Origin: Solirubrobacterales bacterium | Lineage (GTDB): Bacteria > Actinomycetota > Thermoleophilia > Solirubrobacterales > Solirubrobacteraceae | Assembly: GCA_025963965.1 (NCBI GenBank) | Contig: JAOPZS010000007.1 | Coordinates: forward strand, 1 to 61,320 | DNA: 61,320 nucleotides | Reading direction: 5' to 3' | Part shown: positions 1-61,320 of the stretch, in pieces | Layout: the number at the start of each line of letters is the position of its first letter | Position numbering within the stretch: position 1 is the stretch's first letter | Notes under the pieces: generated by a model | The model's database searches: none | Seen by the model: the letters and a program-made list of their open reading frames with translations, nothing else | What the model was told of the DNA's origin: nothing | Program-made: the position numbers and the translations under genes

Positions 1-535
1 TGAGCATGAAGCACGCGGCCGCGACGAGCAGACCATCGGCGCGCAGCTGCAGCGCGTTGATCCAGTAGCCGGTCAGCGCCGGGAACGCGCCCCACGCGGC
101 GGCGAACCAGAAGTCCGAGTGGAAGCGCCCGCCGAACAGCTCGAGGTTGTAGGCGGCGACGATGAACGTGCCGGCGACGATGAAGCCGAACAGCCCGAGC
201 GAGACGGTGACCGCGCCGACGATCCCCACCGCGATCGCCCCGGCCAGCGAGACGACGGCCAGCGCCACGAGCCAGCGATCCGACAGGCGCGTGCCCAGCG
301 GGCGGCCCTGGAGCTCGTCGAGCGCGTGCGCGCACACGCCGACGCCGAGGAAGAAGGCGAGCAGCGTCGCCGCGAGCCGGCCGCCGTGCAGCGTGGGCGC
401 GGCCGCCGCCCCGAGCGCGACGTAGCTCAGGTGCCAGGCGGTGAACGGCGGGTGCAGCAGCGTGAGCAGGTCGCGCCAGCCGCCCGGGCGCAGCGCGTAG
501 AACGCGGGACGCTCAAGCCGGGCCGGGTCGGCCAT
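1..535 (-). CDS. UbiA-like prenyltransferase-family membrane protein (3' end beyond window)
   Basis: The reading frame opens at ATG 535 and runs off the left edge, giving about 178 residues. It starts inside the last codons of the upstream methyltransferase gene, so the two are probably translated together. The product is hydrophobic with several membrane segments and closely resembles the complete 244-residue protein at 19127-19861 (shared LLTLLHPPFT/YT-type start and HALDEL). In UbiA enzymes the first Asp-rich motif is NDxxDxxxD; here the corresponding stretch reads AHALDELQG, so only the middle Asp is kept. UbiA relationship is inferred from membrane topology, the residual motif, the AYNLEL segment and pairing with a MenG-type methyltransferase. 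The substrate is unknown, and loss of metal-binding Asp residues may mean a non-prenyltransferase role. Confidence 0.65.
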   Translation of the reverse strand, partial: MADPARLERPAFYALRPGGWRDLLTLLHPPFTAWHLSYVALGAAAAPTLHGGRLAATLLAFFLGVGVCAHALDELQGRPLGTRLSDRWLVALAVVSLAGAIAVGIVGAVTVSLGLFGFIVAGTFIVAAYNLELFGGRFHSDFWFAAAWGAFPALTGYWINALQLRADGLLVAAACFML

Positions 536-1271
536 CGCCTCGCGTGCCCCACATGACGACGCCGCCACCGAAGCTCATGGGCTTGACGTGCACCGCGTCG
601 ATCCCGGCGTCGGACCACAGCCGGGCGACCTGCTCGATCGGATGACGGGCGTAGAACTCGGGGATGCTGCGGGCCAGGAAGGATCCGGTCTCGCGCCACT
701 CGCGGGACACGAGGCGGCCCAGGGCGGGCAGCCCGACGCGCACGTAAGCGGTCCACAGCGCGCGCAGCGGCGGCGACGACGGGACGGCGAACTCCAGCGA
801 GACGATGCGCCCGCCGGGCTTGACCACGCGCGCGAGCTCGCGCAGTGTGGCGCCGGGGTCGTCGACGTAGCGCAGCAGGTAGGTGAACGTCATGTGGTCG
901 AACGCGGCGTCGGCGAACGGCAGCCGCTCGGCCTCCCCCACGACGAGCTCGACGCGCCGACCGAGCTCGGGGTCGTTCGCGACTCGCGTGCGGGCGCGTG
1001 CGAGCATCGCCTGGCTCTGGTCGAGCCCGACCACCGCGCAGCCGTAGCGGCGCACGAGGGCCTGGGCCACCATCCCGGTGCCGGTGGCCACGTCGAGCAC
1101 GCGCTCGTCGGGACGCGCCTCGATCTTGCTGACCATCGTCCGCCGCCAGCGCGGGTCCTGTCCGAAGCTCAGCGCCGCGCCGACCCGGTCGTAGTGCCGG
1201 GGCAGGCCGGCGAACAGCTCGAGCGCGTGGGTCTTGCGCTCGCTCCCGGATGAGGCCGCCCGCTCGGTCAC
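513..1271 (-). CDS. MenG/UbiE-type SAM-dependent methyltransferase
   Basis: A 252-residue class I methyltransferase with a GTG start. The SAM-binding motif I is DVATGTG (residues 60-66), followed by an acidic motif II region (VGLDQSQ) and a FTYLLRYVDD segment, as in demethylmenaquinone/demethylubiquinone C-methyltransferases. The family's usual role is the last C-methylation of menaquinone in the cytoplasm. Its 3' end overlaps the start of the UbiA-like gene by 23 bases. A paralogue with the same partner lies at 19872-20618, so at least one copy may serve a different isoprenoid or aromatic substrate. The family call is firm; the menaquinone role is inference. Confidence 0.8.
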   Translation of the reverse strand: MTERAASSGSERKTHALELFAGLPRHYDRVGAALSFGQDPRWRRTMVSKIEARPDERVLDVATGTGMVAQALVRRYGCAVVGLDQSQAMLARARTRVANDPELGRRVELVVGEAERLPFADAAFDHMTFTYLLRYVDDPGATLRELARVVKPGGRIVSLEFAVPSSPPLRALWTAYVRVGLPALGRLVSREWRETGSFLARSIPEFYARHPIEQVARLWSDAGIDAVHVKPMSFGGGVVMWGTRGDGRPGPA

Positions 1272-1337
1272 CGCCGGCGAAGCATGGCAGGGACGAGCGC
1301 TGTGCGGCCCTCAGGCCGCCGCGCGTTCCACCGGGCG

Positions 1338-1760
1338 CTAGTCAGCCCACCAGTCGCGCTGACCCTCCACGTCTGCGCGGGGATCCTCGCCGAGATTGGG
1401 CGCACCGACGACGAGGATCTCGAGGCCCTCCGGCCCGGCCTCGTAGCCTCGCCACGTACCGGGCGGGACGCGCACCACGTCCCACTCCTTGACCTCGACG
1501 ATCTCGTCGTCGAGCTTCATGCGCCCGCTCCCGCGCACGACCACGTACACCTCCTCCTGCTTCTTGTGCGTGTGGCCGTACGGGAAGCGATAGTCGGGCG
1601 GGATGCGCTGGTAGCTGAGGCCGCACTGCTCGAGCTCGAGCGGCTTGCTTGCGAGGCGGAACTCCAGGTCCGGCGAGCCGTCGAAGTTGGACCCGACATC
1701 CTCCAGATCCTCCTTGAGGTTCCTGAGCGTGAACGGCACGGCCGCGATCCTACTGTTCAT
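1338..1760 (-). CDS. Cupin-domain protein
   Basis: A 140-residue single-domain cupin. The first cupin motif contributes His63, His65 and Glu69/70 (GHTHKKQEE), which would bind a metal. The second motif (PPGTWRGYEAG) lacks the usual His, so the metal site may have three ligands or be incomplete. ATG 1760 is preceded by a G-rich Shine-Dalgarno. The N-terminal 45 residues are an extension outside the barrel. Nothing nearby defines a substrate; sugar-nucleotide or small-molecule binding is possible. Confidence 0.8.
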   Translation of the reverse strand: MNSRIAAVPFTLRNLKEDLEDVGSNFDGSPDLEFRLASKPLELEQCGLSYQRIPPDYRFPYGHTHKKQEEVYVVVRGSGRMKLDDEIVEVKEWDVVRVPPGTWRGYEAGPEGLEILVVGAPNLGEDPRADVEGQRDWWAD

Positions 1761-1917
1761 GTCCCCCCCGCCCCGCTAGGCCCGCTGGGTCTCTGTGTGA
1801 CGCGCCCCTCGGCAGGCGGCTCGGTCAACCGCACGTTCAGCGCTGGGTTCGTCGTGGCGCCGATGCCCGATCAGGAACGCCCGCTGGTAGCACCGCGGGC
1901 ATGAAAATGCGGTTGCA

Positions 1918-1923
1918 TGTCGA
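1918..1923 (+). promoter_or_regulatory. TGTCGA element, candidate ECF42-type -35 box
   Basis: The hexamer TGTCGA lies 73 bases before the YCII/ECF operon start. TGTCGA is, to my recollection, the -35 motif described for ECF42 sigma factors, which often control the YCII genes beside them. No convincing -10 partner is visible at normal spacing; the nearest CGTC is only 7 bases downstream. Tentative. Confidence 0.35.
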
Positions 1924-1996
1924 GAAGCGCCGTCCGGCTCCGCTCACCGGGTGAAGGGCCGCGAGCGACGCGGCCCACCGACCCCAGGAGGCGACC

Positions 1997-2416
1997 ATGC
2001 CGAAGTACCTGCTCCTCAAGCGCTACCGCGGCGGCCCGGAGCCGCACCATCCGTTTCCCCCGATGGATCAATGGGCACCCGAGGACGTGGAGGCCCACAT
2101 GGCGTTCCTCCGGAACGTCAGCCGGATGCTCGAGGAGCGCGGCGAGTATGTCGGCGTCCACGCGCTGACGCCGGCGCGCACGTGGGTGCGGTACGGCGGC
2201 CCGGATGCCGCGCCGGTCACCACGGACGGCCCGCACCCCGAGACCAGCGACCTCGTGGCCGGCTGGTTCATGATCGACGTCGAGTCGCACGCGCGAGCCG
2301 TCGAGATCGCCGCGTACGTGTCCTCGGAGCCGGGCCCGGGCGGCGAGCCACTGTATGAGTGGATCGACGTGCGCGAGATCATGTCCGGGCCACCCGCCGA
2401 CGACGACCCGGCGTGA
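1997..2416 (+). CDS. YCII-related (DGPF) domain protein
   Basis: A 139-residue protein of the YCII/DGPF family, a small ferredoxin-like alpha+beta fold. The family-typical central motif is present as TTDGPHPE, with DGPH in place of DGPF. The start is fixed by an AGGAGG Shine-Dalgarno nine bases upstream. Its stop overlaps the GTG start of the next gene, an ECF42-type sigma factor (GTGA overlap at 2413-2416). ECF42 sigma factors are known to co-occur with DGPF proteins, so it is likely a target or partner of that sigma factor. Biochemical function is unknown for the family. Confidence 0.85.
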   Translation: MPKYLLLKRYRGGPEPHHPFPPMDQWAPEDVEAHMAFLRNVSRMLEERGEYVGVHALTPARTWVRYGGPDAAPVTTDGPHPETSDLVAGWFMIDVESHARAVEIAAYVSSEPGPGGEPLYEWIDVREIMSGPPADDDPA

Positions 2417-3657
2417 GCCGGACGCCGACCGGAGAGGTGGACGAGCGCGCGCTCCGTGCGCTCGTCCCGCAGGTCCTCGCCGGCATGCTTCGTCGCGGGG
2501 AGGACTTCGACGCTGCCGAGGACGCGCTGCAGGAGGCGCTCATCGAGGCGCTTCGCGTGTGGGCCGAGCACCCGCCGGGCGATCCGCGCGCGTGGCTGGC
2601 GACGGTCGCGACCCGGCGGCTCGTCGACGCCCGCCGCAGCGAGGCCGCTCGCCACCGCCGCGAGGAGGTCACGCACGCCGAGCCCCCGCCCAGCCCCATC
2701 GAGGAGGGGGACGACACCCTCTTCCTGCTCTTCTGCTGCTGCCACCCGGACCTCGCGCCCGCCTCCCAGGTCGCGCTGACCCTGCGCGCGGTCGGCGGTC
2801 TCACCACGCGGGAGATCGCGGAGGCCTTCTTCGTGCCGGAGGCGACGATGGCCCAGCGGATCAGCCGGGCCAAGCGCACCCTGCGCGGCCGCCGCCTGGA
2901 CCGACCCGGCGACCTCGCCGTCGTGCTTCGCGTCCTCTACCTCATCTACACGACCGGTCACGCGGGCCGCGTGGACCTCGCGGGAGAGGCGATCCGCCTC
3001 GCCGGCAGGCTGACCCTGGCGACGGAGGAGCCCGAGGCGCGCGGGCTGCTCGCGCTGATGCTCCTGAACCACGCCCGCCTGCCCGCGCGGCTGGACGCCG
3101 CGGGCCGGATCGTCACGCTCGACCGGCAGGACCGCGGCCGCTGGGACACACGCGAGATCGCCGAGGGCGTGCGCGTTCTCCAGTCGGCACTCGCGCGCGG
3201 GCGGCCGGGCCGCTACCAGATCCAGGCGGCCATCGCCGCGCTGCACGACGACGCGGCGAGCGCCGAGGAGACTGACTGGGTGCAGATCCTCGCCTGGTAC
3301 GACGAGCTGATCGCCCTCACCGATGACCCGGCGCAGCAGGACCCCGCGGCCGTGCTCGCGCGCGCTGTCGCCGTCGGCCACGTGCTCGGCGCCGCCGCCG
3401 CGCTGCGCGAGACCGATCGGCTACGCGACGTGCTCGGCGACCGCCACCGCTGGCACGCCGTCCGCGGCCACCTGCACGAGCTCGACGGCGATCTGCCCGC
3501 CGCGGGCGCGGCGTACGCCGAGGCGGCGCGGCTGGCCACCGACATCGCCGAGCGCGACCACCTCATCCGCCAGGCCGTGCGCGCACGAGCCGCGCCGAGT
3601 TGCCGGCATCGAGGCGATCGTCCCCAACGAGAAACCCCGCCTGAGCGGGGTTTCTGA
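2413..3657 (+). CDS. ECF42-type RNA polymerase sigma factor with C-terminal TPR-like extension
   Basis: A 414-residue sigma factor read from GTG 2413. Region 2 (about residues 15-70) includes the DAEDALQEA segment; region 4 (about 110-155) includes TTREIAEAFFVPEATMAQRISRA. A long helical C-terminal part (about 170-395) corresponds to the ECF42 regulatory extension. The translational overlap with the YCII gene supports the ECF42 assignment. These factors usually lack an anti-sigma, and none is next door. The last 20 or so residues are Arg/Pro-rich, unlike the family, and are encoded across a perfect terminator-like hairpin, suggesting the original stop was lost or a late frameshift occurred. 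Confidence 0.85.
   Translation: MSRTPTGEVDERALRALVPQVLAGMLRRGEDFDAAEDALQEALIEALRVWAEHPPGDPRAWLATVATRRLVDARRSEAARHRREEVTHAEPPPSPIEEGDDTLFLLFCCCHPDLAPASQVALTLRAVGGLTTREIAEAFFVPEATMAQRISRAKRTLRGRRLDRPGDLAVVLRVLYLIYTTGHAGRVDLAGEAIRLAGRLTLATEEPEARGLLALMLLNHARLPARLDAAGRIVTLDRQDRGRWDTREIAEGVRVLQSALARGRPGRYQIQAAIAALHDDAASAEETDWVQILAWYDELIALTDDPAQQDPAAVLARAVAVGHVLGAAAALRETDRLRDVLGDRHRWHAVRGHLHELDGDLPAAGAAYAEAARLATDIAERDHLIRQAVRARAAPSCRHRGDRPQRETPPERGF
3631..3654 (+). terminator. Hairpin, candidate intrinsic terminator overlapping the ECF42 stop
   Basis: Perfect 10-base arms GAAACCCCGC and GCGGGGTTTC with a CTGA loop. It lies inside the last codons of the sigma gene, immediately before its TGA, so it is read in frame. 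Only a short T stretch is present. Confidence 0.6.
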
Positions 3658-3835
3658 CAGGAGCAGCCGCTGCCTCCCCGACGACGACTGCGGATGTCCG
3701 AGGGACATTATGTTGAGTTGAAAACGCTCGGCTAAACCAGTGCCGGCGAGCGGTCGTTGATTGCAGCGGGTCGAACAGACCTGGGGAGCCATCCCCTTCT
3801 ATCGCGGTGCCAGACGCCGCAGCGAGGAGACGCCC

Positions 3836-4846
3836 ATGCACGTCGGCGTCCCACAGTCCAACGAGTCGCTCCCAAGCGCCTCCTTCGCAGCGTCCCGCCG
3901 GTGCCTCCTTCGAGCTGGCCGCATGACATCTCGCGCACGCCTTCCTCTGCTCGTCCTCATGGGCACACTCGCCTTCGCGAGCAGCGCCCTGGGCGCCACA
4001 GGCACCGTGGGCCTGGGGTCGGCCGCGAGCTTCTCGGTCTTGGCCGGCTCAACCGTCACCAACACCGGCCCCACAACCATGTTCGGCGACCTCGGCCTGA
4101 GTCCCGGCTCGTCGGTTACAGGCGCCCCACACGTCCTGGGACAGACCCACGTCGCCGACGCCGTCGCCGTCGGGGCAAAGAACGACCTCACCACCGGCTA
4201 CAACGACGCTGCCTCGCGTCCGAGCAACGGCTCGGCCGGGACCGATCTCGCAGGACAGGTCTTCCTGCCGGGCGTGCGCACGGCCAGCAGCTCGTTGCTG
4301 TTGTCGTCGGGGAACGTCACGCTCGATGCCCAGGGGGACCCCAACGCAGTGTTCATCTTCCAGATCGGCTCGACGCTGATCACGGGCTCGGGCACGACCG
4401 TTGCGCTCGTCAACGGAGCGCAGGCCTGCAATGTGTTCTGGCAGGTCGGCTCATCGGCGACCCTCGGTACAGGCACGCGCTTCGTGGGCACGGTCATGGC
4501 CCTGGCGACCATCACCGCCAATACGGCGTCCACGATCCACGGCAGGCTGCTCGCGCAAACCGGTGCGGTGAACCTGGACACCAACACGATCACCACCTCG
4601 AACTGCGCGTCCAGCTCGGGCGGAAGTGGTGGCGGCACGGAAACGCCCTCGCCGGCAGAAAAGGCGGCGCTGACGGAAGCGACGAAACGCGCAGAATTGG
4701 TCGCCGCTACCGGAGCGAGCGGCGCTCCGCGAACGCCGGGCGCGTCAAGAACCGTTGGCAAACAACGGAAACACGCGCGCAAGCGCCCCCGACGCCCGCA
4801 TGCGCGGCCTGCGCTCCCACATCGACGGGCAACGTTCACCGGCTGA
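3836..4846 (+). CDS. Exported ice-binding-like protein (DUF3494)
   Basis: A 336-residue protein read from ATG 3836, chosen because GAGGAG sits six bases upstream; an inner ATG at 3923 begins right at the signal sequence. A hydrophobic export segment (RLPLLVLMGTLAFASSALG) is followed by a beta-rich Ser/Thr/Gly domain typical of DUF3494: LGSAASFSVLAGSTVTNTG near its start, FGDLGLSPG, then NAVFIFQIGS and ITANTASTIHGRLLA. The family forms a beta-solenoid with ice-binding or adhesin-like roles at the cell surface. The C-terminal 60 residues are Lys/Arg-rich and likely wall-interacting; no LPXTG is present. An L,D-transpeptidase follows after 61 bases. Whether it binds ice is unknown. Confidence 0.85.
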   Translation: MHVGVPQSNESLPSASFAASRRCLLRAGRMTSRARLPLLVLMGTLAFASSALGATGTVGLGSAASFSVLAGSTVTNTGPTTMFGDLGLSPGSSVTGAPHVLGQTHVADAVAVGAKNDLTTGYNDAASRPSNGSAGTDLAGQVFLPGVRTASSSLLLSSGNVTLDAQGDPNAVFIFQIGSTLITGSGTTVALVNGAQACNVFWQVGSSATLGTGTRFVGTVMALATITANTASTIHGRLLAQTGAVNLDTNTITTSNCASSSGGSGGGTETPSPAEKAALTEATKRAELVAATGASGAPRTPGASRTVGKQRKHARKRPRRPHARPALPHRRATFTG

Positions 4847-4907
4847 GGAACGCACCGCAGGGCCGGGGCGACGCTGACGTTGCCCCGAACCCCGCTCGGC
4901 GCCCAAC

Positions 4908-5690
4908 ATGACTACCTCACCTACTCTTTCACGGGCTTGCCCGCCGCTCCCCCTGGTCAGCTCCCGCGGGGTCGTCTCCCGACTCGCCGTGGGCCTCGTT
5001 GTCACCGCGACAGCTCTGGCCGGTCTCGGCACGGGGTTGGCCGCCGCCGGCGTCCCATCTCGTGTCCAGGCGGCCCAGCGGCTTGCCGTCCTGCTCAGCG
5101 CACACCGCGCACACAAGTCTCCGGAAGCCGGATCTCCGCAGACGTCGCTCGTAGCGGCTCGCAGGCCGATCACGGGCGAGCGGACCACGCTGCCGGTGAC
5201 CGGGAGCCTGACCGGTCCTGACGGCATACGGTGGCTGCAGGTGATGTTGCCCGGTCGCCCCAACTCATCTACCGGCTGGATCGCCCAGCAGGGGACAAGC
5301 CAGCTCGCGACGAGCTGGCATCTCGTGGTCAACCTCGCTGGACGTCGCGTGAGTGTCTACCGCGCCGGTCGCTTCGAGAGAGCGTTTTCAGCAGTCGTCG
5401 GCAAGGCTTCGACACCGACGCCCATCGGCCGATTCTTCGTTGAGGAGACGGTGAGGATGCCGGCTGGCGAGGCGGGCGGCCCATTCGGGCTGGCGCTCAG
5501 CGCGCGCTCGGATGCACTACAGGAATTCGAAGGCGGTCCCGGCCAGATCGCCATCCATGGACGCAACAATCTCGGGGGAACACTCGGCACCGCCGCCTCA
5601 CACGGCTGCGTTCGCCTCGGCACCGCGAGCATCGACTGGCTGGCTGGCCGTATCGGCCCGGGGACGCCGGTGACGATCGATGCGGGTTGA
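4908..5690 (+). CDS. L,D-transpeptidase (YkuD) with N-terminal signal/anchor
   Basis: A 260-residue exported enzyme. A hydrophobic segment (about 24-48) is followed by an SH3-like stretch (about 85-130) and a YkuD catalytic domain (about 137-258). Catalytic residues are visible in His217 (IAIHGRN) and SHGCVRL with Cys234. The family forms 3-3 peptidoglycan cross-links or attaches proteins to the wall. It lies directly after the DUF3494 gene on the same strand, so co-expression is possible. The spacing between His217 and Cys234 matches active enzymes. Confidence 0.88.
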   Translation: MTTSPTLSRACPPLPLVSSRGVVSRLAVGLVVTATALAGLGTGLAAAGVPSRVQAAQRLAVLLSAHRAHKSPEAGSPQTSLVAARRPITGERTTLPVTGSLTGPDGIRWLQVMLPGRPNSSTGWIAQQGTSQLATSWHLVVNLAGRRVSVYRAGRFERAFSAVVGKASTPTPIGRFFVEETVRMPAGEAGGPFGLALSARSDALQEFEGGPGQIAIHGRNNLGGTLGTAASHGCVRLGTASIDWLAGRIGPGTPVTIDAG

Positions 5691-5799
5691 ACTCCAGGGC
5701 CACTGCGATCGGGTGATTCGGCGCGGAGGTCGCGAGACAGCGTCCAGGCTCTCGGGGTCGCTCCTGCCAGAAAAGTGTTGTTCAGCAGGGAGTTTGCGA

Positions 5800-5873
<74 letters not shown>

Positions 5874-5933
5874 AGAGCGAGGGAGTCTAACGACGCCGTG
5901 CGCCCGGACTGGAGCGCGCCGAGCGGGACCTGC

Positions 5934-7154
5934 TCAGGCGGCGACGCGCTCGAACACCGCGGCGAGCCCCTGCCCGCCGCCGATGCACATCGTCTCGAGG
6001 CCGTAGCGCGTCTCGCGGCGGTCCATCTCGCGCAGCATCGTCGTGAGGATTCGGGCGCCCGTCGCACCGACGGGGTGCCCGAGCGAGATGCCCGAGCCGT
6101 TGACGTTGACGCGCTCGTAGCCGTCGGGCAGCTTCCACTCGCGAAGGACCGCCAGCACCTGCGCGGCGAACGCCTCGTTGAGCTCGATCAGGCCGAGGTC
6201 CTCGTGGGAGAGTCCTGCCAGGCGCAGGGCGCGCTCGGTCGCCGGCACCGGGCCGATGCCCATCGTCGCCGGCGGCACGCCGGCCGCGGCCCACGAGACG
6301 AGCCGCCCGAGTGGCCGCAGGCCCAGCTGCTCGGCCTTCTCCGCGTGGGTGACGATGCACACCGCGGCTCCGTCGTTCTGGCCGCTGGCGTTGCCGGCTG
6401 TGACGGTCGCCTCGGGGTCGCTGCCCGACATCACCGGCCGCAGCTTCGCGAGCGCCTCGAGGCTGGCGTCCGCACGCGGGTGCTCGTCGAGTGCTACCGG
6501 CTCCCCGCGCGGCACAGGCACGGGCACGATCTCCTCCGCGAAGCGCCCATCCTGCTGCGCGGCGACGGCGCGCTGGTGTGAGAGCAGCGCCAGCTCGTCC
6601 TGCTCCTCGCGCGGGATCGAGTACTCGCGGCGCACGTTCTCAGCCGTTTCGAGCATCCCGCCGGGCACCGGGTGGTTGACGCCGCCGGCCGTCACACGGC
6701 CGCGCGCGAGGCGATCCTCGAGCTGAACTCCGTGCGTTCCCTTGATGCCCCAGCGGATACCCGTCGAGTAGAACTCGGTCTGGCTCATGCTCTCGACGCC
6801 ACCTGCCAGGATCACCTCGGCGGCGCCCGTCTGAACGCGCATGCAGCCGTCGATCACCGCTTGGAGCGCGGAGCCGCAGCGGCGGTCGACCTGCACGCCG
6901 GGGACGTCGACCGGCAGGCCCGCGTCGAGCGCCGCCACTCGCCCGATCGCCGGCGCCTCGCCGTTCGGCGAGCACTGGCCCATCACCACGTCGTCGATGT
7001 CCTTGCCCTCCAGGCCCGTGCGGGCGACGAGCTCCCTGATCACGGTCGACGCGAGCGTCGCCGCGTCGACGTCACGGAGCACGCCGCCGAATCGCCCGAC
7101 CGGCGTGCGCAGCGGTTCGCAGATGACCGCCTCGCGGCTCCCATTCGCGCTCAT
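5934..7154 (-). CDS. Acetyl-CoA C-acyltransferase (thiolase)
   Basis: A 406-residue thiolase of normal length. The nucleophilic Cys93 lies in DRRCGSALQ; the C-terminal active-site blocks NGSGISLGHPVGATGAR and ETMCIGGGQG provide the His and second Cys. It reversibly condenses or cleaves acyl-CoA in the cytoplasm. The start is supported by a GGCGAGG Shine-Dalgarno. It stands alone, with no adjacent hydroxyacyl-CoA dehydrogenase or synthase, so biosynthetic versus degradative use cannot be decided. Confidence 0.92.
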   Translation of the reverse strand: MSANGSREAVICEPLRTPVGRFGGVLRDVDAATLASTVIRELVARTGLEGKDIDDVVMGQCSPNGEAPAIGRVAALDAGLPVDVPGVQVDRRCGSALQAVIDGCMRVQTGAAEVILAGGVESMSQTEFYSTGIRWGIKGTHGVQLEDRLARGRVTAGGVNHPVPGGMLETAENVRREYSIPREEQDELALLSHQRAVAAQQDGRFAEEIVPVPVPRGEPVALDEHPRADASLEALAKLRPVMSGSDPEATVTAGNASGQNDGAAVCIVTHAEKAEQLGLRPLGRLVSWAAAGVPPATMGIGPVPATERALRLAGLSHEDLGLIELNEAFAAQVLAVLREWKLPDGYERVNVNGSGISLGHPVGATGARILTTMLREMDRRETRYGLETMCIGGGQGLAAVFERVAA

Positions 7155-7368
7155 TGCCTCGCCCGCCCGCGACAGCGGCCCCTCTGCGGTGTCTCGCTCA
7201 CGGCCAGCAGTCTACGAAGCGGCTCGTCTCCGTGGCCGCTCGCGTCGGGTGCGTTAGCGTCCCAGCGAGGCCCGAGGCGATGGTCCCCGACACCGAAATC
7301 CTCATGCGCATGTCACGCTCGCTCGCAGCGTGGCAGCACGCCTACGTGCTCTGGGAGCGGCGCGCGCC

Positions 7369-7851
7369 GTGACCACGACGCGGACGCTCCAGCACATCAA
7401 GGCGCCGCGAGGCGCTGTCTATCGCGCGCTCATGGACCCCGATGCCGTCGCGCGATGGAGGGTGCCGGACGGGATGACGAGCCGGGTCCACGAGTTCCAG
7501 GCGCGCGAGGGCGGCGCCTTCCGTGTGTCGCTGACCTACGACGCGCCCTCCGCGGTCGGCAAGACGGAAGGCCGCACCGACACCTACCACGGCCGCTTCG
7601 TCGAGCTTTCCCCGGGCGAGCGGATCGTCGAATCGATCGAGTTCGAGAGCGACGATCCCGGGCTGCAGGGCGAGATGACGGTTACGACGACGCTCGCCGA
7701 CGCCGGCGATGGCACCGATGTGCTGCTCGTCCACGAGGGCCTCCCGCGGGCCGTGGCGCCGGCGGACAACGAGACCGGGACGAGGATGGCGCTCGCGAAG
7801 CTCGCCGCGCTCGTCGAGTCTCAGCCGGCCAGCCGGAACACGTCCTCGTAG
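7369..7851 (+). CDS. SRPBCC/AHSA1-domain protein
   Basis: A 160-residue START-like (SRPBCC) protein read from GTG 7369. The typical opening is seen: a beta strand followed by APRGAVYRALMDPDAVARW. The fold makes a hydrophobic ligand cavity; the ligand is unknown. The GTG overlaps the stop of a possible 30-codon frame (7280-7372), which would couple translation. An ATG at 7330 in the same frame would add 13 residues but has no better ribosome site. Its 3' end overlaps the convergent cupin gene by 31 bases. Confidence 0.75.
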   Translation: MTTTRTLQHIKAPRGAVYRALMDPDAVARWRVPDGMTSRVHEFQAREGGAFRVSLTYDAPSAVGKTEGRTDTYHGRFVELSPGERIVESIEFESDDPGLQGEMTVTTTLADAGDGTDVLLVHEGLPRAVAPADNETGTRMALAKLAALVESQPASRNTSS

Positions 7852-8234
7852 CGCGCCAGGAGCGTCTCGGGATCGCTTAGCGGCTCGCCGGCCTGGAGCG
7901 CGGCGAGCTCCCGCAACCACTCGAGCGTCCTCCCTGCGGGGCTCGTCACCCAGCTCATCCTCCCGGGCTCCTCCGACCCGTTCCACATCTGGTGAGCCGT
8001 GCCACGGGGGATCTCGAGCACCTCCCCGGCTGCCAGCTCCCGCTCCTGCCCGGCGACCCGTACGCGCATCGCCCCCGCGAGCACCTCGAACCGCTCGTCC
8101 TGCACAGGATGCAGATGGGCCGGCGGCGCTGTCCCGCCTGCCTCGTAGCTCGCGCTCAGCTCGAGCTGCTGCTTTGTCTGTGAGAGGACCGACAGCACCG
8201 TCCCCGCCGCGATCCTCAGCTGCTCTTCTGGCAC
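7821..8234 (-). CDS. Cupin-domain protein
   Basis: A 137-residue cupin read from GTG 8234, where clear cupin sequence begins. Motif 1 contains PPAHLHPVQDERFEVLAG, with two His and the Glu ligands; motif 2 contains IPRGTAHQMWN with the last His. The metal site therefore looks complete. Upstream in-frame sequence to 8522 is antisense to the ArsR gene and is not typical protein. No substrate is evident; the neighbouring SRPBCC genes suggest small-molecule metabolism. Confidence 0.78.
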   Translation of the reverse strand: MPEEQLRIAAGTVLSVLSQTKQQLELSASYEAGGTAPPAHLHPVQDERFEVLAGAMRVRVAGQERELAAGEVLEIPRGTAHQMWNGSEEPGRMSWVTSPAGRTLEWLRELAALQAGEPLSDPETLLARYEDVFRLAG

Positions 8235-8322
8235 CCCGCGAGGGTACAGCGCACCTCGCGCGCCGAGCGGCCGCCAGTGTGGTCGCGGGGTGTTTCGAGC
8301 GTCCGATCGCCGAAGCGGACTG

Positions 8323-8360
8323 CCGACAGAATATTTGCTCTTGACAAAACTATTTGTCGG
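8323..8360. promoter_or_regulatory. Inverted repeat across the ArsR promoter (candidate operator)
   Basis: CCGACA (8323-8328) and TGTCGG (8355-8360) form an inverted repeat, extended by imperfectly matching AT-rich bases. It encloses the -35 box and most of the spacer of the promoter driving the ArsR-like gene, as expected for autorepression. Confidence 0.5.
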
Positions 8361-8369
8361 TGGGATAGT
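8341..8369 (+). promoter_or_regulatory. Promoter, TTGACA-N17-GATAGT
   Basis: A perfect -35 TTGACA at 8341-8346 and -10 GATAGT at 8364-8369, with 17 bases between. The ATG at 8377 lies seven bases after the -10, so the transcript would be leaderless. This is the strongest housekeeping-type promoter in the window. Confidence 0.75.
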
Positions 8370-8376
8370 GCGCCGC

Positions 8377-9000
8377 ATGCACGACGTCACGGTGATCGAC
8401 GACCCGGCCGCGGCAGAGGCCTCGCTGGCGCCGATCCGGGCGCGGCTGCTGGCCGCGCTGGCGGAGCCAGGCTCGGCGAGCACGCTCGCGGCGCAGACGG
8501 GCCTGACGCGGCAGAAGGTCAACTACCACCTGCACGCGCTCGAGCGTCACGGGCTGGTCGAGCTCGTCGAGGAGCGACGCAGAGGCAACTGCACCGAGCG
8601 CGTGATGCAGGCGACGGCCGCCTCCTACGTGATCTCCCCCAGCGCGCTCGGCGAGGTCGCGCCGGACCCCGATCGCCACCCCGACCAGCGCTCCGCGCGC
8701 TGGCTGCTTGCGCTCGCCGGACGGCTCGTGCGGGAGGTAGGCGACCTGATCACCGGCGCCGGCGCCGCCGGCAAGCCGCTCGCGACCCTCGGCATCGACA
8801 GCGAGATTCGATTCGCCTCGGCCCGTGACCGCGCCGCGTTCTCCGCAGAGCTCGCCGACGCGGTCAACGGGCTCGTCGCCAAGTACCACGACGAGCACGC
8901 ACGAGCCGGCCGGCCCCACCGCTTCGTCGTCGCGCTGCACCCCAGCATCACCATCGACCCCAACAACCGAGACAAACCCAACGAGGAGACCAAGCCATGA
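8377..9000 (+). CDS. ArsR-like winged-helix transcriptional regulator
   Basis: A 207-residue regulator. A winged helix-turn-helix (about residues 15-85) contains STLAAQTGLTRQKVNYHLHALERHGLV, split here as a helix pair and recognition helix. The remaining C-terminal half is larger than classical ArsR proteins. ATG 8377 is chosen because the promoter ends seven bases upstream. The stop overlaps the ATG of the SRPBCC gene at 8997 (ATGA). ArsR/SRPBCC pairs are common, and the regulator likely controls its own operon through the inverted repeat over its promoter. The inducer is unknown. Confidence 0.85.
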   Translation: MHDVTVIDDPAAAEASLAPIRARLLAALAEPGSASTLAAQTGLTRQKVNYHLHALERHGLVELVEERRRGNCTERVMQATAASYVISPSALGEVAPDPDRHPDQRSARWLLALAGRLVREVGDLITGAGAAGKPLATLGIDSEIRFASARDRAAFSAELADAVNGLVAKYHDEHARAGRPHRFVVALHPSITIDPNNRDKPNEETKP

Positions 9001-9731
9001 GCCGTGAATTCGAGATCACACGCGAGATCGACCTGCCGGCCGGCCCGCGCGACGTGTGGACGGCGATCACCGCCGACACAGCCGCCTGGCAGTTTCCGAC
9101 CGGGATGGAGATCCCGGCGGGAACGACCCCGTCCCCGGACGCGCCCGTGACCACGTGGGACCCGCCGAAGCGGCTCGTAATCCGCATGGAGTCGCCCGAC
9201 GGCACGTTCAACGCGCTCGACTACTCGATCGAGGCCCGCGCCGGCGGGACTGCGCACCTGCGCTACGTGCACAGCGGGATCCTCGCCGACGAGTGGGAGG
9301 ACCAGTACGACGCGATCGACGGACACACGGACTTCTATCTCCACACCCTCGCCCAGTACCTGGAGCACTTCAACGGCCGCCCGGCCACGTACGTCGGTCA
9401 GCCCTCATCCGGCATCGAGGGGCCCGAGGCGGCCGGTGCCGCCGACGCGATGGAGACGCTTCGCTCCGCGCTCGGCATCGGCCAGGACGCCGCCGTCGGC
9501 GACGCCGTCCATGCGCAGCTCGGCGATGCTGGTCCGCTCGACGGCGTGATCGACTACGCCACGCCGCAGTTCCTCGGGGTGCGCACCGACGACAGCCTGT
9601 ACCGCTTCTTCGGGCGCAACCACTTCGGAAGCGTCGTCGGCATGAGCGCGCACGTCTTTCGCGATGACGCCGACGCGGTCGGCGCGGAAGCGGCGCTCAA
9701 GCGCTGGCTGGCCTCGGTCTACGCCTCCTAG
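8997..9731 (+). CDS. SRPBCC-family protein, operon partner of ArsR regulator
   Basis: A 244-residue protein with an N-terminal START-like domain (about 1-125): opening EFEITREIDLPAGPRDVW, central HLRYVHSG, and a C-terminal helix FYLHTLAQYLEHF. The last 110 residues form a second alpha/beta unit not recognised with certainty. Translation is coupled to the upstream regulator by an ATGA overlap. The family binds hydrophobic ligands; function here is unknown. A GGGGGC/GCCCCC palindrome follows the stop. Confidence 0.82.
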   Translation: MSREFEITREIDLPAGPRDVWTAITADTAAWQFPTGMEIPAGTTPSPDAPVTTWDPPKRLVIRMESPDGTFNALDYSIEARAGGTAHLRYVHSGILADEWEDQYDAIDGHTDFYLHTLAQYLEHFNGRPATYVGQPSSGIEGPEAAGAADAMETLRSALGIGQDAAVGDAVHAQLGDAGPLDGVIDYATPQFLGVRTDDSLYRFFGRNHFGSVVGMSAHVFRDDADAVGAEAALKRWLASVYAS

Positions 9732-9760
9732 GGGGCGCCCCCGGCGGCCTTCGCGCGGGA

Positions 9761-9849
9761 CGGAGAGGGAGGGATTCGAACCCTCGAACGAGGTTTCCCC
9801 CGTTACGCGATTTCCAGTCGCGCCCGTTCAACCGCTCCGGCACCTCTCC
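9761..9849 (-). tRNA. tRNA-Ser (anticodon GGA)
   Basis: Read on the minus strand it begins GGAGAGGTGCCGGAGCGG and has an anticodon stem CGCGA/TCGCG around loop CTGGAAA (anticodon GGA), a long variable arm typical of serine tRNAs, and a T arm GGTTCGAATCC. Acceptor pairs are GGAGAGG/CCTCTCC with discriminator G. CCA is not encoded. Confidence 0.95.
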
Positions 9850-9932
9850 TGGCGCTGCGGGACAAGCGATCGCCCCGGGCGGACCCGGTAAGGCTAGAAC
9901 ACTCCCGGTCGCTGCGTTGGTAGGCTCCCGGC

Positions 9933-10103
9933 ATGGTGCTCGCGGCAAGTGAGGCATTCGCCAAGACCTTCGGCCTGATCGTGACCTTCGGCGGGATCGG
10001 CGTCGTCGTCAACGTGATCATCGTCTACATCGTCGTCCAGGTCCGCGGCGAGCGACGCCAGAACGAGGAACTTCTCTCCTCGCGCAAGCCCCCCGGCTCC
10101 TGA
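9933..10103 (+). CDS. Small single-pass membrane protein (56 residues)
   Basis: A short frame with one hydrophobic helix (about residues 13-36, Val/Ile/Gly-rich) followed by a charged cytoplasmic-type tail (RGERRQNEELLSSRK). A -10-like TAGGCT at 9921-9926 ends six bases before the ATG, so the mRNA may be leaderless. It is divergent from tRNA-Ser. Codon use is normal for this genome. The family is not recognised; the topology suggests a small membrane-associated accessory protein. Confidence 0.6.
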   Translation: MVLAASEAFAKTFGLIVTFGGIGVVVNVIIVYIVVQVRGERRQNEELLSSRKPPGS

Positions 10104-10155
10104 GCACTTCCGCGAGGCTGGGAGCCGGCCCGCGCCTCGGATGTCGGGTGGCCCA

Positions 10156-11241
10156 CTAGGTGATGTAGACGGGCGTTCCCACCGGGGATTTCGCGTACAG
10201 CGAGATCACATCCGGTATCCGCATGCGGATGCAGCCATGAGAGGCGTCGTGGCCGATCGAGGAGTACTCGCTCGGGTCGATCCCGTGGATCCCTGCGCCC
10301 CCTTCGAAGGACATGAAGCGGGCCTTCAGCGGATCGCCGGGACCGGGTGGCACGACGGTTCCTGCCAGCGCCCCGGCCCAGGCTTTTTTGGGGACGTACC
10401 ACGGCGGGTTGACCTGCTCCCATTCGATGTGGTGAAGCCCGGCGGGGGTTTCGAGTCCTTCCATCCCCACGGCGATTTCGTAGCTCCGCTCGAATTTGAG
10501 GTGGCTGTAGAACTTCAGGCGAAAGGCGGAGCGGTCGACGACGATGTAGGACGGGTACTTGCTCGCGAGCTGTGCCGTCGTGACCTTCGGCTTGACGTCC
10601 TTCGTCGGCACCGTCACCGAGCGGTCGCCCGTCGGAGCGACGAGCGCCGCCTCGATGCGTCCGCCCAGTTTCGCGTTCTCCACCGTCCGCCCGATCTGCC
10701 CGGGCACGGCGCTCAACCCAGACGGCCCCGGCTGCACCGTCGCGTCGCGAGGCGGCCGGTTGACGGCAGCGCGGATCTTCGCTGTGAGGCTGCGCACGGC
10801 AGCTACGGAGTACGTCGCGACCAGCGGGATCTCCCGGTGGACGCTGCCCCCGGTCAGGCCGCGGAACGTGCGTGTCAGGATCGAGCCTGCGCGACTCGCG
10901 TCGATCGCCTGACGGACCATGTTCGAGACGTTCACCTGCAGCCCGGCGCGGCGCCCTTCCAGGCGCCAGCTCTTTGAACCGAAGCGCACCTCGACGGGTC
11001 CGTTTAGGTGGGCGACGAGGTCGCGCTCGAGCCTTTCCCGCGCAGCCCCTTCGTGCAGGCCGCCGACGGGCACCCCGGCGATCGTCACGCCCTTGGCGAT
11101 GACATCACGGCGGGAGTGGTCGTACAGGTAGGTCGCCAGCGCCAGCACGAGCAGGATCGCCGCGGCGCCTGCGGCGATATACGGCCACCGCGGTCTGCGC
11201 CCCGCCCTCGCGCCACCGTGTTCAAGCGAAGTTGCGGCCAA
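10156..11241 (-). CDS. L,D-transpeptidase with peptidoglycan-binding (VanW-like) domain
   Basis: A 361-residue membrane-anchored enzyme starting at TTG 11241, six bases after GAGAGG. One membrane helix (about 19-40) is followed by an extracellular peptidoglycan-binding region (about 48-200) and a YkuD domain (about 230-361). The active site has His319 (IHGIDP) and Cys337 in SHGCIRM. It should cross-link peptidoglycan outside the membrane. It is divergent from the alkB operon. This is the second YkuD enzyme in the window, with a different domain plan from the one at 4908. Confidence 0.9.
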   Translation of the reverse strand: MAATSLEHGGARAGRRPRWPYIAAGAAAILLVLALATYLYDHSRRDVIAKGVTIAGVPVGGLHEGAARERLERDLVAHLNGPVEVRFGSKSWRLEGRRAGLQVNVSNMVRQAIDASRAGSILTRTFRGLTGGSVHREIPLVATYSVAAVRSLTAKIRAAVNRPPRDATVQPGPSGLSAVPGQIGRTVENAKLGGRIEAALVAPTGDRSVTVPTKDVKPKVTTAQLASKYPSYIVVDRSAFRLKFYSHLKFERSYEIAVGMEGLETPAGLHHIEWEQVNPPWYVPKKAWAGALAGTVVPPGPGDPLKARFMSFEGGAGIHGIDPSEYSSIGHDASHGCIRMRIPDVISLYAKSPVGTPVYIT

Positions 11242-11368
11242 GTTGAACCTCTCGAAGTCTCGTGAACAGCGAACTTCCTCTACCCCGAGCGTACCGAGCC
11301 TACCTTCCCGGCCAAATAGTGCAAGCGCCTACCCGCGCGCCGTCTCGTTTCGAGCATTGTCCACTTAC

Positions 11369-11396
11369 TTGACAAAAGAGTGCATCTGTGTAAACT
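11369..11396 (+). promoter_or_regulatory. Promoter for alkB operon, TTGACA-N16-TAAACT
   Basis: A consensus -35 TTGACA (11369-11374) and TAAACT (11391-11396), 16 bases apart. Flanking GTTTCGAG (11348-11355) and CTCGTAAAC (11395-11403) form an imperfect inverted repeat that could be an operator for the TetR protein encoded downstream. Confidence 0.6.
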
Positions 11397-11440
11397 CGTA
11401 AACCGAGGGAGGGTGCCGTTCCGAAACCAGGAGGTCGAGC

Positions 11441-12673
11441 TTGTCATCCACCGCGCCGTCTCCCACGCCGCTCCCACCTGAGCCGATCACCGCTCCGCCT
11501 GCCGCCCCCGCCGAGCCGAGCGCTCCGCAGGCCGGCGGCGTCGCTGCGCCGGCGAGCTGGCGTGATCCCAAGCGCCACGCGTGGCTGCTCGGCCTGGTCG
11601 TGCCGACGCTGCCGTTCATCACGTGGGGCCTCGTCGAAGCCACCGGCCTCGGCGCGCTGTGGTTCTTCGGGCCGGTGCTCGTGTTCGCGATCTTCCCGCT
11701 GCTGGACCTGGCGATCGGCATGGACGCGCGCAACCCGCCGGACGGCGTCATCAAGTGGCTCGAGCAGGACCGCTACTACCGCTGGTGCACCTATCTGTAC
11801 CTCCCCGTCCAGTACGCCGGTCTGGTGCTCGCCTGCTGGCTGTTCTCGCGCTCGAGCCTGTCGATCGCCGACAAGCTCGGCCTGGCTCTGACGGTCGGGA
11901 TGGTCAGCGGGATCGCGATCAACACCGCCCACGAGCTCGGCCACAAGCGCGCAAGCCTGGAGCGCTGGCTGAGCCGCGTCGCGCTCGCCCAGAGCGGCTA
12001 CGGCCACTTCTTCATCGAGCACAACCGCGGCCACCACGTGCGCGTCGCGACACCCGAGGATCCGGCCAGCTCACGGCTCGGCGAGAGCTTCTATCGCTTC
12101 CTGCCGAGGACGGTGCTCGGCAGCCTGCGCTCGGCATGGCGGCTCGAGCGGACGCGGCTGTCCCGCCTGCAGAGCTCGCCATGGACGCCGCGCAACGACA
12201 TCCTCAGCGCCTGGGCGATGACCGTCGCGCTGTTCGCCGCGCTCGCGGCGGTGTTCGGAGCGGGTATCCTCCCCTACCTCGCCCTGCAGGCAGTCGTCGG
12301 CTTCTCGCTGCTGGAGGTCGTCAACTACCTCGAGCACTACGGCCTGCTGCGCGGGCGCCGCGAGGACGGTCGCTACGAGCGGACCCGCCCGGAGCACAGC
12401 TGGAACAGCAACAGCGCCGCGTCCAACGTGCTGCTCTACCACTTGCAGCGTCACTCCGACCACCACGCCAACCCGGTGCGCCGATACCAGGCGCTGCGCC
12501 ACGTCGAGGAGGCACCGCAGCTGCCGACGGGTTACGCCGGGATGATCGTCTGCGCGCTCGTGCCGCCGCTGTGGCGGCAGGTGATGGATCACCGCGTGCT
12601 CGCCCATTACGGCGGGGACGCGTCGCTGGCGAACCTGCAGGCGCGCGCCCGCCGGCGCTATCTGTCGCGATGA
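11441..12673 (+). CDS. alkB: Alkane 1-monooxygenase
   Basis: A 410-residue integral membrane non-heme diiron hydroxylase. All AlkB signatures are present: HELGHK (164-169), EHNRGHH (193-199), NYLEHYGL (295-302) and LQRHSDHH (335-342), amid several membrane helices. It hydroxylates terminal carbons of n-alkanes using electrons from rubredoxin. The start is TTG 11441, fixed by AGGAGG six bases upstream. The first 40 residues are Pro/Ala-rich. Its stop overlaps the rubredoxin ATG, and a TetR regulator follows. This order matches actinobacterial alkane operons. Confidence 0.95.
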   Translation: MSSTAPSPTPLPPEPITAPPAAPAEPSAPQAGGVAAPASWRDPKRHAWLLGLVVPTLPFITWGLVEATGLGALWFFGPVLVFAIFPLLDLAIGMDARNPPDGVIKWLEQDRYYRWCTYLYLPVQYAGLVLACWLFSRSSLSIADKLGLALTVGMVSGIAINTAHELGHKRASLERWLSRVALAQSGYGHFFIEHNRGHHVRVATPEDPASSRLGESFYRFLPRTVLGSLRSAWRLERTRLSRLQSSPWTPRNDILSAWAMTVALFAALAAVFGAGILPYLALQAVVGFSLLEVVNYLEHYGLLRGRREDGRYERTRPEHSWNSNSAASNVLLYHLQRHSDHHANPVRRYQALRHVEEAPQLPTGYAGMIVCALVPPLWRQVMDHRVLAHYGGDASLANLQARARRRYLSR

Positions 12674-12834
12674 GCCGCTTCCGGTGTCCCGCGTGCGGGT
12701 ATGACTACGACGAGCACAGCGGCCACCCCCGAGAGGGATTTCCGCCGGGGACGCCGTGGAGCGATGTGCCCGACGACTGGGCGTGCCCGGACTGCGGGGT
12801 GCGCGATAAGGTCGATTTCGAGCAGGTCGACTGA
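12670..12834 (+). CDS. Rubredoxin, electron donor to AlkB
   Basis: A 54-residue rubredoxin. The iron is bound by Cys6 and Cys9 (CPACGY) and Cys39 and Cys42 (CPDCG), with the conserved GTPWSDVPDDW core. Its ATG overlaps the alkB stop (ATGA), so it is made in step with the hydroxylase. It shuttles electrons from a rubredoxin reductase, not found in this window, to AlkB. Confidence 0.95.
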   Translation: MSRFRCPACGYDYDEHSGHPREGFPPGTPWSDVPDDWACPDCGVRDKVDFEQVD

Positions 12835-12869
12835 TCTGCCCGACCTCGGCGGCTGCCACCATCTCCACT

Positions 12870-13487
12870 ATGTCCACCACACCTCAACGCGTCCCATACT
12901 CCGTCGCCGCCAGGGAGCTGCTGCGGAACACCCTGCTTGACGCCGCCTGCCACGAGCTGCAGTCGCGCCACTGGGCGGACATCACGATGGCCGACATCGC
13001 CGTCGCCGCCGGTGTCAGCCGCCAGACCCTCTACAAGGAGTTCGGCTCGCGCGAGGAGTTCGCGCAGGTGCTCGTGATGCGCGAGGCCGAAAGCTTCCTG
13101 GACGCCGTCGAGCACGCCGTCGGCCAGCACCTCAGCGACCCTGCGAAGGCACTCGCGGCTGCCTTCGACCTGTTCCTCACGTCCGCCGCCGAGAACCCGC
13201 TGCTGCGCGCGATCGTGATCGAAGAGGGCGCCGAGGAGCTGCTCGCGCTGCTCACGACGCAGGGCAAGCCGCTCGTCGAGCGGGCCGCCGACCGCCTCAC
13301 GGCGGTCGTGATCGCCGGCTGGCCGCTGATCCGCCGCCGCGACGCGGAGCTGCTCGGCGATGTGCTCGTGCGGCTCGCGATCAGCTACGCGGCGTTGCCG
13401 GACGGCGAGGCGAGCGCGACCGCGGCGGCCGTCTCGAGCCTGTTCCAGCCGTACGTCGAAAAGCTCGTCAGGGAAGGAACCCCCTAG
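12870..13487 (+). CDS. TetR-family regulator of the alkane operon
   Basis: A 205-residue TetR regulator. The N-terminal helix-turn-helix (about 20-65) includes TMADIAVAAGVSRQTLYKEFGSREEF; the rest is a helical ligand and dimerisation domain. It lies 35 bases after rubredoxin. In other actinobacteria a TetR protein (AlkU/AlkX type) ends the alkB operon and represses it, so the same role is likely. The candidate operator is the imperfect repeat around the alkB promoter. Confidence 0.9.
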   Translation: MSTTPQRVPYSVAARELLRNTLLDAACHELQSRHWADITMADIAVAAGVSRQTLYKEFGSREEFAQVLVMREAESFLDAVEHAVGQHLSDPAKALAAAFDLFLTSAAENPLLRAIVIEEGAEELLALLTTQGKPLVERAADRLTAVVIAGWPLIRRRDAELLGDVLVRLAISYAALPDGEASATAAAVSSLFQPYVEKLVREGTP

Positions 13488-13576
13488 GTCCCCTCAGCGG
13501 CACCGTGCTGCGCGCACTGCGCACATCGGCTCGAGAGCGACGCCTCCGCCCGCGCCGCCCGCCACACAAAACGGTC

Positions 13577-14470
<894 letters not shown>

Positions 14471-15599
14471 GCGCCACGTAGACGTTGGCGGTCATCGCGA
14501 CGACGATCGCCAGCCCGGTGTAGAAGAGCAGGTAGTTGGCGTTGACGCCCTGCAGGATCAGACCGTCCTTGAGGATCCCCAGGAACAGCGCGCCGATCAA
14601 CGCGCCGACAACCGTCCCCGACCCGCCCGACAGGAGCGTGCCGCCGATCACCGCGCCGGCGATCGCGATCAGCAGCAGTTCGTTCGGGCCCGAGGGATCC
14701 GGCTGGATCGTCTGCGAGCGGATCGCCTCGAAGACTCCGACCAGCCCCGCCAGCAGGGCTGACAGCATGAAGTTGCGAATCGTCACGAGCTTCACCTTCA
14801 CGCCCGCCTCGGCCGCGCCGAGCTTGTTCGAGCCGATCGCCACGGTGTAGAGACCCCAGCGGGTGAACGTCAGCACGACCTGCAGGATCACGACGATCAC
14901 GAGCGCCCAGATCAGCTCGGAGTAGATGCCGCCCCCGAAGATTTTCGCGAACGTGCCGACGTGGTTGATTTTTTCAGGCAGCGTGATGCTGTGCCCGTTG
15001 ACGATGTGGTGGACCTGCACGGTGGTCGAGTGCACCTGAGCGCCGGGTGTCGCCACGGGGGTTCCGTGGGAGAGGATCAGGCTGAGCCCCTCGAAGCCGA
15101 ACAGCATCCCGAGCGTCGTCACGAACGAGCTCACACCAAGGATCGACACGAAGGCGCCGTTGATCGCGCCGACGGCGGTGCAGACGACCAGGGCGAGGAT
15201 CAGCGATACCACGAGACCCATTCCAGCCGTGTCGAACTTGTAGAAGACGATCGGCGCGAACATGTACATCGCGCCGATCGACAGGTCGATCTCGCCGAGG
15301 ATCATCACGAACACCTCGCCCGCGCCGAGAATCGCCAGCGGCGCGAAGTACGGCAGCAGCGTCTTGAAGTTGTTGCCCGTGAAGAACGTGCTCGTGTTCG
15401 CCGAGAAGTAGATCGCCACGATGATCGTGACGACGATGATCGAGCCCTCGCGCAGCGCGATCATGCGCTCGAGGATCGCGCGCCCCGAGGGGAGGGCCCG
15501 GCGCTCGTGCGCCGAGCCCTGCGGCCCGCCCTGCGGACCGCCGGCGGTGGGTTCGTGCGTCGCGCTGGCCACGATCCCGCTCCGTCCCGCTGCCGTCGC

Positions 15600-16685
15600 C
15601 TACGCCACGACCGTGACGGCCGAGGCGGTGCCCTCGTAGCGTGTCTTGGTCTTCAGGTACGGCTGGACCGTTTCCTTGTCGAGGAACTTCAGGCCCGTGT
15701 CCACTTCGGCCATGCCGGTCAGCGTGCCCGAGACCTTGTACATGAACAGCTCGAGCACCGGCAGGAAGCCCTGCAGGTACGGCTGCTGGTCGATCGTGAA
15801 TTCGATGTCGCCTTCGGAGAGCAGCTTCTGGGTCTGTTCGGTGAGGTCGAAGCCGCCCGCATGCACTTTGCCGGCGAGGCCGAGCTTCTGCATGACTTTC
15901 GCCAGCGATTCGGTCGAGCCGCCGTCGACTGCGTACATGCCCTTCGCGTTTTTGTGGCTCTGGTACCACGCTTCGATCGCCGGCTCCTCCTGCGTCACCG
16001 CGGCGCCCGTCGCAATGGCGTGCGTGGTGATGCCGGTGCCTTTCAGCACCTTTTCCGCACCTTCGATGCGGGGCTGCAGGTTGGCTGAGCCCGGCGTGGC
16101 GATGAACAGACCGACTTCGCCCGAGCCGACTGCCGCCTTGATCCGTTCGCCCATCTTTTCACCGGCCTTTTTGAGGTCCTGGCCGATGTAGGCCAGACGG
16201 GCGTTGCCGACAGCGTCGGCGTTGTAGGCGACGACGGGGATGCCCGCCTTGATCGCCGCTTCGACCGGCGCGTTGAAGGCGTGCAGGTCGATCAGCGCGA
16301 CGGCGATCCCGTCGGCGCCGCTCGTCACGGCCGTGTTGATCGCGTTGACCATCTGGCTGACGTTGCTGTTTTCCGAGCCCGTCCACTGGTAGGAGCAGCC
16401 GAGCAGTTTGCACGCGTCCGCCGCGCCGTACTGCGTCGGGGTGAAGAAGGGGTTCGTGGTGACGTGATTCACGAACACGAATTTGTAGTTCTTGTGATTC
16501 CCGAAGACGCTCGAGGAGCCGCCGCTGCTGCCGCTGGAGGCGCTCGACCCGCACGCGCTCAGGATCGTGCCCACTGAACCGGCCGCGACGCCGGTCATGG
16601 CGGTTCGTCTCAAGAAGGACCGTCGGTCGAAGCCGGGGCTCTTGGCGTCCCGATCTATCTCGAGAACCTGGTCGCTGTCTGACAT
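15600..16685 (-). CDS. Sugar ABC transporter substrate-binding lipoprotein
   Basis: A 361-residue periplasmic-binding-protein-like lipoprotein. The N-terminus carries a twin-arginine motif (RRSFLRR, from residue 21) and a lipobox ILSAC with Cys45, so it is likely Tat-exported and lipid-anchored. The mature part has the two-lobed ribose-binding fold, for example VNAINTAVTSGADGIAVAL. ATG 16685 is chosen because AGGAGGAG lies just upstream. The divergent galT-galK operon hints at galactose or a related sugar, but the ligand cannot be read from sequence. Confidence 0.92.
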   Translation of the reverse strand: MSDSDQVLEIDRDAKSPGFDRRSFLRRTAMTGVAAGSVGTILSACGSSASSGSSGGSSSVFGNHKNYKFVFVNHVTTNPFFTPTQYGAADACKLLGCSYQWTGSENSNVSQMVNAINTAVTSGADGIAVALIDLHAFNAPVEAAIKAGIPVVAYNADAVGNARLAYIGQDLKKAGEKMGERIKAAVGSGEVGLFIATPGSANLQPRIEGAEKVLKGTGITTHAIATGAAVTQEEPAIEAWYQSHKNAKGMYAVDGGSTESLAKVMQKLGLAGKVHAGGFDLTEQTQKLLSEGDIEFTIDQQPYLQGFLPVLELFMYKVSGTLTGMAEVDTGLKFLDKETVQPYLKTKTRYEGTASAVTVVA

Positions 16686-16887
16686 CGCTCTCCTCCTATC
16701 AGCGTTTCCGCCGGCCCTCAGCCGGATTGCACCAACGCACACTAGCTTCTCCGCTGATCGAACGGGAGAAGACTTTTCGCGCCTCGACCGGCTCGCCGCG
16801 TGTCGCGCCGAATTCCACCGGCAACGGCTTCGCCGCGTCTGTCCCTGCTACCTCCCCGTGGCCGGCCGGACCCTCCACGTCGCTCGC

Positions 16888-16893
16888 TATACC
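16888..16893 (+). promoter_or_regulatory. -10-like TATACC for the galT operon, leaderless
   Basis: TATACC ends eight bases before ATG 16902, placing transcription start at or next to the start codon. No good -35 is seen. It overlaps, on the opposite strand, the GGGTAT of a SigB-type site. Confidence 0.4.
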
Positions 16894-16915
16894 CTCGGGT
16901 GATGGACGGGAAACC
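16889..16915 (-). promoter_or_regulatory. SigB/SigF-like promoter toward the sugar ABC operon
   Basis: On the minus strand GGTTTC (16915-16910), 15 bases, GGGTAT (16894-16889). It points to the binding-protein gene, whose ATG is about 200 bases away. The -10 is shared with the divergent gal promoter. The long leader makes it the weakest member of the set. Confidence 0.4.
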
Positions 16916-17150
16916 AGGCCCCTCCGAAGAGCGCGACGAAACCGGGCTCGAGGCCGCGCCGGTGGCGTCGCGCGAACGGTCTTCTGACCCCGCGCGACCG
17001 GAGCGCTACGGCCCGCTCGACGTGACGCGCATGCGCAAAGAAGACGGCCGCGCGCTGATCGTCTACTCGCGCACGGAGCGCACTGAGCGCACGGAGTCGG
17101 CGGAGTCCGCGGACGTGCCGCGCGAGCACCAGCGACCCGGGCCCGCCTGA
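16902..17150 (+). CDS. Small conserved-looking protein at head of gal operon
   Basis: An 82-residue, highly charged protein without membrane segments. The central part reads RYGPLDVTRMRKEDGRALIVYSR, given here in two blocks: RYGPLDVTRMRK and EDGRALIVYSR. This is followed by repeated TER/TES triplets. Its stop shares one base with the galT ATG, so the genes are coupled. I do not recognise a family. Position suggests a role linked to galactose metabolism or its regulation, but nothing more can be said. Confidence 0.55.
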   Translation: MDGKPGPSEERDETGLEAAPVASRERSSDPARPERYGPLDVTRMRKEDGRALIVYSRTERTERTESAESADVPREHQRPGPA

Positions 17151-18064
17151 TGAGCGAGCTGCGCTTCAACGAGCTGCGCGGCGAGCCGGTCGCGTACGCC
17201 ATCCACCGTCAGGACCGGACGTTCCTTCCGGACCGCGCGCACTGCCCGCTCGACCCCACGCGACCTGGCGAGCCGCCCACGGAGATTCCGCTCGAGAGCT
17301 TCGAGATCGTCGTCTTCGACAATCGCTTCCCGGCCTTCGAGGCACCGGCCGGCGCCGCCGAGGTGGTCGTCTACACCGATGACCACGACGCGTCGCTCGC
17401 GTCGCTGCCGATCGAGCGGGTCGAGGCGCTGATGTGGGTGTGGCGGCACCGCTACCAGGAGCTCGGCGCGCGCGAGGACGTCGAGTACGTCTACATCTTC
17501 GAAAACCGTGGCGTCGAGGTCGGCGTCACGTTGCACCACCCGCACGGGCAGATCTACGGCTACCCGTTCCTGCCCCCGGTGCCGGCGCTCGAGCTTGCCG
17601 CCGACGCGCGACTCGGCCGCTGTGCCCCGTGCGTGCTGCTCGCGCGCGAGCGGGCCGACGGCCGGCGACTGCTGTTCGAGAACGACGCGGTCAGCGCGTA
17701 CGTGCCGGAGGCCGCGCGGTGGCCCTACGAAGCGCACCTCGCGATGCGTGTTCACCGCCCGTCGCTGACCGACTGCGAGCCGCGCGAGCTGCGGCTGCTC
17801 GCAGAGGCGTTGCTCGCGCTCGTGCGGGGCTACGACGCGCTGTTCGAGCGCCCGCTGCCGTACGTGATGGCGGTGCACCAGGCGCCGACCTGCGCCGGCA
17901 GCCCCGACGGTCACCTGCATGTCGAGTTCTACCCGCCGCTGCGCACCGCGGAGAAGCTCAAGTACCTGGCCGGCTCCGAGCAGGGCGCCGGGACGTTCAT
18001 CGGCGACGTGCTCCCCGAGGAGGCCGCGGAGGGGCTGCGTGAGGCGATCGAGCGTGCCCGATAG
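17150..18064 (+). CDS. galT: Galactose-1-phosphate uridylyltransferase
   Basis: A 304-residue HIT-superfamily enzyme. The catalytic motif HHPHGQ lies at residues 129-134, and the N-terminal substrate-binding region includes FDNRFPAF. It exchanges UMP between UDP-glucose and galactose-1-phosphate in the Leloir pathway. The start overlaps the small upstream gene and the end overlaps galK by 11 bases, so galT and galK are co-translated. galE is not in the window. The length is slightly short for the family but all core motifs are present. Confidence 0.93.
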   Translation: MSELRFNELRGEPVAYAIHRQDRTFLPDRAHCPLDPTRPGEPPTEIPLESFEIVVFDNRFPAFEAPAGAAEVVVYTDDHDASLASLPIERVEALMWVWRHRYQELGAREDVEYVYIFENRGVEVGVTLHHPHGQIYGYPFLPPVPALELAADARLGRCAPCVLLARERADGRRLLFENDAVSAYVPEAARWPYEAHLAMRVHRPSLTDCEPRELRLLAEALLALVRGYDALFERPLPYVMAVHQAPTCAGSPDGHLHVEFYPPLRTAEKLKYLAGSEQGAGTFIGDVLPEEAAEGLREAIERAR

Positions 18065-19118
18065 GCGCTGCACGGCGTTCGCCCCCGGTCGCGTCAACGT
18101 GATCGGAGAGCACACCGATTACAACCATGGCCTCGCGATGCCATTCGCGATCGCGGAGGGCGTGACCGTCCGCGCTGCCGCGCTCGCCGACGACGGCGAG
18201 CCGCTGATCGAGGCGATCGCGATCGACCTCGACGAGCGCGACAGCTTCCCGCTGGAGCGTCCCGGGCCGGCGGAGGGCTGGCGCGCCTACGTGCACGGAG
18301 CCGTCGCCGAGCTCGGGGCCGCGGGGCACCGGCTCGTTCCGGCACGACTCGAGATCACCGGGCGCGTGCCGCTCGGCTCAGGTCTGTCCTCCTCGGCAGC
18401 CCTGACCGTCGCGCTGTGCCTGGCGCTGCTCGAGCTCGGATCCGATCACGCCGATGCCGGCGGGCGCTCACTGGACCGCATCGCGCTGGCGCGCCTCTGC
18501 TCGCGCGTGGAGAACGAGTGGGCGGGGGCCCGCACGGGGCTGCTCGATCAGATCGCCAGCCTGTTCGGGGCCGCCGAGGAGGCGATGTGCATCGACTTCC
18601 AGAGCCTCGACGTCGAGCCCGTGCCGCTCGCGCTGGAGGGCTGGCGCTTCGTGATCGCGGACTCGGGCGAGCGCCACGTGCACGCGAGCTCCGGCTACAA
18701 CGAGCGCCGTCGCGAGTGCGCGGAAGCGTGCGGCGCGCTGGGCATCGAGTCGCTGCGCGAGGCGAGCCTCGAGGACATCGCGGCGCTGCCCGAGCCGCTC
18801 GAGCGCCGCGCGCGCCACGTGCTCGAAGAGAACGCCAGGGTCCTCGAGGCGGTCGACGCGCTGCGCGCCGGCGCGATTCGGGAGGTTGCGGAGCTGCTGA
18901 GCGCGTCGCACGCGAGCCTTCGAGACCTTTACCAGGTCTCGACGCCGGCGGTGGAGGCGACGGTCGAGAGGCTCCTGCGTGCCGGCGTCGCAGGCGCACG
19001 GCTGATCGGCGGCGGCTTCGGCGGTTCGGTGCTCGGCCTGCTCGAGCCGGGCCTCGCCCTGCCGGCCGGCTGCATCGAGGTCGCGCCCGGACCCGGGGCG
19101 CACATCCTCGCGCGCTGA
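18054..19118 (+). CDS. galK: Galactokinase
   Basis: A 354-residue GHMP kinase read from GTG 18054. The galactokinase signature GRVNVIGEHTDYN is at residues 12-24 and the ATP-binding motif PLGSGLSSSAAL at about 103-114; the C-terminal IGGGFGGSV is also conserved. It phosphorylates galactose to galactose-1-phosphate, the substrate of the overlapping galT product. The GTG lies inside the end of galT, implying translational coupling. Confidence 0.93.
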   Translation: MPDRRCTAFAPGRVNVIGEHTDYNHGLAMPFAIAEGVTVRAAALADDGEPLIEAIAIDLDERDSFPLERPGPAEGWRAYVHGAVAELGAAGHRLVPARLEITGRVPLGSGLSSSAALTVALCLALLELGSDHADAGGRSLDRIALARLCSRVENEWAGARTGLLDQIASLFGAAEEAMCIDFQSLDVEPVPLALEGWRFVIADSGERHVHASSGYNERRRECAEACGALGIESLREASLEDIAALPEPLERRARHVLEENARVLEAVDALRAGAIREVAELLSASHASLRDLYQVSTPAVEATVERLLRAGVAGARLIGGGFGGSVLGLLEPGLALPAGCIEVAPGPGAHILAR

Positions 19119-19126
19119 CGGGGCCC

Positions 19127-19861
19127 CTACAGCCGCGCGGCGAGCAGCGCCGCGGCAAGCAGCGGCACGGTCAGCGACAGCACCGCGAGCGCCCCGTCGA
19201 GCGGGCCGAGGAGGGCGCCGACGCTCAGCTCTTCGGAGCTCCCGTCGGTGCGCTCGCGCACGCCGTCCACCCGTGCGGTGCGGCGGCGCAGCTCGCGGGC
19301 TGCGGAGCTTAGGCGGCGCTGGGCGACGCTCATCGCCATGCACCCCGCCGCGATCAGAACCGACGCGAGCGACACGGCGAGAGCGTTCACGAAGTAGCCG
19401 GTGAAGGCCGGGAAGGCTCCCCAGCCGAGCGCGAACCACAAATCGCCGTGGAAGCGCCCGGACCCCAGCTCGAGGTTGTACGCGGGCACGAGCAGCCCGC
19501 CGGCGAGCACGAGCGGCGTGAGCCACGCCGAGACGGTGAGGATCCCGCCGACGCCGATCGCGACGGCGCCGAGCAGGCTGACGACGGCCATCGTGCGCAG
19601 GGCTCTGTCGCTGAAGCCGGTGTGCAGCGGGCGGTCGTGGAGCTCGTCGAGGGCGTGCGCGGCGACACCGACGGCCAGGGCGAAGGCGGCCAACCCCCAC
19701 AGCAGGCGGTCGACGTGGATGTGCGGGGCTACGGCCGCGCCGAGCGCGTAGTAGCTGACGTGCCAGAGCGTGTACGGGGGGTGCAGCAGCGTGACCACGT
19801 CGGCGAGCCGCCCCCCGGAGGCCGGCGCATAGAAGGCGGGACGGCCGGGGCGGGCGACCAT
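19127..19861 (-). CDS. UbiA-like prenyltransferase-family membrane protein (second copy)
   Basis: A 244-residue membrane protein with about seven hydrophobic segments. The stretch AHALDELHD aligns with the UbiA NDxxDxxxD motif and keeps two of three Asp positions, one more than the copy at 1-535. The segment PAYNLELGSGRFHGDLWFALGW is shared with that copy (shown here in part: AYNLELGSGRFHGDLW). It lies ten bases after a MenG-type methyltransferase gene, repeating the arrangement at the window start. A long polar stretch (about 170-215) precedes the last helix. Substrate unknown; menaquinone-like lipid metabolism is inferred from the partner. Confidence 0.65.
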   Translation of the reverse strand: MVARPGRPAFYAPASGGRLADVVTLLHPPYTLWHVSYYALGAAVAPHIHVDRLLWGLAAFALAVGVAAHALDELHDRPLHTGFSDRALRTMAVVSLLGAVAIGVGGILTVSAWLTPLVLAGGLLVPAYNLELGSGRFHGDLWFALGWGAFPAFTGYFVNALAVSLASVLIAAGCMAMSVAQRRLSSAARELRRRTARVDGVRERTDGSSEELSVGALLGPLDGALAVLSLTVPLLAAALLAARL

Positions 19862-19871
19862 CGCCTGGCCC

Positions 19872-20618
19872 TCACCCCTCCCGAGTCGCGGACATCACGA
19901 TGCCGCCACCGAGGCTCATGCGCCGCACCCGCACGTCGCGCAGGCCGGCCCCGCGCCAGTAGCCGACGAGCTCCGCGACCGGATGACGCTCGTAGAAGCC
20001 GCGGATGCTCGGCCCGAGGAAGCTCCCGACGCGCGCCCACTCCGGCGAGGCGAGCCGCCCCAGCGACGGCAGGCCGACTGCCGTGTAGAAGCGCCACGCC
20101 AGGCGCGCCGGTGCGAGCGGCGGCACGCCGAACTCGAGCGAGGCGACGCGCCCTCCGGGCCGCACGACACGCGCCAGCTCGGCGACGGTCGCAGCGGGGT
20201 CCTCGACGTAGCGCAGCAGGTAGGTGAACGTCAGGGCGTCGAAGCTCGCCTCCTCGAACGGCAGCGCCTCGGCTTCGCCGCGCACGAGCCGCACCTGCGA
20301 CTCCGCGCGCCCCGCGAACCGGGCACGTGCACGCGCGAGCATCGGCTCGCTCTGGTCGATCCCGACGACCGAGCAGTCGGCGCGCCGAAGCAGCTCGGCG
20401 GCGACCATGCCGGTGCCGGTCGCCACGTCGAGGATGCGCTGGCCGGGACGCGGAGCGACCTCGTCGACCAGCGCACGGCGCCAGCGCGGGTCCTGCCAGA
20501 AGCTGAGGGCGGCAGAGAGCTCGTCGTAGCGGCGCGGCAGGCCGTCGAACAGCTCGAGCGCCTCGAGCTTGCGAGGCGTGTCGGGCTCTGCGGTCGGCGT
20601 GGGTCCCGGCGGGCTCAT
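19872..20618 (-). CDS. MenG/UbiE-type SAM-dependent methyltransferase (second copy)
   Basis: A 248-residue class I methyltransferase with motif I DVATGTG at 64-70, VVGIDQSE motif II and TFTYLLRYVEDP. It is an obvious paralogue of the gene at 513-1271, sharing blocks such as LSFWQDPRWRR/LSFGQDPRWRR. It is followed by a UbiA-like gene and divergent from an SDR gene 30 bases away. Either copy could be the housekeeping demethylmenaquinone methyltransferase; the other probably has a special substrate. Confidence 0.82.
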   Translation of the reverse strand: MSPPGPTPTAEPDTPRKLEALELFDGLPRRYDELSAALSFWQDPRWRRALVDEVAPRPGQRILDVATGTGMVAAELLRRADCSVVGIDQSEPMLARARARFAGRAESQVRLVRGEAEALPFEEASFDALTFTYLLRYVEDPAATVAELARVVRPGGRVASLEFGVPPLAPARLAWRFYTAVGLPSLGRLASPEWARVGSFLGPSIRGFYERHPVAELVGYWRGAGLRDVRVRRMSLGGGIVMSATREG

Positions 20619-20648
20619 TGCTCGGCGATCTGAAAGGCTAGCCGGACG

Positions 20649-21476
20649 GTGGGTTCAGTGATCCTGATCACGGGCGCCTCGAGCGGAATCGGCGAGGCGA
20701 CGGCAAGGCGCATGGCGCGCGAGCCTGGCGCTGAGCTCGTGCTCGTCGCCAGACGTGCCGATCGGCTGGCCGCACTTGCCGCGGAGCTCGGTGGCGAGCG
20801 CACGTCGATCGTCGCGGTCGACCTGCTCGACGAGGACGCCCCGGCGCGCATCCGGGAGCACGTCGCCTCCACTCACGGTCGCCTCGACCTGCTCGTCAAC
20901 AACGCCGGGGCCGCCTGGCGGGCGCGCTTCGCCGACGGGGGCTGGGAGAACGTCCGGCGCACGATGGCGATCAACTTCGACGCGCAGGTTCGCCTCACGG
21001 AGGCGCTGCTGCCGCTGCTGCGCGCGAGCGCGCCGTCGGCGATCGTCAACGTCTCCTCGACGGCCGGGCGCGTGGCCCGCGCCGGGAGCGGCGCCTACAG
21101 CGCCTCGAAGTTCGCCCTCGCCGGCTGGTCGGATTCGCTGTGGGCCGAGGAGCGCGAGCACGGCGTGCACGTCGGGCTCGTGCTGCCGGGCTTCATCGCG
21201 ACGGAAGGCTTCCCGCAGGCCGAGCTCGTCGAACGCTCGCTGACCCGCCGCATGGTCTCCACACCGGAGCGCGCGGCGGAGGCGATCCGCGAAGCCGGTC
21301 TCGGGCGCCGTCCGGAGCGCTACGTGCCCCGTCCGTACGGGCTCGCCGCCGCGCTGCGCGTGCTCGCCCCGGCCCTGTACAGGCGGATCGTCGGCGGCGG
21401 CGCGGCGCAGCTGATGACTACGACGACCGGCGCCGACCTCGCCGAGCGCGACGCCGCCGGGGACACCCGCAGCTGA
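20649..21476 (+). CDS. Short-chain dehydrogenase/reductase
   Basis: A 275-residue classical SDR. The cofactor motif TGASSGIG (8-15), NNAG (84-87), catalytic Ser about 137 and Tyr150-xxx-Lys154 (YSASK) are all present, so it should be active. The Arg after the second strand (VARRADR) favours NADP. It starts at GTG 20649, 30 bases from the divergent methyltransferase. The stop overlaps a CTG that appears to start the next gene. Substrate is unknown. Confidence 0.88.
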   Translation: MGSVILITGASSGIGEATARRMAREPGAELVLVARRADRLAALAAELGGERTSIVAVDLLDEDAPARIREHVASTHGRLDLLVNNAGAAWRARFADGGWENVRRTMAINFDAQVRLTEALLPLLRASAPSAIVNVSSTAGRVARAGSGAYSASKFALAGWSDSLWAEEREHGVHVGLVLPGFIATEGFPQAELVERSLTRRMVSTPERAAEAIREAGLGRRPERYVPRPYGLAAALRVLAPALYRRIVGGGAAQLMTTTTGADLAERDAAGDTRS

Positions 21477-22384
21477 TCTCCGGTCGGGCACTCGTCACCG
21501 GCGCCACGGGGTTCATCGGCGGCAGGCTCGCCGAGCGGTTGCTGCGCTCGGGGACGCCGGTGCGCGCGCTGGTGCGTGATCCGTCGCGCGCGGAGCATCT
21601 GCGGCGAGCGGGCTGCGAGGTGGTGCAGGGCGACGTGACCGACGCGAAGAGCCTCGAGGATGTCTTTACGGACGTCACGGTCGGCTACTACCTCGTCCAC
21701 GCGATGGCGGGGGGCGCAGGGTTCGAGCAGCGCGAGCAGGCCGGCGCGGCGAACTTCGCCCGCGCCGCGCGCGCGAGCGGGACGGAGCGGATCGTGTATC
21801 TCGGCGGCCTCGGCGACGAGTCGACGTCCAAGCACCTGCGCAGCCGCCACGAGACGGCCCTGACGCTCGCCGCCGAGGGTCCGCCGCTGACGTACTTCCG
21901 CGCGGCGATGGTCGTCGGTGCCGGCAGCGAGTCCTATCGCACGCTTCGCTATCTCGTCGAGCGCCTGCCGGTGATGATCGCGCCGAGCTGGCTGCGCACC
22001 GACACTCAGCCGATCGGCATCGACGACGCCGTCTCCTACCTGGCGCGCGCGCCGCAGGTCGAGGCCTCACGCGGCCGTGAGGTGCAGATCGGCGGCCCGG
22101 ACGTGCTCCCCTATGCCGAGATGCTCGACGGCATGGCCCGGGCGATGGGTGTGCGCCCGCGCCCGAAGGTTCCGGTGCCGTTCATCACGCCGTGGCTGTC
22201 GGCGCTGTGGCTGGGACTCGTGACGCCGGTCGACACGAACGTCGCCCGACCGCTCGTCGAGGGACTCACGACGGCGACGATCGTCACCGACTCCTCCGCG
22301 GCGGAGCCGTTTCAGATCAAGCCCGCTGGTTTCCAGGAGACGCTTCGTCGGGCGCTCGCCGAGGAGCGCGACGCGAAGCGATGA
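21473..22384 (+). CDS. NAD(P)-binding atypical SDR (NmrA/DUF2867-like), apparent CTG start
   Basis: A 303-residue Rossmann protein opening with RALVTGATGFIGGRLAERLL, the nucleotide-binding strand and glycine motif. The fold begins right after codon 21473, where no ATG, GTG or TTG is available; upstream in-frame sequence is an antisense-like Arg-rich shadow of the SDR gene. CTG 21473 overlaps the SDR stop as CTGA, mimicking the ATGA/GTGA overlaps used elsewhere, so a rare CTG start is inferred. Homologues often carry DUF2867 and act on quinone-like or unknown substrates. Its stop overlaps the S4 gene. Confidence 0.78.
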   Translation: MISGRALVTGATGFIGGRLAERLLRSGTPVRALVRDPSRAEHLRRAGCEVVQGDVTDAKSLEDVFTDVTVGYYLVHAMAGGAGFEQREQAGAANFARAARASGTERIVYLGGLGDESTSKHLRSRHETALTLAAEGPPLTYFRAAMVVGAGSESYRTLRYLVERLPVMIAPSWLRTDTQPIGIDDAVSYLARAPQVEASRGREVQIGGPDVLPYAEMLDGMARAMGVRPRPKVPVPFITPWLSALWLGLVTPVDTNVARPLVEGLTTATIVTDSSAAEPFQIKPAGFQETLRRALAEERDAKR

Positions 22385-22599
22385 GCGAGGACGTCCCGAT
22401 CCGCGGCGAGACGATCCGGCTCGGCCAGCTGCTGAAGCTGGCCGGGATCGTCTCGAGCGGCAGCGAGGCGCGGGAACTGCTCGCGACCGAGCCGGCGCTC
22501 GTCAACGGCGAGCCGGAGGGCCGGCGCGGGCGCCAGCTGCACCCGGGCGACGAGGTCTCGCTGGGCGGCCACGACCTGCGGCTGACCGCCGAGAGCTGA
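22381..22599 (+). CDS. S4-like RNA-binding protein (YbcJ/YaaA type)
   Basis: A 72-residue protein with an S4-type fold: IRLGQLLKLAGIVSSGSEARELL forms the two helices, followed by VNGEPEGRRGRQLHPGDEV (strand region). Such proteins bind structured RNA, perhaps on ribosomes. The ATG overlaps the stop of the preceding gene (ATGA), so three genes from 20649 form an operon. It is convergent with the anti-sigma gene. Confidence 0.82.
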   Translation: MSEDVPIRGETIRLGQLLKLAGIVSSGSEARELLATEPALVNGEPEGRRGRQLHPGDEVSLGGHDLRLTAES

Positions 22600-22630
22600 C
22601 GGCGCGCACAGGGGCGGGCCGAGCGGCTGG

Positions 22631-23335
22631 CTAGCTGATGCGGGCGACGATCACGGGATCGCTCGTCGGCACGCTGCTGCCGCCGTCGGGCTCGGCCGTG
22701 ACCATCACGGTCTGGACGCCGTTGAGCGCGCCGGGAACAGCCACGGTCGCCCGGCCCGCAGAGCTGACCGTGAACAGCGCGTCGGTGGGATGCGCCCGCC
22801 CGGAGCGTTCGAGCCAGACCTCGTAGACCTTGCCGGGCGGCGTCTTCGGCATCCCGGCGATCTGCAGCGTGCCGTGGCCGGCGCTGACGCGCAGCGTCGC
22901 AGTCGCACTCGGGGCGGTGACGTTTGCCTGGTACACCCGTGTGGCGGAGCCCGAGCCGCCACCGAATGCGAGCACGGCGAGCAGCGCGACGGCTGCCGCC
23001 GCGGCGACACCGCTGAGGGCAAGGCGCCACGAGCGCTGTCGCGCCCCGCGGCCGGGCGCGGGGGTGCCGCCGGCACCGGCTTTGCGCAGCGTGGCCTCCG
23101 ACTGCACTGTCGCCATCACGCGATCGCGCAGCGCGGCAGGGGCGCTGAGCTGCGCGACGGCGGAGGGCAGCGTGCTGGCGACCGCCTGCAGCGACGTGAC
23201 TTCCTCGCGGCAGGTGGCGCAGCCGCGCAGGTGCGCCGCGAACGCCTCGTGCTCGGCCTCGCTGAGCGCGCCCAGCACGTACGGTGCGGCATCCTCGCCG
23301 CAGCCGTCGTGCACGTGGCGGTCCTCGGCGCTCAC
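22631..23335 (-). CDS. RskA-type anti-sigma factor with zinc-finger domain
   Basis: A 234-residue membrane protein starting at GTG 23335, which overlaps the sigma gene stop (GTGA). The N-terminal anti-sigma zinc domain has HLRGCATC, the HxxxCxxC ligand set (about residues 33-40). One membrane helix (about 97-120) leads to an extracellular RskA-like beta domain. It should hold the ECF sigma factor at the membrane until a signal triggers proteolysis. In-frame sequence upstream of 23335 is shadow of the sigma gene. Confidence 0.9.
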   Translation of the reverse strand: MSAEDRHVHDGCGEDAAPYVLGALSEAEHEAFAAHLRGCATCREEVTSLQAVASTLPSAVAQLSAPAALRDRVMATVQSEATLRKAGAGGTPAPGRGARQRSWRLALSGVAAAAAVALLAVLAFGGGSGSATRVYQANVTAPSATATLRVSAGHGTLQIAGMPKTPPGKVYEVWLERSGRAHPTDALFTVSSAGRATVAVPGALNGVQTVMVTAEPDGGSSVPTSDPVIVARIS

Positions 23336-23946
23336 GAGGTCGCCTCCGCAGGGTCGCCGAGCGCCAGGCGCATCTTCTGCAGCCCGAGCCGCATGCGGCC
23401 CTTGACGGTGCCGACGGGGGTATCGAGCATCGTCGCGATCTCGTGGTGGGTCATGCCACCAAAGTAGGCCAGCTCGATCACGCGGCTCTGCTCGGAGGGC
23501 AGCCGCTGCAGCGCGTCGCGGATCTCCCGCGCCTCGTCGCGGCGCGCGAACTCGAGCTCGGTGCGCTCGCGCGCCGGGATCCGCTCCTCGATGCCCTCGT
23601 CGTCGACGATCCCGCGATCGCGGACGGACTTGCGCCGCAGGGCGTCTATCGCGCGGTTGTGCACGATGCCGAGCGTCCACGTGCGGACGCTGCCCCGATT
23701 GCGGTCGTAGCGCGCGCCGCTGCGCCACAGCGACAGGAAGGCCTCTTGGACGACGTCCTCGGCGAGCGAGCGCTGACGGCACATCCGCATCGCAAGCGAG
23801 AAGGCCGCGTCGGCGTGGCGGTCATAGATGACCTCGAACGCGTCGGCGTTTCCCCTGTAGACGAGCTGCATGAGCTCCTCGTCGGCGAGCACGCGAAGGT
23901 GACCCGCCGAGCGCTCGCCATGCGCTGATCGCAAAGAATTGAACAT
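23332..23946 (-). CDS. ECF sigma factor (SigK-like)
   Basis: A 204-residue ECF sigma factor. Region 2 includes YDRHADAAFSLAMRMC and AEDVVQEAFLSLW; region 4 includes LPSEQSRVIELAYFGGMTHHEIA and TPVGTVKGRMRLGLQKMR (both shown in pieces). ATG 23946 is preceded by GGGAGA. It is coupled to the RskA-type anti-sigma downstream. TatA and three exported ferritin-like genes lie just upstream on the same strand and are candidate targets, though no target promoter could be defined. Confidence 0.92.
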   Translation of the reverse strand: MFNSLRSAHGERSAGHLRVLADEELMQLVYRGNADAFEVIYDRHADAAFSLAMRMCRQRSLAEDVVQEAFLSLWRSGARYDRNRGSVRTWTLGIVHNRAIDALRRKSVRDRGIVDDEGIEERIPARERTELEFARRDEAREIRDALQRLPSEQSRVIELAYFGGMTHHEIATMLDTPVGTVKGRMRLGLQKMRLALGDPAEATS

Positions 23947-23996
23947 GTCTGTCTCCCTTACGGCAGAAGCTCGCCGCCGGATCACTGCCGCGGGTT

Positions 23997-24018
23997 CCCG
24001 CCGGCGCATGCCGGCGGG
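23997..24018 (-). terminator. Hairpin after tatA
   Basis: Perfect 9-base arms CCCGCCGGC and GCCGGCGGG with loop GCAT, 50 bases past the tatA stop. There is no T run. It separates tatA from the sigma/anti-sigma pair. Confidence 0.5.
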
Positions 24019-24067
24019 CCGGTCCGTGGCCGCTCGGGGGACGCATCGTACGCCCGCATTGGGCCGC

Positions 24068-24310
24068 CTAGGCGGCGGCGCGCTCCTGCGCGGGCTGCTC
24101 GACGGCGACGGGCTCCGGTGTGAGCGCGAGAGCCTCGGGGCGCTCGGGCGCGGACGCGAGCACCGGAGTGGCGTCGGGACTGACGGCGTCCTTGAACCCA
24201 CGCAGGCCGTGGCCGAGCGACTTGCCCATCTCGGGAAGGCGCTTGGCGCCGAAGACCATCAGCAGGACGACCAGCAGGAAGGCTATGTGAAGCGGATTGT
24301 CGAGACCCAT
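24068..24310 (-). CDS. tatA: Twin-arginine translocase subunit TatA
   Basis: An 80-residue protein: one N-terminal membrane helix (IAFLLVVLLMVFGAKRLPEM), the FGAKRLPE hinge and an amphipathic helix (GKSLGHGLRGFKDAV) are standard for TatA/TatE. ATG 24310 follows GAGGAG. TatA oligomers form the pore for folded proteins. tatB/tatC are not adjacent. Its place between the sigma gene and three exported ferritin-like genes suggests a dedicated or supplementary TatA. Confidence 0.92.
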   Translation of the reverse strand: MGLDNPLHIAFLLVVLLMVFGAKRLPEMGKSLGHGLRGFKDAVSPDATPVLASAPERPEALALTPEPVAVEQPAQERAAA

Positions 24311-24386
24311 CGTGTGCTCCTCTTGTTCAGACGAGCCGAGCGGCCCGCGCTTTGGATCCATCTCCTACTACCCGGCGTACGGCTCA

Positions 24387-24413
24387 GGGCCGGCGGTGGA
24401 TCACCGCCGGCCC
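24387..24413 (-). terminator. Strong hairpin after the first ferritin-like gene
   Basis: Perfect 12-base arms GGGCCGGCGGTG and CACCGCCGGCCC around a three-base loop GAT, 13 bases beyond the stop of the gene ending at 24426. There is no T run. Confidence 0.6.
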
Positions 24414-24425
24414 CGCTGCCGGCGT

Positions 24426-25070
24426 CTACTTCTTGATCAGCGGGCCGGCCTTGGCCAGCACCTGCGCCTGGGTGAGCGGCCGGTCGAAACCCTGGTTGGG
24501 CGTCGGGCTCTGGCCGATCAGCAGGTTGATCGCGGCCGCGTGGCGCGCCTCGATCTGGACGATGCCGCCGGCGGCGGCGAGCACTTCCTTGCTCTGCAGC
24601 GACGGGGCGGCGCCGTTGTAGGCGCCGACACCCGCGTTCTCGAGCACCGAGGCGAGAGCCAGGAACGACTTTTCGCTGGTGGCCGGAAACACGAACATCG
24701 GTTTCGCCACCGGCTTTCCGCCGAGCTGCTTGATCGTCGTGGTCAGGGCGCCCACATGGTCGGCCTCCTCTTCGCCGAACGTCTTGGCGTAGCTCTTGGC
24801 CTGGCCTTTCAGCCCCACCGTCTTGCCCTTGACGTTGTAGAAGTCGGCCTCGAGATACTCGAGCGTCAGCGCGAAGTTGAGGATTTCGACGTCGCCGCCT
24901 GCGCCGGCGGCGAACGCCTGCGAGACGAACGGCGTGACCGCGCCGGCGCCGTACAGCGCCCCTGCCGCGAGCGCTCCTTTCAGCAGGAAGCTCGAGCGGG
25001 TCATGCCGTCGACCTCGATCCGGGCGAGCTCGGAGTCCGGCGCGCCGGTGTGAATGTCCATCTGTGACAT
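24426..25070 (-). CDS. Exported ferritin-like domain protein A
   Basis: A 214-residue protein. After a leader (MTRSSFLLKGALAAGALYGAG) comes a four-helix ferritin-like domain: ILNFALTLEYLEADFYN supplies the first Glu pair, EEEADHVGAL the Glu/His, and VQIEARHAAAI the last Glu/His. This matches the Ferritin_2/DUF4439-like group common in actinobacteria. The leader resembles a Tat signal but has TRSS instead of twin Arg. An AAAGGAG site precedes ATG 25070. It lies 29 bases after protein B and is probably co-transcribed with it. Metal binding is likely; iron storage or oxidase activity is unproven. Confidence 0.85.
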   Translation of the reverse strand: MSQMDIHTGAPDSELARIEVDGMTRSSFLLKGALAAGALYGAGAVTPFVSQAFAAGAGGDVEILNFALTLEYLEADFYNVKGKTVGLKGQAKSYAKTFGEEEADHVGALTTTIKQLGGKPVAKPMFVFPATSEKSFLALASVLENAGVGAYNGAAPSLQSKEVLAAAGGIVQIEARHAAAINLLIGQSPTPNQGFDRPLTQAQVLAKAGPLIKK

Positions 25071-25099
25071 CTGCTGCTCCTTTCTTCAGAACCGGCGCT

Positions 25100-25789
25100 T
25101 TAGGCCAGGAACGGTTTGACGGCGGCCAGCACGGTTGACATGTCGGCCGGTTTGGCGAACGCGCCGTCCGGCGTGATCGACTTCTTGACGAGCGTCCCGA
25201 GCGTCGCCGCGTGGCGCGCCTCGACGGTGTGGATCGCCAGAGCTGCGGCGAGCAGTTCGGGGTTCTGGATCTTCGCCGCCTGGCCGAGGTAGGCCGCCGC
25301 GCCGAGGTTCTCGACCGTGTAGGCGAGCTCGGCCACCTGGGTGGCGTTTTCGATCGGGAACCTGCCCGCCGGCTTTTCGGCCGGCGTGCCGCCGAGCTTC
25401 GTGACGGCGCCTTTCAGCGCTTCGACGTGCGTCTGCTCCTGGCTTCCGAAGCCCTTGATCAGGCTGGCCGTCGCGCCCTTGAAGAAGCCCGACGCCTCGA
25501 CCTTTTCGTAGAACTCCGTCTCGAGGTACTCAAGCGTCAGCGCGTAGTTCGCGATTGCGACATCGCCGCTGCCGGAGCCCGCGCCCGTTGCCGTGCCCGC
25601 CGTCGTGGCGGCCGTGCTTGCGGCTTTTTTGCTCGACCCGCACGCGGCCAGGACGAACGCGCCGAAGCTCGCCGCGCCGGCGCTGCCGGCCAGCTTCAAA
25701 AAGCGCTTGCGATCGACGTCGTCACGGACCAGGCGCTCGACGAGCCCGCCGGGCGCCCTGTCGGTCTGCTCTGCGGATTCACTTCTCAT
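25100..25789 (-). CDS. Exported ferritin-like domain lipoprotein B
   Basis: A 229-residue paralogue of proteins A and C. The leader contains DRKRFLKLAGSAGAA and a lipobox-like VLAACGSS, so it may be lipid-anchored. The ferritin-like core has IANYALTLEYLETEFYE, SQEQTHVEALK and IHTVEARHAATLG. A Thr/Ala/Gly linker follows the Cys. ATG 25789 is chosen for its GAGGTG ribosome site. The Tat-like signal has Lys-Arg in place of Arg-Arg. It heads a two-gene unit with protein A. Confidence 0.85.
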   Translation of the reverse strand: MRSESAEQTDRAPGGLVERLVRDDVDRKRFLKLAGSAGAASFGAFVLAACGSSKKAASTAATTAGTATGAGSGSGDVAIANYALTLEYLETEFYEKVEASGFFKGATASLIKGFGSQEQTHVEALKGAVTKLGGTPAEKPAGRFPIENATQVAELAYTVENLGAAAYLGQAAKIQNPELLAAALAIHTVEARHAATLGTLVKKSITPDGAFAKPADMSTVLAAVKPFLA

Positions 25790-25979
25790 CTGGGGACACC
25801 TCGCTGTGGTTCGGGCGGACGAGGAGATCGTCCACTCTCTGTCAGTGCGCTCGAGGACCGCTGCGACCACCCGAGCGATGATTCACAGTTAATTCGCAGA
25901 AGCGGTGTGTCCGGATCACAACGGGAGGAAAATCGAGGTCTTAACAGATTCACCGGATCCGGCCGCCCCACCGGAACGA

Positions 25980-26008
25980 CCGAGCGCGCCCATTCGGAGC
26001 GCGCTCGG
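25980..26008 (-). terminator. Hairpin between ferritin-like genes C and B
   Basis: Perfect 10-base arms CCGAGCGCGC and GCGCGCTCGG with a nine-base loop, 25 bases past the stop of gene C. No T run. It should end the gene C transcript. The rest of 25790-25979 is relatively AT-rich (including GTTAATTC) and likely holds the gene B promoter. Confidence 0.55.
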
Positions 26009-26033
26009 ACGACGTAGGGCTCAGCGGGTCGGC

Positions 26034-26741
26034 TCAGCCGGTGATGAACTTGGTCCCTTCGACCGCCTTCAGCACCTGCGAGGCCGTCAGCGGGGTGTCG
26101 AACGGCCCGTCCGGCGTCATTTCCTTGCCGCCGGGCGCGGCTCCTTCGTTGAGCAGCCCGATCACGCTCGCGTGGCGAGCCTCGACCGTGAGGATCGAGA
26201 GAGCAGCCTTCACATAGCCGGGCGTCTTGATGTTGAGGGCCTGGCCGGAGTAGGCGTGCACGCCCGTGTTCTCGAGCACCTGCGCGGTCTTCATGAACGA
26301 TTCGACGCTGGTGTTCGCGCCTTTGAAGTCGAACTTCGGCTGCTTGGCCGCTTTCTTGCCGAGAGCCTTCTTCAGGAACGCGACGTGCGCGTTCTCGTCA
26401 GCCGTGACCGTCTTCAGGAAGGCCGCCGTCTGCGGGTTCAGCGCCAGGTTCGCGGCAGTCGCGCCGTTGTAGAACGCCGCCTCGAGGTACTCGAGTGTCA
26501 GGGCGTAGTTGAGGATGCCGATGTCACCCCTGCCGAACTTGGCGGGAGGACGGCCGTGCTGCGTCGCCGCCATCGCGCCCGGCGCCAGCGTCGAGAGAAT
26601 CGCGCCCCCGCTGAGCAGGCCGCCGCCGGCGACGCCGGCCTTCTTCAGAAAGCTCAGCCGCGTGTCACCGGAGACACCGTCGGCGGCTTCGCGGACGGCG
26701 CCGTCGGCATCGATCTCCTCGAGGTTCACGTTGTAACTCAT
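26034..26741 (-). CDS. Exported ferritin-like domain protein C
   Basis: A 235-residue paralogue of A and B. The leader DTRLSFLKKAGVAGGGLLSGG resembles a Tat signal (given here in part) but lacks consecutive Arg. The ferritin-like core includes ILNYALTLEYLEAAFYN, ADENAHVAFLKKAL and ILTVEARHASVIG, keeping the Glu/His ligand positions. It is followed by a hairpin and so forms its own unit. Three neighbouring copies suggest a hetero-oligomeric or functionally split export system. Confidence 0.85.
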   Translation of the reverse strand: MSYNVNLEEIDADGAVREAADGVSGDTRLSFLKKAGVAGGGLLSGGAILSTLAPGAMAATQHGRPPAKFGRGDIGILNYALTLEYLEAAFYNGATAANLALNPQTAAFLKTVTADENAHVAFLKKALGKKAAKQPKFDFKGANTSVESFMKTAQVLENTGVHAYSGQALNIKTPGYVKAALSILTVEARHASVIGLLNEGAAPGGKEMTPDGPFDTPLTASQVLKAVEGTKFITG

Positions 26742-26870
26742 CTATTCACCGCTTTCGTGCATGGGTTTGTTACCGCCACCGCCCATCCGGCGCGGCGATT
26801 TCCCTCATGTACGGCGCGGCGGCGAGGGCGGATCACTCCTGTCGGCGATCGAGAGGCGGCGCGACGGCGG

Positions 26871-27473
26871 CTACGGTCGCGGGTCGCGCCACATCCTCCA
26901 CATCGTCGGCCCGCGCAGCAGGCCTACCTCCTCGGTCACGCGGAACCCATGCCGCGCGTAGTAGGCGATGTTGCTCTCCTTCGAGGACTCAAGGAACGCG
27001 CCGACGCCATCGCGGTCGCACTGCTCGAGCACGCCGCGAAGCACGGCCGAGCCGATCCCGCGGCCCTGGGCGCCCGGGTCGGTGCCGAGGACCGCCAGGT
27101 AGTAGTGGGGCTCCCGCGGGTGGCCGCGCTCGAGCATTTCCCAGCCGAGCGCGACGAGAGGCAGGCGCGCGAACAGTCGCGGGCGCAGAAAGCACGGCAC
27201 GATCTCGGCCGTTTCCCTGACGCTCGAGTGCCAGTGGCCGGGCGGAGCCCACAATGCCGCGCAGGCGCGGTCCTCGCTGCACCAGACCTCTTCGTGGCCG
27301 ATCAACTGGCGCATGCGCGTGGCCTGGAAGCGTTCGAGCGCGGCCATGCGCAGCGCGTCCGGCTTCCACGCCCAGCTTGCAACGGGGTCGTCGAAGAACG
27401 CTCGTGCGAGCACAGCCGCGAGGACCGGGATGTCCCCGCTCGTGGCGCGGCGGATCGCCGGCGGCGCGCTCAT
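26871..27473 (-). CDS. GNAT-family N-acetyltransferase
   Basis: A 200-residue GNAT protein. The acetyl-CoA loop appears in LGTDPGAQGRGIGSAVL (Q/R-x-x-G-x-G/A), followed by FLESSKESNIAYYARHGF, typical of the family. The start is ATG 27473; a -10-like TATGTT (27485-27480) ends six bases upstream, pointing to a leaderless transcript. The acceptor substrate is unknown. Confidence 0.88.
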   Translation of the reverse strand: MSAPPAIRRATSGDIPVLAAVLARAFFDDPVASWAWKPDALRMAALERFQATRMRQLIGHEEVWCSEDRACAALWAPPGHWHSSVRETAEIVPCFLRPRLFARLPLVALGWEMLERGHPREPHYYLAVLGTDPGAQGRGIGSAVLRGVLEQCDRDGVGAFLESSKESNIAYYARHGFRVTEEVGLLRGPTMWRMWRDPRP

Positions 27474-27499
27474 CGGCTGAACATACCTGCGCGGCGCGC

Positions 27500-28555
27500 T
27501 CAGGCGGGCTGTGCCGGTGCGTCCTGCGCGGCCGCCGCGCCGGGCTGCAGGCCGAGCGCGTCGGCGAGCAGCTCGTAGCTGTGGCGGCGCGCCTCGTGCT
27601 CGTAGGTGATGCAGACGACGATCGCCTCCTCCGCGCCGTACTCGGCGACGACCTCGCGCAGCTGCGCGGCAACCGTTGCGGGCGCGCCGAGCAGCGCCCG
27701 GCGCCGGCCGCCCGGCTCGTCCCCGGCCTGCTCCTGCGCGGCCAGGAAGCGCTCGGCGCGCTCCGGAGGCGGAACGGCGATCAGCCGCCCCTGGCGCAGC
27801 AAGGTGAACGCCATGCGACCGCTGGTCGCGATCAGGTGGGCCTCCTCGTCGGTGTCGGCGACGATCGCCCACACGGCCACGGCCGTGCGGGGGCGCCCGG
27901 CGTGTTCGTGCTCGGCGAAGCGTTCGCGGTACAGCTGCGCGGCCGGCGCGCCCTTGGGGTTGATGAAGTCGGCGAATGCGTAGGGAAGGCCGAGCTCCGC
28001 CGCCCAGATCGCGCTCTGCTGGGAGGAGCCGAGCAACCACGGCTCGGGCCGCTCCGGCAGGCCCGGGAGCGCTCCCGCGAGGCGCGCGAACGGGTGGTCG
28101 GCCGGCAGGCTGTCGTCGAGATAGCCGAGCAGCTCGGCCAGCTGCTGCGGGAAGTCATCGGGCGCGGCCGTGCGCCGGTCGCGCTGCAGCGCGAAGGTCG
28201 TCATCGGGTCCGTGCCCGCGGCCCGGCCGAGTCCGAGGTCGATGCGACCCGGATAGAGCCCGGCGAGCAGGCTGAAGGTCTCGGCGACCTTGAACGGGCT
28301 GTAGTGCGGCAGCATCACGCCGCCGCTGCCGACCCTGATGCGCTCTGTCGCCGCTGCGATCGGCCCAACCAGCGCCTCGGGGCTCGGGCCGGCCAGCATC
28401 GGGCCGCCGTGATGCTCGGCGACCCAGTAGCGGTGGTAGCCGAGCTCGTCGGCGAGCTGTGCGAGATCGATCGTGTTGCGCAGCGCCTGCGAGCCGGAGG
28501 ACCCCTCCGAGATGGGGGACTGATCGAGGATCGAGAGGCGCAGCGGCTCGGGCAT
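27500..28555 (-). CDS. LLM-class flavin-dependent oxidoreductase (MsnO8-like)
   Basis: A 351-residue luciferase-like (TIM-barrel) monooxygenase. Diagnostic segments are LSILDQSPISEG at the N-terminus, YWVAEHHGG and SGGVMLPHYSPFKVAE, followed by RIDLGLGRAAGTDP. These favour the FMN-dependent MsnO8 subgroup. The substrate is unknown. ATG 28555 is chosen because homology begins there. It lies 26 bases upstream of the acetyltransferase on the same strand. Confidence 0.88.
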   Translation of the reverse strand: MPEPLRLSILDQSPISEGSSGSQALRNTIDLAQLADELGYHRYWVAEHHGGPMLAGPSPEALVGPIAAATERIRVGSGGVMLPHYSPFKVAETFSLLAGLYPGRIDLGLGRAAGTDPMTTFALQRDRRTAAPDDFPQQLAELLGYLDDSLPADHPFARLAGALPGLPERPEPWLLGSSQQSAIWAAELGLPYAFADFINPKGAPAAQLYRERFAEHEHAGRPRTAVAVWAIVADTDEEAHLIATSGRMAFTLLRQGRLIAVPPPERAERFLAAQEQAGDEPGGRRRALLGAPATVAAQLREVVAEYGAEEAIVVCITYEHEARRHSYELLADALGLQPGAAAAQDAPAQPA

Positions 28556-28657
28556 CGGCTCTGTCCAGCCTACGACGGCGTCGGGCAGGCGCCGGTGGCG
28601 GCGCAACCTACGCCCGGTTAGGTAGATTTGCCACGAGGATTCAAGGAGAGGACCGGG

Positions 28658-29083
28658 ATGCCTGAACCAGTGCTGCTCAGAGATCGCTCGCGCCCCGCCC
28701 AGATCGTGCTGGCCGGCGTGATCCCGGCCGCCATCGGCGCGCTCGCCGGAGTGCTCGTGGGAGTCTCGACGACCGCCTACTGGGTCGTCGCGATCCTCGC
28801 CGCGATCGGCGGCCTGCTGTCGGGGTTCGAGCACCAGGACGGCTGGGGCGGTGCCGACCGCGGTCTCGTCGCCGGTGCGATCTACGGCGCGTCGCTGCTG
28901 ATCGCCCACGCGATCGCCGGCACCCACGCGAAAGTCTCGCTCGGCAGCTTCCCGCCGCTGCTCGCCGTGGTCACCGCGATCGGCGGCATGTTCCTGGCCG
29001 CGCTGGGCGGACGCCTCGCGCGCGCCCGGCGCGAGCGGGCCGCGGCGAAGGCGGAGCCCACCGCCGGCGTGGTCGCCGAATGA
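28658..29083 (+). CDS. Membrane protein of unknown function
   Basis: A 141-residue protein with four hydrophobic segments (about 16-38, 42-60, 72-92 and 100-122), rich in Gly and Ala, and a charged C-terminus (RARRERAAAKAE). ATG 28658 is set by GGAGAGG upstream. It overlaps the next gene by ATGA. The family is not recognised. Both genes are divergent from the luciferase-like gene. Confidence 0.7.
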   Translation: MPEPVLLRDRSRPAQIVLAGVIPAAIGALAGVLVGVSTTAYWVVAILAAIGGLLSGFEHQDGWGGADRGLVAGAIYGASLLIAHAIAGTHAKVSLGSFPPLLAVVTAIGGMFLAALGGRLARARRERAAAKAEPTAGVVAE

Positions 29084-29433
29084 GCGGCGGAGCGAGCGAG
29101 GCGGGGGACGCGCCGGTCGAGTACCACCTGCTGCTCGACGCCGAGGAGGTGCCGGTCGCGGCTAGCGCCCTGCGGCTGCTGATCGCCGATGAGGCGCACG
29201 AGCCGGAGATCCGCGCGATCGCCCGCGGCGCGCTCACCCTGCTCGACGAGCCGGCCGACGAGCGCGGACTGCTGAGGATCGGGCTGACGGCGCCCGAGAT
29301 GAAGATCACGCACAGCGCCGTGCGGCTGCTGATCAACGACTCCCAGCGAGAGCAGGCCGAGGAGCGCGAGATCCTCTGGCGGATCGTCGGGAAGCTCCCC
29401 GACGAGCACGTCATGCGCGCGATCGTGCTGTAA
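29080..29433 (+). CDS. Hypothetical helical protein, coupled to the membrane protein
   Basis: A 117-residue soluble protein, mostly predicted helix, rich in Glu, Leu and Arg, with no membrane segment. Two similar stretches (ASALRLLIADEAHEPE and HSAVRLLINDSQREQA) suggest an internal duplication. Its ATG overlaps the upstream stop. No known family is recognised; coupling suggests it acts with the membrane protein at 28658. Confidence 0.65.
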   Translation: MSGGASEAGDAPVEYHLLLDAEEVPVAASALRLLIADEAHEPEIRAIARGALTLLDEPADERGLLRIGLTAPEMKITHSAVRLLINDSQREQAEEREILWRIVGKLPDEHVMRAIVL

Positions 29434-29447
29434 GCCGAACCGGACTC

Positions 29448-29474
29448 GGTTTACCGTCTTGCCGTGGCGGGTAC
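29448..29474 (+). promoter_or_regulatory. SigB/SigF-like promoter, GGTTTA-N15-GGGTAC
   Basis: GGTTTA (29448-29453) and GGGTAC (29469-29474) lie 42 bases before the start of the secreted hydrolase gene at 29516. It fits the SigB/SigF pattern seen repeatedly to the right. Confidence 0.6.
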
Positions 29475-29515
29475 CCGCGCCATGGGGCGGGGCTCGGGAC
29501 AGTCGGAGGATGAGG

Positions 29516-31024
29516 ATGCGGAAGGTCGGACGGGGGATGCTGGCGTTGACCGCGGCGATGGCGCTGATCGCGCCGGCAGGCGCGCAGGGCGCGCCGCCGA
29601 GCACGTTCGAACCGGTGCTCGAGGCGCAGAACTTCGCGATCACGCAGGAGCGCCAGGCGATCTACGACACACCGGAATACCAGGCGCGGCTCACCGAACA
29701 GAGCACGCTCAACCTGGTCGAAGCGGTGAGCGCGCAGGCAAGCGACCCGGGCCGGCTGTTCAGCGACGATCTGTGCTGGAACGGCGGCAACGGCTGCGCG
29801 GGTGACGTGCGCCTTTACGACTGGCAGAAGAACGGCTACGGCCTCGTGCAGAAGGTCCTGTTCACGGCACGCGACGGCGCGACGCTGTCGGGCCGCGTTT
29901 GGGAGACGAAAGCCGGCCCGAAGAAGCGGCCCGGGATCGTGATCACGAACGGCTCGGTACAGGCCGACGAACAGATGTACTGGTACGCCGCCCAGGCGCT
30001 CGCCAAGGACGGCTACGTCGTGCTCACGTTCGACCCGCAGGGCCAGGGGCAGAGCGACACGCCCGGTCAGGCCCCCGACGAAAACGAGGGCGTGCCGGCG
30101 CAGAGCGACGGCCGGCCCTTCTACGACGGAACCGAGGACGCGATCAACTTCCTGCTCTCCTCGCCAAAGCGCCCCTACGAGCCGGTGGCGAGCTGCGAAA
30201 CGGGGACGAGCCACGCGGCCAAGCAGGACGAACGCGTTGCCGCAGGGCTCGACGCCGCCTACAACCCGTTCTACAAGCAGCTGAATGCGTCGCAGATCGG
30301 GCTCGCGGGACACTCCTACGGCGCCGCCGGGGTCTCCTACATCGCACAGTGGGACCCGCGCGTGAAGGCCGTCGTCGCGTGGGACAACCTCGGCGGCCCC
30401 GGACCGGAAGCGGGCTCGGTGCCCAGCCAGCAGGGCGGCTCGCCTTCGAAAAGCGCGATCGGGGAGAAGCCGTGCCCGTCCGACCCGGGGGCGCGGACGG
30501 TCGTGCCGATCGCCAAGCCCGGCCTCGGCATCTCCGCCGACTATGGGCTGCCGCCCCTGCCGAACACCGGCCTGCCCGAATCGCTGGCGAAGTCAAGCGC
30601 CTCGCTGGCGTACAGTCGCGCCGGCGTCGACAGCGGTCAGATCATCATCCGCGGCGGCTCGCACCTGGACTTCAGCTTCATCCCGAACCAGGCGTTCGGC
30701 GCCTCCCTGCGCGGCCCCGATCTAATCGACTGGTACACGTCGGCCTGGTTCGACAAGTACGTCAAGCACAAGGGATCGGCCGACAAGCGGCTGCTCAGCG
30801 AACGCTGGCGCGCGGACCCGACGGAGGCCGCGATCGATCCGCGAGGCGACGGCAACGCCTTCTCCTTCTACTACCTCTCCCGTCTGGACATCCACCTGCA
30901 CAACGGCACGCGGTGGGACTGCGAGGAACTGCGCGAAGGATGCCCGGGGATGGTCAGGACGAGCCGTGACGGCTTCCCCGGCGCCTACTCCTACATGGCG
31001 ATCGACACAAGCCCGGACGGCTGA
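29516..31024 (+). CDS. Secreted alpha/beta-hydrolase
   Basis: A 502-residue exported protein. A signal sequence (MLALTAAMALIAPAGAQG) precedes an alpha/beta-hydrolase domain with nucleophile elbow GHSYG (Ser about 267) and the earlier oxyanion strand GIVITNGSV. The C-terminal SHLDF likely supplies the catalytic His. ATG 29516 is chosen because GGAGGA lies five bases upstream; ATG 29510 is too close to that site. Substrate is unknown. A SigB-type promoter precedes it, suggesting stress induction. Confidence 0.82.
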   Translation: MRKVGRGMLALTAAMALIAPAGAQGAPPSTFEPVLEAQNFAITQERQAIYDTPEYQARLTEQSTLNLVEAVSAQASDPGRLFSDDLCWNGGNGCAGDVRLYDWQKNGYGLVQKVLFTARDGATLSGRVWETKAGPKKRPGIVITNGSVQADEQMYWYAAQALAKDGYVVLTFDPQGQGQSDTPGQAPDENEGVPAQSDGRPFYDGTEDAINFLLSSPKRPYEPVASCETGTSHAAKQDERVAAGLDAAYNPFYKQLNASQIGLAGHSYGAAGVSYIAQWDPRVKAVVAWDNLGGPGPEAGSVPSQQGGSPSKSAIGEKPCPSDPGARTVVPIAKPGLGISADYGLPPLPNTGLPESLAKSSASLAYSRAGVDSGQIIIRGGSHLDFSFIPNQAFGASLRGPDLIDWYTSAWFDKYVKHKGSADKRLLSERWRADPTEAAIDPRGDGNAFSFYYLSRLDIHLHNGTRWDCEELREGCPGMVRTSRDGFPGAYSYMAIDTSPDG

Positions 31025-31034
31025 GCTGCGGCGC

Positions 31035-31556
31035 CTAGCCGTCGCGGCGCTGCTCGCGGCCGAGCGCCGCCGCGCGGCGCATCGGAATCGCGAACCACAG
31101 CGCGAGAAACGGGATCGAGCCCAGTCCCGCCGTGAGCACGCCGGCGCCCACTCCGAACAGCTTCGTCGTCACGAGCAGCATGCACCCGCACATCGCCAGC
31201 GCCAGGAAGGCCATGCCGGCGATCACGACACGGTTGGAGCTGAACACGAGGTGGCGCTTGTCGTCGTGACGGAACAGCCAGCGGTGCTGCGCCGAGGGCG
31301 CGATCGTGCAGACCGCCGACAGCGCGGCCAGCAGCAGCGTCACCAGATAGACGGTCCGCTCGAACGCACCGATGTGCGCGAAGCCGCTGTTGAACGGCAC
31401 GATCAACAGGAAGGCGAATAGCACCTGCACGCCGGTGACGACGACGCGCAGCTCCCCGGTCAGCTCCTCGAGGTTGCGGTCCAGCCGCTCGTGTTCGGTC
31501 TCACCGCGCCGGGCGTCGCCGCCCCGGAACCGCTGCGCCCGCTCGGACTCCGCCAT
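31035..31556 (-). CDS. DUF6328 membrane protein
   Basis: A 173-residue protein with four membrane segments. The N-terminal cytoplasmic part has HERLDRNLEELTGELRVVVTGVQ (in pieces), followed by LFAFLLIVPF, AFERTVYLVTLL and APSAQHRWLFRHDDK, which match DUF6328. Function is unknown. It lies six bases after the acidic 106-residue gene and is probably in the same transcript, driven by the SigB-type site at 31893. Confidence 0.78.
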   Translation of the reverse strand: MAESERAQRFRGGDARRGETEHERLDRNLEELTGELRVVVTGVQVLFAFLLIVPFNSGFAHIGAFERTVYLVTLLLAALSAVCTIAPSAQHRWLFRHDDKRHLVFSSNRVVIAGMAFLALAMCGCMLLVTTKLFGVGAGVLTAGLGSIPFLALWFAIPMRRAAALGREQRRDG

Positions 31557-31562
31557 CGGCCG

Positions 31563-31883
31563 CTACCCGGGCGAGGTCTCCTCGTCCTCCCGCTCGCTGC
31601 TGTGCTCGTGGTCAGCCTCGCCGTCGGCGCGGGCGGGGTCCGGCTCCTCCTCGACGCCCTGATGATGGAGGACGAAGTGGGCCGGCTGCTCATCGCCGTG
31701 CGAGGCGTGTTCGATCAGCAGCTCCTCGGCCTGCTCGAATCCCTCGGCCTCGCCGCCACCGGCCTCGCGCACGGGGCGCCCGGCGGGATCCCCGCCCGGG
31801 ACGGAAGCCGTCCCGCCGATCTGCGCGGCTTCTCGCGCCGCCTGCTCGGCCTGCTCGCGCTCCTCTGGTGTCTCTTCTTGCAT
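31563..31883 (-). CDS. Acidic small protein of unknown function
   Basis: A 106-residue, strongly acidic (Glu-rich) soluble protein with a central part EEFLLIEHASHGDEQPAHFVLHH-like; the actual core reads EELLIEHASHGDEQ and PAHFVLHHQG. The ends look disordered. ATG 31883 is preceded by GGAGG. It is not assigned to a family. Its promoter region is shared with the divergent F420-type oxidoreductase gene. Confidence 0.6.
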   Translation of the reverse strand: MQEETPEEREQAEQAAREAAQIGGTASVPGGDPAGRPVREAGGGEAEGFEQAEELLIEHASHGDEQPAHFVLHHQGVEEEPDPARADGEADHEHSSEREDEETSPG

Positions 31884-31892
31884 GCGTCCTCC

Positions 31893-31918
31893 CTACCCGC
31901 GCCCCTGACGGCATAACC
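31893..31918 (-). promoter_or_regulatory. SigB/SigF-like promoter, GGTTAT-N14-GGGTAG
   Basis: Minus-strand GGTTAT (31918-31913) and GGGTAG (31898-31893). The -10 ends nine bases before ATG 31883, and the Shine-Dalgarno lies within that gap, so the leader would be very short. The divergent site at 31974 drives the opposite gene. Confidence 0.45.
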
Positions 31919-31973
31919 GGTATGCACAGCGGCCACCGCGGGGGTGAGCCGCCTCCTGCGCGGCGCCCTGACG

Positions 31974-31998
31974 GGTTGAGCGCGTTGGGCGCGGGTAG
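31974..31998 (+). promoter_or_regulatory. SigB/SigF-like promoter, GGTTGA-N13-GGGTAG
   Basis: GGTTGA (31974-31979) and GGGTAG (31993-31998), 42 bases before the ATG of the F420-type oxidoreductase at 32041. Confidence 0.6.
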
Positions 31999-32040
31999 GG
32001 ATTCGTGCGAGGAACAGGCGACGGTCCAAGGAGGTCCCAG

Positions 32041-33039
32041 ATGAAGATCGGTTACTTCCTCTCCAGTGAGGAGTTCGCACCGAAGGAGCTCGTACGACAG
32101 GCGCGGATGGCCGAGGAAGCCGGCTTCGACGGACTGTGGATCTCTGACCACTTCCATCCATGGAACGACGAGCAGGGCCACAGCGGATTCGTCTGGTCGA
32201 CGATCGGCGCGCTCTCGGAGGCGACGTCGCGGATGAAGGTGACGAGCGCCGTGACGTGCCCGACCGTCCGCATCCACCCGGCGATCATCGCCCAGGCCGC
32301 GGCCACCTCCGCGCTCCTCCTGGAGGGACGATTCGTGCTCGGGCTCGGCAGCGGCGAGGCGCTGAACGAGCACATCCTCGGCGACCGCTGGCCCCAGGCC
32401 GATGAGCGCCTGGAGATGCTCGAGGAGGCGGTCGAGGTGATCCGCCTGCTCTGGCGCGGGGGCATGCAGAGCCATCGCGGCCGCCACTACACCGTGGAGA
32501 AAGCGCGCATCTACGATCTGCCGCGCGAGCCGCCGGCGATCCTGATCTCGGGCTTCGGCCCGAAGTCGACGCGGCTGGCGGCGAGGATCGGCGACGGTTT
32601 CTGCACCGTGGCGCCCGCCAAGGACGCGGTCGAGTCGTTTCGCAGCGAAGCTCATGCAGAGAAGCTCGTCGCCGGCGGCATGAAGGTCTGCCTCGGCCCC
32701 GACGAGGCCTCGGCGCGGGCGACGGCACACCGGCTGTGGCCGAACGAGTCGCTGCCCGGTGAGCTCTCCCAGATCCTGCCCACCCCGGCCCACTTCGAAC
32801 AGGCGGTCGAGCTCGTCAGCGAGGAGATGATCGGCGAGGAGCTGCCGTGCGGGCCGGACCTCGAGGCTCACTTCGAGCAGATCCGCAGGTACGAGGACGC
32901 CGGCTTCGACGAGCTCTACATCCAGCAGATCGGCCCCGAACAGGAGCGCTTCTTCGAGACATATGCCAACGAGGTGCTGCCACGCCTGAGCGAGGAGGCG
33001 CGGCGCGAGCCGGCGGCGTCGACGGGCAGCGCGTATTGA
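32041..33039 (+). CDS. F420-dependent LLM-class oxidoreductase (glucose-6-phosphate dehydrogenase-like)
   Basis: A 332-residue luciferase-like enzyme of the F420 glucose-6-phosphate dehydrogenase/TIGR03557 group: opening KIGYFLSSEEF, GLWISDHFHPWNDEQGHS, TCPTVRIHPA and LGLGSGEALNEHILG. It probably reduces F420 using a sugar or other small substrate. AAGGAGGT precedes ATG 32041. A SigB-type promoter lies upstream, and an HAD phosphatase gene follows after two bases, likely in one operon. Confidence 0.88.
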   Translation: MKIGYFLSSEEFAPKELVRQARMAEEAGFDGLWISDHFHPWNDEQGHSGFVWSTIGALSEATSRMKVTSAVTCPTVRIHPAIIAQAAATSALLLEGRFVLGLGSGEALNEHILGDRWPQADERLEMLEEAVEVIRLLWRGGMQSHRGRHYTVEKARIYDLPREPPAILISGFGPKSTRLAARIGDGFCTVAPAKDAVESFRSEAHAEKLVAGGMKVCLGPDEASARATAHRLWPNESLPGELSQILPTPAHFEQAVELVSEEMIGEELPCGPDLEAHFEQIRRYEDAGFDELYIQQIGPEQERFFETYANEVLPRLSEEARREPAASTGSAY

Positions 33040-33041
33040 CG

Positions 33042-33695
33042 ATGGGGGTCGCGATCCTCGACGTCGACGGAACCTTGATCGACACCAATTACCAGCACGC
33101 TCTCGCGTGGTTTCGCGCCTTCGCACGACACGACGTCGTGCTGCCCGTGTGGCGCATCCACCGCCACATCGGGATGGGCGGCGACCAGCTCGTGAAGGCG
33201 CTCGCCGGAGAGGCCGCCGAGCGGGAGCTGGGCGACGCGATCCGCGAGGACGAGACGGGCGTCTACGGCAAGATGATCGGGGAGGTACGCGCGATGGAGG
33301 GCGCGCGCGAGCTCATCGTCGAGCTCGGGGACCGCGGCCACAGGGTCGTGATCGCGACCTCGGCGAAGCCGGAGGAGCTCGAGCACTACCTCGAGATGCT
33401 CGACGCCCGCGAGCTGGCCGACGGCTGGACCAGCTCCAAGGACGTGAAGGCGACGAAGCCCGAGCCGGACCTCGTCCAAGCCGCGCTGGAGAAGGTCGGG
33501 GCGCGCCCGGAGGACGCGGTGATGGTCGGGGACACTCCGTGGGACGTGGAGGCCGCGAAACGAGCCGGGGTGGGGACGATCGCCGTGCTGACCGGCGGAT
33601 TCGCGCGCGAAGAGCTCCTCGACGCGGGCGCGATCGCCGTTTTCGAGTCTGTCGCCGAGCTGCGCCGCGAGCTCGAGCGGACGGCGCTCGGCTGA
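33042..33695 (+). CDS. HAD-family phosphatase
   Basis: A 217-residue haloacid dehalogenase-type hydrolase. Motif I is DVDGT (Asp7 and Asp9), motif II VIATSAK, motif III Lys in DVKATKPEPD, and motif IV VGDTPWDVEAA. The small helical cap between motifs I and II is like phosphoglycolate phosphatase or beta-phosphoglucomutase. Substrate unknown. It closely follows the F420-type oxidoreductase and may act in the same pathway. Confidence 0.88.
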   Translation: MGVAILDVDGTLIDTNYQHALAWFRAFARHDVVLPVWRIHRHIGMGGDQLVKALAGEAAERELGDAIREDETGVYGKMIGEVRAMEGARELIVELGDRGHRVVIATSAKPEELEHYLEMLDARELADGWTSSKDVKATKPEPDLVQAALEKVGARPEDAVMVGDTPWDVEAAKRAGVGTIAVLTGGFAREELLDAGAIAVFESVAELRRELERTALG

Positions 33696-33700
33696 GGTCC

Positions 33701-34243
33701 CTAGCCGGGCAGCACGCCGCCGCCGGCGACGCCGGCGCCCGCACGCCCGGAGCTCTCGCCGAGCTCCTCAGCGTCGTGGTGCTCGGCGAGCCGCGCCGCC
33801 GCGGCCGGCACCACGACGACCGGGCAGGAGGCGTCGCTGACGACCTGCTGGCCGGTCGACCAGGGCATCTTCCCTGCGAGCTTGCCCGAGCGCCCGCCGA
33901 TCACGAGCATGTCGGCGCCCTCGGCTGCCTCGAGCAGCACGCGGTGCGGCGAGCCGCGCATTGCCCGGCGCTCGATCTCGATGGCGCCCCTCGAGATCTC
34001 CCGGAGCGCGAGGTCGAGCACCGCCTCGGCATCGGCGCGGTGCTCCTGCAGGGTCCGGGCCGAGGCCGGCGGGCGACCTCCCGGCCCTCCGATCGCGGCG
34101 GCGCTCGGCCGCCACGCGATCACCGCCTCGAGGCGCGCGCCATGGCGCCGCGCCTCCCCGGCCGCCCAGTGAAGGGCGGCGACGGAGGGGCTCGAGCCGT
34201 CTACGCCGACGACTATGCGCTGTCGCTGGGGGCTCGTGCTCAT
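33701..34243 (-). CDS. Universal stress protein (UspA)
   Basis: A 180-residue single Usp domain. The start IVVGVDGSSPS and the nucleotide-binding end GGRSGKLAGKMPWSTGQQV and CPVVVVP are typical. The C-terminal 30 residues are a Gly/Ala-rich tail. ATG 34243 overlaps the qcrB stop (ATGA), making it the last gene of the respiratory operon. Such coupling would set its level by respiratory-chain expression. Confidence 0.88.
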   Translation of the reverse strand: MSTSPQRQRIVVGVDGSSPSVAALHWAAGEARRHGARLEAVIAWRPSAAAIGGPGGRPPASARTLQEHRADAEAVLDLALREISRGAIEIERRAMRGSPHRVLLEAAEGADMLVIGGRSGKLAGKMPWSTGQQVVSDASCPVVVVPAAAARLAEHHDAEELGESSGRAGAGVAGGGVLPG

Positions 34244-35670
34244 GTGCTTCCTCCGTGATCGCTCGCTTCGCTGATCGTGCTACCCGCGTCGACCGGCGCA
34301 AAACCGCCGGATGCGTCGCGTGCGACGATCCGCCCCGACCAGCCGCGCAGCGGATGCTCGCGTTCGACGGCCAGCTCCAGGCAGATTCTGCGCGTGATCA
34401 CGAAGACGGCCACCGGTATGGCGAGGAACGCGCCGCGGAAGAACCAGATCGCGCCTTCGTAGCCGAAGCCGAACTGGAAGAACATACGGTCGGCCGAGCC
34501 CGCCGCGAAGACGATCGCGACGGCGGAGAAGACGGCGGCTGCGAGTGCCGTGCGCCGCGGATTTTCCCGCGGGCTCTGAAGCAGGTCATGGCGCGCGGGG
34601 TCCCGCGAGATGAAGCGGCGGTCGAGCCACGGCAGCGCGTAGAGCAGCGCGAACACGACGGTCGGGAACAACACGCCGCCGAAGAACGGGTTGGGGACGA
34701 GCGTGTGCCCGAACACCGAGATCTCGAGGTTGGGCATCAGCCGGAGCGCTCCGATCAGCCAGCCCAGATACCAGTCGGGCTGCGCGCCGTTGGTGCCGAG
34801 GTACGGGTGGTACGGGCCCCACAGCCACACCGGGTTGATCTGGATCAGTCCCCCCATCAACACGAGCACCGCGGCGACGGCCGCGAACAGCCCGAGCGAG
34901 CGAAGCGCGTAGGCGGGCCACATCGGCGTGCCCACGACGTTGTCCTCGCGGCGGCCAGGGCCCGGGAACTGTGAATGGCGCTGGCGCATGATGATCGCGA
35001 GGTGCACGGCGATCAGCGTGGCCAGGATCGCCGGCAGCACGAAGACGTGGGCGATGTAGAGGCGCGACTCGAAGACGCTCGTTCCAGGGAAGCGCCCGCC
35101 CCAGAGCGCCGTCGCGAACGGCCCGCCGATGAGCGGCAGCGACATCGCCACCGCCCAGGCGATCGCCAAGCCCATCCCCGACAGCAGGTCGTCCGGCAGC
35201 GAGTACCCGGCGAAGCCCTCGAGGATCGCCAGTGCCAGCAGCGTCACGCCGATGAAGTAGTTGATGTCGCGCGGCTTTCGAAACGCCCCCGTGAAGACGA
35301 TCCGCAGCAGATGCAGCGTGATCGCCGCCAGGAACAGGAGCGCCGCCCAGTGGTGGGTCTGGCGCATCAGCAGCCCACCGGAGACGTGGTAGGACAGTTT
35401 CAGCGTCGAGGCGTAAGCGCTCGAGATGCTCTGGCCCTGTAGCGCCGGGTCGCTCCCGTGGTAGACGGCCGTGCCGAGGTCGGGGCTGAAGAACAGCGCC
35501 AGGAACGTGCCAGTGGCGATCAGCACGACGAACGCGTAGAGCGCGACCTCGCCGAGCAGGAAGCTCCAGTGGTCCGGGAACACGTAGCTCATCAGGAAGC
35601 GGAGCCCGCGCGCGCCGCCGAGGCGCTCCTCGACGAACTCGACCGGGTCTCGCGCGCTGCGCCGGCTCAC
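34240..35670 (-). CDS. qcrB: Cytochrome bc1 complex cytochrome b subunit
   Basis: A 476-residue membrane protein of the actinobacterial bc1 complex. Heme ligands are visible in QTHHW (His106/107) with His120, and in LYIAHVF (His208) with His223. The quinol-site region and the downstream GAQPDWYLGWLIGALRLMP segment are conserved. It passes electrons from menaquinol to the Rieske protein and hemes. GTG 35670 overlaps the Rieske stop (GTGA). In-frame sequence upstream is shadow. Confidence 0.93.
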   Translation of the reverse strand: MSRRSARDPVEFVEERLGGARGLRFLMSYVFPDHWSFLLGEVALYAFVVLIATGTFLALFFSPDLGTAVYHGSDPALQGQSISSAYASTLKLSYHVSGGLLMRQTHHWAALLFLAAITLHLLRIVFTGAFRKPRDINYFIGVTLLALAILEGFAGYSLPDDLLSGMGLAIAWAVAMSLPLIGGPFATALWGGRFPGTSVFESRLYIAHVFVLPAILATLIAVHLAIIMRQRHSQFPGPGRREDNVVGTPMWPAYALRSLGLFAAVAAVLVLMGGLIQINPVWLWGPYHPYLGTNGAQPDWYLGWLIGALRLMPNLEISVFGHTLVPNPFFGGVLFPTVVFALLYALPWLDRRFISRDPARHDLLQSPRENPRRTALAAAVFSAVAIVFAAGSADRMFFQFGFGYEGAIWFFRGAFLAIPVAVFVITRRICLELAVEREHPLRGWSGRIVARDASGGFAPVDAGSTISEASDHGGST

Positions 35671-36653
35671 CGCGCGTCTCCCCACCAGGACGGGCCGACC
35701 GGCCCCGACAGCGGCCCGGCGGCGCGCAGCGTCCCCTGCGCGTCGATGCTCAGTGGCAACTGCGGCAGCGGACGCCCCGCCGGGCCGAATTCCACCCGCC
35801 CGGAGTCGAGCACGTCGAAAGTCGAGTAATGGCAGGGGCAGACCAGGGCCGGGCCACGCGACTGCGTCGAGGGGCTGAGCGGCGCTCGATACAGCGAGAT
35901 CGCGCAGGCCGCATGGGTGCATATCTTCGAGTAGGCGAGGATTCCCATCGGCGCCCAGCCCGCGCGCTCGGAGGAGGCCCGCAGCGAAGCGGGGTCGACG
36001 CGCACGAGCACCACCGGCGCGTCCAGATTCTCCTTGTCGGCCCCCTCGGGGAACGCCGTCACGAAGCTCCCTTCGCGGATCGCTGCGGCGGCGAGCGGCG
36101 CGCCCTGCTCGTCGACGAGCGCGCGGCCGGCGTGCCACGGCGTGCGCGAGAGCTGGTCCTCGATTCCCGGGCCGAGCGCGACCACGGGCACAGCGACCGC
36201 GGCTGTCAGACCGGCCCCGGCAGCGCCGGCGGCGCCCAGCAGCAGCCCTCGCCGGGTGATCCCATCCGTGGCCGCGTGCGCCTGCTCGAGGACCTCATCG
36301 ACGGCCTGCCGATCGCCGGGGATCGGGCGCTCCTCCACCTTCGTCTCCTGGGGCAGGAGCCGCTTGCCGGCCAGGATCAGCGCCGCCGCGAGCAGCGCCA
36401 GCGCCGCGCCCAAAGCCAGGCCGAGCAGCTGCGTGTTCGGATCCAGGATGTAGAGGACGGCAAACGCGGCGCACGACAGTGGGATCGCCGCCAGCAGCCC
36501 GAGCAGCGTTCGCTCGACCCATGCCGGAGAGCCCGCGTCGCGGCGGGACGGATCGACCTCGCGACGCCGGGCGCGGGCGCGGCGCCGGGGCCGCAGCGCA
36601 CCCCAGGCCCAGAGCACGAGCACCACCAGCGCCTTCCAGAGCCGGCTAGCCAT
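35667..36653 (-). CDS. qcrA: Cytochrome bc1 complex Rieske iron-sulfur subunit
   Basis: A 328-residue protein with several N-terminal membrane segments and a twin-Arg helix ITRRGLLLGAAG, typical of actinobacterial QcrA. The 2Fe-2S ligands are Cys245/His247 in CTHAAC and Cys272/His275 in CPCHYSTF, with Cys250 and Cys274 for the disulfide. The usual Gly in CTHxGC is Ala here, which could shift redox potential. ATG 36653 overlaps the qcrC end by eight bases. Confidence 0.93.
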   Translation of the reverse strand: MASRLWKALVVLVLWAWGALRPRRRARARRREVDPSRRDAGSPAWVERTLLGLLAAIPLSCAAFAVLYILDPNTQLLGLALGAALALLAAALILAGKRLLPQETKVEERPIPGDRQAVDEVLEQAHAATDGITRRGLLLGAAGAAGAGLTAAVAVPVVALGPGIEDQLSRTPWHAGRALVDEQGAPLAAAAIREGSFVTAFPEGADKENLDAPVVLVRVDPASLRASSERAGWAPMGILAYSKICTHAACAISLYRAPLSPSTQSRGPALVCPCHYSTFDVLDSGRVEFGPAGRPLPQLPLSIDAQGTLRAAGPLSGPVGPSWWGDAR

Positions 36654-37440
36654 GGTGGGTCTCACGCTCCTCGGGATCGTCCTCGCGGCGCTCTCCGATC
36701 ACCCGGGCGACCAGCAGCAGAGCCGCCGCGCCGAGCAGCCACGCGACCATCCCCTCGGGGATCGGCCCGATCCGCCCGATCCCCCAGCCGCCGCGGTTTT
36801 CCGGGTGCTGGAGATACTGGACGTAGCGCGCGAGCGAGTCGAGCTGCGCCGCGGAGATCTCGGCTTCTCCAAAGCGCGGCATCACGTACGGCCCGACCCG
36901 CACCGCCTCGCCGACCTGCCGCGGCGAGGCCTGGTTCAGCGACGGGGCGATCGCGCCTGTCACGATCCCGCCCTGCCCCTGGATCGTGTGACAGCCGGCG
37001 CAGTCGAGGGCGAACAGGCGCTCACCGTCGGCGAGCGAGCCGCGCCCGGGCTGCACGTCGGGAACGGCCGGTCCGCCGAACGAGGCGACGTAGGCGACCA
37101 GCGCACGGATCTGGCGCTGGGGAAACGCCGGGCGGGTACGCAGCGGCTCCGCGCGCGAGGCGGACAGCGGCATCCGCCCGGTCTGCAGGTAGAAGTCGGC
37201 GGCAAGAGCGCCGACTCCGCGCAGGCTCGGCCCGCGTCCGTGTATCCCGCCCGCGCCGATGCCGTGACAGGCGGAGCACGAGGATTCGAACAGCGCGCGG
37301 CCGCTCGCCACGAGCGAAGCGCTCGACACGGCCGGCGGCGCCGCCGCCGCCGCATGACCTCGTTCGTCTGCCAGCGCGAGCTGCACGATGGCCAGCCCGC
37401 CGCAGAGCGCCGCCGCGAGCGCTGCCAGGCGGCGCCTCAT
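36646..37440 (-). CDS. qcrC: Cytochrome bc1 complex diheme cytochrome c subunit
   Basis: A 264-residue diheme cytochrome c. Heme-binding CSACH (55-59) and CAGCH (147-151) sit in two tandem cytochrome c domains between an N-terminal export helix and a C-terminal anchor (MVAWLLGAAALLLVARVIG). It links the bc1 complex directly to the aa3 oxidase, as in other actinobacteria without soluble cytochrome c. ATG 37440 overlaps the ctaG-like stop. Confidence 0.93.
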   Translation of the reverse strand: MRRRLAALAAALCGGLAIVQLALADERGHAAAAAPPAVSSASLVASGRALFESSCSACHGIGAGGIHGRGPSLRGVGALAADFYLQTGRMPLSASRAEPLRTRPAFPQRQIRALVAYVASFGGPAVPDVQPGRGSLADGERLFALDCAGCHTIQGQGGIVTGAIAPSLNQASPRQVGEAVRVGPYVMPRFGEAEISAAQLDSLARYVQYLQHPENRGGWGIGRIGPIPEGMVAWLLGAAALLLVARVIGERREDDPEERETHHG

Positions 37441-38300
37441 CCCCGCGCCGCCGGCGCCGGCTCGGCTGTGGCGTCCGCGTAGCGTTCGCGGCGCTCGGCT
37501 CGTCGCTCTTCGGCGAGCATCGCTCCGAAGGTGACGAGCAGCGCCAGAGCGAACATCGCGAGAGTCCCTCCGACCCACATGATTGCCCCCCCGAGCTGCT
37601 GGTCGGCCAGCGCGGAGCGGTCGAGTGCGTGGCTCGTCAGGAGGTAGTGGGGGTAGCGCACGGTTCGCGCGAACGCCAGCAGCGCCCCGGGCACGGCCAT
37701 CGCCGTCATGCCCCCCATCAGCCATGCGAAGCGAGCGAGCGGCGCCGGCGGATGCGGCAGCGGGTCGGCTGAGACCAGAGGCGCCAGGAACGCCAGTCCG
37801 GTCCAGAACATCGCGGCGTGCTCGAGCGCGTGCACGGACGGGTCGGTGAGGGCCAGCTCGAACAGCCCCGTCAGGTGGGTCACGAGCACCGTCGCAGCGA
37901 ACAGCGCGAGGCCGACTGCGGGCTGAGCGATGGTCCGTGCGGGGCCGCTCGACAGCGCTCCGCCGAGCGCCCCGCGCACGCGCGGTCCTGCGGCTCGAAG
38001 TGCGAGACCGACCGGCCTTCCCCACAGCAGCAGTACGGGCGCCAGCAGCGAGAGCAGCAGGTGCTGGACCATGTGAACCGACAGCAGCTCCTCGGCGTAG
38101 CCGTCGATGCCCGAGAGCAGCGCCAGCGCGATCGTGGCGAGCCCCGCCAAAAAGGAAGCAGCGCGCCATGCCGGCCAGCGGGCGCCGGCTCGCACGGCGC
38201 CGAGCCCGTAGAGCCCCGCCGCGGCCAGGAGCGACGCGACCACGACCGGGTCGAAGCTCCACGAGCCCAGCAGGCGCGCGAGCGTCGGCGCGGCGGTCAC
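37437..38300 (-). CDS. Cytochrome c oxidase assembly protein, CtaG (caa3) type
   Basis: A 287-residue membrane protein with about seven helices. The conserved HMVQHLLLSLLAPVLLLWG, LEHAAMFWTGL and DQQLGGAIMWVGG segments match the caa3_CtaG/PF09678 family, which assists oxidase assembly and copper handling. GTG 38300 overlaps the stop of the 132-residue gene upstream. It links the oxidase and bc1 halves of the operon. Confidence 0.88.
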   Translation of the reverse strand: MTAAPTLARLLGSWSFDPVVVASLLAAAGLYGLGAVRAGARWPAWRAASFLAGLATIALALLSGIDGYAEELLSVHMVQHLLLSLLAPVLLLWGRPVGLALRAAGPRVRGALGGALSSGPARTIAQPAVGLALFAATVLVTHLTGLFELALTDPSVHALEHAAMFWTGLAFLAPLVSADPLPHPPAPLARFAWLMGGMTAMAVPGALLAFARTVRYPHYLLTSHALDRSALADQQLGGAIMWVGGTLAMFALALLVTFGAMLAEERRAERRERYADATAEPAPAARG

Positions 38301-38695
38301 GGCGCGCCCCCGAGACGACGGGTGCGCCGCCGCGCACGTGCTTCGCGCAGCAGGCCACCGGCGCCGAGTGCCGTGACGCCGGCGCCGACCAGGATCAGCC
38401 ACAGCCCGAAGCCGGCCCCGAGCAGCGCGAGCGCAAGACCCGCGGCCAGCGTGGCCGCGGCGAGCGACTGGTCGGGCAGCGCTCGCGGACGCTCGACCGC
38501 AGCGCGGCGGAGGTCGAGCCGCCACAGGCCCAGCCCTGTGAGCAGGCACGCTGCGGCCGCGCCTCCCAGCAGCTCGTACTCGATCGGGTGCAGCCCGACC
38601 GAGCGCGGGCGCACCGGCGCGAAGGCGAGCTGGGCGGCGGTCAGCACTGCAAGCCATGCGCCCCAGCCGAGCAGCACCACCGCGGCGCGCCTCAT
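38297..38695 (-). CDS. Small membrane protein between oxidase subunit I and CtaG
   Basis: A 132-residue protein with four hydrophobic segments and a basic C-terminus (REARARRRTRRL). ATG 38695 overlaps the ctaD stop and its own stop overlaps the next GTG. It is too short to be a normal subunit III and resembles none clearly. Position suggests an oxidase subunit or assembly factor, possibly a subunit IV-like protein. Confidence 0.65.
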   Translation of the reverse strand: MRRAAVVLLGWGAWLAVLTAAQLAFAPVRPRSVGLHPIEYELLGGAAAACLLTGLGLWRLDLRRAAVERPRALPDQSLAAATLAAGLALALLGAGFGLWLILVGAGVTALGAGGLLREARARRRTRRLGGAP

Positions 38696-40299
38696 GCCGG
38701 CGCCCCTGCCTCGGCGGCCTGTTCGCGCAGATCGAGCAGCGGCGCGTGCGATCCGATCGGCGGCAGCGCCTCGAAGTTGTAGCGGGGCGGCGGCGAGCTG
38801 GTCGCCCACTCCAGGGTGTGTCCCTGCCAGGGGTCGTCTCCCGCCGGGCGGCGCGCGCGCAGCGAGATGACGACGTTGAGGATGAACACGGCGACCGCCA
38901 GCGCGATCACGCCCGAGCCGATCGTCGAGAGCACGTTCAGCGTCCGCCAGTGAGTGCTCGACGGGTACGCCGCGATCCGGCGCACCATCCCCTCGGCGCC
39001 GAGCGCGAACATCGGGAAGAACGTGAGGTTCGTGCCCACCACGAGCAGCGCGAAGTGGAGCTTGCCGAGGCCTTCGCGCAGCATCACGCCGGTTGCCTTT
39101 CCGAACCACAGGTAGATGCCGGCGAACAGGCCGAAGGCGCTGCCGGCGAAGATCGTGTAGTGGAAGTGCGCCACCACGAAGTAGGTCATGTTGAGGTGGT
39201 AGTCCAGTGGCGGCGAGGCGACGATGATCCCCGTCAGCCCGCCGATCAGGAACTGGACGATGAACGCGACGGCGAACAGGAACGGCGTCGTGAAGCGCAG
39301 GCTCCCCCGCCACAGCGTGCCGAGGAAGTCGAGGTACTCGATCCCGGCAGGGACGATCAGCAGGGTCGAGGTCAGCGCGAAGTACTTGTTGGTGACCTGC
39401 CCCATCGTGAACATGTGGTGGCCCCAGACGCTCATCGAGAGCCCGGCGAAGGCCAGCAGCGCCACCACGAAGGCGCGGTACCCGAAGAAGCGCCTGCCGG
39501 AGAACGTCGACAGCGACTCGGCGACCATGCCGACGAACGGGAAGAACATCACGTACACGACGGGGTGCCCGTAGAACCAGAACAGCTGCTGGTAGTCGAC
39601 CGCGCCGAGGCCGCCCGACAGGACTCCGCCGAAATGCCGCTGTGCCCAGAGCAGCACCAGCGCCAGGATCAGCGCCGGAAACGCGAACAGGGTCAACAGG
39701 CAGGTGACGACCATCGTCCACGTGAAGACGGGCATGCGCAGCAACGTCATGCCCGGTGCGCGCTTGCGCAGCGCCGTGCCGAGCACGCATCCCGCCCACA
39801 GCAGCTGCCCCCCCGTCGCCATCATCACGCCGAGGATCCAGAGTTCCATGCCGCTGCCGGGCGAGTGGATCGAGTCGGAGAGGGGGTCGAACCCCCACCA
39901 GGAGGCGGCAGCGGCGCCGCCGCTGGTCAGGAACCCCGCCCACATCGTCACGCCTCCGAGCAGCAGCAGCCACAGCCCGGCCAGCGCAGCGCGCGGTCCG
40001 GCGATCTCGGCGGCGCCGACCTGCAACGGCACGAGGTAGACGCCGGCCGCCAGCCCGATCGGAACGATGAACAGGTACACCATCGTCGAGCCGTGCATCG
40101 TGAACAGCTGGTCGTAGACGTTCTGGGAGACGACGCCGCCGTCGGCGGCGAGCTGGCTGCGCATCACGAGCGCCAGCAGGCCACCGGCCAGGAAGAACCC
40201 GAACGCGGCGAGGGCCGCCTGCGCGGCGATGCGCTTGTGATCGGTCGAGGCGAGCGTGCGCAGCGGCGCCGCTCGCAGCGGCAGCGCGGTCACGCTCAT
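38692..40299 (-). CDS. ctaD: Cytochrome c oxidase subunit I
   Basis: A 535-residue heme-copper oxidase subunit. Metal ligands are visible: His69 (MHGSTM) for heme a, His245 with Tyr249 (YGHPVVY) and His294/His295 (WGHHMF) for CuB, and His378/His380 (VAHFHY) for heme a3 and heme a. It reduces oxygen to water at the membrane. No fused subunit III is present. It overlaps subunit II upstream and the small membrane gene downstream by ATGA. Confidence 0.95.
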   Translation of the reverse strand: MSVTALPLRAAPLRTLASTDHKRIAAQAALAAFGFFLAGGLLALVMRSQLAADGGVVSQNVYDQLFTMHGSTMVYLFIVPIGLAAGVYLVPLQVGAAEIAGPRAALAGLWLLLLGGVTMWAGFLTSGGAAAASWWGFDPLSDSIHSPGSGMELWILGVMMATGGQLLWAGCVLGTALRKRAPGMTLLRMPVFTWTMVVTCLLTLFAFPALILALVLLWAQRHFGGVLSGGLGAVDYQQLFWFYGHPVVYVMFFPFVGMVAESLSTFSGRRFFGYRAFVVALLAFAGLSMSVWGHHMFTMGQVTNKYFALTSTLLIVPAGIEYLDFLGTLWRGSLRFTTPFLFAVAFIVQFLIGGLTGIIVASPPLDYHLNMTYFVVAHFHYTIFAGSAFGLFAGIYLWFGKATGVMLREGLGKLHFALLVVGTNLTFFPMFALGAEGMVRRIAAYPSSTHWRTLNVLSTIGSGVIALAVAVFILNVVISLRARRPAGDDPWQGHTLEWATSSPPPRYNFEALPPIGSHAPLLDLREQAAEAGAPA

Positions 40300-40943
40300 G
40301 TCGTGCTCCCGGCATCGCTCGGCGGCGGGCTCTGCGCGGATTCGAGCCAGCTCTCGTATTCCGTCCGGCTGACGGCGCGCAGCTCGAAGTGCATCTCGGT
40401 GTGCTGTTCACCGCAGTACACCGAGCAGGCGCCTCCGTAGGCTCCCGGCCGGTCGAAGCGCATGTCGAAGCGTGTCACGTAGCCAGGCAGGAACTGGCGC
40501 TGGAAGCGCAGCCTCGGCACGTAGAAGCCGTGGATCACGTCGCGGGAGCTGCCCCAGAATTCGACCTCCTGCCCGGCCGGGACCTCGGCTACGGGAGGGC
40601 GCAGCGTCGAGACGGAGAGCACCGTCTTGCCGCCCGGGTACTCAAAGCGCCAGCTCCACTGCGCAGCGGTGACGTGGATCCGCAGGACCGGGTTGGCGGC
40701 GACCGTGTCCAGCGGCGTCTCGGCGTGGAACGTGACGGCGAGCAGAAACGCAACGACGGCCGCCAGGCCGGCGGCGTACACCACCTCGAAGCGCGTCGCC
40801 TCCGTCTTGCCACCCGCGGCGCGCCGTCTGGCACCGGCGAGCAGCAGCGCCGCCAGCGTCAGGACGATGAACGCGAACACCCCGATCGCGATCGGGAAGT
40901 AGATCCCGCTCACGTGTTCGTAGGCGTGCAGCGGGTCGGCCAT
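40296..40943 (-). CDS. ctaC: Cytochrome c oxidase subunit II
   Basis: A 215-residue subunit with two N-terminal membrane helices and a CuA domain. The CuA ligands are His138, Cys173, Cys177, His181 and Met184 in CSVYCGEQHTEM. It accepts electrons from the QcrC hemes. It has no evident signal peptide before helix one and no fused cytochrome c. It is the first gene of the respiratory operon. Confidence 0.94.
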   Translation of the reverse strand: MADPLHAYEHVSGIYFPIAIGVFAFIVLTLAALLLAGARRRAAGGKTEATRFEVVYAAGLAAVVAFLLAVTFHAETPLDTVAANPVLRIHVTAAQWSWRFEYPGGKTVLSVSTLRPPVAEVPAGQEVEFWGSSRDVIHGFYVPRLRFQRQFLPGYVTRFDMRFDRPGAYGGACSVYCGEQHTEMHFELRAVSRTEYESWLESAQSPPPSDAGSTT

Positions 40944-41014
40944 CAGCAGCCCTCGGCATGCGGCTCAGCTGTGGGCTGGACGTTCCACATCTACGCGCCG
41001 CCCCCGGCTGCGTC

Positions 41015-41239
41015 TCACCTGGAGCCGATGAAACGGGCGCGCTGTGGCGTGTCGACCTGGACGTGCTCCGGGCGCTCGTCCTGCTCGGCCGGCGACGCGT
41101 CTCGCCCCGCATCGAGCGAGCCGCCCCTGCTGCTGAGCTGACGCCGGCGGCCGCGGGAGGCGACCGCGTAGATGGCGACGCCGATCAGTCCGAGGACGAT
41201 CGCGACTAGGAGGAGGATGAAGAAGGCTCCGATTTCCAT
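41015..41239 (-). CDS. Small membrane protein, SigB-type promoter
   Basis: A 74-residue protein with one N-terminal membrane helix (IGAFFILLLVAIVLGLIGVAIY, quoted in part) and a charged tail. A SigB-like GGGTAG ends nine bases before ATG 41239. It lies 71 bases upstream of ctaC on the same strand and could be read into the respiratory operon. No family recognised. Confidence 0.65.
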   Translation of the reverse strand: MEIGAFFILLLVAIVLGLIGVAIYAVASRGRRRQLSSRGGSLDAGRDASPAEQDERPEHVQVDTPQRARFIGSR

Positions 41240-41248
41240 GGCAAAGCT

Positions 41249-41274
41249 CTACCCCGACCGGTCTCGCCCAAACG
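41249..41274 (-). promoter_or_regulatory. SigB/SigF-like promoter, CGTTTG-N14-GGGTAG
   Basis: Minus-strand CGTTTG (41274-41269) and GGGTAG (41254-41249), upstream of the 74-residue membrane protein gene and pointing toward the cta/qcr operon. Confidence 0.55.
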
Positions 41275-41286
41275 AGCGCCAGGCTT

Positions 41287-41802
41287 TCAGGACCGGCGAT
41301 CGTCGAGGTCTTCGTACTCCCGCATGAAGCCCTCGAACAGGCGACGGTGGCCCTCCTCGTCGCGCAGGATCGCGATCACCATGTCGTTGGTCACCGGATC
41401 GCTCTCGTCGGTCGCCTCGATGATCTCGTTGTAGAAATCGATCGCGCCGGTCTCGGCGGCGATCACGCCCTTGATCACGTGCACGATGTCGCTCTGGCGC
41501 TCGGGCGGCTGCAGGTAGTCCTGTTCGGGGCTGAACTGCTGCGAGCCGGGGACGACGCCGTAGAGCTCCTTGATGCGGGTCGCGTACTGCATCGCGTGCC
41601 CGAGCTCCTCCTGGATGTCCTCGCGCAGCGAGGCGATCACCTCCTGGGCGCGGATCCCGTCCGGGTTGGTCGAGTTGGCGATGTAGCTCATCACCGTCTC
41701 GATCTCCATCCAGTACGCCTTCGAGAGCATCGCCACGATCTTCTCGCGATCCTCCCGGCGGCCCTCCGACAGGATCCCGGAACTGCTCTTCGTCGCTGGC
41801 AT
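41287..41802 (-). CDS. Ferritin-like (bacterioferritin/Dps-type) protein
   Basis: A 171-residue cytoplasmic four-helix ferritin-like protein without signal sequence. Metal-site Glu/His are in MEIETVMSY, EELGHAMQYA, AAETGAIDFYNEI and DEEGHRRLFEGF. This resembles bacterioferritin-like proteins of stress regulons. Iron storage or peroxide protection is likely. A SigB-like promoter lies about 34 bases upstream of ATG 41802. Confidence 0.88.
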   Translation of the reverse strand: MPATKSSSGILSEGRREDREKIVAMLSKAYWMEIETVMSYIANSTNPDGIRAQEVIASLREDIQEELGHAMQYATRIKELYGVVPGSQQFSPEQDYLQPPERQSDIVHVIKGVIAAETGAIDFYNEIIEATDESDPVTNDMVIAILRDEEGHRRLFEGFMREYEDLDDRRS

Positions 41803-41835
41803 GGTGTCCTCCTCGGATTGGGATGCCGCCTGGCT

Positions 41836-41860
41836 CTACCCGCCGCGGGCGAGGACAACC
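41836..41860 (-). promoter_or_regulatory. SigB/SigF-like promoter, GGTTGT-N13-GGGTAG
   Basis: Minus-strand GGTTGT (41860-41855) and GGGTAG (41841-41836), 33 bases before the ATG of the ferritin-like gene. Confidence 0.6.
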
Positions 41861-41870
41861 CGTCCGCCAC

Positions 41871-43358
41871 TCAACCGGCGGGGGCGGGCTGGACTGTCCC
41901 CTGCGGCGCGTCCTCGACAGTCAGCGGCCTGGCTATGTTCTCGAGGCTTTCGCCCTCGGCCTTGACGCCGAAGACGATCTCGGCCAGCCCGCCGAGGATC
42001 ATCATCACGGCGCCCAGCCCGAACGCGAGGAAGACCTGTTCGTAGCTTCCGGTTTCGATCATGCGGTTGAAGACCTGCGGCCCGATCACACCGCCCAGAC
42101 CTGTCCCGACGGCGTAGAACACGGCGATGCACAGCGCGCGCGTCTCCATCGGAAAGACCTCCGAGACGGTCAGATAGGCGGCGCTCGCGCCCGCTGAGGC
42201 GAAGAAGAAGACGACGCAGATGCAGACCTCGAAGGTCGTGCTGTCGAGGTGATGTCCCTTGAAGAGCAGGCCGGTGACGATCAGCAGGACGCCGGAGGTG
42301 ATGTACGTGCCGGCGATCATCACCTTGCGCCCGACGGTGTCGAACAGCGGGCCGAGCAGCAGCGCACCGGCGAAGTTGCCGAGCGCGAAGATCGCGATGT
42401 AGTAGGGGATGTCTCCCGAGGCTGTGTGGAAGTAGGTGGTCATCAGCAGCCCGAAGCCGAACAGCACCGAGTTGTAGATGAAGGCCTGGCCGATGAACAG
42501 GGCCAGGCCGAGGACCGTCCGCTTCGGGTACATGGTCACGACCGAGCGGACGATCAGCGACAAGGGGATCGCCTTGCGCTGGCGCACGGTCAGCTCGCCT
42601 CCGACCGGCGGGGGCAGCTTTCGGCCGGTCGACTCCTCCACCTGGTGCTCGATGTCCGTGACGATCCGCTCCGCCTCCTCCTCACGGCCGTGGATGAACA
42701 GCCAGCGCGGGCTCTCGGGGACGTGTCTGCGGACCAGCAGCACGGCCAGCCCGATCACGGCACCGAGCACGAACGAGAGCCTCCAGCCGAGGTCGATCGG
42801 GAAGATCGCCGTGTTCAGCATCACCACCGAGAGCAGCGCACCGCCGACGCCGCCCAGCCAGTAGCTGCCGTTGATCGAGATGTCCACGCGCCCGCGGTGC
42901 CTGGCGGGGATCAGCTCGTCGATCGCGGAGTTGATGGCGCTGTACTCGCCTCCGATCCCCATGCCCGTCAGGAAGCGGAACACGAAGAACCACGTCGAGG
43001 AGAAGGTCAGGCTGGTCAGGACGGTGCCGAGCAGGTAGATCGCGAGGGTGATCATGAACAGCCGCTTGCGTCCGTATCGGTCGGTCAGCTGCCCGAAGAT
43101 CAACGCGCCGACGCACGCGCCGCCGACGTACAGCGATGCTCCCCAGCTCGAGATGTCCGACTTGCTCAGGCCGGCGCCGGCGCCGGATTCCGAGAGCCTG
43201 CTCGAAATCGAGCCGACCACGTTGACCTCGAGCCCGTCCAGGACCCAGGCGGTGCCGAGACCGATGATGATCAACCAGTGAAATCGCGACCAGGGAAGCC
43301 GGTCGAGCCGCCCGGGAATATTCGTGGTGATCGTCCCCGTCTGAACCCCGTTGCTCAT
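41871..43358 (-). CDS. MFS transporter (sugar-porter-like)
   Basis: A 495-residue major facilitator with 12 membrane helices. The loop 2-3 motif GQLTDRYGRKR and the repeated GPLFDTVGRKV, plus PESPRWLF after helix 6 are typical of the sugar porter/SV2-like group. ATG 43358 follows GGAGG and marks the real start; upstream frame is shadow. Substrate is unknown (sugar or organic acid). A SigB-like promoter precedes it. Confidence 0.88.
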   Translation of the reverse strand: MSNGVQTGTITTNIPGRLDRLPWSRFHWLIIIGLGTAWVLDGLEVNVVGSISSRLSESGAGAGLSKSDISSWGASLYVGGACVGALIFGQLTDRYGRKRLFMITLAIYLLGTVLTSLTFSSTWFFVFRFLTGMGIGGEYSAINSAIDELIPARHRGRVDISINGSYWLGGVGGALLSVVMLNTAIFPIDLGWRLSFVLGAVIGLAVLLVRRHVPESPRWLFIHGREEEAERIVTDIEHQVEESTGRKLPPPVGGELTVRQRKAIPLSLIVRSVVTMYPKRTVLGLALFIGQAFIYNSVLFGFGLLMTTYFHTASGDIPYYIAIFALGNFAGALLLGPLFDTVGRKVMIAGTYITSGVLLIVTGLLFKGHHLDSTTFEVCICVVFFFASAGASAAYLTVSEVFPMETRALCIAVFYAVGTGLGGVIGPQVFNRMIETGSYEQVFLAFGLGAVMMILGGLAEIVFGVKAEGESLENIARPLTVEDAPQGTVQPAPAG

Positions 43359-43417
43359 GTCCTCCCTCGCTGCTCGCGCTGTGTCGCCCGTGTCGGCCGG
43401 GCCGGGTCGCGGTCCAT

Positions 43418-43443
43418 CTACCCCGCGTCTGCCCGAGTCAAGC
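43418..43443 (-). promoter_or_regulatory. SigB/SigF-like promoter, GCTTGA-N14-GGGTAG
   Basis: Minus-strand GCTTGA (43443-43438) and GGGTAG (43423-43418), 59 bases before the MFS start. It faces away from the topoisomerase promoter at 43471. Confidence 0.5.
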
Positions 43444-43470
43444 GGGGGCGCTCCGCTGATGGACCCGCCC

Positions 43471-43496
43471 GGTTTGCCCACCGCGGCCAGGGGTAC
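43471..43496 (+). promoter_or_regulatory. SigB/SigF-like promoter, GGTTTG-N14-GGGTAC
   Basis: GGTTTG (43471-43476) and GGGTAC (43491-43496), the best match to the shared motif. It precedes the topoisomerase IB gene by about 100 bases and is divergent from the MFS promoter. Confidence 0.65.
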
Positions 43497-43599
43497 TGAG
43501 TGCGCGGAGCGCCGCGACGCACCGACCCGGTCCGGCGGAGGGCCGTACACAGTCATCGATCGGAGGAACCGGGCGGCCGTGTCGTGTAGAAAGCTGCGC

Positions 43600-44646
43600 A
43601 TGCCGAGACTGAGACGATCCGACTGCGCCGCGCCAGGGATCAGCCGCCGCAGGCGAGGGCGCGGCTTTGAGTACCGCGACCCGGCCGGAGCGAAGATCGA
43701 CGACCCCGAGGTGATGGAGAGGATCGCCGAGCTCGGAATTCCGCCCGCCTGGCGGGAGGTGTGGATCTGCATGGATCCGCTGGGCCACCTGCAGGCGACT
43801 GGCATCGACGCCGCCGGACGCAAGCAGTACCTCTACCACCCGCGCTGGCGCAGCCATCGCGACAGGCAGAAGTTCGACTCGATGATCGCGTTCGGCGAGA
43901 GTCTGCCGAGCCTGCGCCGCCAGGTCGCGCGCGACCTGAGACCGGCCACCCCGGCGAACGGTGAGCTGCCTGCCACGGCGCTGTCGCGCGAGCTCGTGCT
44001 CGGCTGCGCCGCGCGGCTGCTCGACCTCGGCTTCTTCCGCATCGGCTCGGAGGACTACGCGGAGCGCAACGAGTCCTACGGCCTGACGACGATGCTGCGT
44101 GAACACGTCACGATCGAGGACGGGGAGCTGGTCTTCGACTTCCCGGCCAAGTCCGGGCAGCGCCGCGTCCAGGCCGTGGCCGATCCGGAGTCGCTCGCCG
44201 TGATCGCGACGCTCAAGCGCCGCCGCGGTGCGGAGCAGCTGCTGGCCTACCGCGACGGAGGCAGGTGGCGCGAGCTGCACGCGGACGAGGTCAACGCCTA
44301 CATCAAGGAAGCGACCGGCGGGGACTTCAGCGCCAAGAACTTCCGTACGTGGAACGCGACCGTGCTGGCGGCGGTCGCACTGGCGGCACGCACGGGCCCG
44401 CGACGCAGCCGCGGGGGTCCCGACCGGGCGGTCAGCGCCGCGATCAAGACGGTCGCCGCGTACCTCGGCAACACCCCGGCCGTGGCGCGGGCCTCGTACG
44501 TCGATCCCCGCGTGATCGACCGCTTCAAGGCGGGCACGACGATCGCCCCGGCGCTCGGCGCGATGAACGGGGGCGGCCCGGACCTGGCCCGCCCCCGCGT
44601 GCGGCGGCGAATCGAGACCGCCGTGCTCGAGCTGCTCGCCGATTGA
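43600..44646 (+). CDS. DNA topoisomerase IB (eukaryote/poxvirus type)
   Basis: A 348-residue type IB topoisomerase. The N-terminal domain begins PRLRRSDCAAPGISRRRRGRG and contains PPAWREVWICMDPLGHLQATG; the catalytic domain contains FRIGSEDY and KSGQRR. Tyr300 in ARASYVDPRV is the likely nucleophile. It relaxes supercoils by nicking one strand. GTG 43579 with GGAGG upstream is an alternative start adding seven residues. A SigB-like promoter precedes it. Confidence 0.9.
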   Translation: MPRLRRSDCAAPGISRRRRGRGFEYRDPAGAKIDDPEVMERIAELGIPPAWREVWICMDPLGHLQATGIDAAGRKQYLYHPRWRSHRDRQKFDSMIAFGESLPSLRRQVARDLRPATPANGELPATALSRELVLGCAARLLDLGFFRIGSEDYAERNESYGLTTMLREHVTIEDGELVFDFPAKSGQRRVQAVADPESLAVIATLKRRRGAEQLLAYRDGGRWRELHADEVNAYIKEATGGDFSAKNFRTWNATVLAAVALAARTGPRRSRGGPDRAVSAAIKTVAAYLGNTPAVARASYVDPRVIDRFKAGTTIAPALGAMNGGGPDLARPRVRRRIETAVLELLAD

Positions 44647-44716
44647 AGCCCCGGCCGCGCGGCGTCGTGCTGCGGCCGGCCATTCGCGAGGTTGCCCGGC
44701 GCGTCTGCGAGGTGAC

Positions 44717-44742
44717 CGTTTGCCCCTCGCGCTCACGGGTAC
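44717..44742 (+). promoter_or_regulatory. SigB/SigF-like promoter, CGTTTG-N14-GGGTAC
   Basis: CGTTTG (44717-44722) and GGGTAC (44737-44742), 31 bases before the PfpI gene start. Confidence 0.65.
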
Positions 44743-44773
44743 GCGAAGGGTGAAAGACCTGAAAGGAGACGAA

Positions 44774-45364
44774 ATGGCCTCTGAGCTGAACGGACAGAAA
44801 ATTGCATTTCTCGTCGCCCAGGAGGGCGTCGAGGAGGTCGAGCTGACCGAGCCGTGGAAGGCCGTCGAGCAAGCCGGCGCAGAGCCCGTGCTGATCGCCC
44901 CGGAGGAGGGCGAGGTGCAGTCCTTCAACCACCTCGACAAGAGCACGACCTACCCGGTTGACGAAACGCTCGCGCAGGCTGACCCTGGCGACTACGACGC
45001 CGTGGTCCTGCCGGGCGGCGTTGCCAACCCGGACCAGCTGCGTACGCAGCAGGACGCGCTGAGCTTCCTGCGCGAGGTGTTCTCCGCCGGCAAGCCCGTG
45101 GGCGTGATCTGTCACGGGCCGTGGACGCTGATCGACGCGGAGCTCGTGCGCGACCGCACGCTGACGTCATGGCCGTCGCTCAAAACGGACCTCCGCAACG
45201 CGGGCGCCAACTGGGTCGACAAGGAGGTCGTCGTCGACGAGGGGCTCGTCTCGAGCCGCAAGCCGGATGACCTTCCGGCCTTCTGCGCGAAGATCGTCGA
45301 GGAGTTCGCGGAGGGCAGGCATCCGGTCGCCCACGCCGGAGCGACGCAGGGCGCCTCCGCATAA
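44774..45364 (+). CDS. DJ-1/PfpI-family protein
   Basis: A 196-residue protein of the PfpI/YraA type. The nucleophile elbow is VICHGPW with Cys113 and His114; the conserved Glu is in the EPW/EEGEV region. These act as deglycase, protease or chaperone-like stress proteins; the activity here is not known. AAAGGAG precedes ATG 44774. The SigB-like promoter and the sigma gene downstream agree with a general-stress role. Confidence 0.9.
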   Translation: MASELNGQKIAFLVAQEGVEEVELTEPWKAVEQAGAEPVLIAPEEGEVQSFNHLDKSTTYPVDETLAQADPGDYDAVVLPGGVANPDQLRTQQDALSFLREVFSAGKPVGVICHGPWTLIDAELVRDRTLTSWPSLKTDLRNAGANWVDKEVVVDEGLVSSRKPDDLPAFCAKIVEEFAEGRHPVAHAGATQGASA

Positions 45365-45395
45365 CGTCCGATCGCTGACCGGGCGGCGCCGATGT

Positions 45396-45422
45396 GCTTG
45401 CATCGCGCGCCGTCCGGGGTAC
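45396..45422 (+). promoter_or_regulatory. SigB/SigF-like promoter, GCTTGC-N15-GGGTAC, before the sigma gene
   Basis: GCTTGC (45396-45401) and GGGTAC (45417-45422), upstream of the SigB/SigF-type gene. This would make the sigma factor autoregulated. Confidence 0.5.
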
Positions 45423-45517
45423 AACAGGGGTGAGCGACTCTGTATGAGGTCAACCTTGTTCACTCCCAAGCTGCCTGAGGCAGCAACGCAACGGAAGGAC
45501 GGCACCGGCGCCTCAGC

Positions 45518-46450
45518 GTGCGTGGCCGTCACTCCCTCAGTGGGGCAGAACAGGCAGACCTACGCAGGGTCCGGGCGCCGTACGCGCCACTCACGCTGCT
45601 AACCGGCGAGAAACATCTGAAGCGCGGGCGCCGGCGGGGGCCCGCGGAGGAGGGTGAGGCCGTCCCGGGCCTGCTCTCCCACCGCCCAGCCGTGACGCGG
45701 CCGATCGGAGCGCCCTCGATCGAGGAGCTGTTCACGCGGCTGCGCGAGCGCCAGGACCTGGCGGCGCGCGACGCGCTGGCGACGATGTTCCTTCCGCTCG
45801 CCCGCCGCCTGGCGCAGCGATACGTGCGCTCGTCGGAGCCTCGCGAGGACCTCGTTCAGGTGGCCAGCCTGGGGCTGATGAAGGCGATCGACCGCTTCGA
45901 TCCTGCGCGCGGCCACAACTTCGCGTCCTACGCGATCCCGACGATCCTCGGTGAGCTGCGCCGGTACTTCCGCGACGCGACATGGTCGGTTCACGTGCCC
46001 CGTGGGGCGCAGGAGCGGGCCGCCGCGATCGAAGCCGCCCAGGAGGAGCTGATGGGCGATCGCCGTGCGGCGCCGACGATCGACGCGATCGCCGAGTACC
46101 TGCAGATCAGCGGCGAGGAGGTGCTCGACGGGATGCTCGCGGTGCGCGCCTACGAAGCAGACTCGCTCGACGCCCCCGCGGCGATGAGCGATGACGGCGA
46201 GGGGCGCACGGCGCTGGAGCAGATCGGCGTCGAGGAGGACCGCTACGAGCTCGTGCTCGCGGACGCGAGCGTCACGCCGGCGATCCGCGAGCTCGACGAC
46301 CGCGACCGGCGCGTGCTGCACATGCGCTTCGTCGGCGAAATGAGCCAGAGCGAGATCGCCGCGAAGATCGGGGTCTCGCAGATGCAGGTCTCGCGGATCC
46401 TCGCACGCTCGCTGATGCAGTTGCGCGAGCTGGCCGGCCCGCGCGACTGA
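45518..46450 (+). CDS. SigB/SigF/SigG-type RNA polymerase sigma factor
   Basis: Up to 310 residues. Region 2 has FLPLARRLAQRYVRSSEPREDLVQVASLGLMKAIDRFDP (in pieces: LVQVASLGLMKAI), region 3 ERAAAIEAAQEEL and PTIDAIAEYL, region 4 LDDRDRRVLHMRFVGEMSQSEIA and VSQMQVSRILARSL. This domain plan is the SigB/SigF general-stress class. The N-terminal 58 residues from GTG 45518 are atypical; GTG 45692 (252 residues) gives the normal family length but lacks a clear Shine-Dalgarno. It is convergent with an STAS gene five bases away. No RsbW-type anti-sigma kinase is in the window. Confidence 0.9.
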   Translation: MRGRHSLSGAEQADLRRVRAPYAPLTLLTGEKHLKRGRRRGPAEEGEAVPGLLSHRPAVTRPIGAPSIEELFTRLRERQDLAARDALATMFLPLARRLAQRYVRSSEPREDLVQVASLGLMKAIDRFDPARGHNFASYAIPTILGELRRYFRDATWSVHVPRGAQERAAAIEAAQEELMGDRRAAPTIDAIAEYLQISGEEVLDGMLAVRAYEADSLDAPAAMSDDGEGRTALEQIGVEEDRYELVLADASVTPAIRELDDRDRRVLHMRFVGEMSQSEIAAKIGVSQMQVSRILARSLMQLRELAGPRD

Positions 46451-46455
46451 GCCGG

Positions 46456-46818
46456 CTACCCGCCGCCGCCGCCGGCCGGCGCGCCTCGGCCTCCGTCGGC
46501 AAACGGCAGCACGCCGTCGAGGCCGGTGACCTCGAACAGCCGCTGCACCGAGGGAGGCCCGGGAACGATCTCGAAGCGATGGCCGTGCTTGTCGCACAGA
46601 CCGCTGACGTGGACGATCGCGGCGAGCCCGGTCGAGTCGATGAAGCTCAGGTCGCTGAGGTCGAGCGTGACGCTGGTCGGGTCGGAGGCGCAGATCCGGT
46701 TCACGAGCGCTTCCACCGAGGGCACGCCCGCCATGTCGAGCTCCCCGCGCAATCTCAGCGTGTGATCACCGCCGTCCTGCACATCCTCGATGTCGACTCC
46801 GGTGGATCGCGCGTTCAT
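46456..46818 (-). CDS. STAS-domain anti-sigma factor antagonist
   Basis: A 120-residue SpoIIAA/RsbV-like protein. The phosphorylatable serine is in FIDSTGL (Asp61, Ser62, Thr63, Gly64). Unphosphorylated antagonists bind the anti-sigma kinase and free the sigma factor. ATG 46818 follows GGGAG. It lies tail-to-tail with the SigB/SigF-type gene, strongly suggesting the same partner-switching pathway. The C-terminal Gly-rich tail is unusual. Confidence 0.9.
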   Translation of the reverse strand: MNARSTGVDIEDVQDGGDHTLRLRGELDMAGVPSVEALVNRICASDPTSVTLDLSDLSFIDSTGLAAIVHVSGLCDKHGHRFEIVPGPPSVQRLFEVTGLDGVLPFADGGRGAPAGGGGG

Positions 46819-47070
46819 CGTGCCGCTCCCGCGTCGCCTGTTGACGGCCGGATCCGGGCAGGCCCGAGGAGCCCGCGCGGCTACCAGCGTCTCGTGCCGC
46901 GTCGCCGTCGCCATGTACGGGCCGCTGCGGCGGCGATGCTAACAGCCGTGAAAGGGGCGCGCGGGACAGTTCGACAGACAGGCGCTCGACGCGGCTTGTG
47001 CCACTCGGTGAGCAGTTGCTCCCGGCGCCCGGTCGCGCTCCAGACCGGACGCCGGTGACTGGCGACGCCG

Positions 47071-47910
47071 CTAGCGTCCCGCTGCAGCCGACGCGCGTTT
47101 TGCGGCCGGCGCTTTGCTGCGTGCCGTGGAGCGTGAACCCGAGGCCGCTTTCGAGCGCCGCGGGGTGGCGCGTTTCGCGGTGGCTTTCGCAGTGGCCCGG
47201 GCGCCCGAGGCTTTGGATGACGCCGCACCGGCTTTTGCTCGTTTTGCGACCGTACGTTTCGCGCCTTTGGCGGTCGAGTTGGAGGCGCGGCTGGTCCCGG
47301 TCCGTTTCGAGGACGCCGTGGAGCGTTTGCGCGAACTCGGCCGACCGCCTCGCTCGGCGGGCGGAATCTCCTCCTGGATGACGGCTTTGGTGAGACTCGG
47401 GATGAGTCGCGCGAGGAAGCTCGCCATGCGCTCCTCCTCGCGACGGATCGCCCTGGCGAGGGTCGCCGTCTCGGAGTCCCCGAGGTTCTTGGCAAGCACC
47501 TCGATCGCGCTGTAGGTCGCAATCTCCTCGTGCTCCTCGGAGTACTCGGTCTTTGCGTTCTTGAGCATCTTCTCCTGCTCTCCGGTGCCGCGGATCGCGT
47601 GCAGCGGGCCCTTCGCGGCGGCAAGCGCGCGTGACCCCAGCCCGACCGCCATGCTCGCGCCCTGGGAGATCGCGTCGGGTCCCGGCAGGTCGATCACCTC
47701 GGGGACGCCGCCGAGGCGTTTGATCCGGCGCTCCAGCTCGCGGGCGTGCCGTTTGGTCTCGGAGAGGTGCTGCTGGAGGCGCTTGCGATAGGGCACCCTC
47801 GTGGTCATCGCGATGTGCGCCTGCAGTGCCGTCTCGAGCTCCTTCTCCTTGCCGTAGGCCTCGTTGAGGTACTGGACCAACTTCGTCTCGCGTGTCGTCA
47901 GCTCCGTCAC
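47071..47910 (-). CDS. DUF892 ferritin-like protein fused to histone-H1-like tail
   Basis: A 279-residue protein read from GTG 47910, preceded by AAGGA and about 28 bases from the predicted transcription start. Residues 1-180 match the DUF892 (YciE/YciF) ferritin-like domain: LVQYLNEAYGKEKELE, HLSETKRHARELERR and SEEHEEIATYSAIEVLA with Glu/His positions. Residues 186-279 are an Ala/Lys/Arg/Ser/Thr tail of the kind found in bacterial histone H1-like proteins. The tail should bind DNA, so the protein may guard DNA against iron or oxidants. ATG 47940 is an alternative but would leave no leader. Confidence 0.85.
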   Translation of the reverse strand: MTELTTRETKLVQYLNEAYGKEKELETALQAHIAMTTRVPYRKRLQQHLSETKRHARELERRIKRLGGVPEVIDLPGPDAISQGASMAVGLGSRALAAAKGPLHAIRGTGEQEKMLKNAKTEYSEEHEEIATYSAIEVLAKNLGDSETATLARAIRREEERMASFLARLIPSLTKAVIQEEIPPAERGGRPSSRKRSTASSKRTGTSRASNSTAKGAKRTVAKRAKAGAASSKASGARATAKATAKRATPRRSKAASGSRSTARSKAPAAKRASAAAGR

Positions 47911-47944
47911 GGACCGTCCTTTCGCATTCGGGTTCCACATCGCT

Positions 47945-47969
47945 GTACCCGCGCAGCAGGATGCAAACC
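47945..47969 (-). promoter_or_regulatory. SigB/SigF-like promoter, GGTTTG-N13-GGGTAC
   Basis: Minus-strand GGTTTG (47969-47964) and GGGTAC (47950-47945), upstream of the DUF892/histone-tail gene. It supports GTG 47910 as that gene's start. Confidence 0.65.
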
Positions 47970-47971
47970 GG

Positions 47972-48748
47972 TCAACCTGCGGCCAGTCGCGCGAGGAGCG
48001 CCGAATGATCGGACAGCCCGCGCTCGCGCCAGGAGTGCTCGTAGTGGCATTCGCCCGCGGCGAGGCCGGCGAGGATCAGGTGGTCCAGGCGATAGCCGCC
48101 GCTCCAACGCTGCCAGCCCCAGCTGATCTCGCGCGAGGCGAAGCCGTGCAGCTCGCGGAAAGCGTCGCGGAAGCCGTACTCCTCGAGCCCCCGGATCAGC
48201 GCCAGTTCTGCGTGCTCCCAGCGCTCGCCGCGGTCGGCGCGGATGCGCCCATAGCGATCGCGGGCGAACGTCCAGACGCTGCCGTCGGGAAACTCGCGGC
48301 GCGGCGTGTTCAGATCTCCGCTCAGCAGTCGTGGATGGTCGGCGCTCCGTGCGAGATGCGCGTGCACCGCCAGGTGGGTGCGGAGCTTCGCCTCGTCGGG
48401 CTTGGGGCTCGTCGGCGAGTGGACGTTGACGACTTCCAGACCGTTGACCAGGCGCGAGGCGAGCACCCGCTCGGCCCAGGGAACGCCCGCGACGGGAACG
48501 CGCCGCTGCGGCTCGCGGCTCGCCGTGAGGACGCTGAGCGGTCGCGCCCGCGCGCCGTCGCCGGGCGCATGCTCGACGCCGGCGTAGCCGGCCTCGCGCA
48601 GCAGGGCGCCCCAGCGCGGGAGCGTCGTGGGCGTGAGCTCCTGCAGGCAGATCAGATCGGGGGCGATTCCGAGCAGCGCTGCCGCCTGCTCATCGAGCAC
48701 ACGCACGCGGCCGGCGAGGTTCCAGCTGACGAACAGCACGTGCCGCAC
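47972..48748 (-). CDS. Endonuclease/exonuclease/phosphatase-family protein
   Basis: A 258-residue EEP-fold hydrolase. Motifs FVSWNLAG, ICLQEL, VNVHSP, SGDLNTP and LSDHSALL give the usual metal-binding and catalytic Asn, Glu, Asp and His. It may cleave nucleic acids or phosphoesters. GTG 48748 starts it. The promoter of the next minus-strand gene lies immediately past its stop. Confidence 0.87.
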   Translation of the reverse strand: MRHVLFVSWNLAGRVRVLDEQAAALLGIAPDLICLQELTPTTLPRWGALLREAGYAGVEHAPGDGARARPLSVLTASREPQRRVPVAGVPWAERVLASRLVNGLEVVNVHSPTSPKPDEAKLRTHLAVHAHLARSADHPRLLSGDLNTPRREFPDGSVWTFARDRYGRIRADRGERWEHAELALIRGLEEYGFRDAFRELHGFASREISWGWQRWSGGYRLDHLILAGLAAGECHYEHSWRERGLSDHSALLARLAAG

Positions 48749-48786
48749 GAGGCTAGCGGCCGGCGGGGCTCGCTAGGCTCAGCGTC

Positions 48787-49782
48787 ATGGAGCGAAGACG
48801 GCTCGGAGAGTCAGGCCCGGAGGTCTCGGAGATCGGCCTCGGCTGCATGGGGATGTCGGGCATGTACGGGCCCTCCGACCGCGCCGAGAGCATCGCCACG
48901 ATCCACGCCGCTCTGGACGCCGGCATCGACCTGCTCGACACGGGCGACTTCTACGGGATGGGGCACAACGAGCTGCTGATCTCCGAGGCGCTGCGCGGGC
49001 GCCCGCGCGAGGACTATCTGCTCAGCGTCAAGTTCGGCGCACAACGCGGGCCGGACGGCGCGTGGCTCGGCTACGACGCGAGCCCGCCGGCGGTGAAGAA
49101 CGCGCTGGCTCATTCGCTCACGCGCCTCGGCGTCGAGCACATCGACATCTACAGGCCCGCCCGACTGGACCCCGACGTGCCGATCGAGGAGACGGTCGGC
49201 GCGATCGGCGAGATGGTCGATGCCGGCTACGTCCGCCACATCGGCCTCTCCGAGGTCGGCGCCGAGACGATCCGGCGCGCGACTGCGGTCCGGCCGATCT
49301 GCGACGTGCAGCTGGAGTACTCGCTGATCTCGCGCGGGATCGAGCAGGCGATCCTGCCGGCGTGCCGGGAGCTGGGCATCGGTGTGACGGCCTACGGGGT
49401 GCTCAGCCGCGGCCTCATCAGTGGTCACTTCGCGGCAGATCGCGAGCTCGCCGGCGGCGACTTCCGCTCGCGCGCCCCGCGCTTCTCGCAGGAGAACCGA
49501 GATCGCAACCTGGCGCTGGTCGACGCCCTCCGCGGGGTCGCCGAGCGGAGCGGGGTGACCGTCGCGCAGCTGGCGATCGCGTGGGTGATGTCGCGTGGAC
49601 GGGACATCGTCGCGCTCGTCGGCGCCCGCACCCGAGAGCGCCTCGCCGAGGCGCTCGGCGCGATCGAGATCGAGCTGGGCGATGAGGATCTGAGGGCGCT
49701 CGAGGAGGCGGTGCCGGCCGAGGCGGTCGCCGGCGAGCGCTACCCGGCGGCGCAGATGGCGATGTTGGACAGCGAGAGCTAG
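48787..49782 (+). CDS. Aldo/keto reductase
   Basis: A 331-residue AKR. The Asp51-Tyr56-Lys82 triad is present (DTGDFYGMG, LSVKFG), but the fourth catalytic position, usually His in YQxHRxDP, reads YRPARLDP. This variation occurs in a known subgroup, as I recall, yet may alter substrate range. NADPH-binding C-terminal LVGARTRERLAEAL is conserved. A TAGGCT hexamer about seven bases upstream suggests a leaderless mRNA. Its last bases overlap the convergent regulator gene. Confidence 0.88.
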   Translation: MERRRLGESGPEVSEIGLGCMGMSGMYGPSDRAESIATIHAALDAGIDLLDTGDFYGMGHNELLISEALRGRPREDYLLSVKFGAQRGPDGAWLGYDASPPAVKNALAHSLTRLGVEHIDIYRPARLDPDVPIEETVGAIGEMVDAGYVRHIGLSEVGAETIRRATAVRPICDVQLEYSLISRGIEQAILPACRELGIGVTAYGVLSRGLISGHFAADRELAGGDFRSRAPRFSQENRDRNLALVDALRGVAERSGVTVAQLAIAWVMSRGRDIVALVGARTRERLAEALGAIEIELGDEDLRALEEAVPAEAVAGERYPAAQMAMLDSES

Positions 49783-50417
49783 GGCCGGTCGGCCCCCGGG
49801 TGGGGGGCCGCTTCACACAGGGAGCTGTCCAGCGCATGCTCTGCGCACAGGACAACCGCCACGAGCTGCGCGCGGGTGTGCACGTCGAGCTTCCCCATCG
49901 CGTTGCGCACATGACTGCGGACCGTCTCAGGCGAGACGTGCAGCTCGGCCGCGATCTCAGGAGTGTCGCGCCCGAGGGCGATCAGCGTCACGATCTCGCG
50001 CTCGCGGCTCGTCAGCGTCTGTACGGCCGTCGGCGGTGGCGGAGGCTCGGCCTCCTCGCGCGGCATCAGCACATAGATGGCTCGCCGCTCGCCGCCGATG
50101 TCGGCAAGCCGTGCGGCGAAGTCCACCTGGACCTCCGAGCCGTCGGCTCGGATCAGGTCGCGGCAACCGGAATATTCGCCGGTGCGCAGGAACTCCTGCC
50201 ACTCCTGGTCGGAGCGTGGCCGCTCGGAGGACTTGACGCTGTCTCGGATCGAGCTGCCGATCAGACGGTCGCGTTCGGCGCCCAGCAGCGTCGCGGCGGC
50301 ATCGTTGAGCGCGATGACCCGGCGCTCCTCGTCGAGCAGCAGGACGGGGTTCGAGGTGCGCTCGAAGACCAGCCAGAACATCCGCTCCCAGCCCGTCTCC
50401 CCCCGGGATCCGGTCAT
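49779..50417 (-). CDS. PAS-LuxR transcriptional regulator
   Basis: A 212-residue regulator. An N-terminal PAS domain (about 12-120: PVLLLDEERRVIALNDAAATLLG, quoted in part) is followed by a Pro-rich linker and a LuxR helix-turn-helix (about 132-190) with LTSREREIVTLIALG and VSPETVRSHVRNAMGKL. It lacks a receiver domain, so PAS ligand binding probably sets activity. A -10-like TATGCT six bases before ATG 50417 suggests a leaderless transcript. Confidence 0.88.
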   Translation of the reverse strand: MTGSRGETGWERMFWLVFERTSNPVLLLDEERRVIALNDAAATLLGAERDRLIGSSIRDSVKSSERPRSDQEWQEFLRTGEYSGCRDLIRADGSEVQVDFAARLADIGGERRAIYVLMPREEAEPPPPPTAVQTLTSREREIVTLIALGRDTPEIAAELHVSPETVRSHVRNAMGKLDVHTRAQLVAVVLCAEHALDSSLCEAAPHPGADRP

Positions 50418-50423
50418 CCGTTG

Positions 50424-50433
50424 AGCATACGCT
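50424..50433. promoter_or_regulatory. Overlapping divergent -10 elements (PAS-LuxR and NUDIX)
   Basis: Minus-strand TATGCT (50429-50424) and plus-strand TACGCT (50428-50433) overlap by two bases. Each ends six bases before its start codon. The two start codons are only 22 bases apart, so the promoters must compete. Confidence 0.5.
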
Positions 50434-50439
50434 CTTGTC

Positions 50440-50910
50440 GTGGCCTCGCAGAGCGCAGGACTGCTCCTCTACCGCTTGCACGACGGCGCCCTCGAGGTGC
50501 TGATCGCGCACATGGGCGGCCCGTTCTGGGCGCGCCGCGAAGAGGGAGCCTGGTCGATCGTCAAGGGCGAGCACGACGAGCGCGAGGAGCCGCTTGCGGC
50601 GGCTCGCCGCGAGTTCGCCGAGGAGACCGGGGCGAGCGCCCCGGCCGGGCCGGCGATCGAGCTCGGCGAGATCCGCCAGTCGGGCGGCAAGCTGGTGCGC
50701 GCCTGGGCAGTGGAGGGCGACTTCGACCCCGACGCGCTGCTCAGCAACACGTTCGAGCTGCAGTGGCCGCCGCGCTCGGGGCGAACGGCCGAGTTCCCGG
50801 AGATCGATCGCGTGCGGTGGTGTGACGCTGCGACGGCGCGAAGGCTGCTCGTCAAGGCGCAGTCGGCGCTCGTCGATCGCCTCGAGCAGCGGCTGGCCGA
50901 GGCGGGCTGA
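50440..50910 (+). CDS. NUDIX hydrolase
   Basis: A 156-residue NUDIX protein starting at GTG 50440. The Nudix box has Gly43, Glu49, Arg57-Glu58, Glu61-Glu62 and Gly64 at canonical spacing. It opens with AGLLLYRLHDGALEVLIAH and has FWARREEGAWSIVKGE, typical of diadenosine-polyphosphate or sugar-nucleotide hydrolases. Substrate undetermined. It is divergent from the PAS-LuxR gene, which may regulate it. Confidence 0.9.
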   Translation: MASQSAGLLLYRLHDGALEVLIAHMGGPFWARREEGAWSIVKGEHDEREEPLAAARREFAEETGASAPAGPAIELGEIRQSGGKLVRAWAVEGDFDPDALLSNTFELQWPPRSGRTAEFPEIDRVRWCDAATARRLLVKAQSALVDRLEQRLAEAG

Positions 50911-50936
50911 GCCGCCCCGGCCGGCACGGCCCGTCC

Positions 50937-51329
50937 TCAGGCTGCGGGCTCCTCTGTCAGCTGCACCCGGTTGGCGTAGAAGGCGACGTGCCCCTTGATC
51001 TCGGCGACGGGCGCGTAGGGCTCGCGGTACTCCCAGACGGCGTTCTCGCCACCTTCGCCGACGGCGATCGTGTAGTAGCTGGCATCGCCCTTGTACGGGC
51101 AGTACGTCGCGTGGTCGGTGGCCGTCAGCAGCGAGCTGTCGACGTCCTCGAGCGGCACGTACTGCACGGGCGGGTAGCTCGCCTCGCGCAGAGTCAGGGC
51201 GGCGCGCGTGTCGGCCACGATCGTGTCACCGACCCTGACGAGCACCCGCGCGGGGTTCGCCTCGATGGTTATCGGGTGGTCGGGCCCGGGCTGCTTGACG
51301 GGCTTCTCGGTGGTCGCGTCGGACATCAC
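50937..51329 (-). CDS. DUF427 protein
   Basis: A 130-residue protein of the DUF427 family. Typical blocks are NPARVLVRVGDTIVADT, YPPVQYVPLEDVD, TYCPYKGDASYY and AVWEYREPYAPVAEIKGHVAFY. Function is unknown in the family. MM at the start gives two ATG choices (51329 or 51326) after GAGAGGAG. It stands alone between the NUDIX and the YvlD-like genes. Confidence 0.88.
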   Translation of the reverse strand: MMSDATTEKPVKQPGPDHPITIEANPARVLVRVGDTIVADTRAALTLREASYPPVQYVPLEDVDSSLLTATDHATYCPYKGDASYYTIAVGEGGENAVWEYREPYAPVAEIKGHVAFYANRVQLTEEPAA

Positions 51330-51480
51330 GTCATCTCCTCTCGGGGGGTCTCTTCAGCTTGGCAAGACCGCAGCCCGTTCTTAACCCCTCGATCCCCGGG
51401 ACCGCCTGTCGTGGTCGCCGCCCGCGCGAGCGCCAGCCCGTCGCGCGCGCGCTTGGCAGCTCGCGCGTACTCTGGGTGGC

Positions 51481-51924
51481 ATGAGCGGACCTGTCCGGGG
51501 AGAAGTGGTGGGGCTGCGCCGGCGCTCGCCGCCGCTGATCGTGCGACTGGCAATCTCGTGGCTCACGAACGCGCTGGTGCTCGCCGTCGTGGCGGCGCTG
51601 CTCTCGGGCGTCTACTACCGCCACGCCGGCTCGCTGCTCGCGGCCGCGGCGGTCTTCGGGGTGCTCAACACGGTCCTCAAGCCACTGCTGCGGTTCGCGA
51701 CGCTGCCGCTCGCGATCCTGACCTTCGGCGTGGCGTGGTTCTTCGTCGCGCTGCTGATGCTCGTGATCACAAAGGCGATCGTCGGCGGCTTTCACATCGA
51801 CGGCTTCTGGACGCTCGTCGGGGCGACGTTGATCGTGTGGATCGTGAACATGGCGCTCGACCTGGTCCCCGGCCCGTGGCAGGTCACGGGGCGTCGGCGG
51901 CGGCTGCGGCGGGAGCACGAGTGA
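51481..51924 (+). CDS. Phage-holin-4/YvlD-like membrane protein
   Basis: A 147-residue membrane protein with four helices. GVLNTVLKPLLRFATLPLAILTFG and WFFVALLMLVITKAIVGGF (partial) match PF04020 (YvlD). Despite the family name it is not a phage gene; homologues respond to envelope stress. A TACTCT hexamer ends seven bases upstream, suggesting leaderless mRNA. It overlaps the next gene by GTGA. Confidence 0.85.
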   Translation: MSGPVRGEVVGLRRRSPPLIVRLAISWLTNALVLAVVAALLSGVYYRHAGSLLAAAAVFGVLNTVLKPLLRFATLPLAILTFGVAWFFVALLMLVITKAIVGGFHIDGFWTLVGATLIVWIVNMALDLVPGPWQVTGRRRRLRREHE

Positions 51925-52904
51925 GGGCGGGCCTGCGCGCCCGGGCCTCCTGCGCAGGACTGCGCGTCCGGATCGGCGCGAGCGGCCTGGCGGTCGCGGC
52001 GCTGCTCGCGGCGAGCCCAGCGGCCGCGCCGAGCTCGACGGCAGCGGGCGGCTCCTATGCCGTGGGGATGCGGGTTCTGCGCTTCGTCGACGGAAGCCGC
52101 CTTGCACGGCCGCTGCACCGGCGTCCCGAAACGCGCAAGCTGCCGATGGTCCTGCGCTATCCGGCCGCCGGCGCGACGAACGTACCGGAGAGCGTCGGCA
52201 CACCGGCAGCCAAGGGCCCGTTTCCCCTGATCGTCTTCGCACACGGCTTCGCCGTCACGCCGGCGACGTACTCCCGCCTGCTGGCGAGCTGGACGCGCGC
52301 CGGATACGTTGTCGCGGCGCCGGTGTTCCCGCTGGAGAACGCCAACGCCCCGGGTGGTCCACTCGAGTCCGATCTGGTCAACGAGCCGGCCGACATCAGC
52401 TTTGTGATCTCAAAGCTGCTGGCTGCCTCCGCGACCCCCGGGACGGCGCTCTCCGGCCTGATCGACCCGTCCCGAATCGCCGTGGCAGGACAATCGGACG
52501 GCGCCATGGCGGCGCTCGCGACGGCGTACAGCCGCCGTCTGCGTGATCCTCGCGTGCGCGCGGCCGTGATCCTCTCTGGTGCCGAGATGTCGGGCATCGG
52601 CGGATATTCGTTCGCCGAGGGGGAGCCGCCGCTGCTCGCCGCCCAGGGCACGGCCGACACGTCCAACGAACCGCGCTACACCTACGCGTACTTCCGTGCC
52701 GCGCGGCATCCCAAGTACCTGCTGCGCCTGCTGGGAGCCGAACACCTGCCCCCCTACACCACCCAGCAGCCGCAGCTCGGCGTGGTCGAGCGGGTGAGCG
52801 CCGCCTTCCTCGACGGCTACCTGCGCGGCGGAACGGGGGTCGCGCAGCGCCTCGCGACGCTCGGCAGCTCCGCCGGAACGGCGACGCTGAGCGCCCAGCC
52901 GTGA
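51921..52904 (+). CDS. Exported alpha/beta-hydrolase (chlorophyllase/dienelactone-hydrolase-like)
   Basis: A 327-residue protein read from GTG 51921. A signal sequence (about 17-42) is followed by an alpha/beta-hydrolase core with the oxyanion strand LIVFAHGF, nucleophile Ser192 in GQSDG, Asp in QGTADT and His in AEHLPPY. The GTGA overlap couples it to the YvlD-like gene. It likely hydrolyses an ester outside the membrane; the substrate is unknown. Confidence 0.83.
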   Translation: MRAGLRARASCAGLRVRIGASGLAVAALLAASPAAAPSSTAAGGSYAVGMRVLRFVDGSRLARPLHRRPETRKLPMVLRYPAAGATNVPESVGTPAAKGPFPLIVFAHGFAVTPATYSRLLASWTRAGYVVAAPVFPLENANAPGGPLESDLVNEPADISFVISKLLAASATPGTALSGLIDPSRIAVAGQSDGAMAALATAYSRRLRDPRVRAAVILSGAEMSGIGGYSFAEGEPPLLAAQGTADTSNEPRYTYAYFRAARHPKYLLRLLGAEHLPPYTTQQPQLGVVERVSAAFLDGYLRGGTGVAQRLATLGSSAGTATLSAQP

Positions 52905-53095
52905 GCGGCTGAGCAGCACCCGCCGCGGCTGCAGGATCGGAGCTTGTCCGGGACACCGGCGCTCGGTTCCGTAATAAACCTCATAAAGACAGTTGGTTTT
53001 GTTGAGATTAGCGCTAGAGTGCGCCGCGTCGCGGTCTGGAGCCGCGAACCGCAACCACGAAGCTCGACTCCGAGCGCTCGAAAGGAGCAGTAGAC

Positions 53096-54400
53096 ATGCC
53101 CCAGTTCCCCCCGCCGGGCACAGCAGCCGCACGGACGCGGCGATGGCGTACCCGGGCGGCAGCGATGGCCTCGTTCGCCGCCACCCTGGTGCTGGCCGGC
53201 GGCGTTGCCGCAGCGGCGCCGACAGCTCCCCCGCCGGTCACGATCCTCAGCTCCCAGCCGGGCTTCGGCCACGGGCGGGACTTCTTCATCACCCCCACGG
53301 GAGCCGCGGCGACCTATGCCCAGGGCGCGGAGATCCTCGACCCCAGGGGCAACGTCGTCTGGTTCCACGCCGCCCCGGCGGGACTCGCGACCACAGACTT
53401 CCGCACCCAGAGGCTGTGGGGCCAGAACGTGCTGACGTTCTGGCAGGGAACCCAGTCGGGCGGGGTCGGCAACGGCACGGACTACATCTACAACGACCAC
53501 TACCAGCAGATCGGGACGGTGAGCGCGGGCAACGGCCTGCAGGCCGACGCGCACGAGTTCCTGATCTCGCCGCAGAACACGGCTCTGATCACGGCCTACC
53601 AGCCGGCCACGGCCGACCTCAGCTCGATCGGCGGCTCGCCGAACCAGAAGGTCGTCAACGGAGTGGTGCAGGAGATCGACATCGCCACGGGCAAGGTGCT
53701 CTGGCAGTGGAACAGCGCCGACCACGTGCCGTACAGCGCCAGCGAGCAGCCGCTTCCCAAATCGCCGAGCGAAACGTGGGACTGGTTCCACGTCAACTCG
53801 ATCCACCTCGACGGACGCGGCGGCTTCCTGGTCAACGCGCGCAACACGTGGGCGACCTACGACGTGAGCCGCAGCGGCGGCGTCGAGTGGACACTCGGCG
53901 GCAAGGACTCGAGCTTCACGCTTCGGGCAGCACCGGGGCAGACGCTCGACAACGCCGGCGAGATCTTCGCGTGGCAGCACGACCCGGAGGCGCTGGGCAA
54001 CGGCTACTACTCGTTCTTCGACAACGAGTCGACGATCGGCGCACCGGACTTCGGATACAGCCGGGTGGCCGTGGTGCACCTCGACCCGTCGAGCAAAGTC
54101 GCGACGCTCGTCGGCTCGGAGAACCAGCCGCACGGAGCGCTCGCAAGCTCGCAGGGCAATGCCCAGTCGATCGCCGGAGGCGAGGGCGGGTTCGTCGTCG
54201 GCTGGGGAAACCTACCCTACTTCTCCGCGTTCGACCGACACGGCAACCTCGCGTTCGACGCGCAGTTCCCGGCCGGGGTCAACAGCTACAGGGCCTACCT
54301 GCTGCCGTGGAACCCGGGGTCATCGGGGCACGGCGGCGACGGCCGGCCACCGCACGGCGGGTCGCACGGGCGAGCGACGCGCCATCACGCGAAGCGCTGA
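53096..54400 (+). CDS. Exported arylsulfotransferase-family protein
   Basis: A 434-residue protein. A long signal sequence (about 1-42) precedes a beta-propeller domain: GRDFFITPTGA, HEFLISPQNTALITAYQP, TWDWFHVNSIHLDG, FAWQHDPEALGNGYYSFFDN and AQSIAGGEGGFVVGWG match arylsulfotransferase 2. The active-site His of such enzymes probably lies in WFHVNS or WQHDPE. The C-terminus is His/Gly/Arg-rich. AAAGGAG precedes ATG 53096. A candidate promoter TTGGTT-N16-TAGAGT lies at 52993-53020. Confidence 0.85.
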   Translation: MPQFPPPGTAAARTRRWRTRAAAMASFAATLVLAGGVAAAAPTAPPPVTILSSQPGFGHGRDFFITPTGAAATYAQGAEILDPRGNVVWFHAAPAGLATTDFRTQRLWGQNVLTFWQGTQSGGVGNGTDYIYNDHYQQIGTVSAGNGLQADAHEFLISPQNTALITAYQPATADLSSIGGSPNQKVVNGVVQEIDIATGKVLWQWNSADHVPYSASEQPLPKSPSETWDWFHVNSIHLDGRGGFLVNARNTWATYDVSRSGGVEWTLGGKDSSFTLRAAPGQTLDNAGEIFAWQHDPEALGNGYYSFFDNESTIGAPDFGYSRVAVVHLDPSSKVATLVGSENQPHGALASSQGNAQSIAGGEGGFVVGWGNLPYFSAFDRHGNLAFDAQFPAGVNSYRAYLLPWNPGSSGHGGDGRPPHGGSHGRATRHHAKR

Positions 54401-54410
54401 GGCGCGGGTG

Positions 54411-54446
54411 ATCGCGCGAGGGCGGGGCGATCCGCCCTCGCGCGAT
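54411..54446. terminator. Perfect 15-base-arm hairpin, bidirectional terminator candidate
   Basis: ATCGCGCGAGGGCGG (54411-54425), a six-base loop, and its exact complement (54432-54446), then a T-rich GTTCTTCCTC. It lies between two convergent genes. Confidence 0.75.
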
Positions 54447-54469
54447 GTTCTTCCTCGCGGTGCGTGCCG

Positions 54470-56344
54470 CTACGGCGCGACCGGCAGCTGCACGTAGGAG
54501 TTGTGAGCGCCGCCATGCAGCATCGTGATCGTCCCGCCGAGCTCCTGCCCGAGCGTCGGCAGCGTCGGCAGGCCGGTGAACGTGTTCGCCGTGCCGATCG
54601 TCAGGCGCAGCCGGTCGCCGGCCTTGACGATCGCGCCGGTCGGGTAGATCTCGATGCTGTATTCGGTCGCCTGGCCCGGGGTGACGGCCTGCTGGCTTTC
54701 TTTCGTGAACGGGTGCCATGGCCTCGTCACGACGTGTTTCGGCCCGTAGGTCTGCCGGCTGGGATCGAGCGCGCGCAGGCTCGCCTGCAGGAAGCCCGCG
54801 GTGATCTGGTTCGATTTCCCGCTCGGTTCGACGTCGCTGAGCACTGCCACGAGCGTCCCGTCGGTCGTGGTGAGGCTGGCCCACAGGTTCGCCGTGATCA
54901 GACCGGCGATCTTCGTGGCCCCGGGGAGCGCCGGGGAGGTGTAGGTCAGCGAGCTCGCCTCGTAGGTGTTGTTGGACGTGTCACAGACCGGGTTCGAGGC
55001 GATCCCGGCGGTCCACTGCGCGGTCTCGCGCGAGCATGGGCTCGAGGCGGGCAGCAGCGGCGCGGTGTCGCCCGCTTCACTCGCCGGCGGCGTGCTCGCA
55101 AGCGAGCCGTCGTGCGCCGAGAGGGGCGCCGAGCCTGAGGATTCGCCGGTCAGGTACAGGCGCTGGTACTTCGTCTTCGGCAGCGGGAAGCGCTTGTAGT
55201 GCTCCCAGTGCGTGCCGTTGATCGGGTAGAGGTTGACCTTTGGCGTCTTCTGCACGTTGTTCTTCGTCCCCTTCAGCCAGTGGCCGAACCAGTCTTCCTT
55301 GATGTTCGGGTTTTCGTAGGGAGGGGCTTCGGTGATGTGGTAGTGGGGTGACATGAACAGCACGCGGTCCTTGGAGTTCTTCAGCGCTTCCCACAGCAGC
55401 GGCTCGCCGCGCTGGAACAGGTCCCACCAGCCGCCGGTGATCACCACCGGCACGGTGATTTCCGCGGCCCGCTCGACGGGTGAGCGCAACCGGTAGAAGG
55501 GGCCGTCGTAGGCGGCTTCTTCGCCGAGCGACGCGCCGAGGATGTGCACGCCGCTGAATTCGGCGTTGCCGAGCAGGTGTTCGACGTACACGGCCGCCGC
55601 TTCCTGCGGGTTTGCCGACGTCGAGGACGGCGGCATGTCGGACAGGGCACTGACGAGCCCGAGCCACAGGGGGATGAACCCGGAGTCGACGGAGCCCCCC
55701 TGGAAGGTGACGTCGCGGTAGGCGTCGGCCATCGGGATGTCTGCCCAGACGGCCTGCACGGCGCGCGGCTTGCCTTCCTTGACGCGTGCCGCGTCGGCCT
55801 CGGCGATCAGCAGCGAGGTGATCCCCATGTAGGACTGGCCGGTCGTCGCGACGCCGCCGTTCGACCAGGGCTGCGCCTGGATCCAGTCGAGCGCCTCCTT
55901 GTAGTCCTGCTGGGTGCGTTCTCCCCACGATTCCCACTTGCCGGCGCTCGCGCCTGTGCCGCGGTCGTCGAGCACCATCACGGCGAAGCCCTTTTCGGCG
56001 AGGGCGGGATCGGCTGAGGAGATGCCCTGCGAGCCCGCGCAGTCCTGGCCGGTCGGGTTCCCGGCATCCTTGTTGTAGCCCGTCGCGGTGAGCACGGTCG
56101 GGAAGTGCCCTGTGGCGGCCGGGAGATACACGTTCCCGCGCAGCACGACGCCGTCGCTCATCGTGATCGGGACGTTGCACATGGCGACGGTGGCGCCGGC
56201 CGTCGGAGCGCACAGCCCGATCGCCATCAGCGCCAGCGCCGCCGCAGCGGCGATGCCCGAAGCGCGGGTGCGGGCGCGAAGCCCTCTTCTCGAGTCCCCC
56301 GCCCGCAGCTGCGGGCGCTCGGCAAGGTCAGGCTGACGGTCCAT
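54470..56344 (-). CDS. Exported CocE/NonD-family hydrolase (X-Pro dipeptidyl-peptidase-like)
   Basis: A 624-residue serine hydrolase of the S15/CocE group. A signal sequence (about 27-50) is followed by the hydrolase domain with FPTVLTATGYNKD, DDRGTGASAG and nucleophile Ser171 in TTGQSYMG. A C-terminal jelly-roll domain contains RPWHPFTKES and GDRLRLTIG. It cleaves acyl or peptide-like substrates outside the cell. ATG 56344 follows GAGGAG. A SigB-like promoter lies about 100 bases upstream. Confidence 0.88.
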   Translation of the reverse strand: MDRQPDLAERPQLRAGDSRRGLRARTRASGIAAAAALALMAIGLCAPTAGATVAMCNVPITMSDGVVLRGNVYLPAATGHFPTVLTATGYNKDAGNPTGQDCAGSQGISSADPALAEKGFAVMVLDDRGTGASAGKWESWGERTQQDYKEALDWIQAQPWSNGGVATTGQSYMGITSLLIAEADAARVKEGKPRAVQAVWADIPMADAYRDVTFQGGSVDSGFIPLWLGLVSALSDMPPSSTSANPQEAAAVYVEHLLGNAEFSGVHILGASLGEEAAYDGPFYRLRSPVERAAEITVPVVITGGWWDLFQRGEPLLWEALKNSKDRVLFMSPHYHITEAPPYENPNIKEDWFGHWLKGTKNNVQKTPKVNLYPINGTHWEHYKRFPLPKTKYQRLYLTGESSGSAPLSAHDGSLASTPPASEAGDTAPLLPASSPCSRETAQWTAGIASNPVCDTSNNTYEASSLTYTSPALPGATKIAGLITANLWASLTTTDGTLVAVLSDVEPSGKSNQITAGFLQASLRALDPSRQTYGPKHVVTRPWHPFTKESQQAVTPGQATEYSIEIYPTGAIVKAGDRLRLTIGTANTFTGLPTLPTLGQELGGTITMLHGGAHNSYVQLPVAP

Positions 56345-56448
56345 GGACGCTCCTCGGTCGTGCGACGGCAATGAAAAGGTGCCACCGCCCCCGGTGGCGA
56401 GAGATTTTCCCCCGAGAAGGCCGCCAGGACCTTCGCGCGCGGGTAGGG

Positions 56449-56475
56449 ATACCCGGGCCGCGCGCGCGGCAAACC
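56449..56475 (-). promoter_or_regulatory. SigB/SigF-like promoter, GGTTTG-N15-GGGTAT
   Basis: Minus-strand GGTTTG (56475-56470) and GGGTAT (56454-56449), upstream of the CocE/NonD hydrolase gene. Both boxes match the classic SigB/SigF consensus. Confidence 0.6.
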
Positions 56476-56564
56476 AATTCGCCTCTACGGCTCCCGGCCG
56501 GCGCGGCGGCGGCCGGGACGCGGCGGCTGCGCGCTCGCCCGCCGCTGCTGCTTTGCTTCGCCGG

Positions 56565-57917
56565 GTGAACGTCGCCACGGCCACCGGGCTGACGGCGCGG
56601 CTGGCCTCCCGTGCGGCCTCGCTGCGCCTGCAGGAGCTGCCGGAGGAGATCCTCGAGCTGGCTCGCCAGGCGGTCATCGACTGGTTCGGCGTCACGCTGG
56701 GGGGCTGCGGCGAGGACGGGCCGCTGATGCTGCTCGAGACGCTGCCGGCCTGCGATCCGCGCGACTCGCGCACTGCCACGGTGGTGGGGCACGGCGTGAG
56801 GCTCGCGACCCGCGACGCGGCGCTCGTCAACGGCACGGCCTCGCATCGGCTCGACTTCGATGACGTGAACATGCGCCTGCCGGGCCACGCGTCGGTCGCG
56901 GTGCTGGGGGCCGCGCTGGCGCTCGGGGAGCAGCGCGACGCCAGCGGTGCCGAGTTGATCGTCGCGTTCGTCGCGGGCTACGAGACGGCGTGCCGTGTGG
57001 CGCTCGCCGTCGGCGAGCAACCGTACGCGCTCGGCTTTCACGCGACCGGGACGATCGGAACGTTCGGCGCCGCGGCGGCATGCGCGCGGCTGCTCGAGCT
57101 CGACGCGGCGGCGACGGCCGTCGCGTTCGGCATCGCCGCCAGCGAGGCGGCGGGACTGAAGTGCAACCTCGGCACGATGACGAAGTCGCTGCACGCAGGC
57201 AAGGCGTGCGAGAACGGGCTGCTGGCGGCCGAGCTGGCGGCACGGGGGTTCACGGCGCAGACGAGCGCGATCGAGGCGGAGCAGGGCTTCGCGGCGATCT
57301 CCGGCGGCGGCTGCGACGCGGCGGCGGCTCTGGCCGATCCACCCGGTGGCTGGTTCCTGCGGGAGAACCTGTTCAAGCACCACGCCGCGTGCTTCTTCAC
57401 GCACTCTGCGATCGAGGGCGTGCGGGAGCTGCGTGATACGCACGATCTGAGTGCGGAGCAGCTCGAGGGGATGACGCTGCACGTCAGCGAGGTCGAGCTC
57501 GGCGCCTGCGCGATCCCCGAGCCCGCCACAGGGATCGAGGTCAAGTTCTCGATCGCGCACCTCGCCGCAATGGCGCTGCTCGACCGGGACACGGCGGCGA
57601 TCGTGGACGCGGATGCCGGCGACGAGCAGGTGATCGCGGTGCGCCGGCGCATCGTGCTGGCCGCCGACGGCACGGCCGGCCAGCCCACGCGGGTCGAGGC
57701 GGAGCTGCGTGACGGGTCGCTGGTGGAGGCATGCCGCGACGTGAACACCCCGGGGAGCGATCTGGCCGCGCAGCGGCTGCGTCTCGAGCAGAAGTTCGCG
57801 AGCCTCGCCTCACCTGTGCTCGGCACGGCGGGCGCAGCTGAGCTGCTCTCGCGGCTCGGGGCGCTCGAGCAGAGCAGCGTGCGCGCGCTGATGGCGGCGG
57901 CTACACGTTCGACCTGA
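56565..57917 (+). CDS. MmgE/PrpD-family protein
   Basis: A 450-residue protein of the 2-methylcitrate dehydratase/aconitate decarboxylase family, read from GTG 56565. Conserved features are AVIDWFGVTLGG, NGTASHRLDFDDV, FHATGTIGTFGAAAA and KSLHAGKA. Members dehydrate or decarboxylate tricarboxylic acids or cleave iminodisuccinate. No methylcitrate-cycle genes are nearby, so the reaction is open. The start codon is not supported by a clear ribosome site. The 3' end overlaps the convergent SDR by 17 bases. Confidence 0.88.
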   Translation: MNVATATGLTARLASRAASLRLQELPEEILELARQAVIDWFGVTLGGCGEDGPLMLLETLPACDPRDSRTATVVGHGVRLATRDAALVNGTASHRLDFDDVNMRLPGHASVAVLGAALALGEQRDASGAELIVAFVAGYETACRVALAVGEQPYALGFHATGTIGTFGAAAACARLLELDAAATAVAFGIAASEAAGLKCNLGTMTKSLHAGKACENGLLAAELAARGFTAQTSAIEAEQGFAAISGGGCDAAAALADPPGGWFLRENLFKHHAACFFTHSAIEGVRELRDTHDLSAEQLEGMTLHVSEVELGACAIPEPATGIEVKFSIAHLAAMALLDRDTAAIVDADAGDEQVIAVRRRIVLAADGTAGQPTRVEAELRDGSLVEACRDVNTPGSDLAAQRLRLEQKFASLASPVLGTAGAAELLSRLGALEQSSVRALMAAATRST

Positions 57918-58692
57918 TGCTGCCGCCGTCGACCTGGTAGACGGCGCCGGTGATGTAGGAGGCCCGCTCGGAGGCGAGGAACGCGACGAGATCGCCGAGC
58001 TCGATCGGCTTGCCGAGCCGGCCGAGCGGGATTCGCTCGGCGACCGGGGCGAGCTGCTCTTCGGCCGTCGCGCGCTCGGCCGGGTCGCTGCTGGCGAGGC
58101 CGGGGTGGATGCGCGCGGTCAAAAACGTCCCGGGGAGGACGAGGTTGATCGTGATGCCGTCCCTGGCGAGGTCGGGCATCATCGCCTTCATCAACCCGGC
58201 GATGCCGGGACGGATGCCGTTTGAGACATCGATCCCGCTTACGGGCTCCTTGACCGAGCTCGACTGAATGCCGACGATCCGCCCCCATCCGTTCTCGCGC
58301 ATGTGCGGCGCGGCTGCCCGGACGAAGCGCACGAAGCTCATCGTCACGAGCTCGAAGCCTGACCGCCACTGCTCGTCTGAGAGGTCACCGAACTTCCCGA
58401 CCGGCGGCCCGCCGGAGTTGTGGACGAGCACGTCGAGACCGCCGAAGCGCTCGGCCGTGGCGGCGACGACGCGCTCGATGTCGGCGGCGTCGGACAGGTC
58501 CGCCGGAACGGCGAGCACCTCGGCGCCGCTGTCAGACCGGATCTCCTCGGCGGCCGCCTGGAGCTCGGTCTCCTCACGCGCGCAGACGGTCACCCGGGCG
58601 CCCTCTCGAGCGAGCGCCAGCGCTGATGCCTTGCCGAGTCCCCTGCTCGACGCGGCGACCACGGCGATCTTGTCGGTCAGGCCGAGATCCAT
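57901..58692 (-). CDS. SDR-family protein with altered catalytic motif
   Basis: A 263-residue SDR resembling 3-oxoacyl reductases. The cofactor region is ASSRGLG (14-20) and the NNAG motif is HNSGGPP (91-97). At the YxxxK position it has Ser157-Asn-Gly-Ile-Arg161, so both catalytic residues are replaced. This change is shared by a subgroup of SDRs with NSGGPP. Activity may differ from classical SDRs. The C-terminal ITGAVYQVDGG is normal. Confidence 0.85.
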   Translation of the reverse strand: MDLGLTDKIAVVAASSRGLGKASALALAREGARVTVCAREETELQAAAEEIRSDSGAEVLAVPADLSDAADIERVVAATAERFGGLDVLVHNSGGPPVGKFGDLSDEQWRSGFELVTMSFVRFVRAAAPHMRENGWGRIVGIQSSSVKEPVSGIDVSNGIRPGIAGLMKAMMPDLARDGITINLVLPGTFLTARIHPGLASSDPAERATAEEQLAPVAERIPLGRLGKPIELGDLVAFLASERASYITGAVYQVDGGSIRSNV

Positions 58693-58704
58693 CTCCGCCC
58701 GATC

Positions 58705-59148
58705 CTATTGACAGCCCGGGCGCCTCCGAGAAGCGCGTCTCGCCGCTCGTTGCGAATTGCCGAGGCCGACTTCGACGAGCGCCTCGTCGGCGTCGGAGAA
58801 GCCCTTTCGATAGACGATCTTCCCGTCTCTCACGACGTACAGCTCCGAATGGCGCTCATTGATGTCGAGCCCGGCCTTGCTGCGACCCCGCTCCCTGAAG
58901 AATGCGATCACCCGGCCCTCGCCGGCGTCGATCACGTCTTCGAGCTCAACCTCCCAGGTCTCCCACATCTCCGCCCAACGGCGCACATGAGCCACGACCG
59001 CGTCGAGACCATGCGCGATCTCCCCGTCCGGCAGGTTCGTTCCGTCCCACTCCACATCAGGGTCGAAGGCGGCGTTGGCCGTCTCGCCATCGTTGCGCAG
59101 GAATGCCGCCCACATGCCGCGGACGACCGCAATGTTCGCCTCGGACAT
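58705..59148 (-). CDS. SnoaL-like (NTF2-fold) protein
   Basis: A 147-residue protein of the SnoaL/NTF2 fold: NIAVVRGMWAAFLRND, FDPDVEWDG, GLDAVVAHVRRW and ELYVVRDGKIVYRKGFSD are typical. The fold serves as cyclase, isomerase or ligand-binding domain. Function unknown. GATACT eight bases upstream may be a -10 for a nearly leaderless transcript. It is 12 bases upstream of the SDR gene. Confidence 0.8.
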   Translation of the reverse strand: MSEANIAVVRGMWAAFLRNDGETANAAFDPDVEWDGTNLPDGEIAHGLDAVVAHVRRWAEMWETWEVELEDVIDAGEGRVIAFFRERGRSKAGLDINERHSELYVVRDGKIVYRKGFSDADEALVEVGLGNSQRAARRASRRRPGCQ

Positions 59149-59194
59149 AGAGCTTGAGTATCCCCGACAACGACCAGACACACGGCTCGCACGA

Positions 59195-59220
59195 CGAAGG
59201 CCACCTTGCGGTGGCCTTCG
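59195..59220 (-). terminator. Hairpin downstream of initiator tRNA
   Basis: Perfect 11-base arms CGAAGGCCACC and GGTGGCCTTCG with a TTGC loop, 60 bases past the 3' end of the tRNA on the minus strand. Confidence 0.6.
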
Positions 59221-59279
59221 AGGTCTCAGTCGGCCGGTTTGCAGGGCTCTTACAAGTCCTACGCCCTGGTCGGCCTCGA

Positions 59280-59353
<74 letters not shown>

Positions 59354-59502
59354 TCGCTCTAAATGTTCTAGCAGACAAGTAGGGCCCGGGTCTACCCCGG
59401 CAGGGCCCCCGGGCACGCCCCGTATGGCAATGCAAGCGCTGCGCGAGCGAAGGGCGCAGGCGTGCCACGCCCGCCAAACGCGACGCGTCTAGCATCTCCC
59501 GC

Positions 59503-60429
59503 GTGCGCGTGGCGGTCGTCGACATCGGTACCAACTCCACGCGGCTGCTGATCGCCGACGTCGATCCGGCGGATGGCTCGGTGCTCGAGCGCGTGCGCCG
59601 CTCGCAGGTGACGCGCCTCGGCCACGGCGTCGACGCCACCGGCGCACTCGAGGATGCCTCTGTGGAGCGGACCTGGCGGGTGCTCGAGGAGTACCGGGCG
59701 GCGATCGACGAGCACGGCTGCGAGGCGAACCTGGCGGTGCTCACGTCGGCTGTGCGCGATGCCTCCAACGGGGCGGAGTTCGCCGAGCGCGTCCGAGACG
59801 AGCTGTCGCTCGACGCGAAAGTCCTGAGCGGCGACGAAGAGGCACAGCTGACGTTTCTCGGCGCGATGTCCGGGAGGCCGCCGGCGAAGGAGCCGACGGT
59901 CGTGATCGACATCGGCGGCGGCTCGACGGAGTTCGTGATCGGCACCGGACGCACTGCCGGCTTTCACGTCTCGACACCGGCCGGCGTCGTGCGGATGAGT
60001 GAGCGCCACATCAAATCCGACCCGCCGAGGCCAGAGGAGCTGCAGGCGCTCGCCGAGGACACGCGCTCGGTGTTCCTGGCGGCGATGCCGGAGGACGAGC
60101 GCGTGGCGGTCAAGCGGGGCATCGCCGTCGCCGGCACAGCGACCTCGGCGGCGTCGATCGAGCAGGAGCTCGACCCGTACGACCCGGCCAAGGTGCACGG
60201 CTACACGCTGCTTCTGGCAACTGTGGAACTGCTGCTCGCCCGCCTCGCCGAGATGACCGAATCCGAGCGACGGGAGGTCGTCGGCCTGCACCCCGACCGA
60301 GCGCCGACGATCGTCGCCGGCATGATCCTGCTCTCACAGGCGATGATCGTGATGGGCCTCGAGCAGGTCGAGGTCTCAGACCACGACATCCTCTACGGGG
60401 GCGCGCTGCGGCTGGCCGGACTGGGCTAG
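59503..60429 (+). CDS. Exopolyphosphatase/pppGpp-phosphohydrolase (Ppx/GppA)
   Basis: A 308-residue ASKHA-fold phosphatase starting at GTG 59503. Phosphate-binding motifs are VVDIGTNSTRLL (N-terminus) and VVIDIGGGSTEFVIG; the catalytic Glu is in SGDEEAQL. It hydrolyses polyphosphate or pppGpp, affecting stringent response. It is the short two-domain form common in actinobacteria. TAGCAT seven bases upstream suggests a leaderless mRNA. Confidence 0.92.
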   Translation: MRVAVVDIGTNSTRLLIADVDPADGSVLERVRRSQVTRLGHGVDATGALEDASVERTWRVLEEYRAAIDEHGCEANLAVLTSAVRDASNGAEFAERVRDELSLDAKVLSGDEEAQLTFLGAMSGRPPAKEPTVVIDIGGGSTEFVIGTGRTAGFHVSTPAGVVRMSERHIKSDPPRPEELQALAEDTRSVFLAAMPEDERVAVKRGIAVAGTATSAASIEQELDPYDPAKVHGYTLLLATVELLLARLAEMTESERREVVGLHPDRAPTIVAGMILLSQAMIVMGLEQVEVSDHDILYGGALRLAGLG

Positions 60430-60436
60430 GCGCGCC

Positions 60437-60527
60437 TGTAGCCACAGGGCTGTAGATACAAAGGCGCACACGGCCGTCGTGGTGTGTCCCCGGCCCGCTC
60501 GGATGTAGATACGTACGCGCACGGGGC
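60437..60527 (+). repeat. Imperfect direct repeats based on TGTAG
   Basis: TGTAGATAC occurs at 60451-60459 and 60504-60512, each followed after a few bases by GCGCAC. A shorter TGTAG also starts at 60437. They lie between the convergent Ppx/GppA and ThDP-enzyme genes. Possible protein-binding or post-terminator structure; role unknown. Confidence 0.4.
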
Positions 60528-60544
60528 CACCGACGCGACCCCGC

Positions 60545-61320
60545 CTAGGCCAGGTTCGACTTGCGCGGGTAGACGACGGTCGGGTCGGTCAGGACGTTGA
60601 CGAGAGCGGGAAGACCGGCCGCGAAGGCGCGCTCGATCGCAGGCGCGACCTGCTCGGGGCGGTCGACCATCTCGCCGTGGCCGCCGAGCGCGGTGACGAC
60701 CTGGTCATAGCGAGTCCCCGGGCGCAGGTCGGCGGCGACGGAGTACCCGTAGAGGAACTCCATCGGGTGCTTCTCGAGCGCCCAGATGCCGTTGTTGCCC
60801 ATGACGCCGACGACGTTCACGCCGTGCCGGGCGAGCGTGTCGAACTCCATGCCGGTGAAGCCGAAGGCGCCGTCGCCGAGCATCATCACGACCTGCCGGT
60901 CGGGGTGGGCGAGCTTCGCGGCCAGCGCATACCCGGGGCCGGTGCCGAGGCAGCCGAACGGCCCGGGGTCGAGCCAGCAGCCGGGACGGTAGCTGTTGAT
61001 CACGCGCCCGGCGTATGAGACGAAGTCACCACCGTCGCCGATCACGATGGCGTCGCGGTCGAGCGTCTTGGCGAGCTCGGCGTACAGGCGCATCGGGTGC
61101 AGCGGCGAGCGAGCGTCCTCGAACTCGGCGCGCTCACCCTCGCGACGCTCGTCCTCCGCGGAGCGAAGCTCGCCGATCCACGTCTCTGTCGGCAGTGGCG
61201 CCGGCCCGGCGCCGCTGTGCAGGTCGCCGAGCGTGCGGGCGATCGAGCCGTAGCACTCGGCGGCTATCGAACGGGGATGCTGGCGCTCGGGCTCGGCCGC
61301 GTCGACGACGACGATCTCGG
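60545..61320 (-). CDS. Thiamine-diphosphate-dependent enzyme, acetolactate-synthase type (5' end beyond window)
   Basis: The frame ends at 60547 and remains open to the right edge; the visible part is the C-terminal 258 codons. The ThDP/Mg motif [12 protein letters not shown] with downstream GNNGIW is present, as is [13 protein letters not shown]. This is the PP domain of the acetolactate synthase/benzoylformate decarboxylase superfamily. The missing N-terminus prevents assignment to acetolactate synthase, oxalyl-CoA decarboxylase or a relative. An internal ATG at 61093 is not the start, because related sequence continues upstream. Confidence 0.85.

Follow-up and report, generated by a model that had tools for sequence, protein, structure and literature searches.

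SigB of Bacillus subtilis is controlled by partner switching. Its promoter is given as GTTTAA-N15(+/-2)-GGGTAT in the available part of PMC9847131, and the available text of PMC8346170 describes SigB paralogues in Streptomyces coelicolor that read overlapping promoters of the GTTT/GGGTA type. For Mycobacterium smegmatis, the accessible portion of PMC4694148 reports many SigF-dependent genes with GTTT- and GGGTA-type boxes in the region MSMEG_1758-1804, up to sigF itself (MSMEG_1804), and its SigF-dependent list includes MSMEG_1784, a topoisomerase of type I, and MSMEG_1787, an RsbW protein. In the same species, loss of the aa3 oxidase induces SigF (PMC7693655, in the excerpt available). Among the papers listed by term searches of the literature, there was nothing relevant on SigB or sigma factors in Solirubrobacter or Thermoleophilia, which leaves the absence of such work unproven, and none linking topoisomerase IB, SigF and Mycobacterium.

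Here we describe a candidate general stress regulon, defined from sequence alone, in a Solirubrobacterales bacterium. The window is the whole stretch of DNA that was analysed (61,320 nucleotides of contig JAOPZS010000007.1). We consider it very probable that it carries a chromosomal stress island of an uncultured, actinobacterium-like organism, whose genes would be co-read from SigB/SigF-type promoters (a GGTTTG-like box, 13-15 bases, GGGTA).

Predicted promoters and the genes behind them

The initial annotation had listed 11 sites between 29 and 57 kb and one at 16.9 kb, and we found 12/12 at those places. The first base of GGGTA lies at window coordinates 29469, 31993, 43491 and 44737 on the forward strand, and at 16894, 31898, 34285, 41254, 41841, 43423, 47950 and 56454 on the reverse strand. 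The literal pattern offered for them, SSTTK-N13-15-GGGTAB, held only in part: it fits 8/12 sites and misses four (three with a 16-base gap, one with A as fifth base), and it also matches inside two genes (23400+ and 54622+). A matrix trained on the same 12 window sites scored all of them at 15.4 or above, with the next best window position at 12.5. No position scored 13 or more in 1-16800, in line with the claim that the first 16 kb hold none, or in 57500-61320. Leave-one-out scores ranged from 12.9 to 19.8; the lowest, that of 43423, was reached 20 times in 400 kb of control.

Every site lies at most 300 bases upstream of a same-strand called start. GGGTA falls between called genes at 11/12 sites, the exception being 34285, in the end of the cytochrome b gene W42; at 16894, the -35 side overlaps the start of a divergent, weakly scored gene call. 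The refined distance from GGGTA to the start is 15-110 bases at 11 sites and 209 at 16894.

The leftmost site of the island, GGTTTA-N15-GGGTAC (29448..29474, +), is upstream of the alpha/beta hydrolase W36 (29516-31024), which has a signal-like N-terminus by eye. W38 (31563-31883), which starts 15 bases from GGTTAT-N14-GGGTAG (31893..31918, -), is followed by W37 (DUF6328, 31035-31556), and GGGTTG-N14-GGGTAG (31973..31998, +) precedes the F420-dependent oxidoreductase W39 (32041-33039) and then the HAD hydrolase W40 (33042-33695). The site within the end of W42, GGTTTT-N14-GGGTAG (34280..34305, -), is upstream of the universal stress protein W41 (33701-34243). CGTTTG-N14-GGGTAG (41249..41274, -) is again 15 bases from a start, that of the small membrane-type protein W49 (41015-41239), and GGGTTG-N14-GGGTAG (41836..41861, -) is upstream of the ferritin-family gene W50 (41287-41802), whose matches to Dps models fall below their cut-offs. 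The MFS transporter W51 (41871-43358) follows CGCTTG-N15-GGGTAG (43418..43444, -). GGTTTG-N14-GGGTAC (43471..43496, +) precedes the topoisomerase IB W52 (43579..44646, +; PF01028), predicted at 355 aa from GTG 43579 (or from ATG 43600); its called start, 43771, is internal, and alignments with relatives begin at residues 2-26 of the longer form. Further sites are CGTTTG-N14-GGGTAC (44717..44742, +) before the DJ-1/PfpI protein W53 (44774-45364), GGTTTG-N13-GGGTAC (47945..47969, -) before the DUF892 protein W56 (47071-47910), and GGTTTG-N15-GGGTAT (56449..56475, -) before the CocE/NonD-family hydrolase W65 (54470-56344, start ATG 56344), which has a hydrophobic N-terminal stretch by eye. The outlying site, GGTTTC-N15-GGGTAT (16889..16915, -), has as candidate target the ABC substrate-binding protein W17 (ATG 16685), of sugar type by below-cut-off matches.

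Could such a set arise by chance in G+C-rich DNA, helped by selective reading by eye? The GGGTA core is short and the matrix scored the very sites that had trained it; nevertheless, shuffles, mirror and published consensus led us to reject this explanation, which we now find scarcely credible. As the initial annotation had proposed, we compared hit rates with shuffled sequence: in the window's intergenic pieces, once joined, there were 9 matches scoring at least 15, against a mean of 0.07 and a maximum of 1 in 200 dinucleotide shuffles. The whole window holds 12 such sites, its mirror 0. The published M. smegmatis SigF consensus recovered 8 window sites and 0 in the mirror, bearing out the resemblance to SigB/SigF promoters. 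The leave-one-out scores and the presence of sites at orthologues in genomes outside the training set also argue against chance. Clustering was confirmed as well: GTTT-N14-16-GGGTA has 29 matches in the whole genome versus 8 in the reversed control, and 8 of the 29 fall in the window, 2% of the assembly (0.59 expected, P ~8e-8). The comparison stretches from the same genome were partly selected for holding hits, which reduces their contrast with the window. The GTTT-like and GGGTA boxes, spaced as in published promoters and more frequent than chance allows, support the 12 sites as predicted SigB/SigF-type promoters.

The motif, the island genes and an alternative oxidase in relatives

Across 55 genomes with a detected SigB-type sigma (own included), GTTTG-N13-15-GGGTA occurred 281 times versus 146 in the reversed control; six genomes in which none was detected gave 18 versus 16. 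Many single genomes have no motif excess, which counts against our explanation. Sites scoring at least 15 numbered 25 at 20 sigma-anchored loci (mirror 3; 24/25 intergenic), 25 at 20 topoisomerase/PfpI-anchored loci selected by gene and not by site, some nearby matches having already been seen (mirror 2; 20/25 intergenic), and 10 at 20 control loci (mirror 4), 3 of these 10 coming from a stretch, L242, that contains an island-type gene. Loci with both a sigma gene and island genes carried 35 sites (16 loci, 308 kb, 11.3 per 100 kb; mirror 1). Island genes with no sigma had 18 sites in 235 kb (7.7 per 100 kb), sigma with no island genes 10 in 201 kb (5.0 per 100 kb), and the 19 control loci lacking both 7 in 380 kb (1.8 per 100 kb; mirror 4). 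The idea that the motif tracks target genes more than the sigma gene was dropped, density being highest where both are present; likewise, 19 of the 25 strong sites at the 20 topoisomerase/PfpI loci come from the nine that contain a sigma.

In other genomes, PfpI has a coding-strand site of at least 15 within 450 bases at 7/28 places, which favours our explanation. Other results weigh against it. The 11 topoisomerase/PfpI loci without a sigma have just 6 sites of at least 15 in 155 kb, and 8/20 lack any site scoring 13 or more. PfpI also has strong opposite-strand sites at 5/28 places, which we tentatively put down to divergent neighbours; for topoisomerase IB, strong coding-strand sites were present at only 2/27 places and opposite-strand sites at 2. 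De novo dyad analysis of the 20 sigma-anchored loci ranked GTT..GGGTA only 268/8085 (p 0.024). The same dyad ranked 3/2020 in loci L220-L227, where GGGTA was the top 5-mer (two matches in G016 C10 were known before L220-L221 were selected), and 4/12214 in both sets combined. It was joint first of 3357 in 10 loci picked after their sites had been seen, with the siteless L225 and L227 omitted.

Topoisomerase IB has a SigB-type sigma no more than 15 kb away at 12/27 places versus 0.69 expected, and PfpI at 7/28, both counts omitting the window's own copy of sigma and nine weak rows (E above 1e-26); 0 of 34 oxidase matches, taken as control from among many listed, were so placed. Elsewhere in the phylum, the topoisomerase IB-sigma linkage occurred in 5/20 stretches, drawn from best-scoring genomes outside the family among 42 with topoisomerase IB, with G097 and G176 among those passed over. 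The analysis as a whole suggests that clustering like that in M. smegmatis recurs in other phylum members. Gene order in the island varies and membership recurs (topoisomerase IB, PfpI, HAD, ferritin, sigma, STAS). Two genes, those for topoisomerase IB and PfpI, are candidates for the core of the stress regulon.

Directly behind W49 and on the same strand, with W49 between it and the SigB-type site at 41254, sits an alternative respiratory operon, W48-W42 (34240..40943, -), assigned from Pfam matches and relatives. This bc/CtaG-type oxidase operon encodes COX2, COX1, a small protein, CtaG, cytochrome c, Rieske/QcrA and cytochrome b, and a simple scan between W49 and the operon found no terminator-like site. 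By one uniform 1.5-kb test for such a site, 3/6 relatives of this oxidase were positive versus 0/22 other oxidase loci (Fisher 0.006); this 22-locus control is better than an earlier upstream control, which was mostly intra-operon and weak. Following the operon's first gene further up raises the count to 5/6, adding G016 and, weakly (10.7), G011; no site was found at the oxidase operon of G026, and this, with the weakness of the G011 site, counts against our explanation. The oxidase operon would probably be expressed by read-through from the 41254 site, and an alternative respiratory chain may thereby be tied to the stress sigma.

The sigma gene W54 and its paralogues

The sigma and STAS genes in the middle of the island belong to the families first proposed. 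W54 (45692..46450, +; predicted start GTG 45692), a divergent paralogue, falls in the SigB/SigF/SigG subfamily (TIGR02980, 261 bits versus a cut-off of 234). The convergent W55 (46456..46818, -) is a STAS anti-sigma-factor antagonist (TIGR00377, anti-sigma-antagonist superfamily, 68 bits versus 53); its DNA reads IDSTGL, which we take to be the usual phosphorylated-serine motif. Promoter type, clustering and both families are supported as initially described; W54 is one candidate reader among the three SigB-type sigmas detected in the genome (C114, C128 and C28).

In a tree of 35 rows (one best sigma per genome for 30 genomes, plus five others), the genome's own C128 sigma forms a 12-row clade with 11 other genus members (98/97). 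The window sigma is outside it and pairs only with G020 C134 (99/87), in a tree whose bootstrap is unsettled, with 17 inner branches open. Two RsbW-type kinases lie beside the C128 sigma; of 16 HATPase_c_2 matches, the window contig has none. Strong sites precede the sigma genes of G011 (16.0) and G023 (17.9).

In our view the main reader is probably C128, the sigma with kinases at its side, and W54 would be an extra paralogue of overlapping specificity. That W54 is instead the dedicated, autoregulated reader of the island, with W55 as its switch, is a reading we hold open at somewhat under even chances. Its gene is mid-island beside a STAS gene and has a weak upstream SigB-like site (TGCTTG-N16-GGGTAC, 45395..45422, +; score 10.05), its nearest tree relative, in G020, likewise has a sub-consensus site (13.9), and motif density in relatives peaks where sigma and island genes co-occur. 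Against it, besides the lack of a HATPase_c_2 match on the contig, the sigma inside the islands of G014 and G015 is of the C128 type, and G016 C10 combines island genes with sites, no W54 homologue being present among the called genes of the 32 kb read. The motif excess also persists where the C128 type is the sole type detected, in two genomes 83-84% complete (G014, 18 versus 1 reversed; G012, 14 versus 3).

A proposed regulon and its known counterparts

In the explanation that we favour, roughly twelve transcription units, 11 lying at 29-57 kb, would each start at a SigB/SigF-type promoter. Under stress, an RsbW-type kinase would release a SigB-type sigma through partner switching via STAS proteins, and holoenzyme with the freed sigma would read all island promoters together. 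The ferritin family and topoisomerase IB would protect DNA, and PfpI would serve protein or glycation repair. The output would further include transport, F420 redox enzymes, DUF892 and universal stress proteins, small membrane proteins and, probably, through read-through from 41254, the alternative cytochrome bc/oxidase branch. More tentatively, and at rather less than an even chance, this may be a recurring SigB-driven module with a respiratory switch: a spare bc/CtaG-type oxidase would come on with DNA-protecting and repair proteins, and cells under stress would in this way rebuild the electron transport chain. The module would be old in the phylum, held together by promoters and sigma and not by gene order. 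Its list comprises topoisomerase IB, PfpI, a HAD hydrolase, ferritin, a SigB-type sigma and STAS, with Ku-like proteins in some genera.

The clustering could have another origin. The promoters may be of SigB type and the genes a co-inherited, moving set that gains nothing from proximity, a reading compatible with the one we favour and one we regard as a serious possibility, if not quite an even one. Varying order with recurring membership fits it, as does the patchy presence of PfpI (26/61 genomes) and topoisomerase IB (27/61, own included in both); the window lacks a marked composition shift, however, and the topoisomerase IB-sigma linkage elsewhere in the phylum also speaks against it. We judge it very improbable that the GGGTA sites are the similar-looking element of some other regulator, be it a repressor or an ECF sigma. 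The window does encode further regulators, such as a PAS-LuxR protein, yet both boxes and their spacing fit the SigB/SigF consensi in the available parts of PMC4694148, PMC7693655, PMC8346170 and PMC9847131, and the six genomes without a detected SigB-type sigma, a small set, lack the motif excess.

Among known systems, B. subtilis has a GTTTAA -35 box where the window has GGTTTG-like boxes (PMC9847131, available part), and the Bacillales consensus KTTTW-N12-17-GGGWAW from the same text had 0 matches in the whole window. S. coelicolor has nine SigB paralogues, compared with three detected here, and the available text of PMC8346170 does not mention that regulon genes cluster near a sigma gene. 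M. smegmatis resembles the window in a connection between the respiratory chain and a SigF-type response (PMC7693655, in the excerpt available); in that species the signal is the oxidase defect, whereas here the alternative oxidase operon looks like a target. In the accessible portion of PMC4694148, sigF is co-transcribed with an RsbW gene, whereas W54 has no adjoining anti-sigma kinase gene and no kinase match on its contig, and the antagonist gene rsfA (MSMEG_1786) has no SigF site. The word ferritin is absent from that paper, the DNA-protecting MSMEG_6467 is a SigF target elsewhere, and the window has a ferritin-family gene. Last-column values of 8-11 in Table 1 of PMC4694148, taken as start-codon distances, resemble the nearly leaderless window sites. 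Both regions have sites clustered near a sigma gene and include a topoisomerase, the window with 11 sites in 27 kb and W54 among them, which makes the sigF cluster of M. smegmatis a close precedent for the island.

Putative promoter sites in the window

The draft genome spans 3.03 Mb in 147 contigs and is 89.7% complete; the window is one entire contig, C114 (61,320 bases), in which a simple codon model predicted 70 genes (W01-W70). All 12 SigB/SigF-type sites listed in the initial annotation were confirmed at their coordinates. Its literal pattern matched 8 of the 12, missed four (three with a 16-base gap, one with a single-base difference) and added two matches inside genes. A matrix trained on the 12 sites gave the weakest of them 15.4 and the next window position 12.5; this separation is circular, as the same sites served for training, and further tests were therefore applied. 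Leave-one-out scores ranged from 12.9 to 19.8, with 20 matches at the lowest level (12.9) in a 400-kb control. The window's joined intergenic pieces held 9 matches at ≥15, compared with a mean of 0.07 in shuffles. The published M. smegmatis SigF consensus, GTTT-N14-19-GGGTA (PMC4694148), matched 8 times in the window and never in the mirrored window. Across the whole genome, GTTT-N14-16-GGGTA matched 29 times against 8 for the reversed pattern, and 8 of the 29 fell in the window, where 0.59 were expected. Twenty sigma-anchored stretches from relatives, outside the training set, yielded 25 sites at ≥15, 24 of them intergenic although intergenic DNA makes up 18% of bases. The best explanation, and a highly probable one, is a stress island of SigB/SigF-type promoters read together by a SigB-type sigma.

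The sites at 41254 and 31898 (-), and others in relatives' loci L097, L098, L221 and L226, lie just 15-19 bases upstream of the called start, a spacing that predicts nearly leaderless transcripts. For topoisomerase IB, GTG 43579 or ATG 43600 (+) is a more probable start than the called ATG 43771, a choice that shortens the distance from GGGTA from 280 to 88 bases. Ahead of the island, a run at 22631-26741 (-) holds genes whose products by eye resemble an ECF sigma, a zinc-finger anti-sigma and TatA, along with proteins whose N-termini are hydrophobic or of Tat type; it has no SigB-type site at ≥13.

Island genes and motif in relatives

A SigB-type sigma was found no more than 15 kb away at 12 of 27 topoisomerase IB places (0.69 expected), 7 of 28 PfpI places and none of 34 oxidase places used as a control. 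Topoisomerase IB and PfpI were at most 30 kb apart in 9 of 27. These counts are lower bounds owing to contig ends. In genomes G031 and G035, from other genera, at least two sigmas, STAS genes, PfpI, a HAD hydrolase and topoisomerase IB stand close together, accompanied by a Ku-like protein identified by eye. Elsewhere in the phylum, 5 of 20 topoisomerase-anchored stretches contained a SigB-type sigma. Ku-like/LigD-polymerase-like proteins, recognized by eye from their N-termini, occur near PfpI and topoisomerase IB (L223 12519-13442; L225 3293-4129 and 12749-13618; L227 9308-9616), which suggests that end-joining repair may be part of the island in other genera. A hydrophobic protein of 56-57 residues with LLWLIGFF also recurs near sigma or PfpI genes (L087 8327-8500 (-), L100 8900-9070 (-), L220 4973-5146 (-), L226 2491-2661 (+)); its site reads GGGCAT in L087 and L100 and GGGTAG in L220.

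GTTTG-N13-15-GGGTA matched 281 times against 146 reversed in the 55 genomes with a detected SigB-type sigma (own included), and 18 against 16 in the six where none was detected; the excess is uneven, with none in several genomes. Sites at ≥15 accompanied PfpI orthologues on the coding strand in 7 of 28 places (opposite strand, 5) and topoisomerase IB in 2 of 27 (opposite, 2), with none on either strand at 28 oxidase control places. Sites also occur at orthologues of DUF892 (G015), W37 (G012) and W38 (G029), ahead of the sigma genes of both G011 and G023, and at ferritin in G031.

We then sorted loci by the presence of a SigB-type sigma and of any of seven island genes, counting sites at ≥15. 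The 16 loci with both held 35 sites in 308 kb (1 in the mirror), the 16 with island genes only 18 in 235 kb (1 in the mirror; control locus L242 left out), the 11 with sigma only 10 in 201 kb (3 in the mirror), and the 19 controls that lack both 7 in 380 kb (4 in the mirror). The proposed gathering of the regulon with a sigma gene therefore recurs in relatives, yet not all islands have a sigma in reach. Among sigma-less loci, the genus-level L220, L222, L226 and L227 were rich (11 sites in 60 kb together, none of them in L227, where the end of the contig holds a sigma's tail), and those across the order poor (6 in 155 kb).

The alternative oxidase operon

W48-W42 encode COX2, COX1, a small protein, CtaG, cytochrome c, Rieske and cytochrome b (Pfam). 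The small membrane-type gene W49 shares their strand; its start follows the GGGTA of 41254 by 15 bases, and 71 bases separate its end from W48, a gap in which a simple scan found no terminator-like site. The same oxidase occurs in 6 other genomes of 60 searched, at 59-78% identity. Within 1.5 kb upstream, a site at ≥10.5 was found in G046 (15.9), G014 (13.4) and G004 (13.4) and none in G011, G016 or G026; this 3 of 6 compares with 0 of 22 other oxidase loci (Fisher 0.006), with small numbers and thresholds chosen after looking. Extending the search to the operon's first gene added G016 (16.1) and, weakly, G011 (10.7), in both of which an additional gene separates site from COX2; G026 had no site even then. 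According to PMC7693655, M. smegmatis induces its SigF regulon when the aa3 oxidase is lost. That the island is a recurring SigB-driven module which includes a respiratory switch via a spare bc/CtaG-type oxidase branch is a tentative reading, placed below even odds and lowered slightly since the matched test supports 3 of the 6 relatives, not 5.

Which sigma may read the island

Profile searches assigned W54 to the SigB/SigF/SigG subfamily (closest solved structure, chain 8x6g_H, a sigma factor) and its neighbor W55 to the anti-sigma-antagonist superfamily. Two more SigB-type sigmas are encoded at C128:42031 and C28:15653; beside the former lie two RsbW-type kinase matches and a STAS gene that shares 37.9% identity with W55. 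The sigma tree comprised 35 rows (the best sigma from each of 30 genomes, plus five others). As its bootstrap had yet to settle and many inner branches were left open, we use only two groupings: a 12-row clade (98/97) uniting the C128 sigma with 11 other genus members, with the best matches of seven further members outside it, and the pairing of W54 with G020 C134 (99/87).

W54 could itself be the island's dedicated reader, a possibility we rate as less likely than not; in its favor, the motif is densest in relatives' loci holding both a SigB-type sigma and island genes. The helix of sigma region 4.2 has a role in specificity. Since SQM.VSR in this region is kept in all 11 aligned sigmas, the SigB-type sigmas here likely overlap in specificity, much as PMC8346170 reports for S. 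coelicolor SigB homologues. Of the regulon described in the initial annotation as clustered around its own sigma, the clustering and the sigma gene inside it hold, while its assignment to W54 is unproven. M. smegmatis offers a close precedent for a clustered SigF-type regulon (PMC4694148), and the kind of regulon is therefore already known, the variant described here being new.
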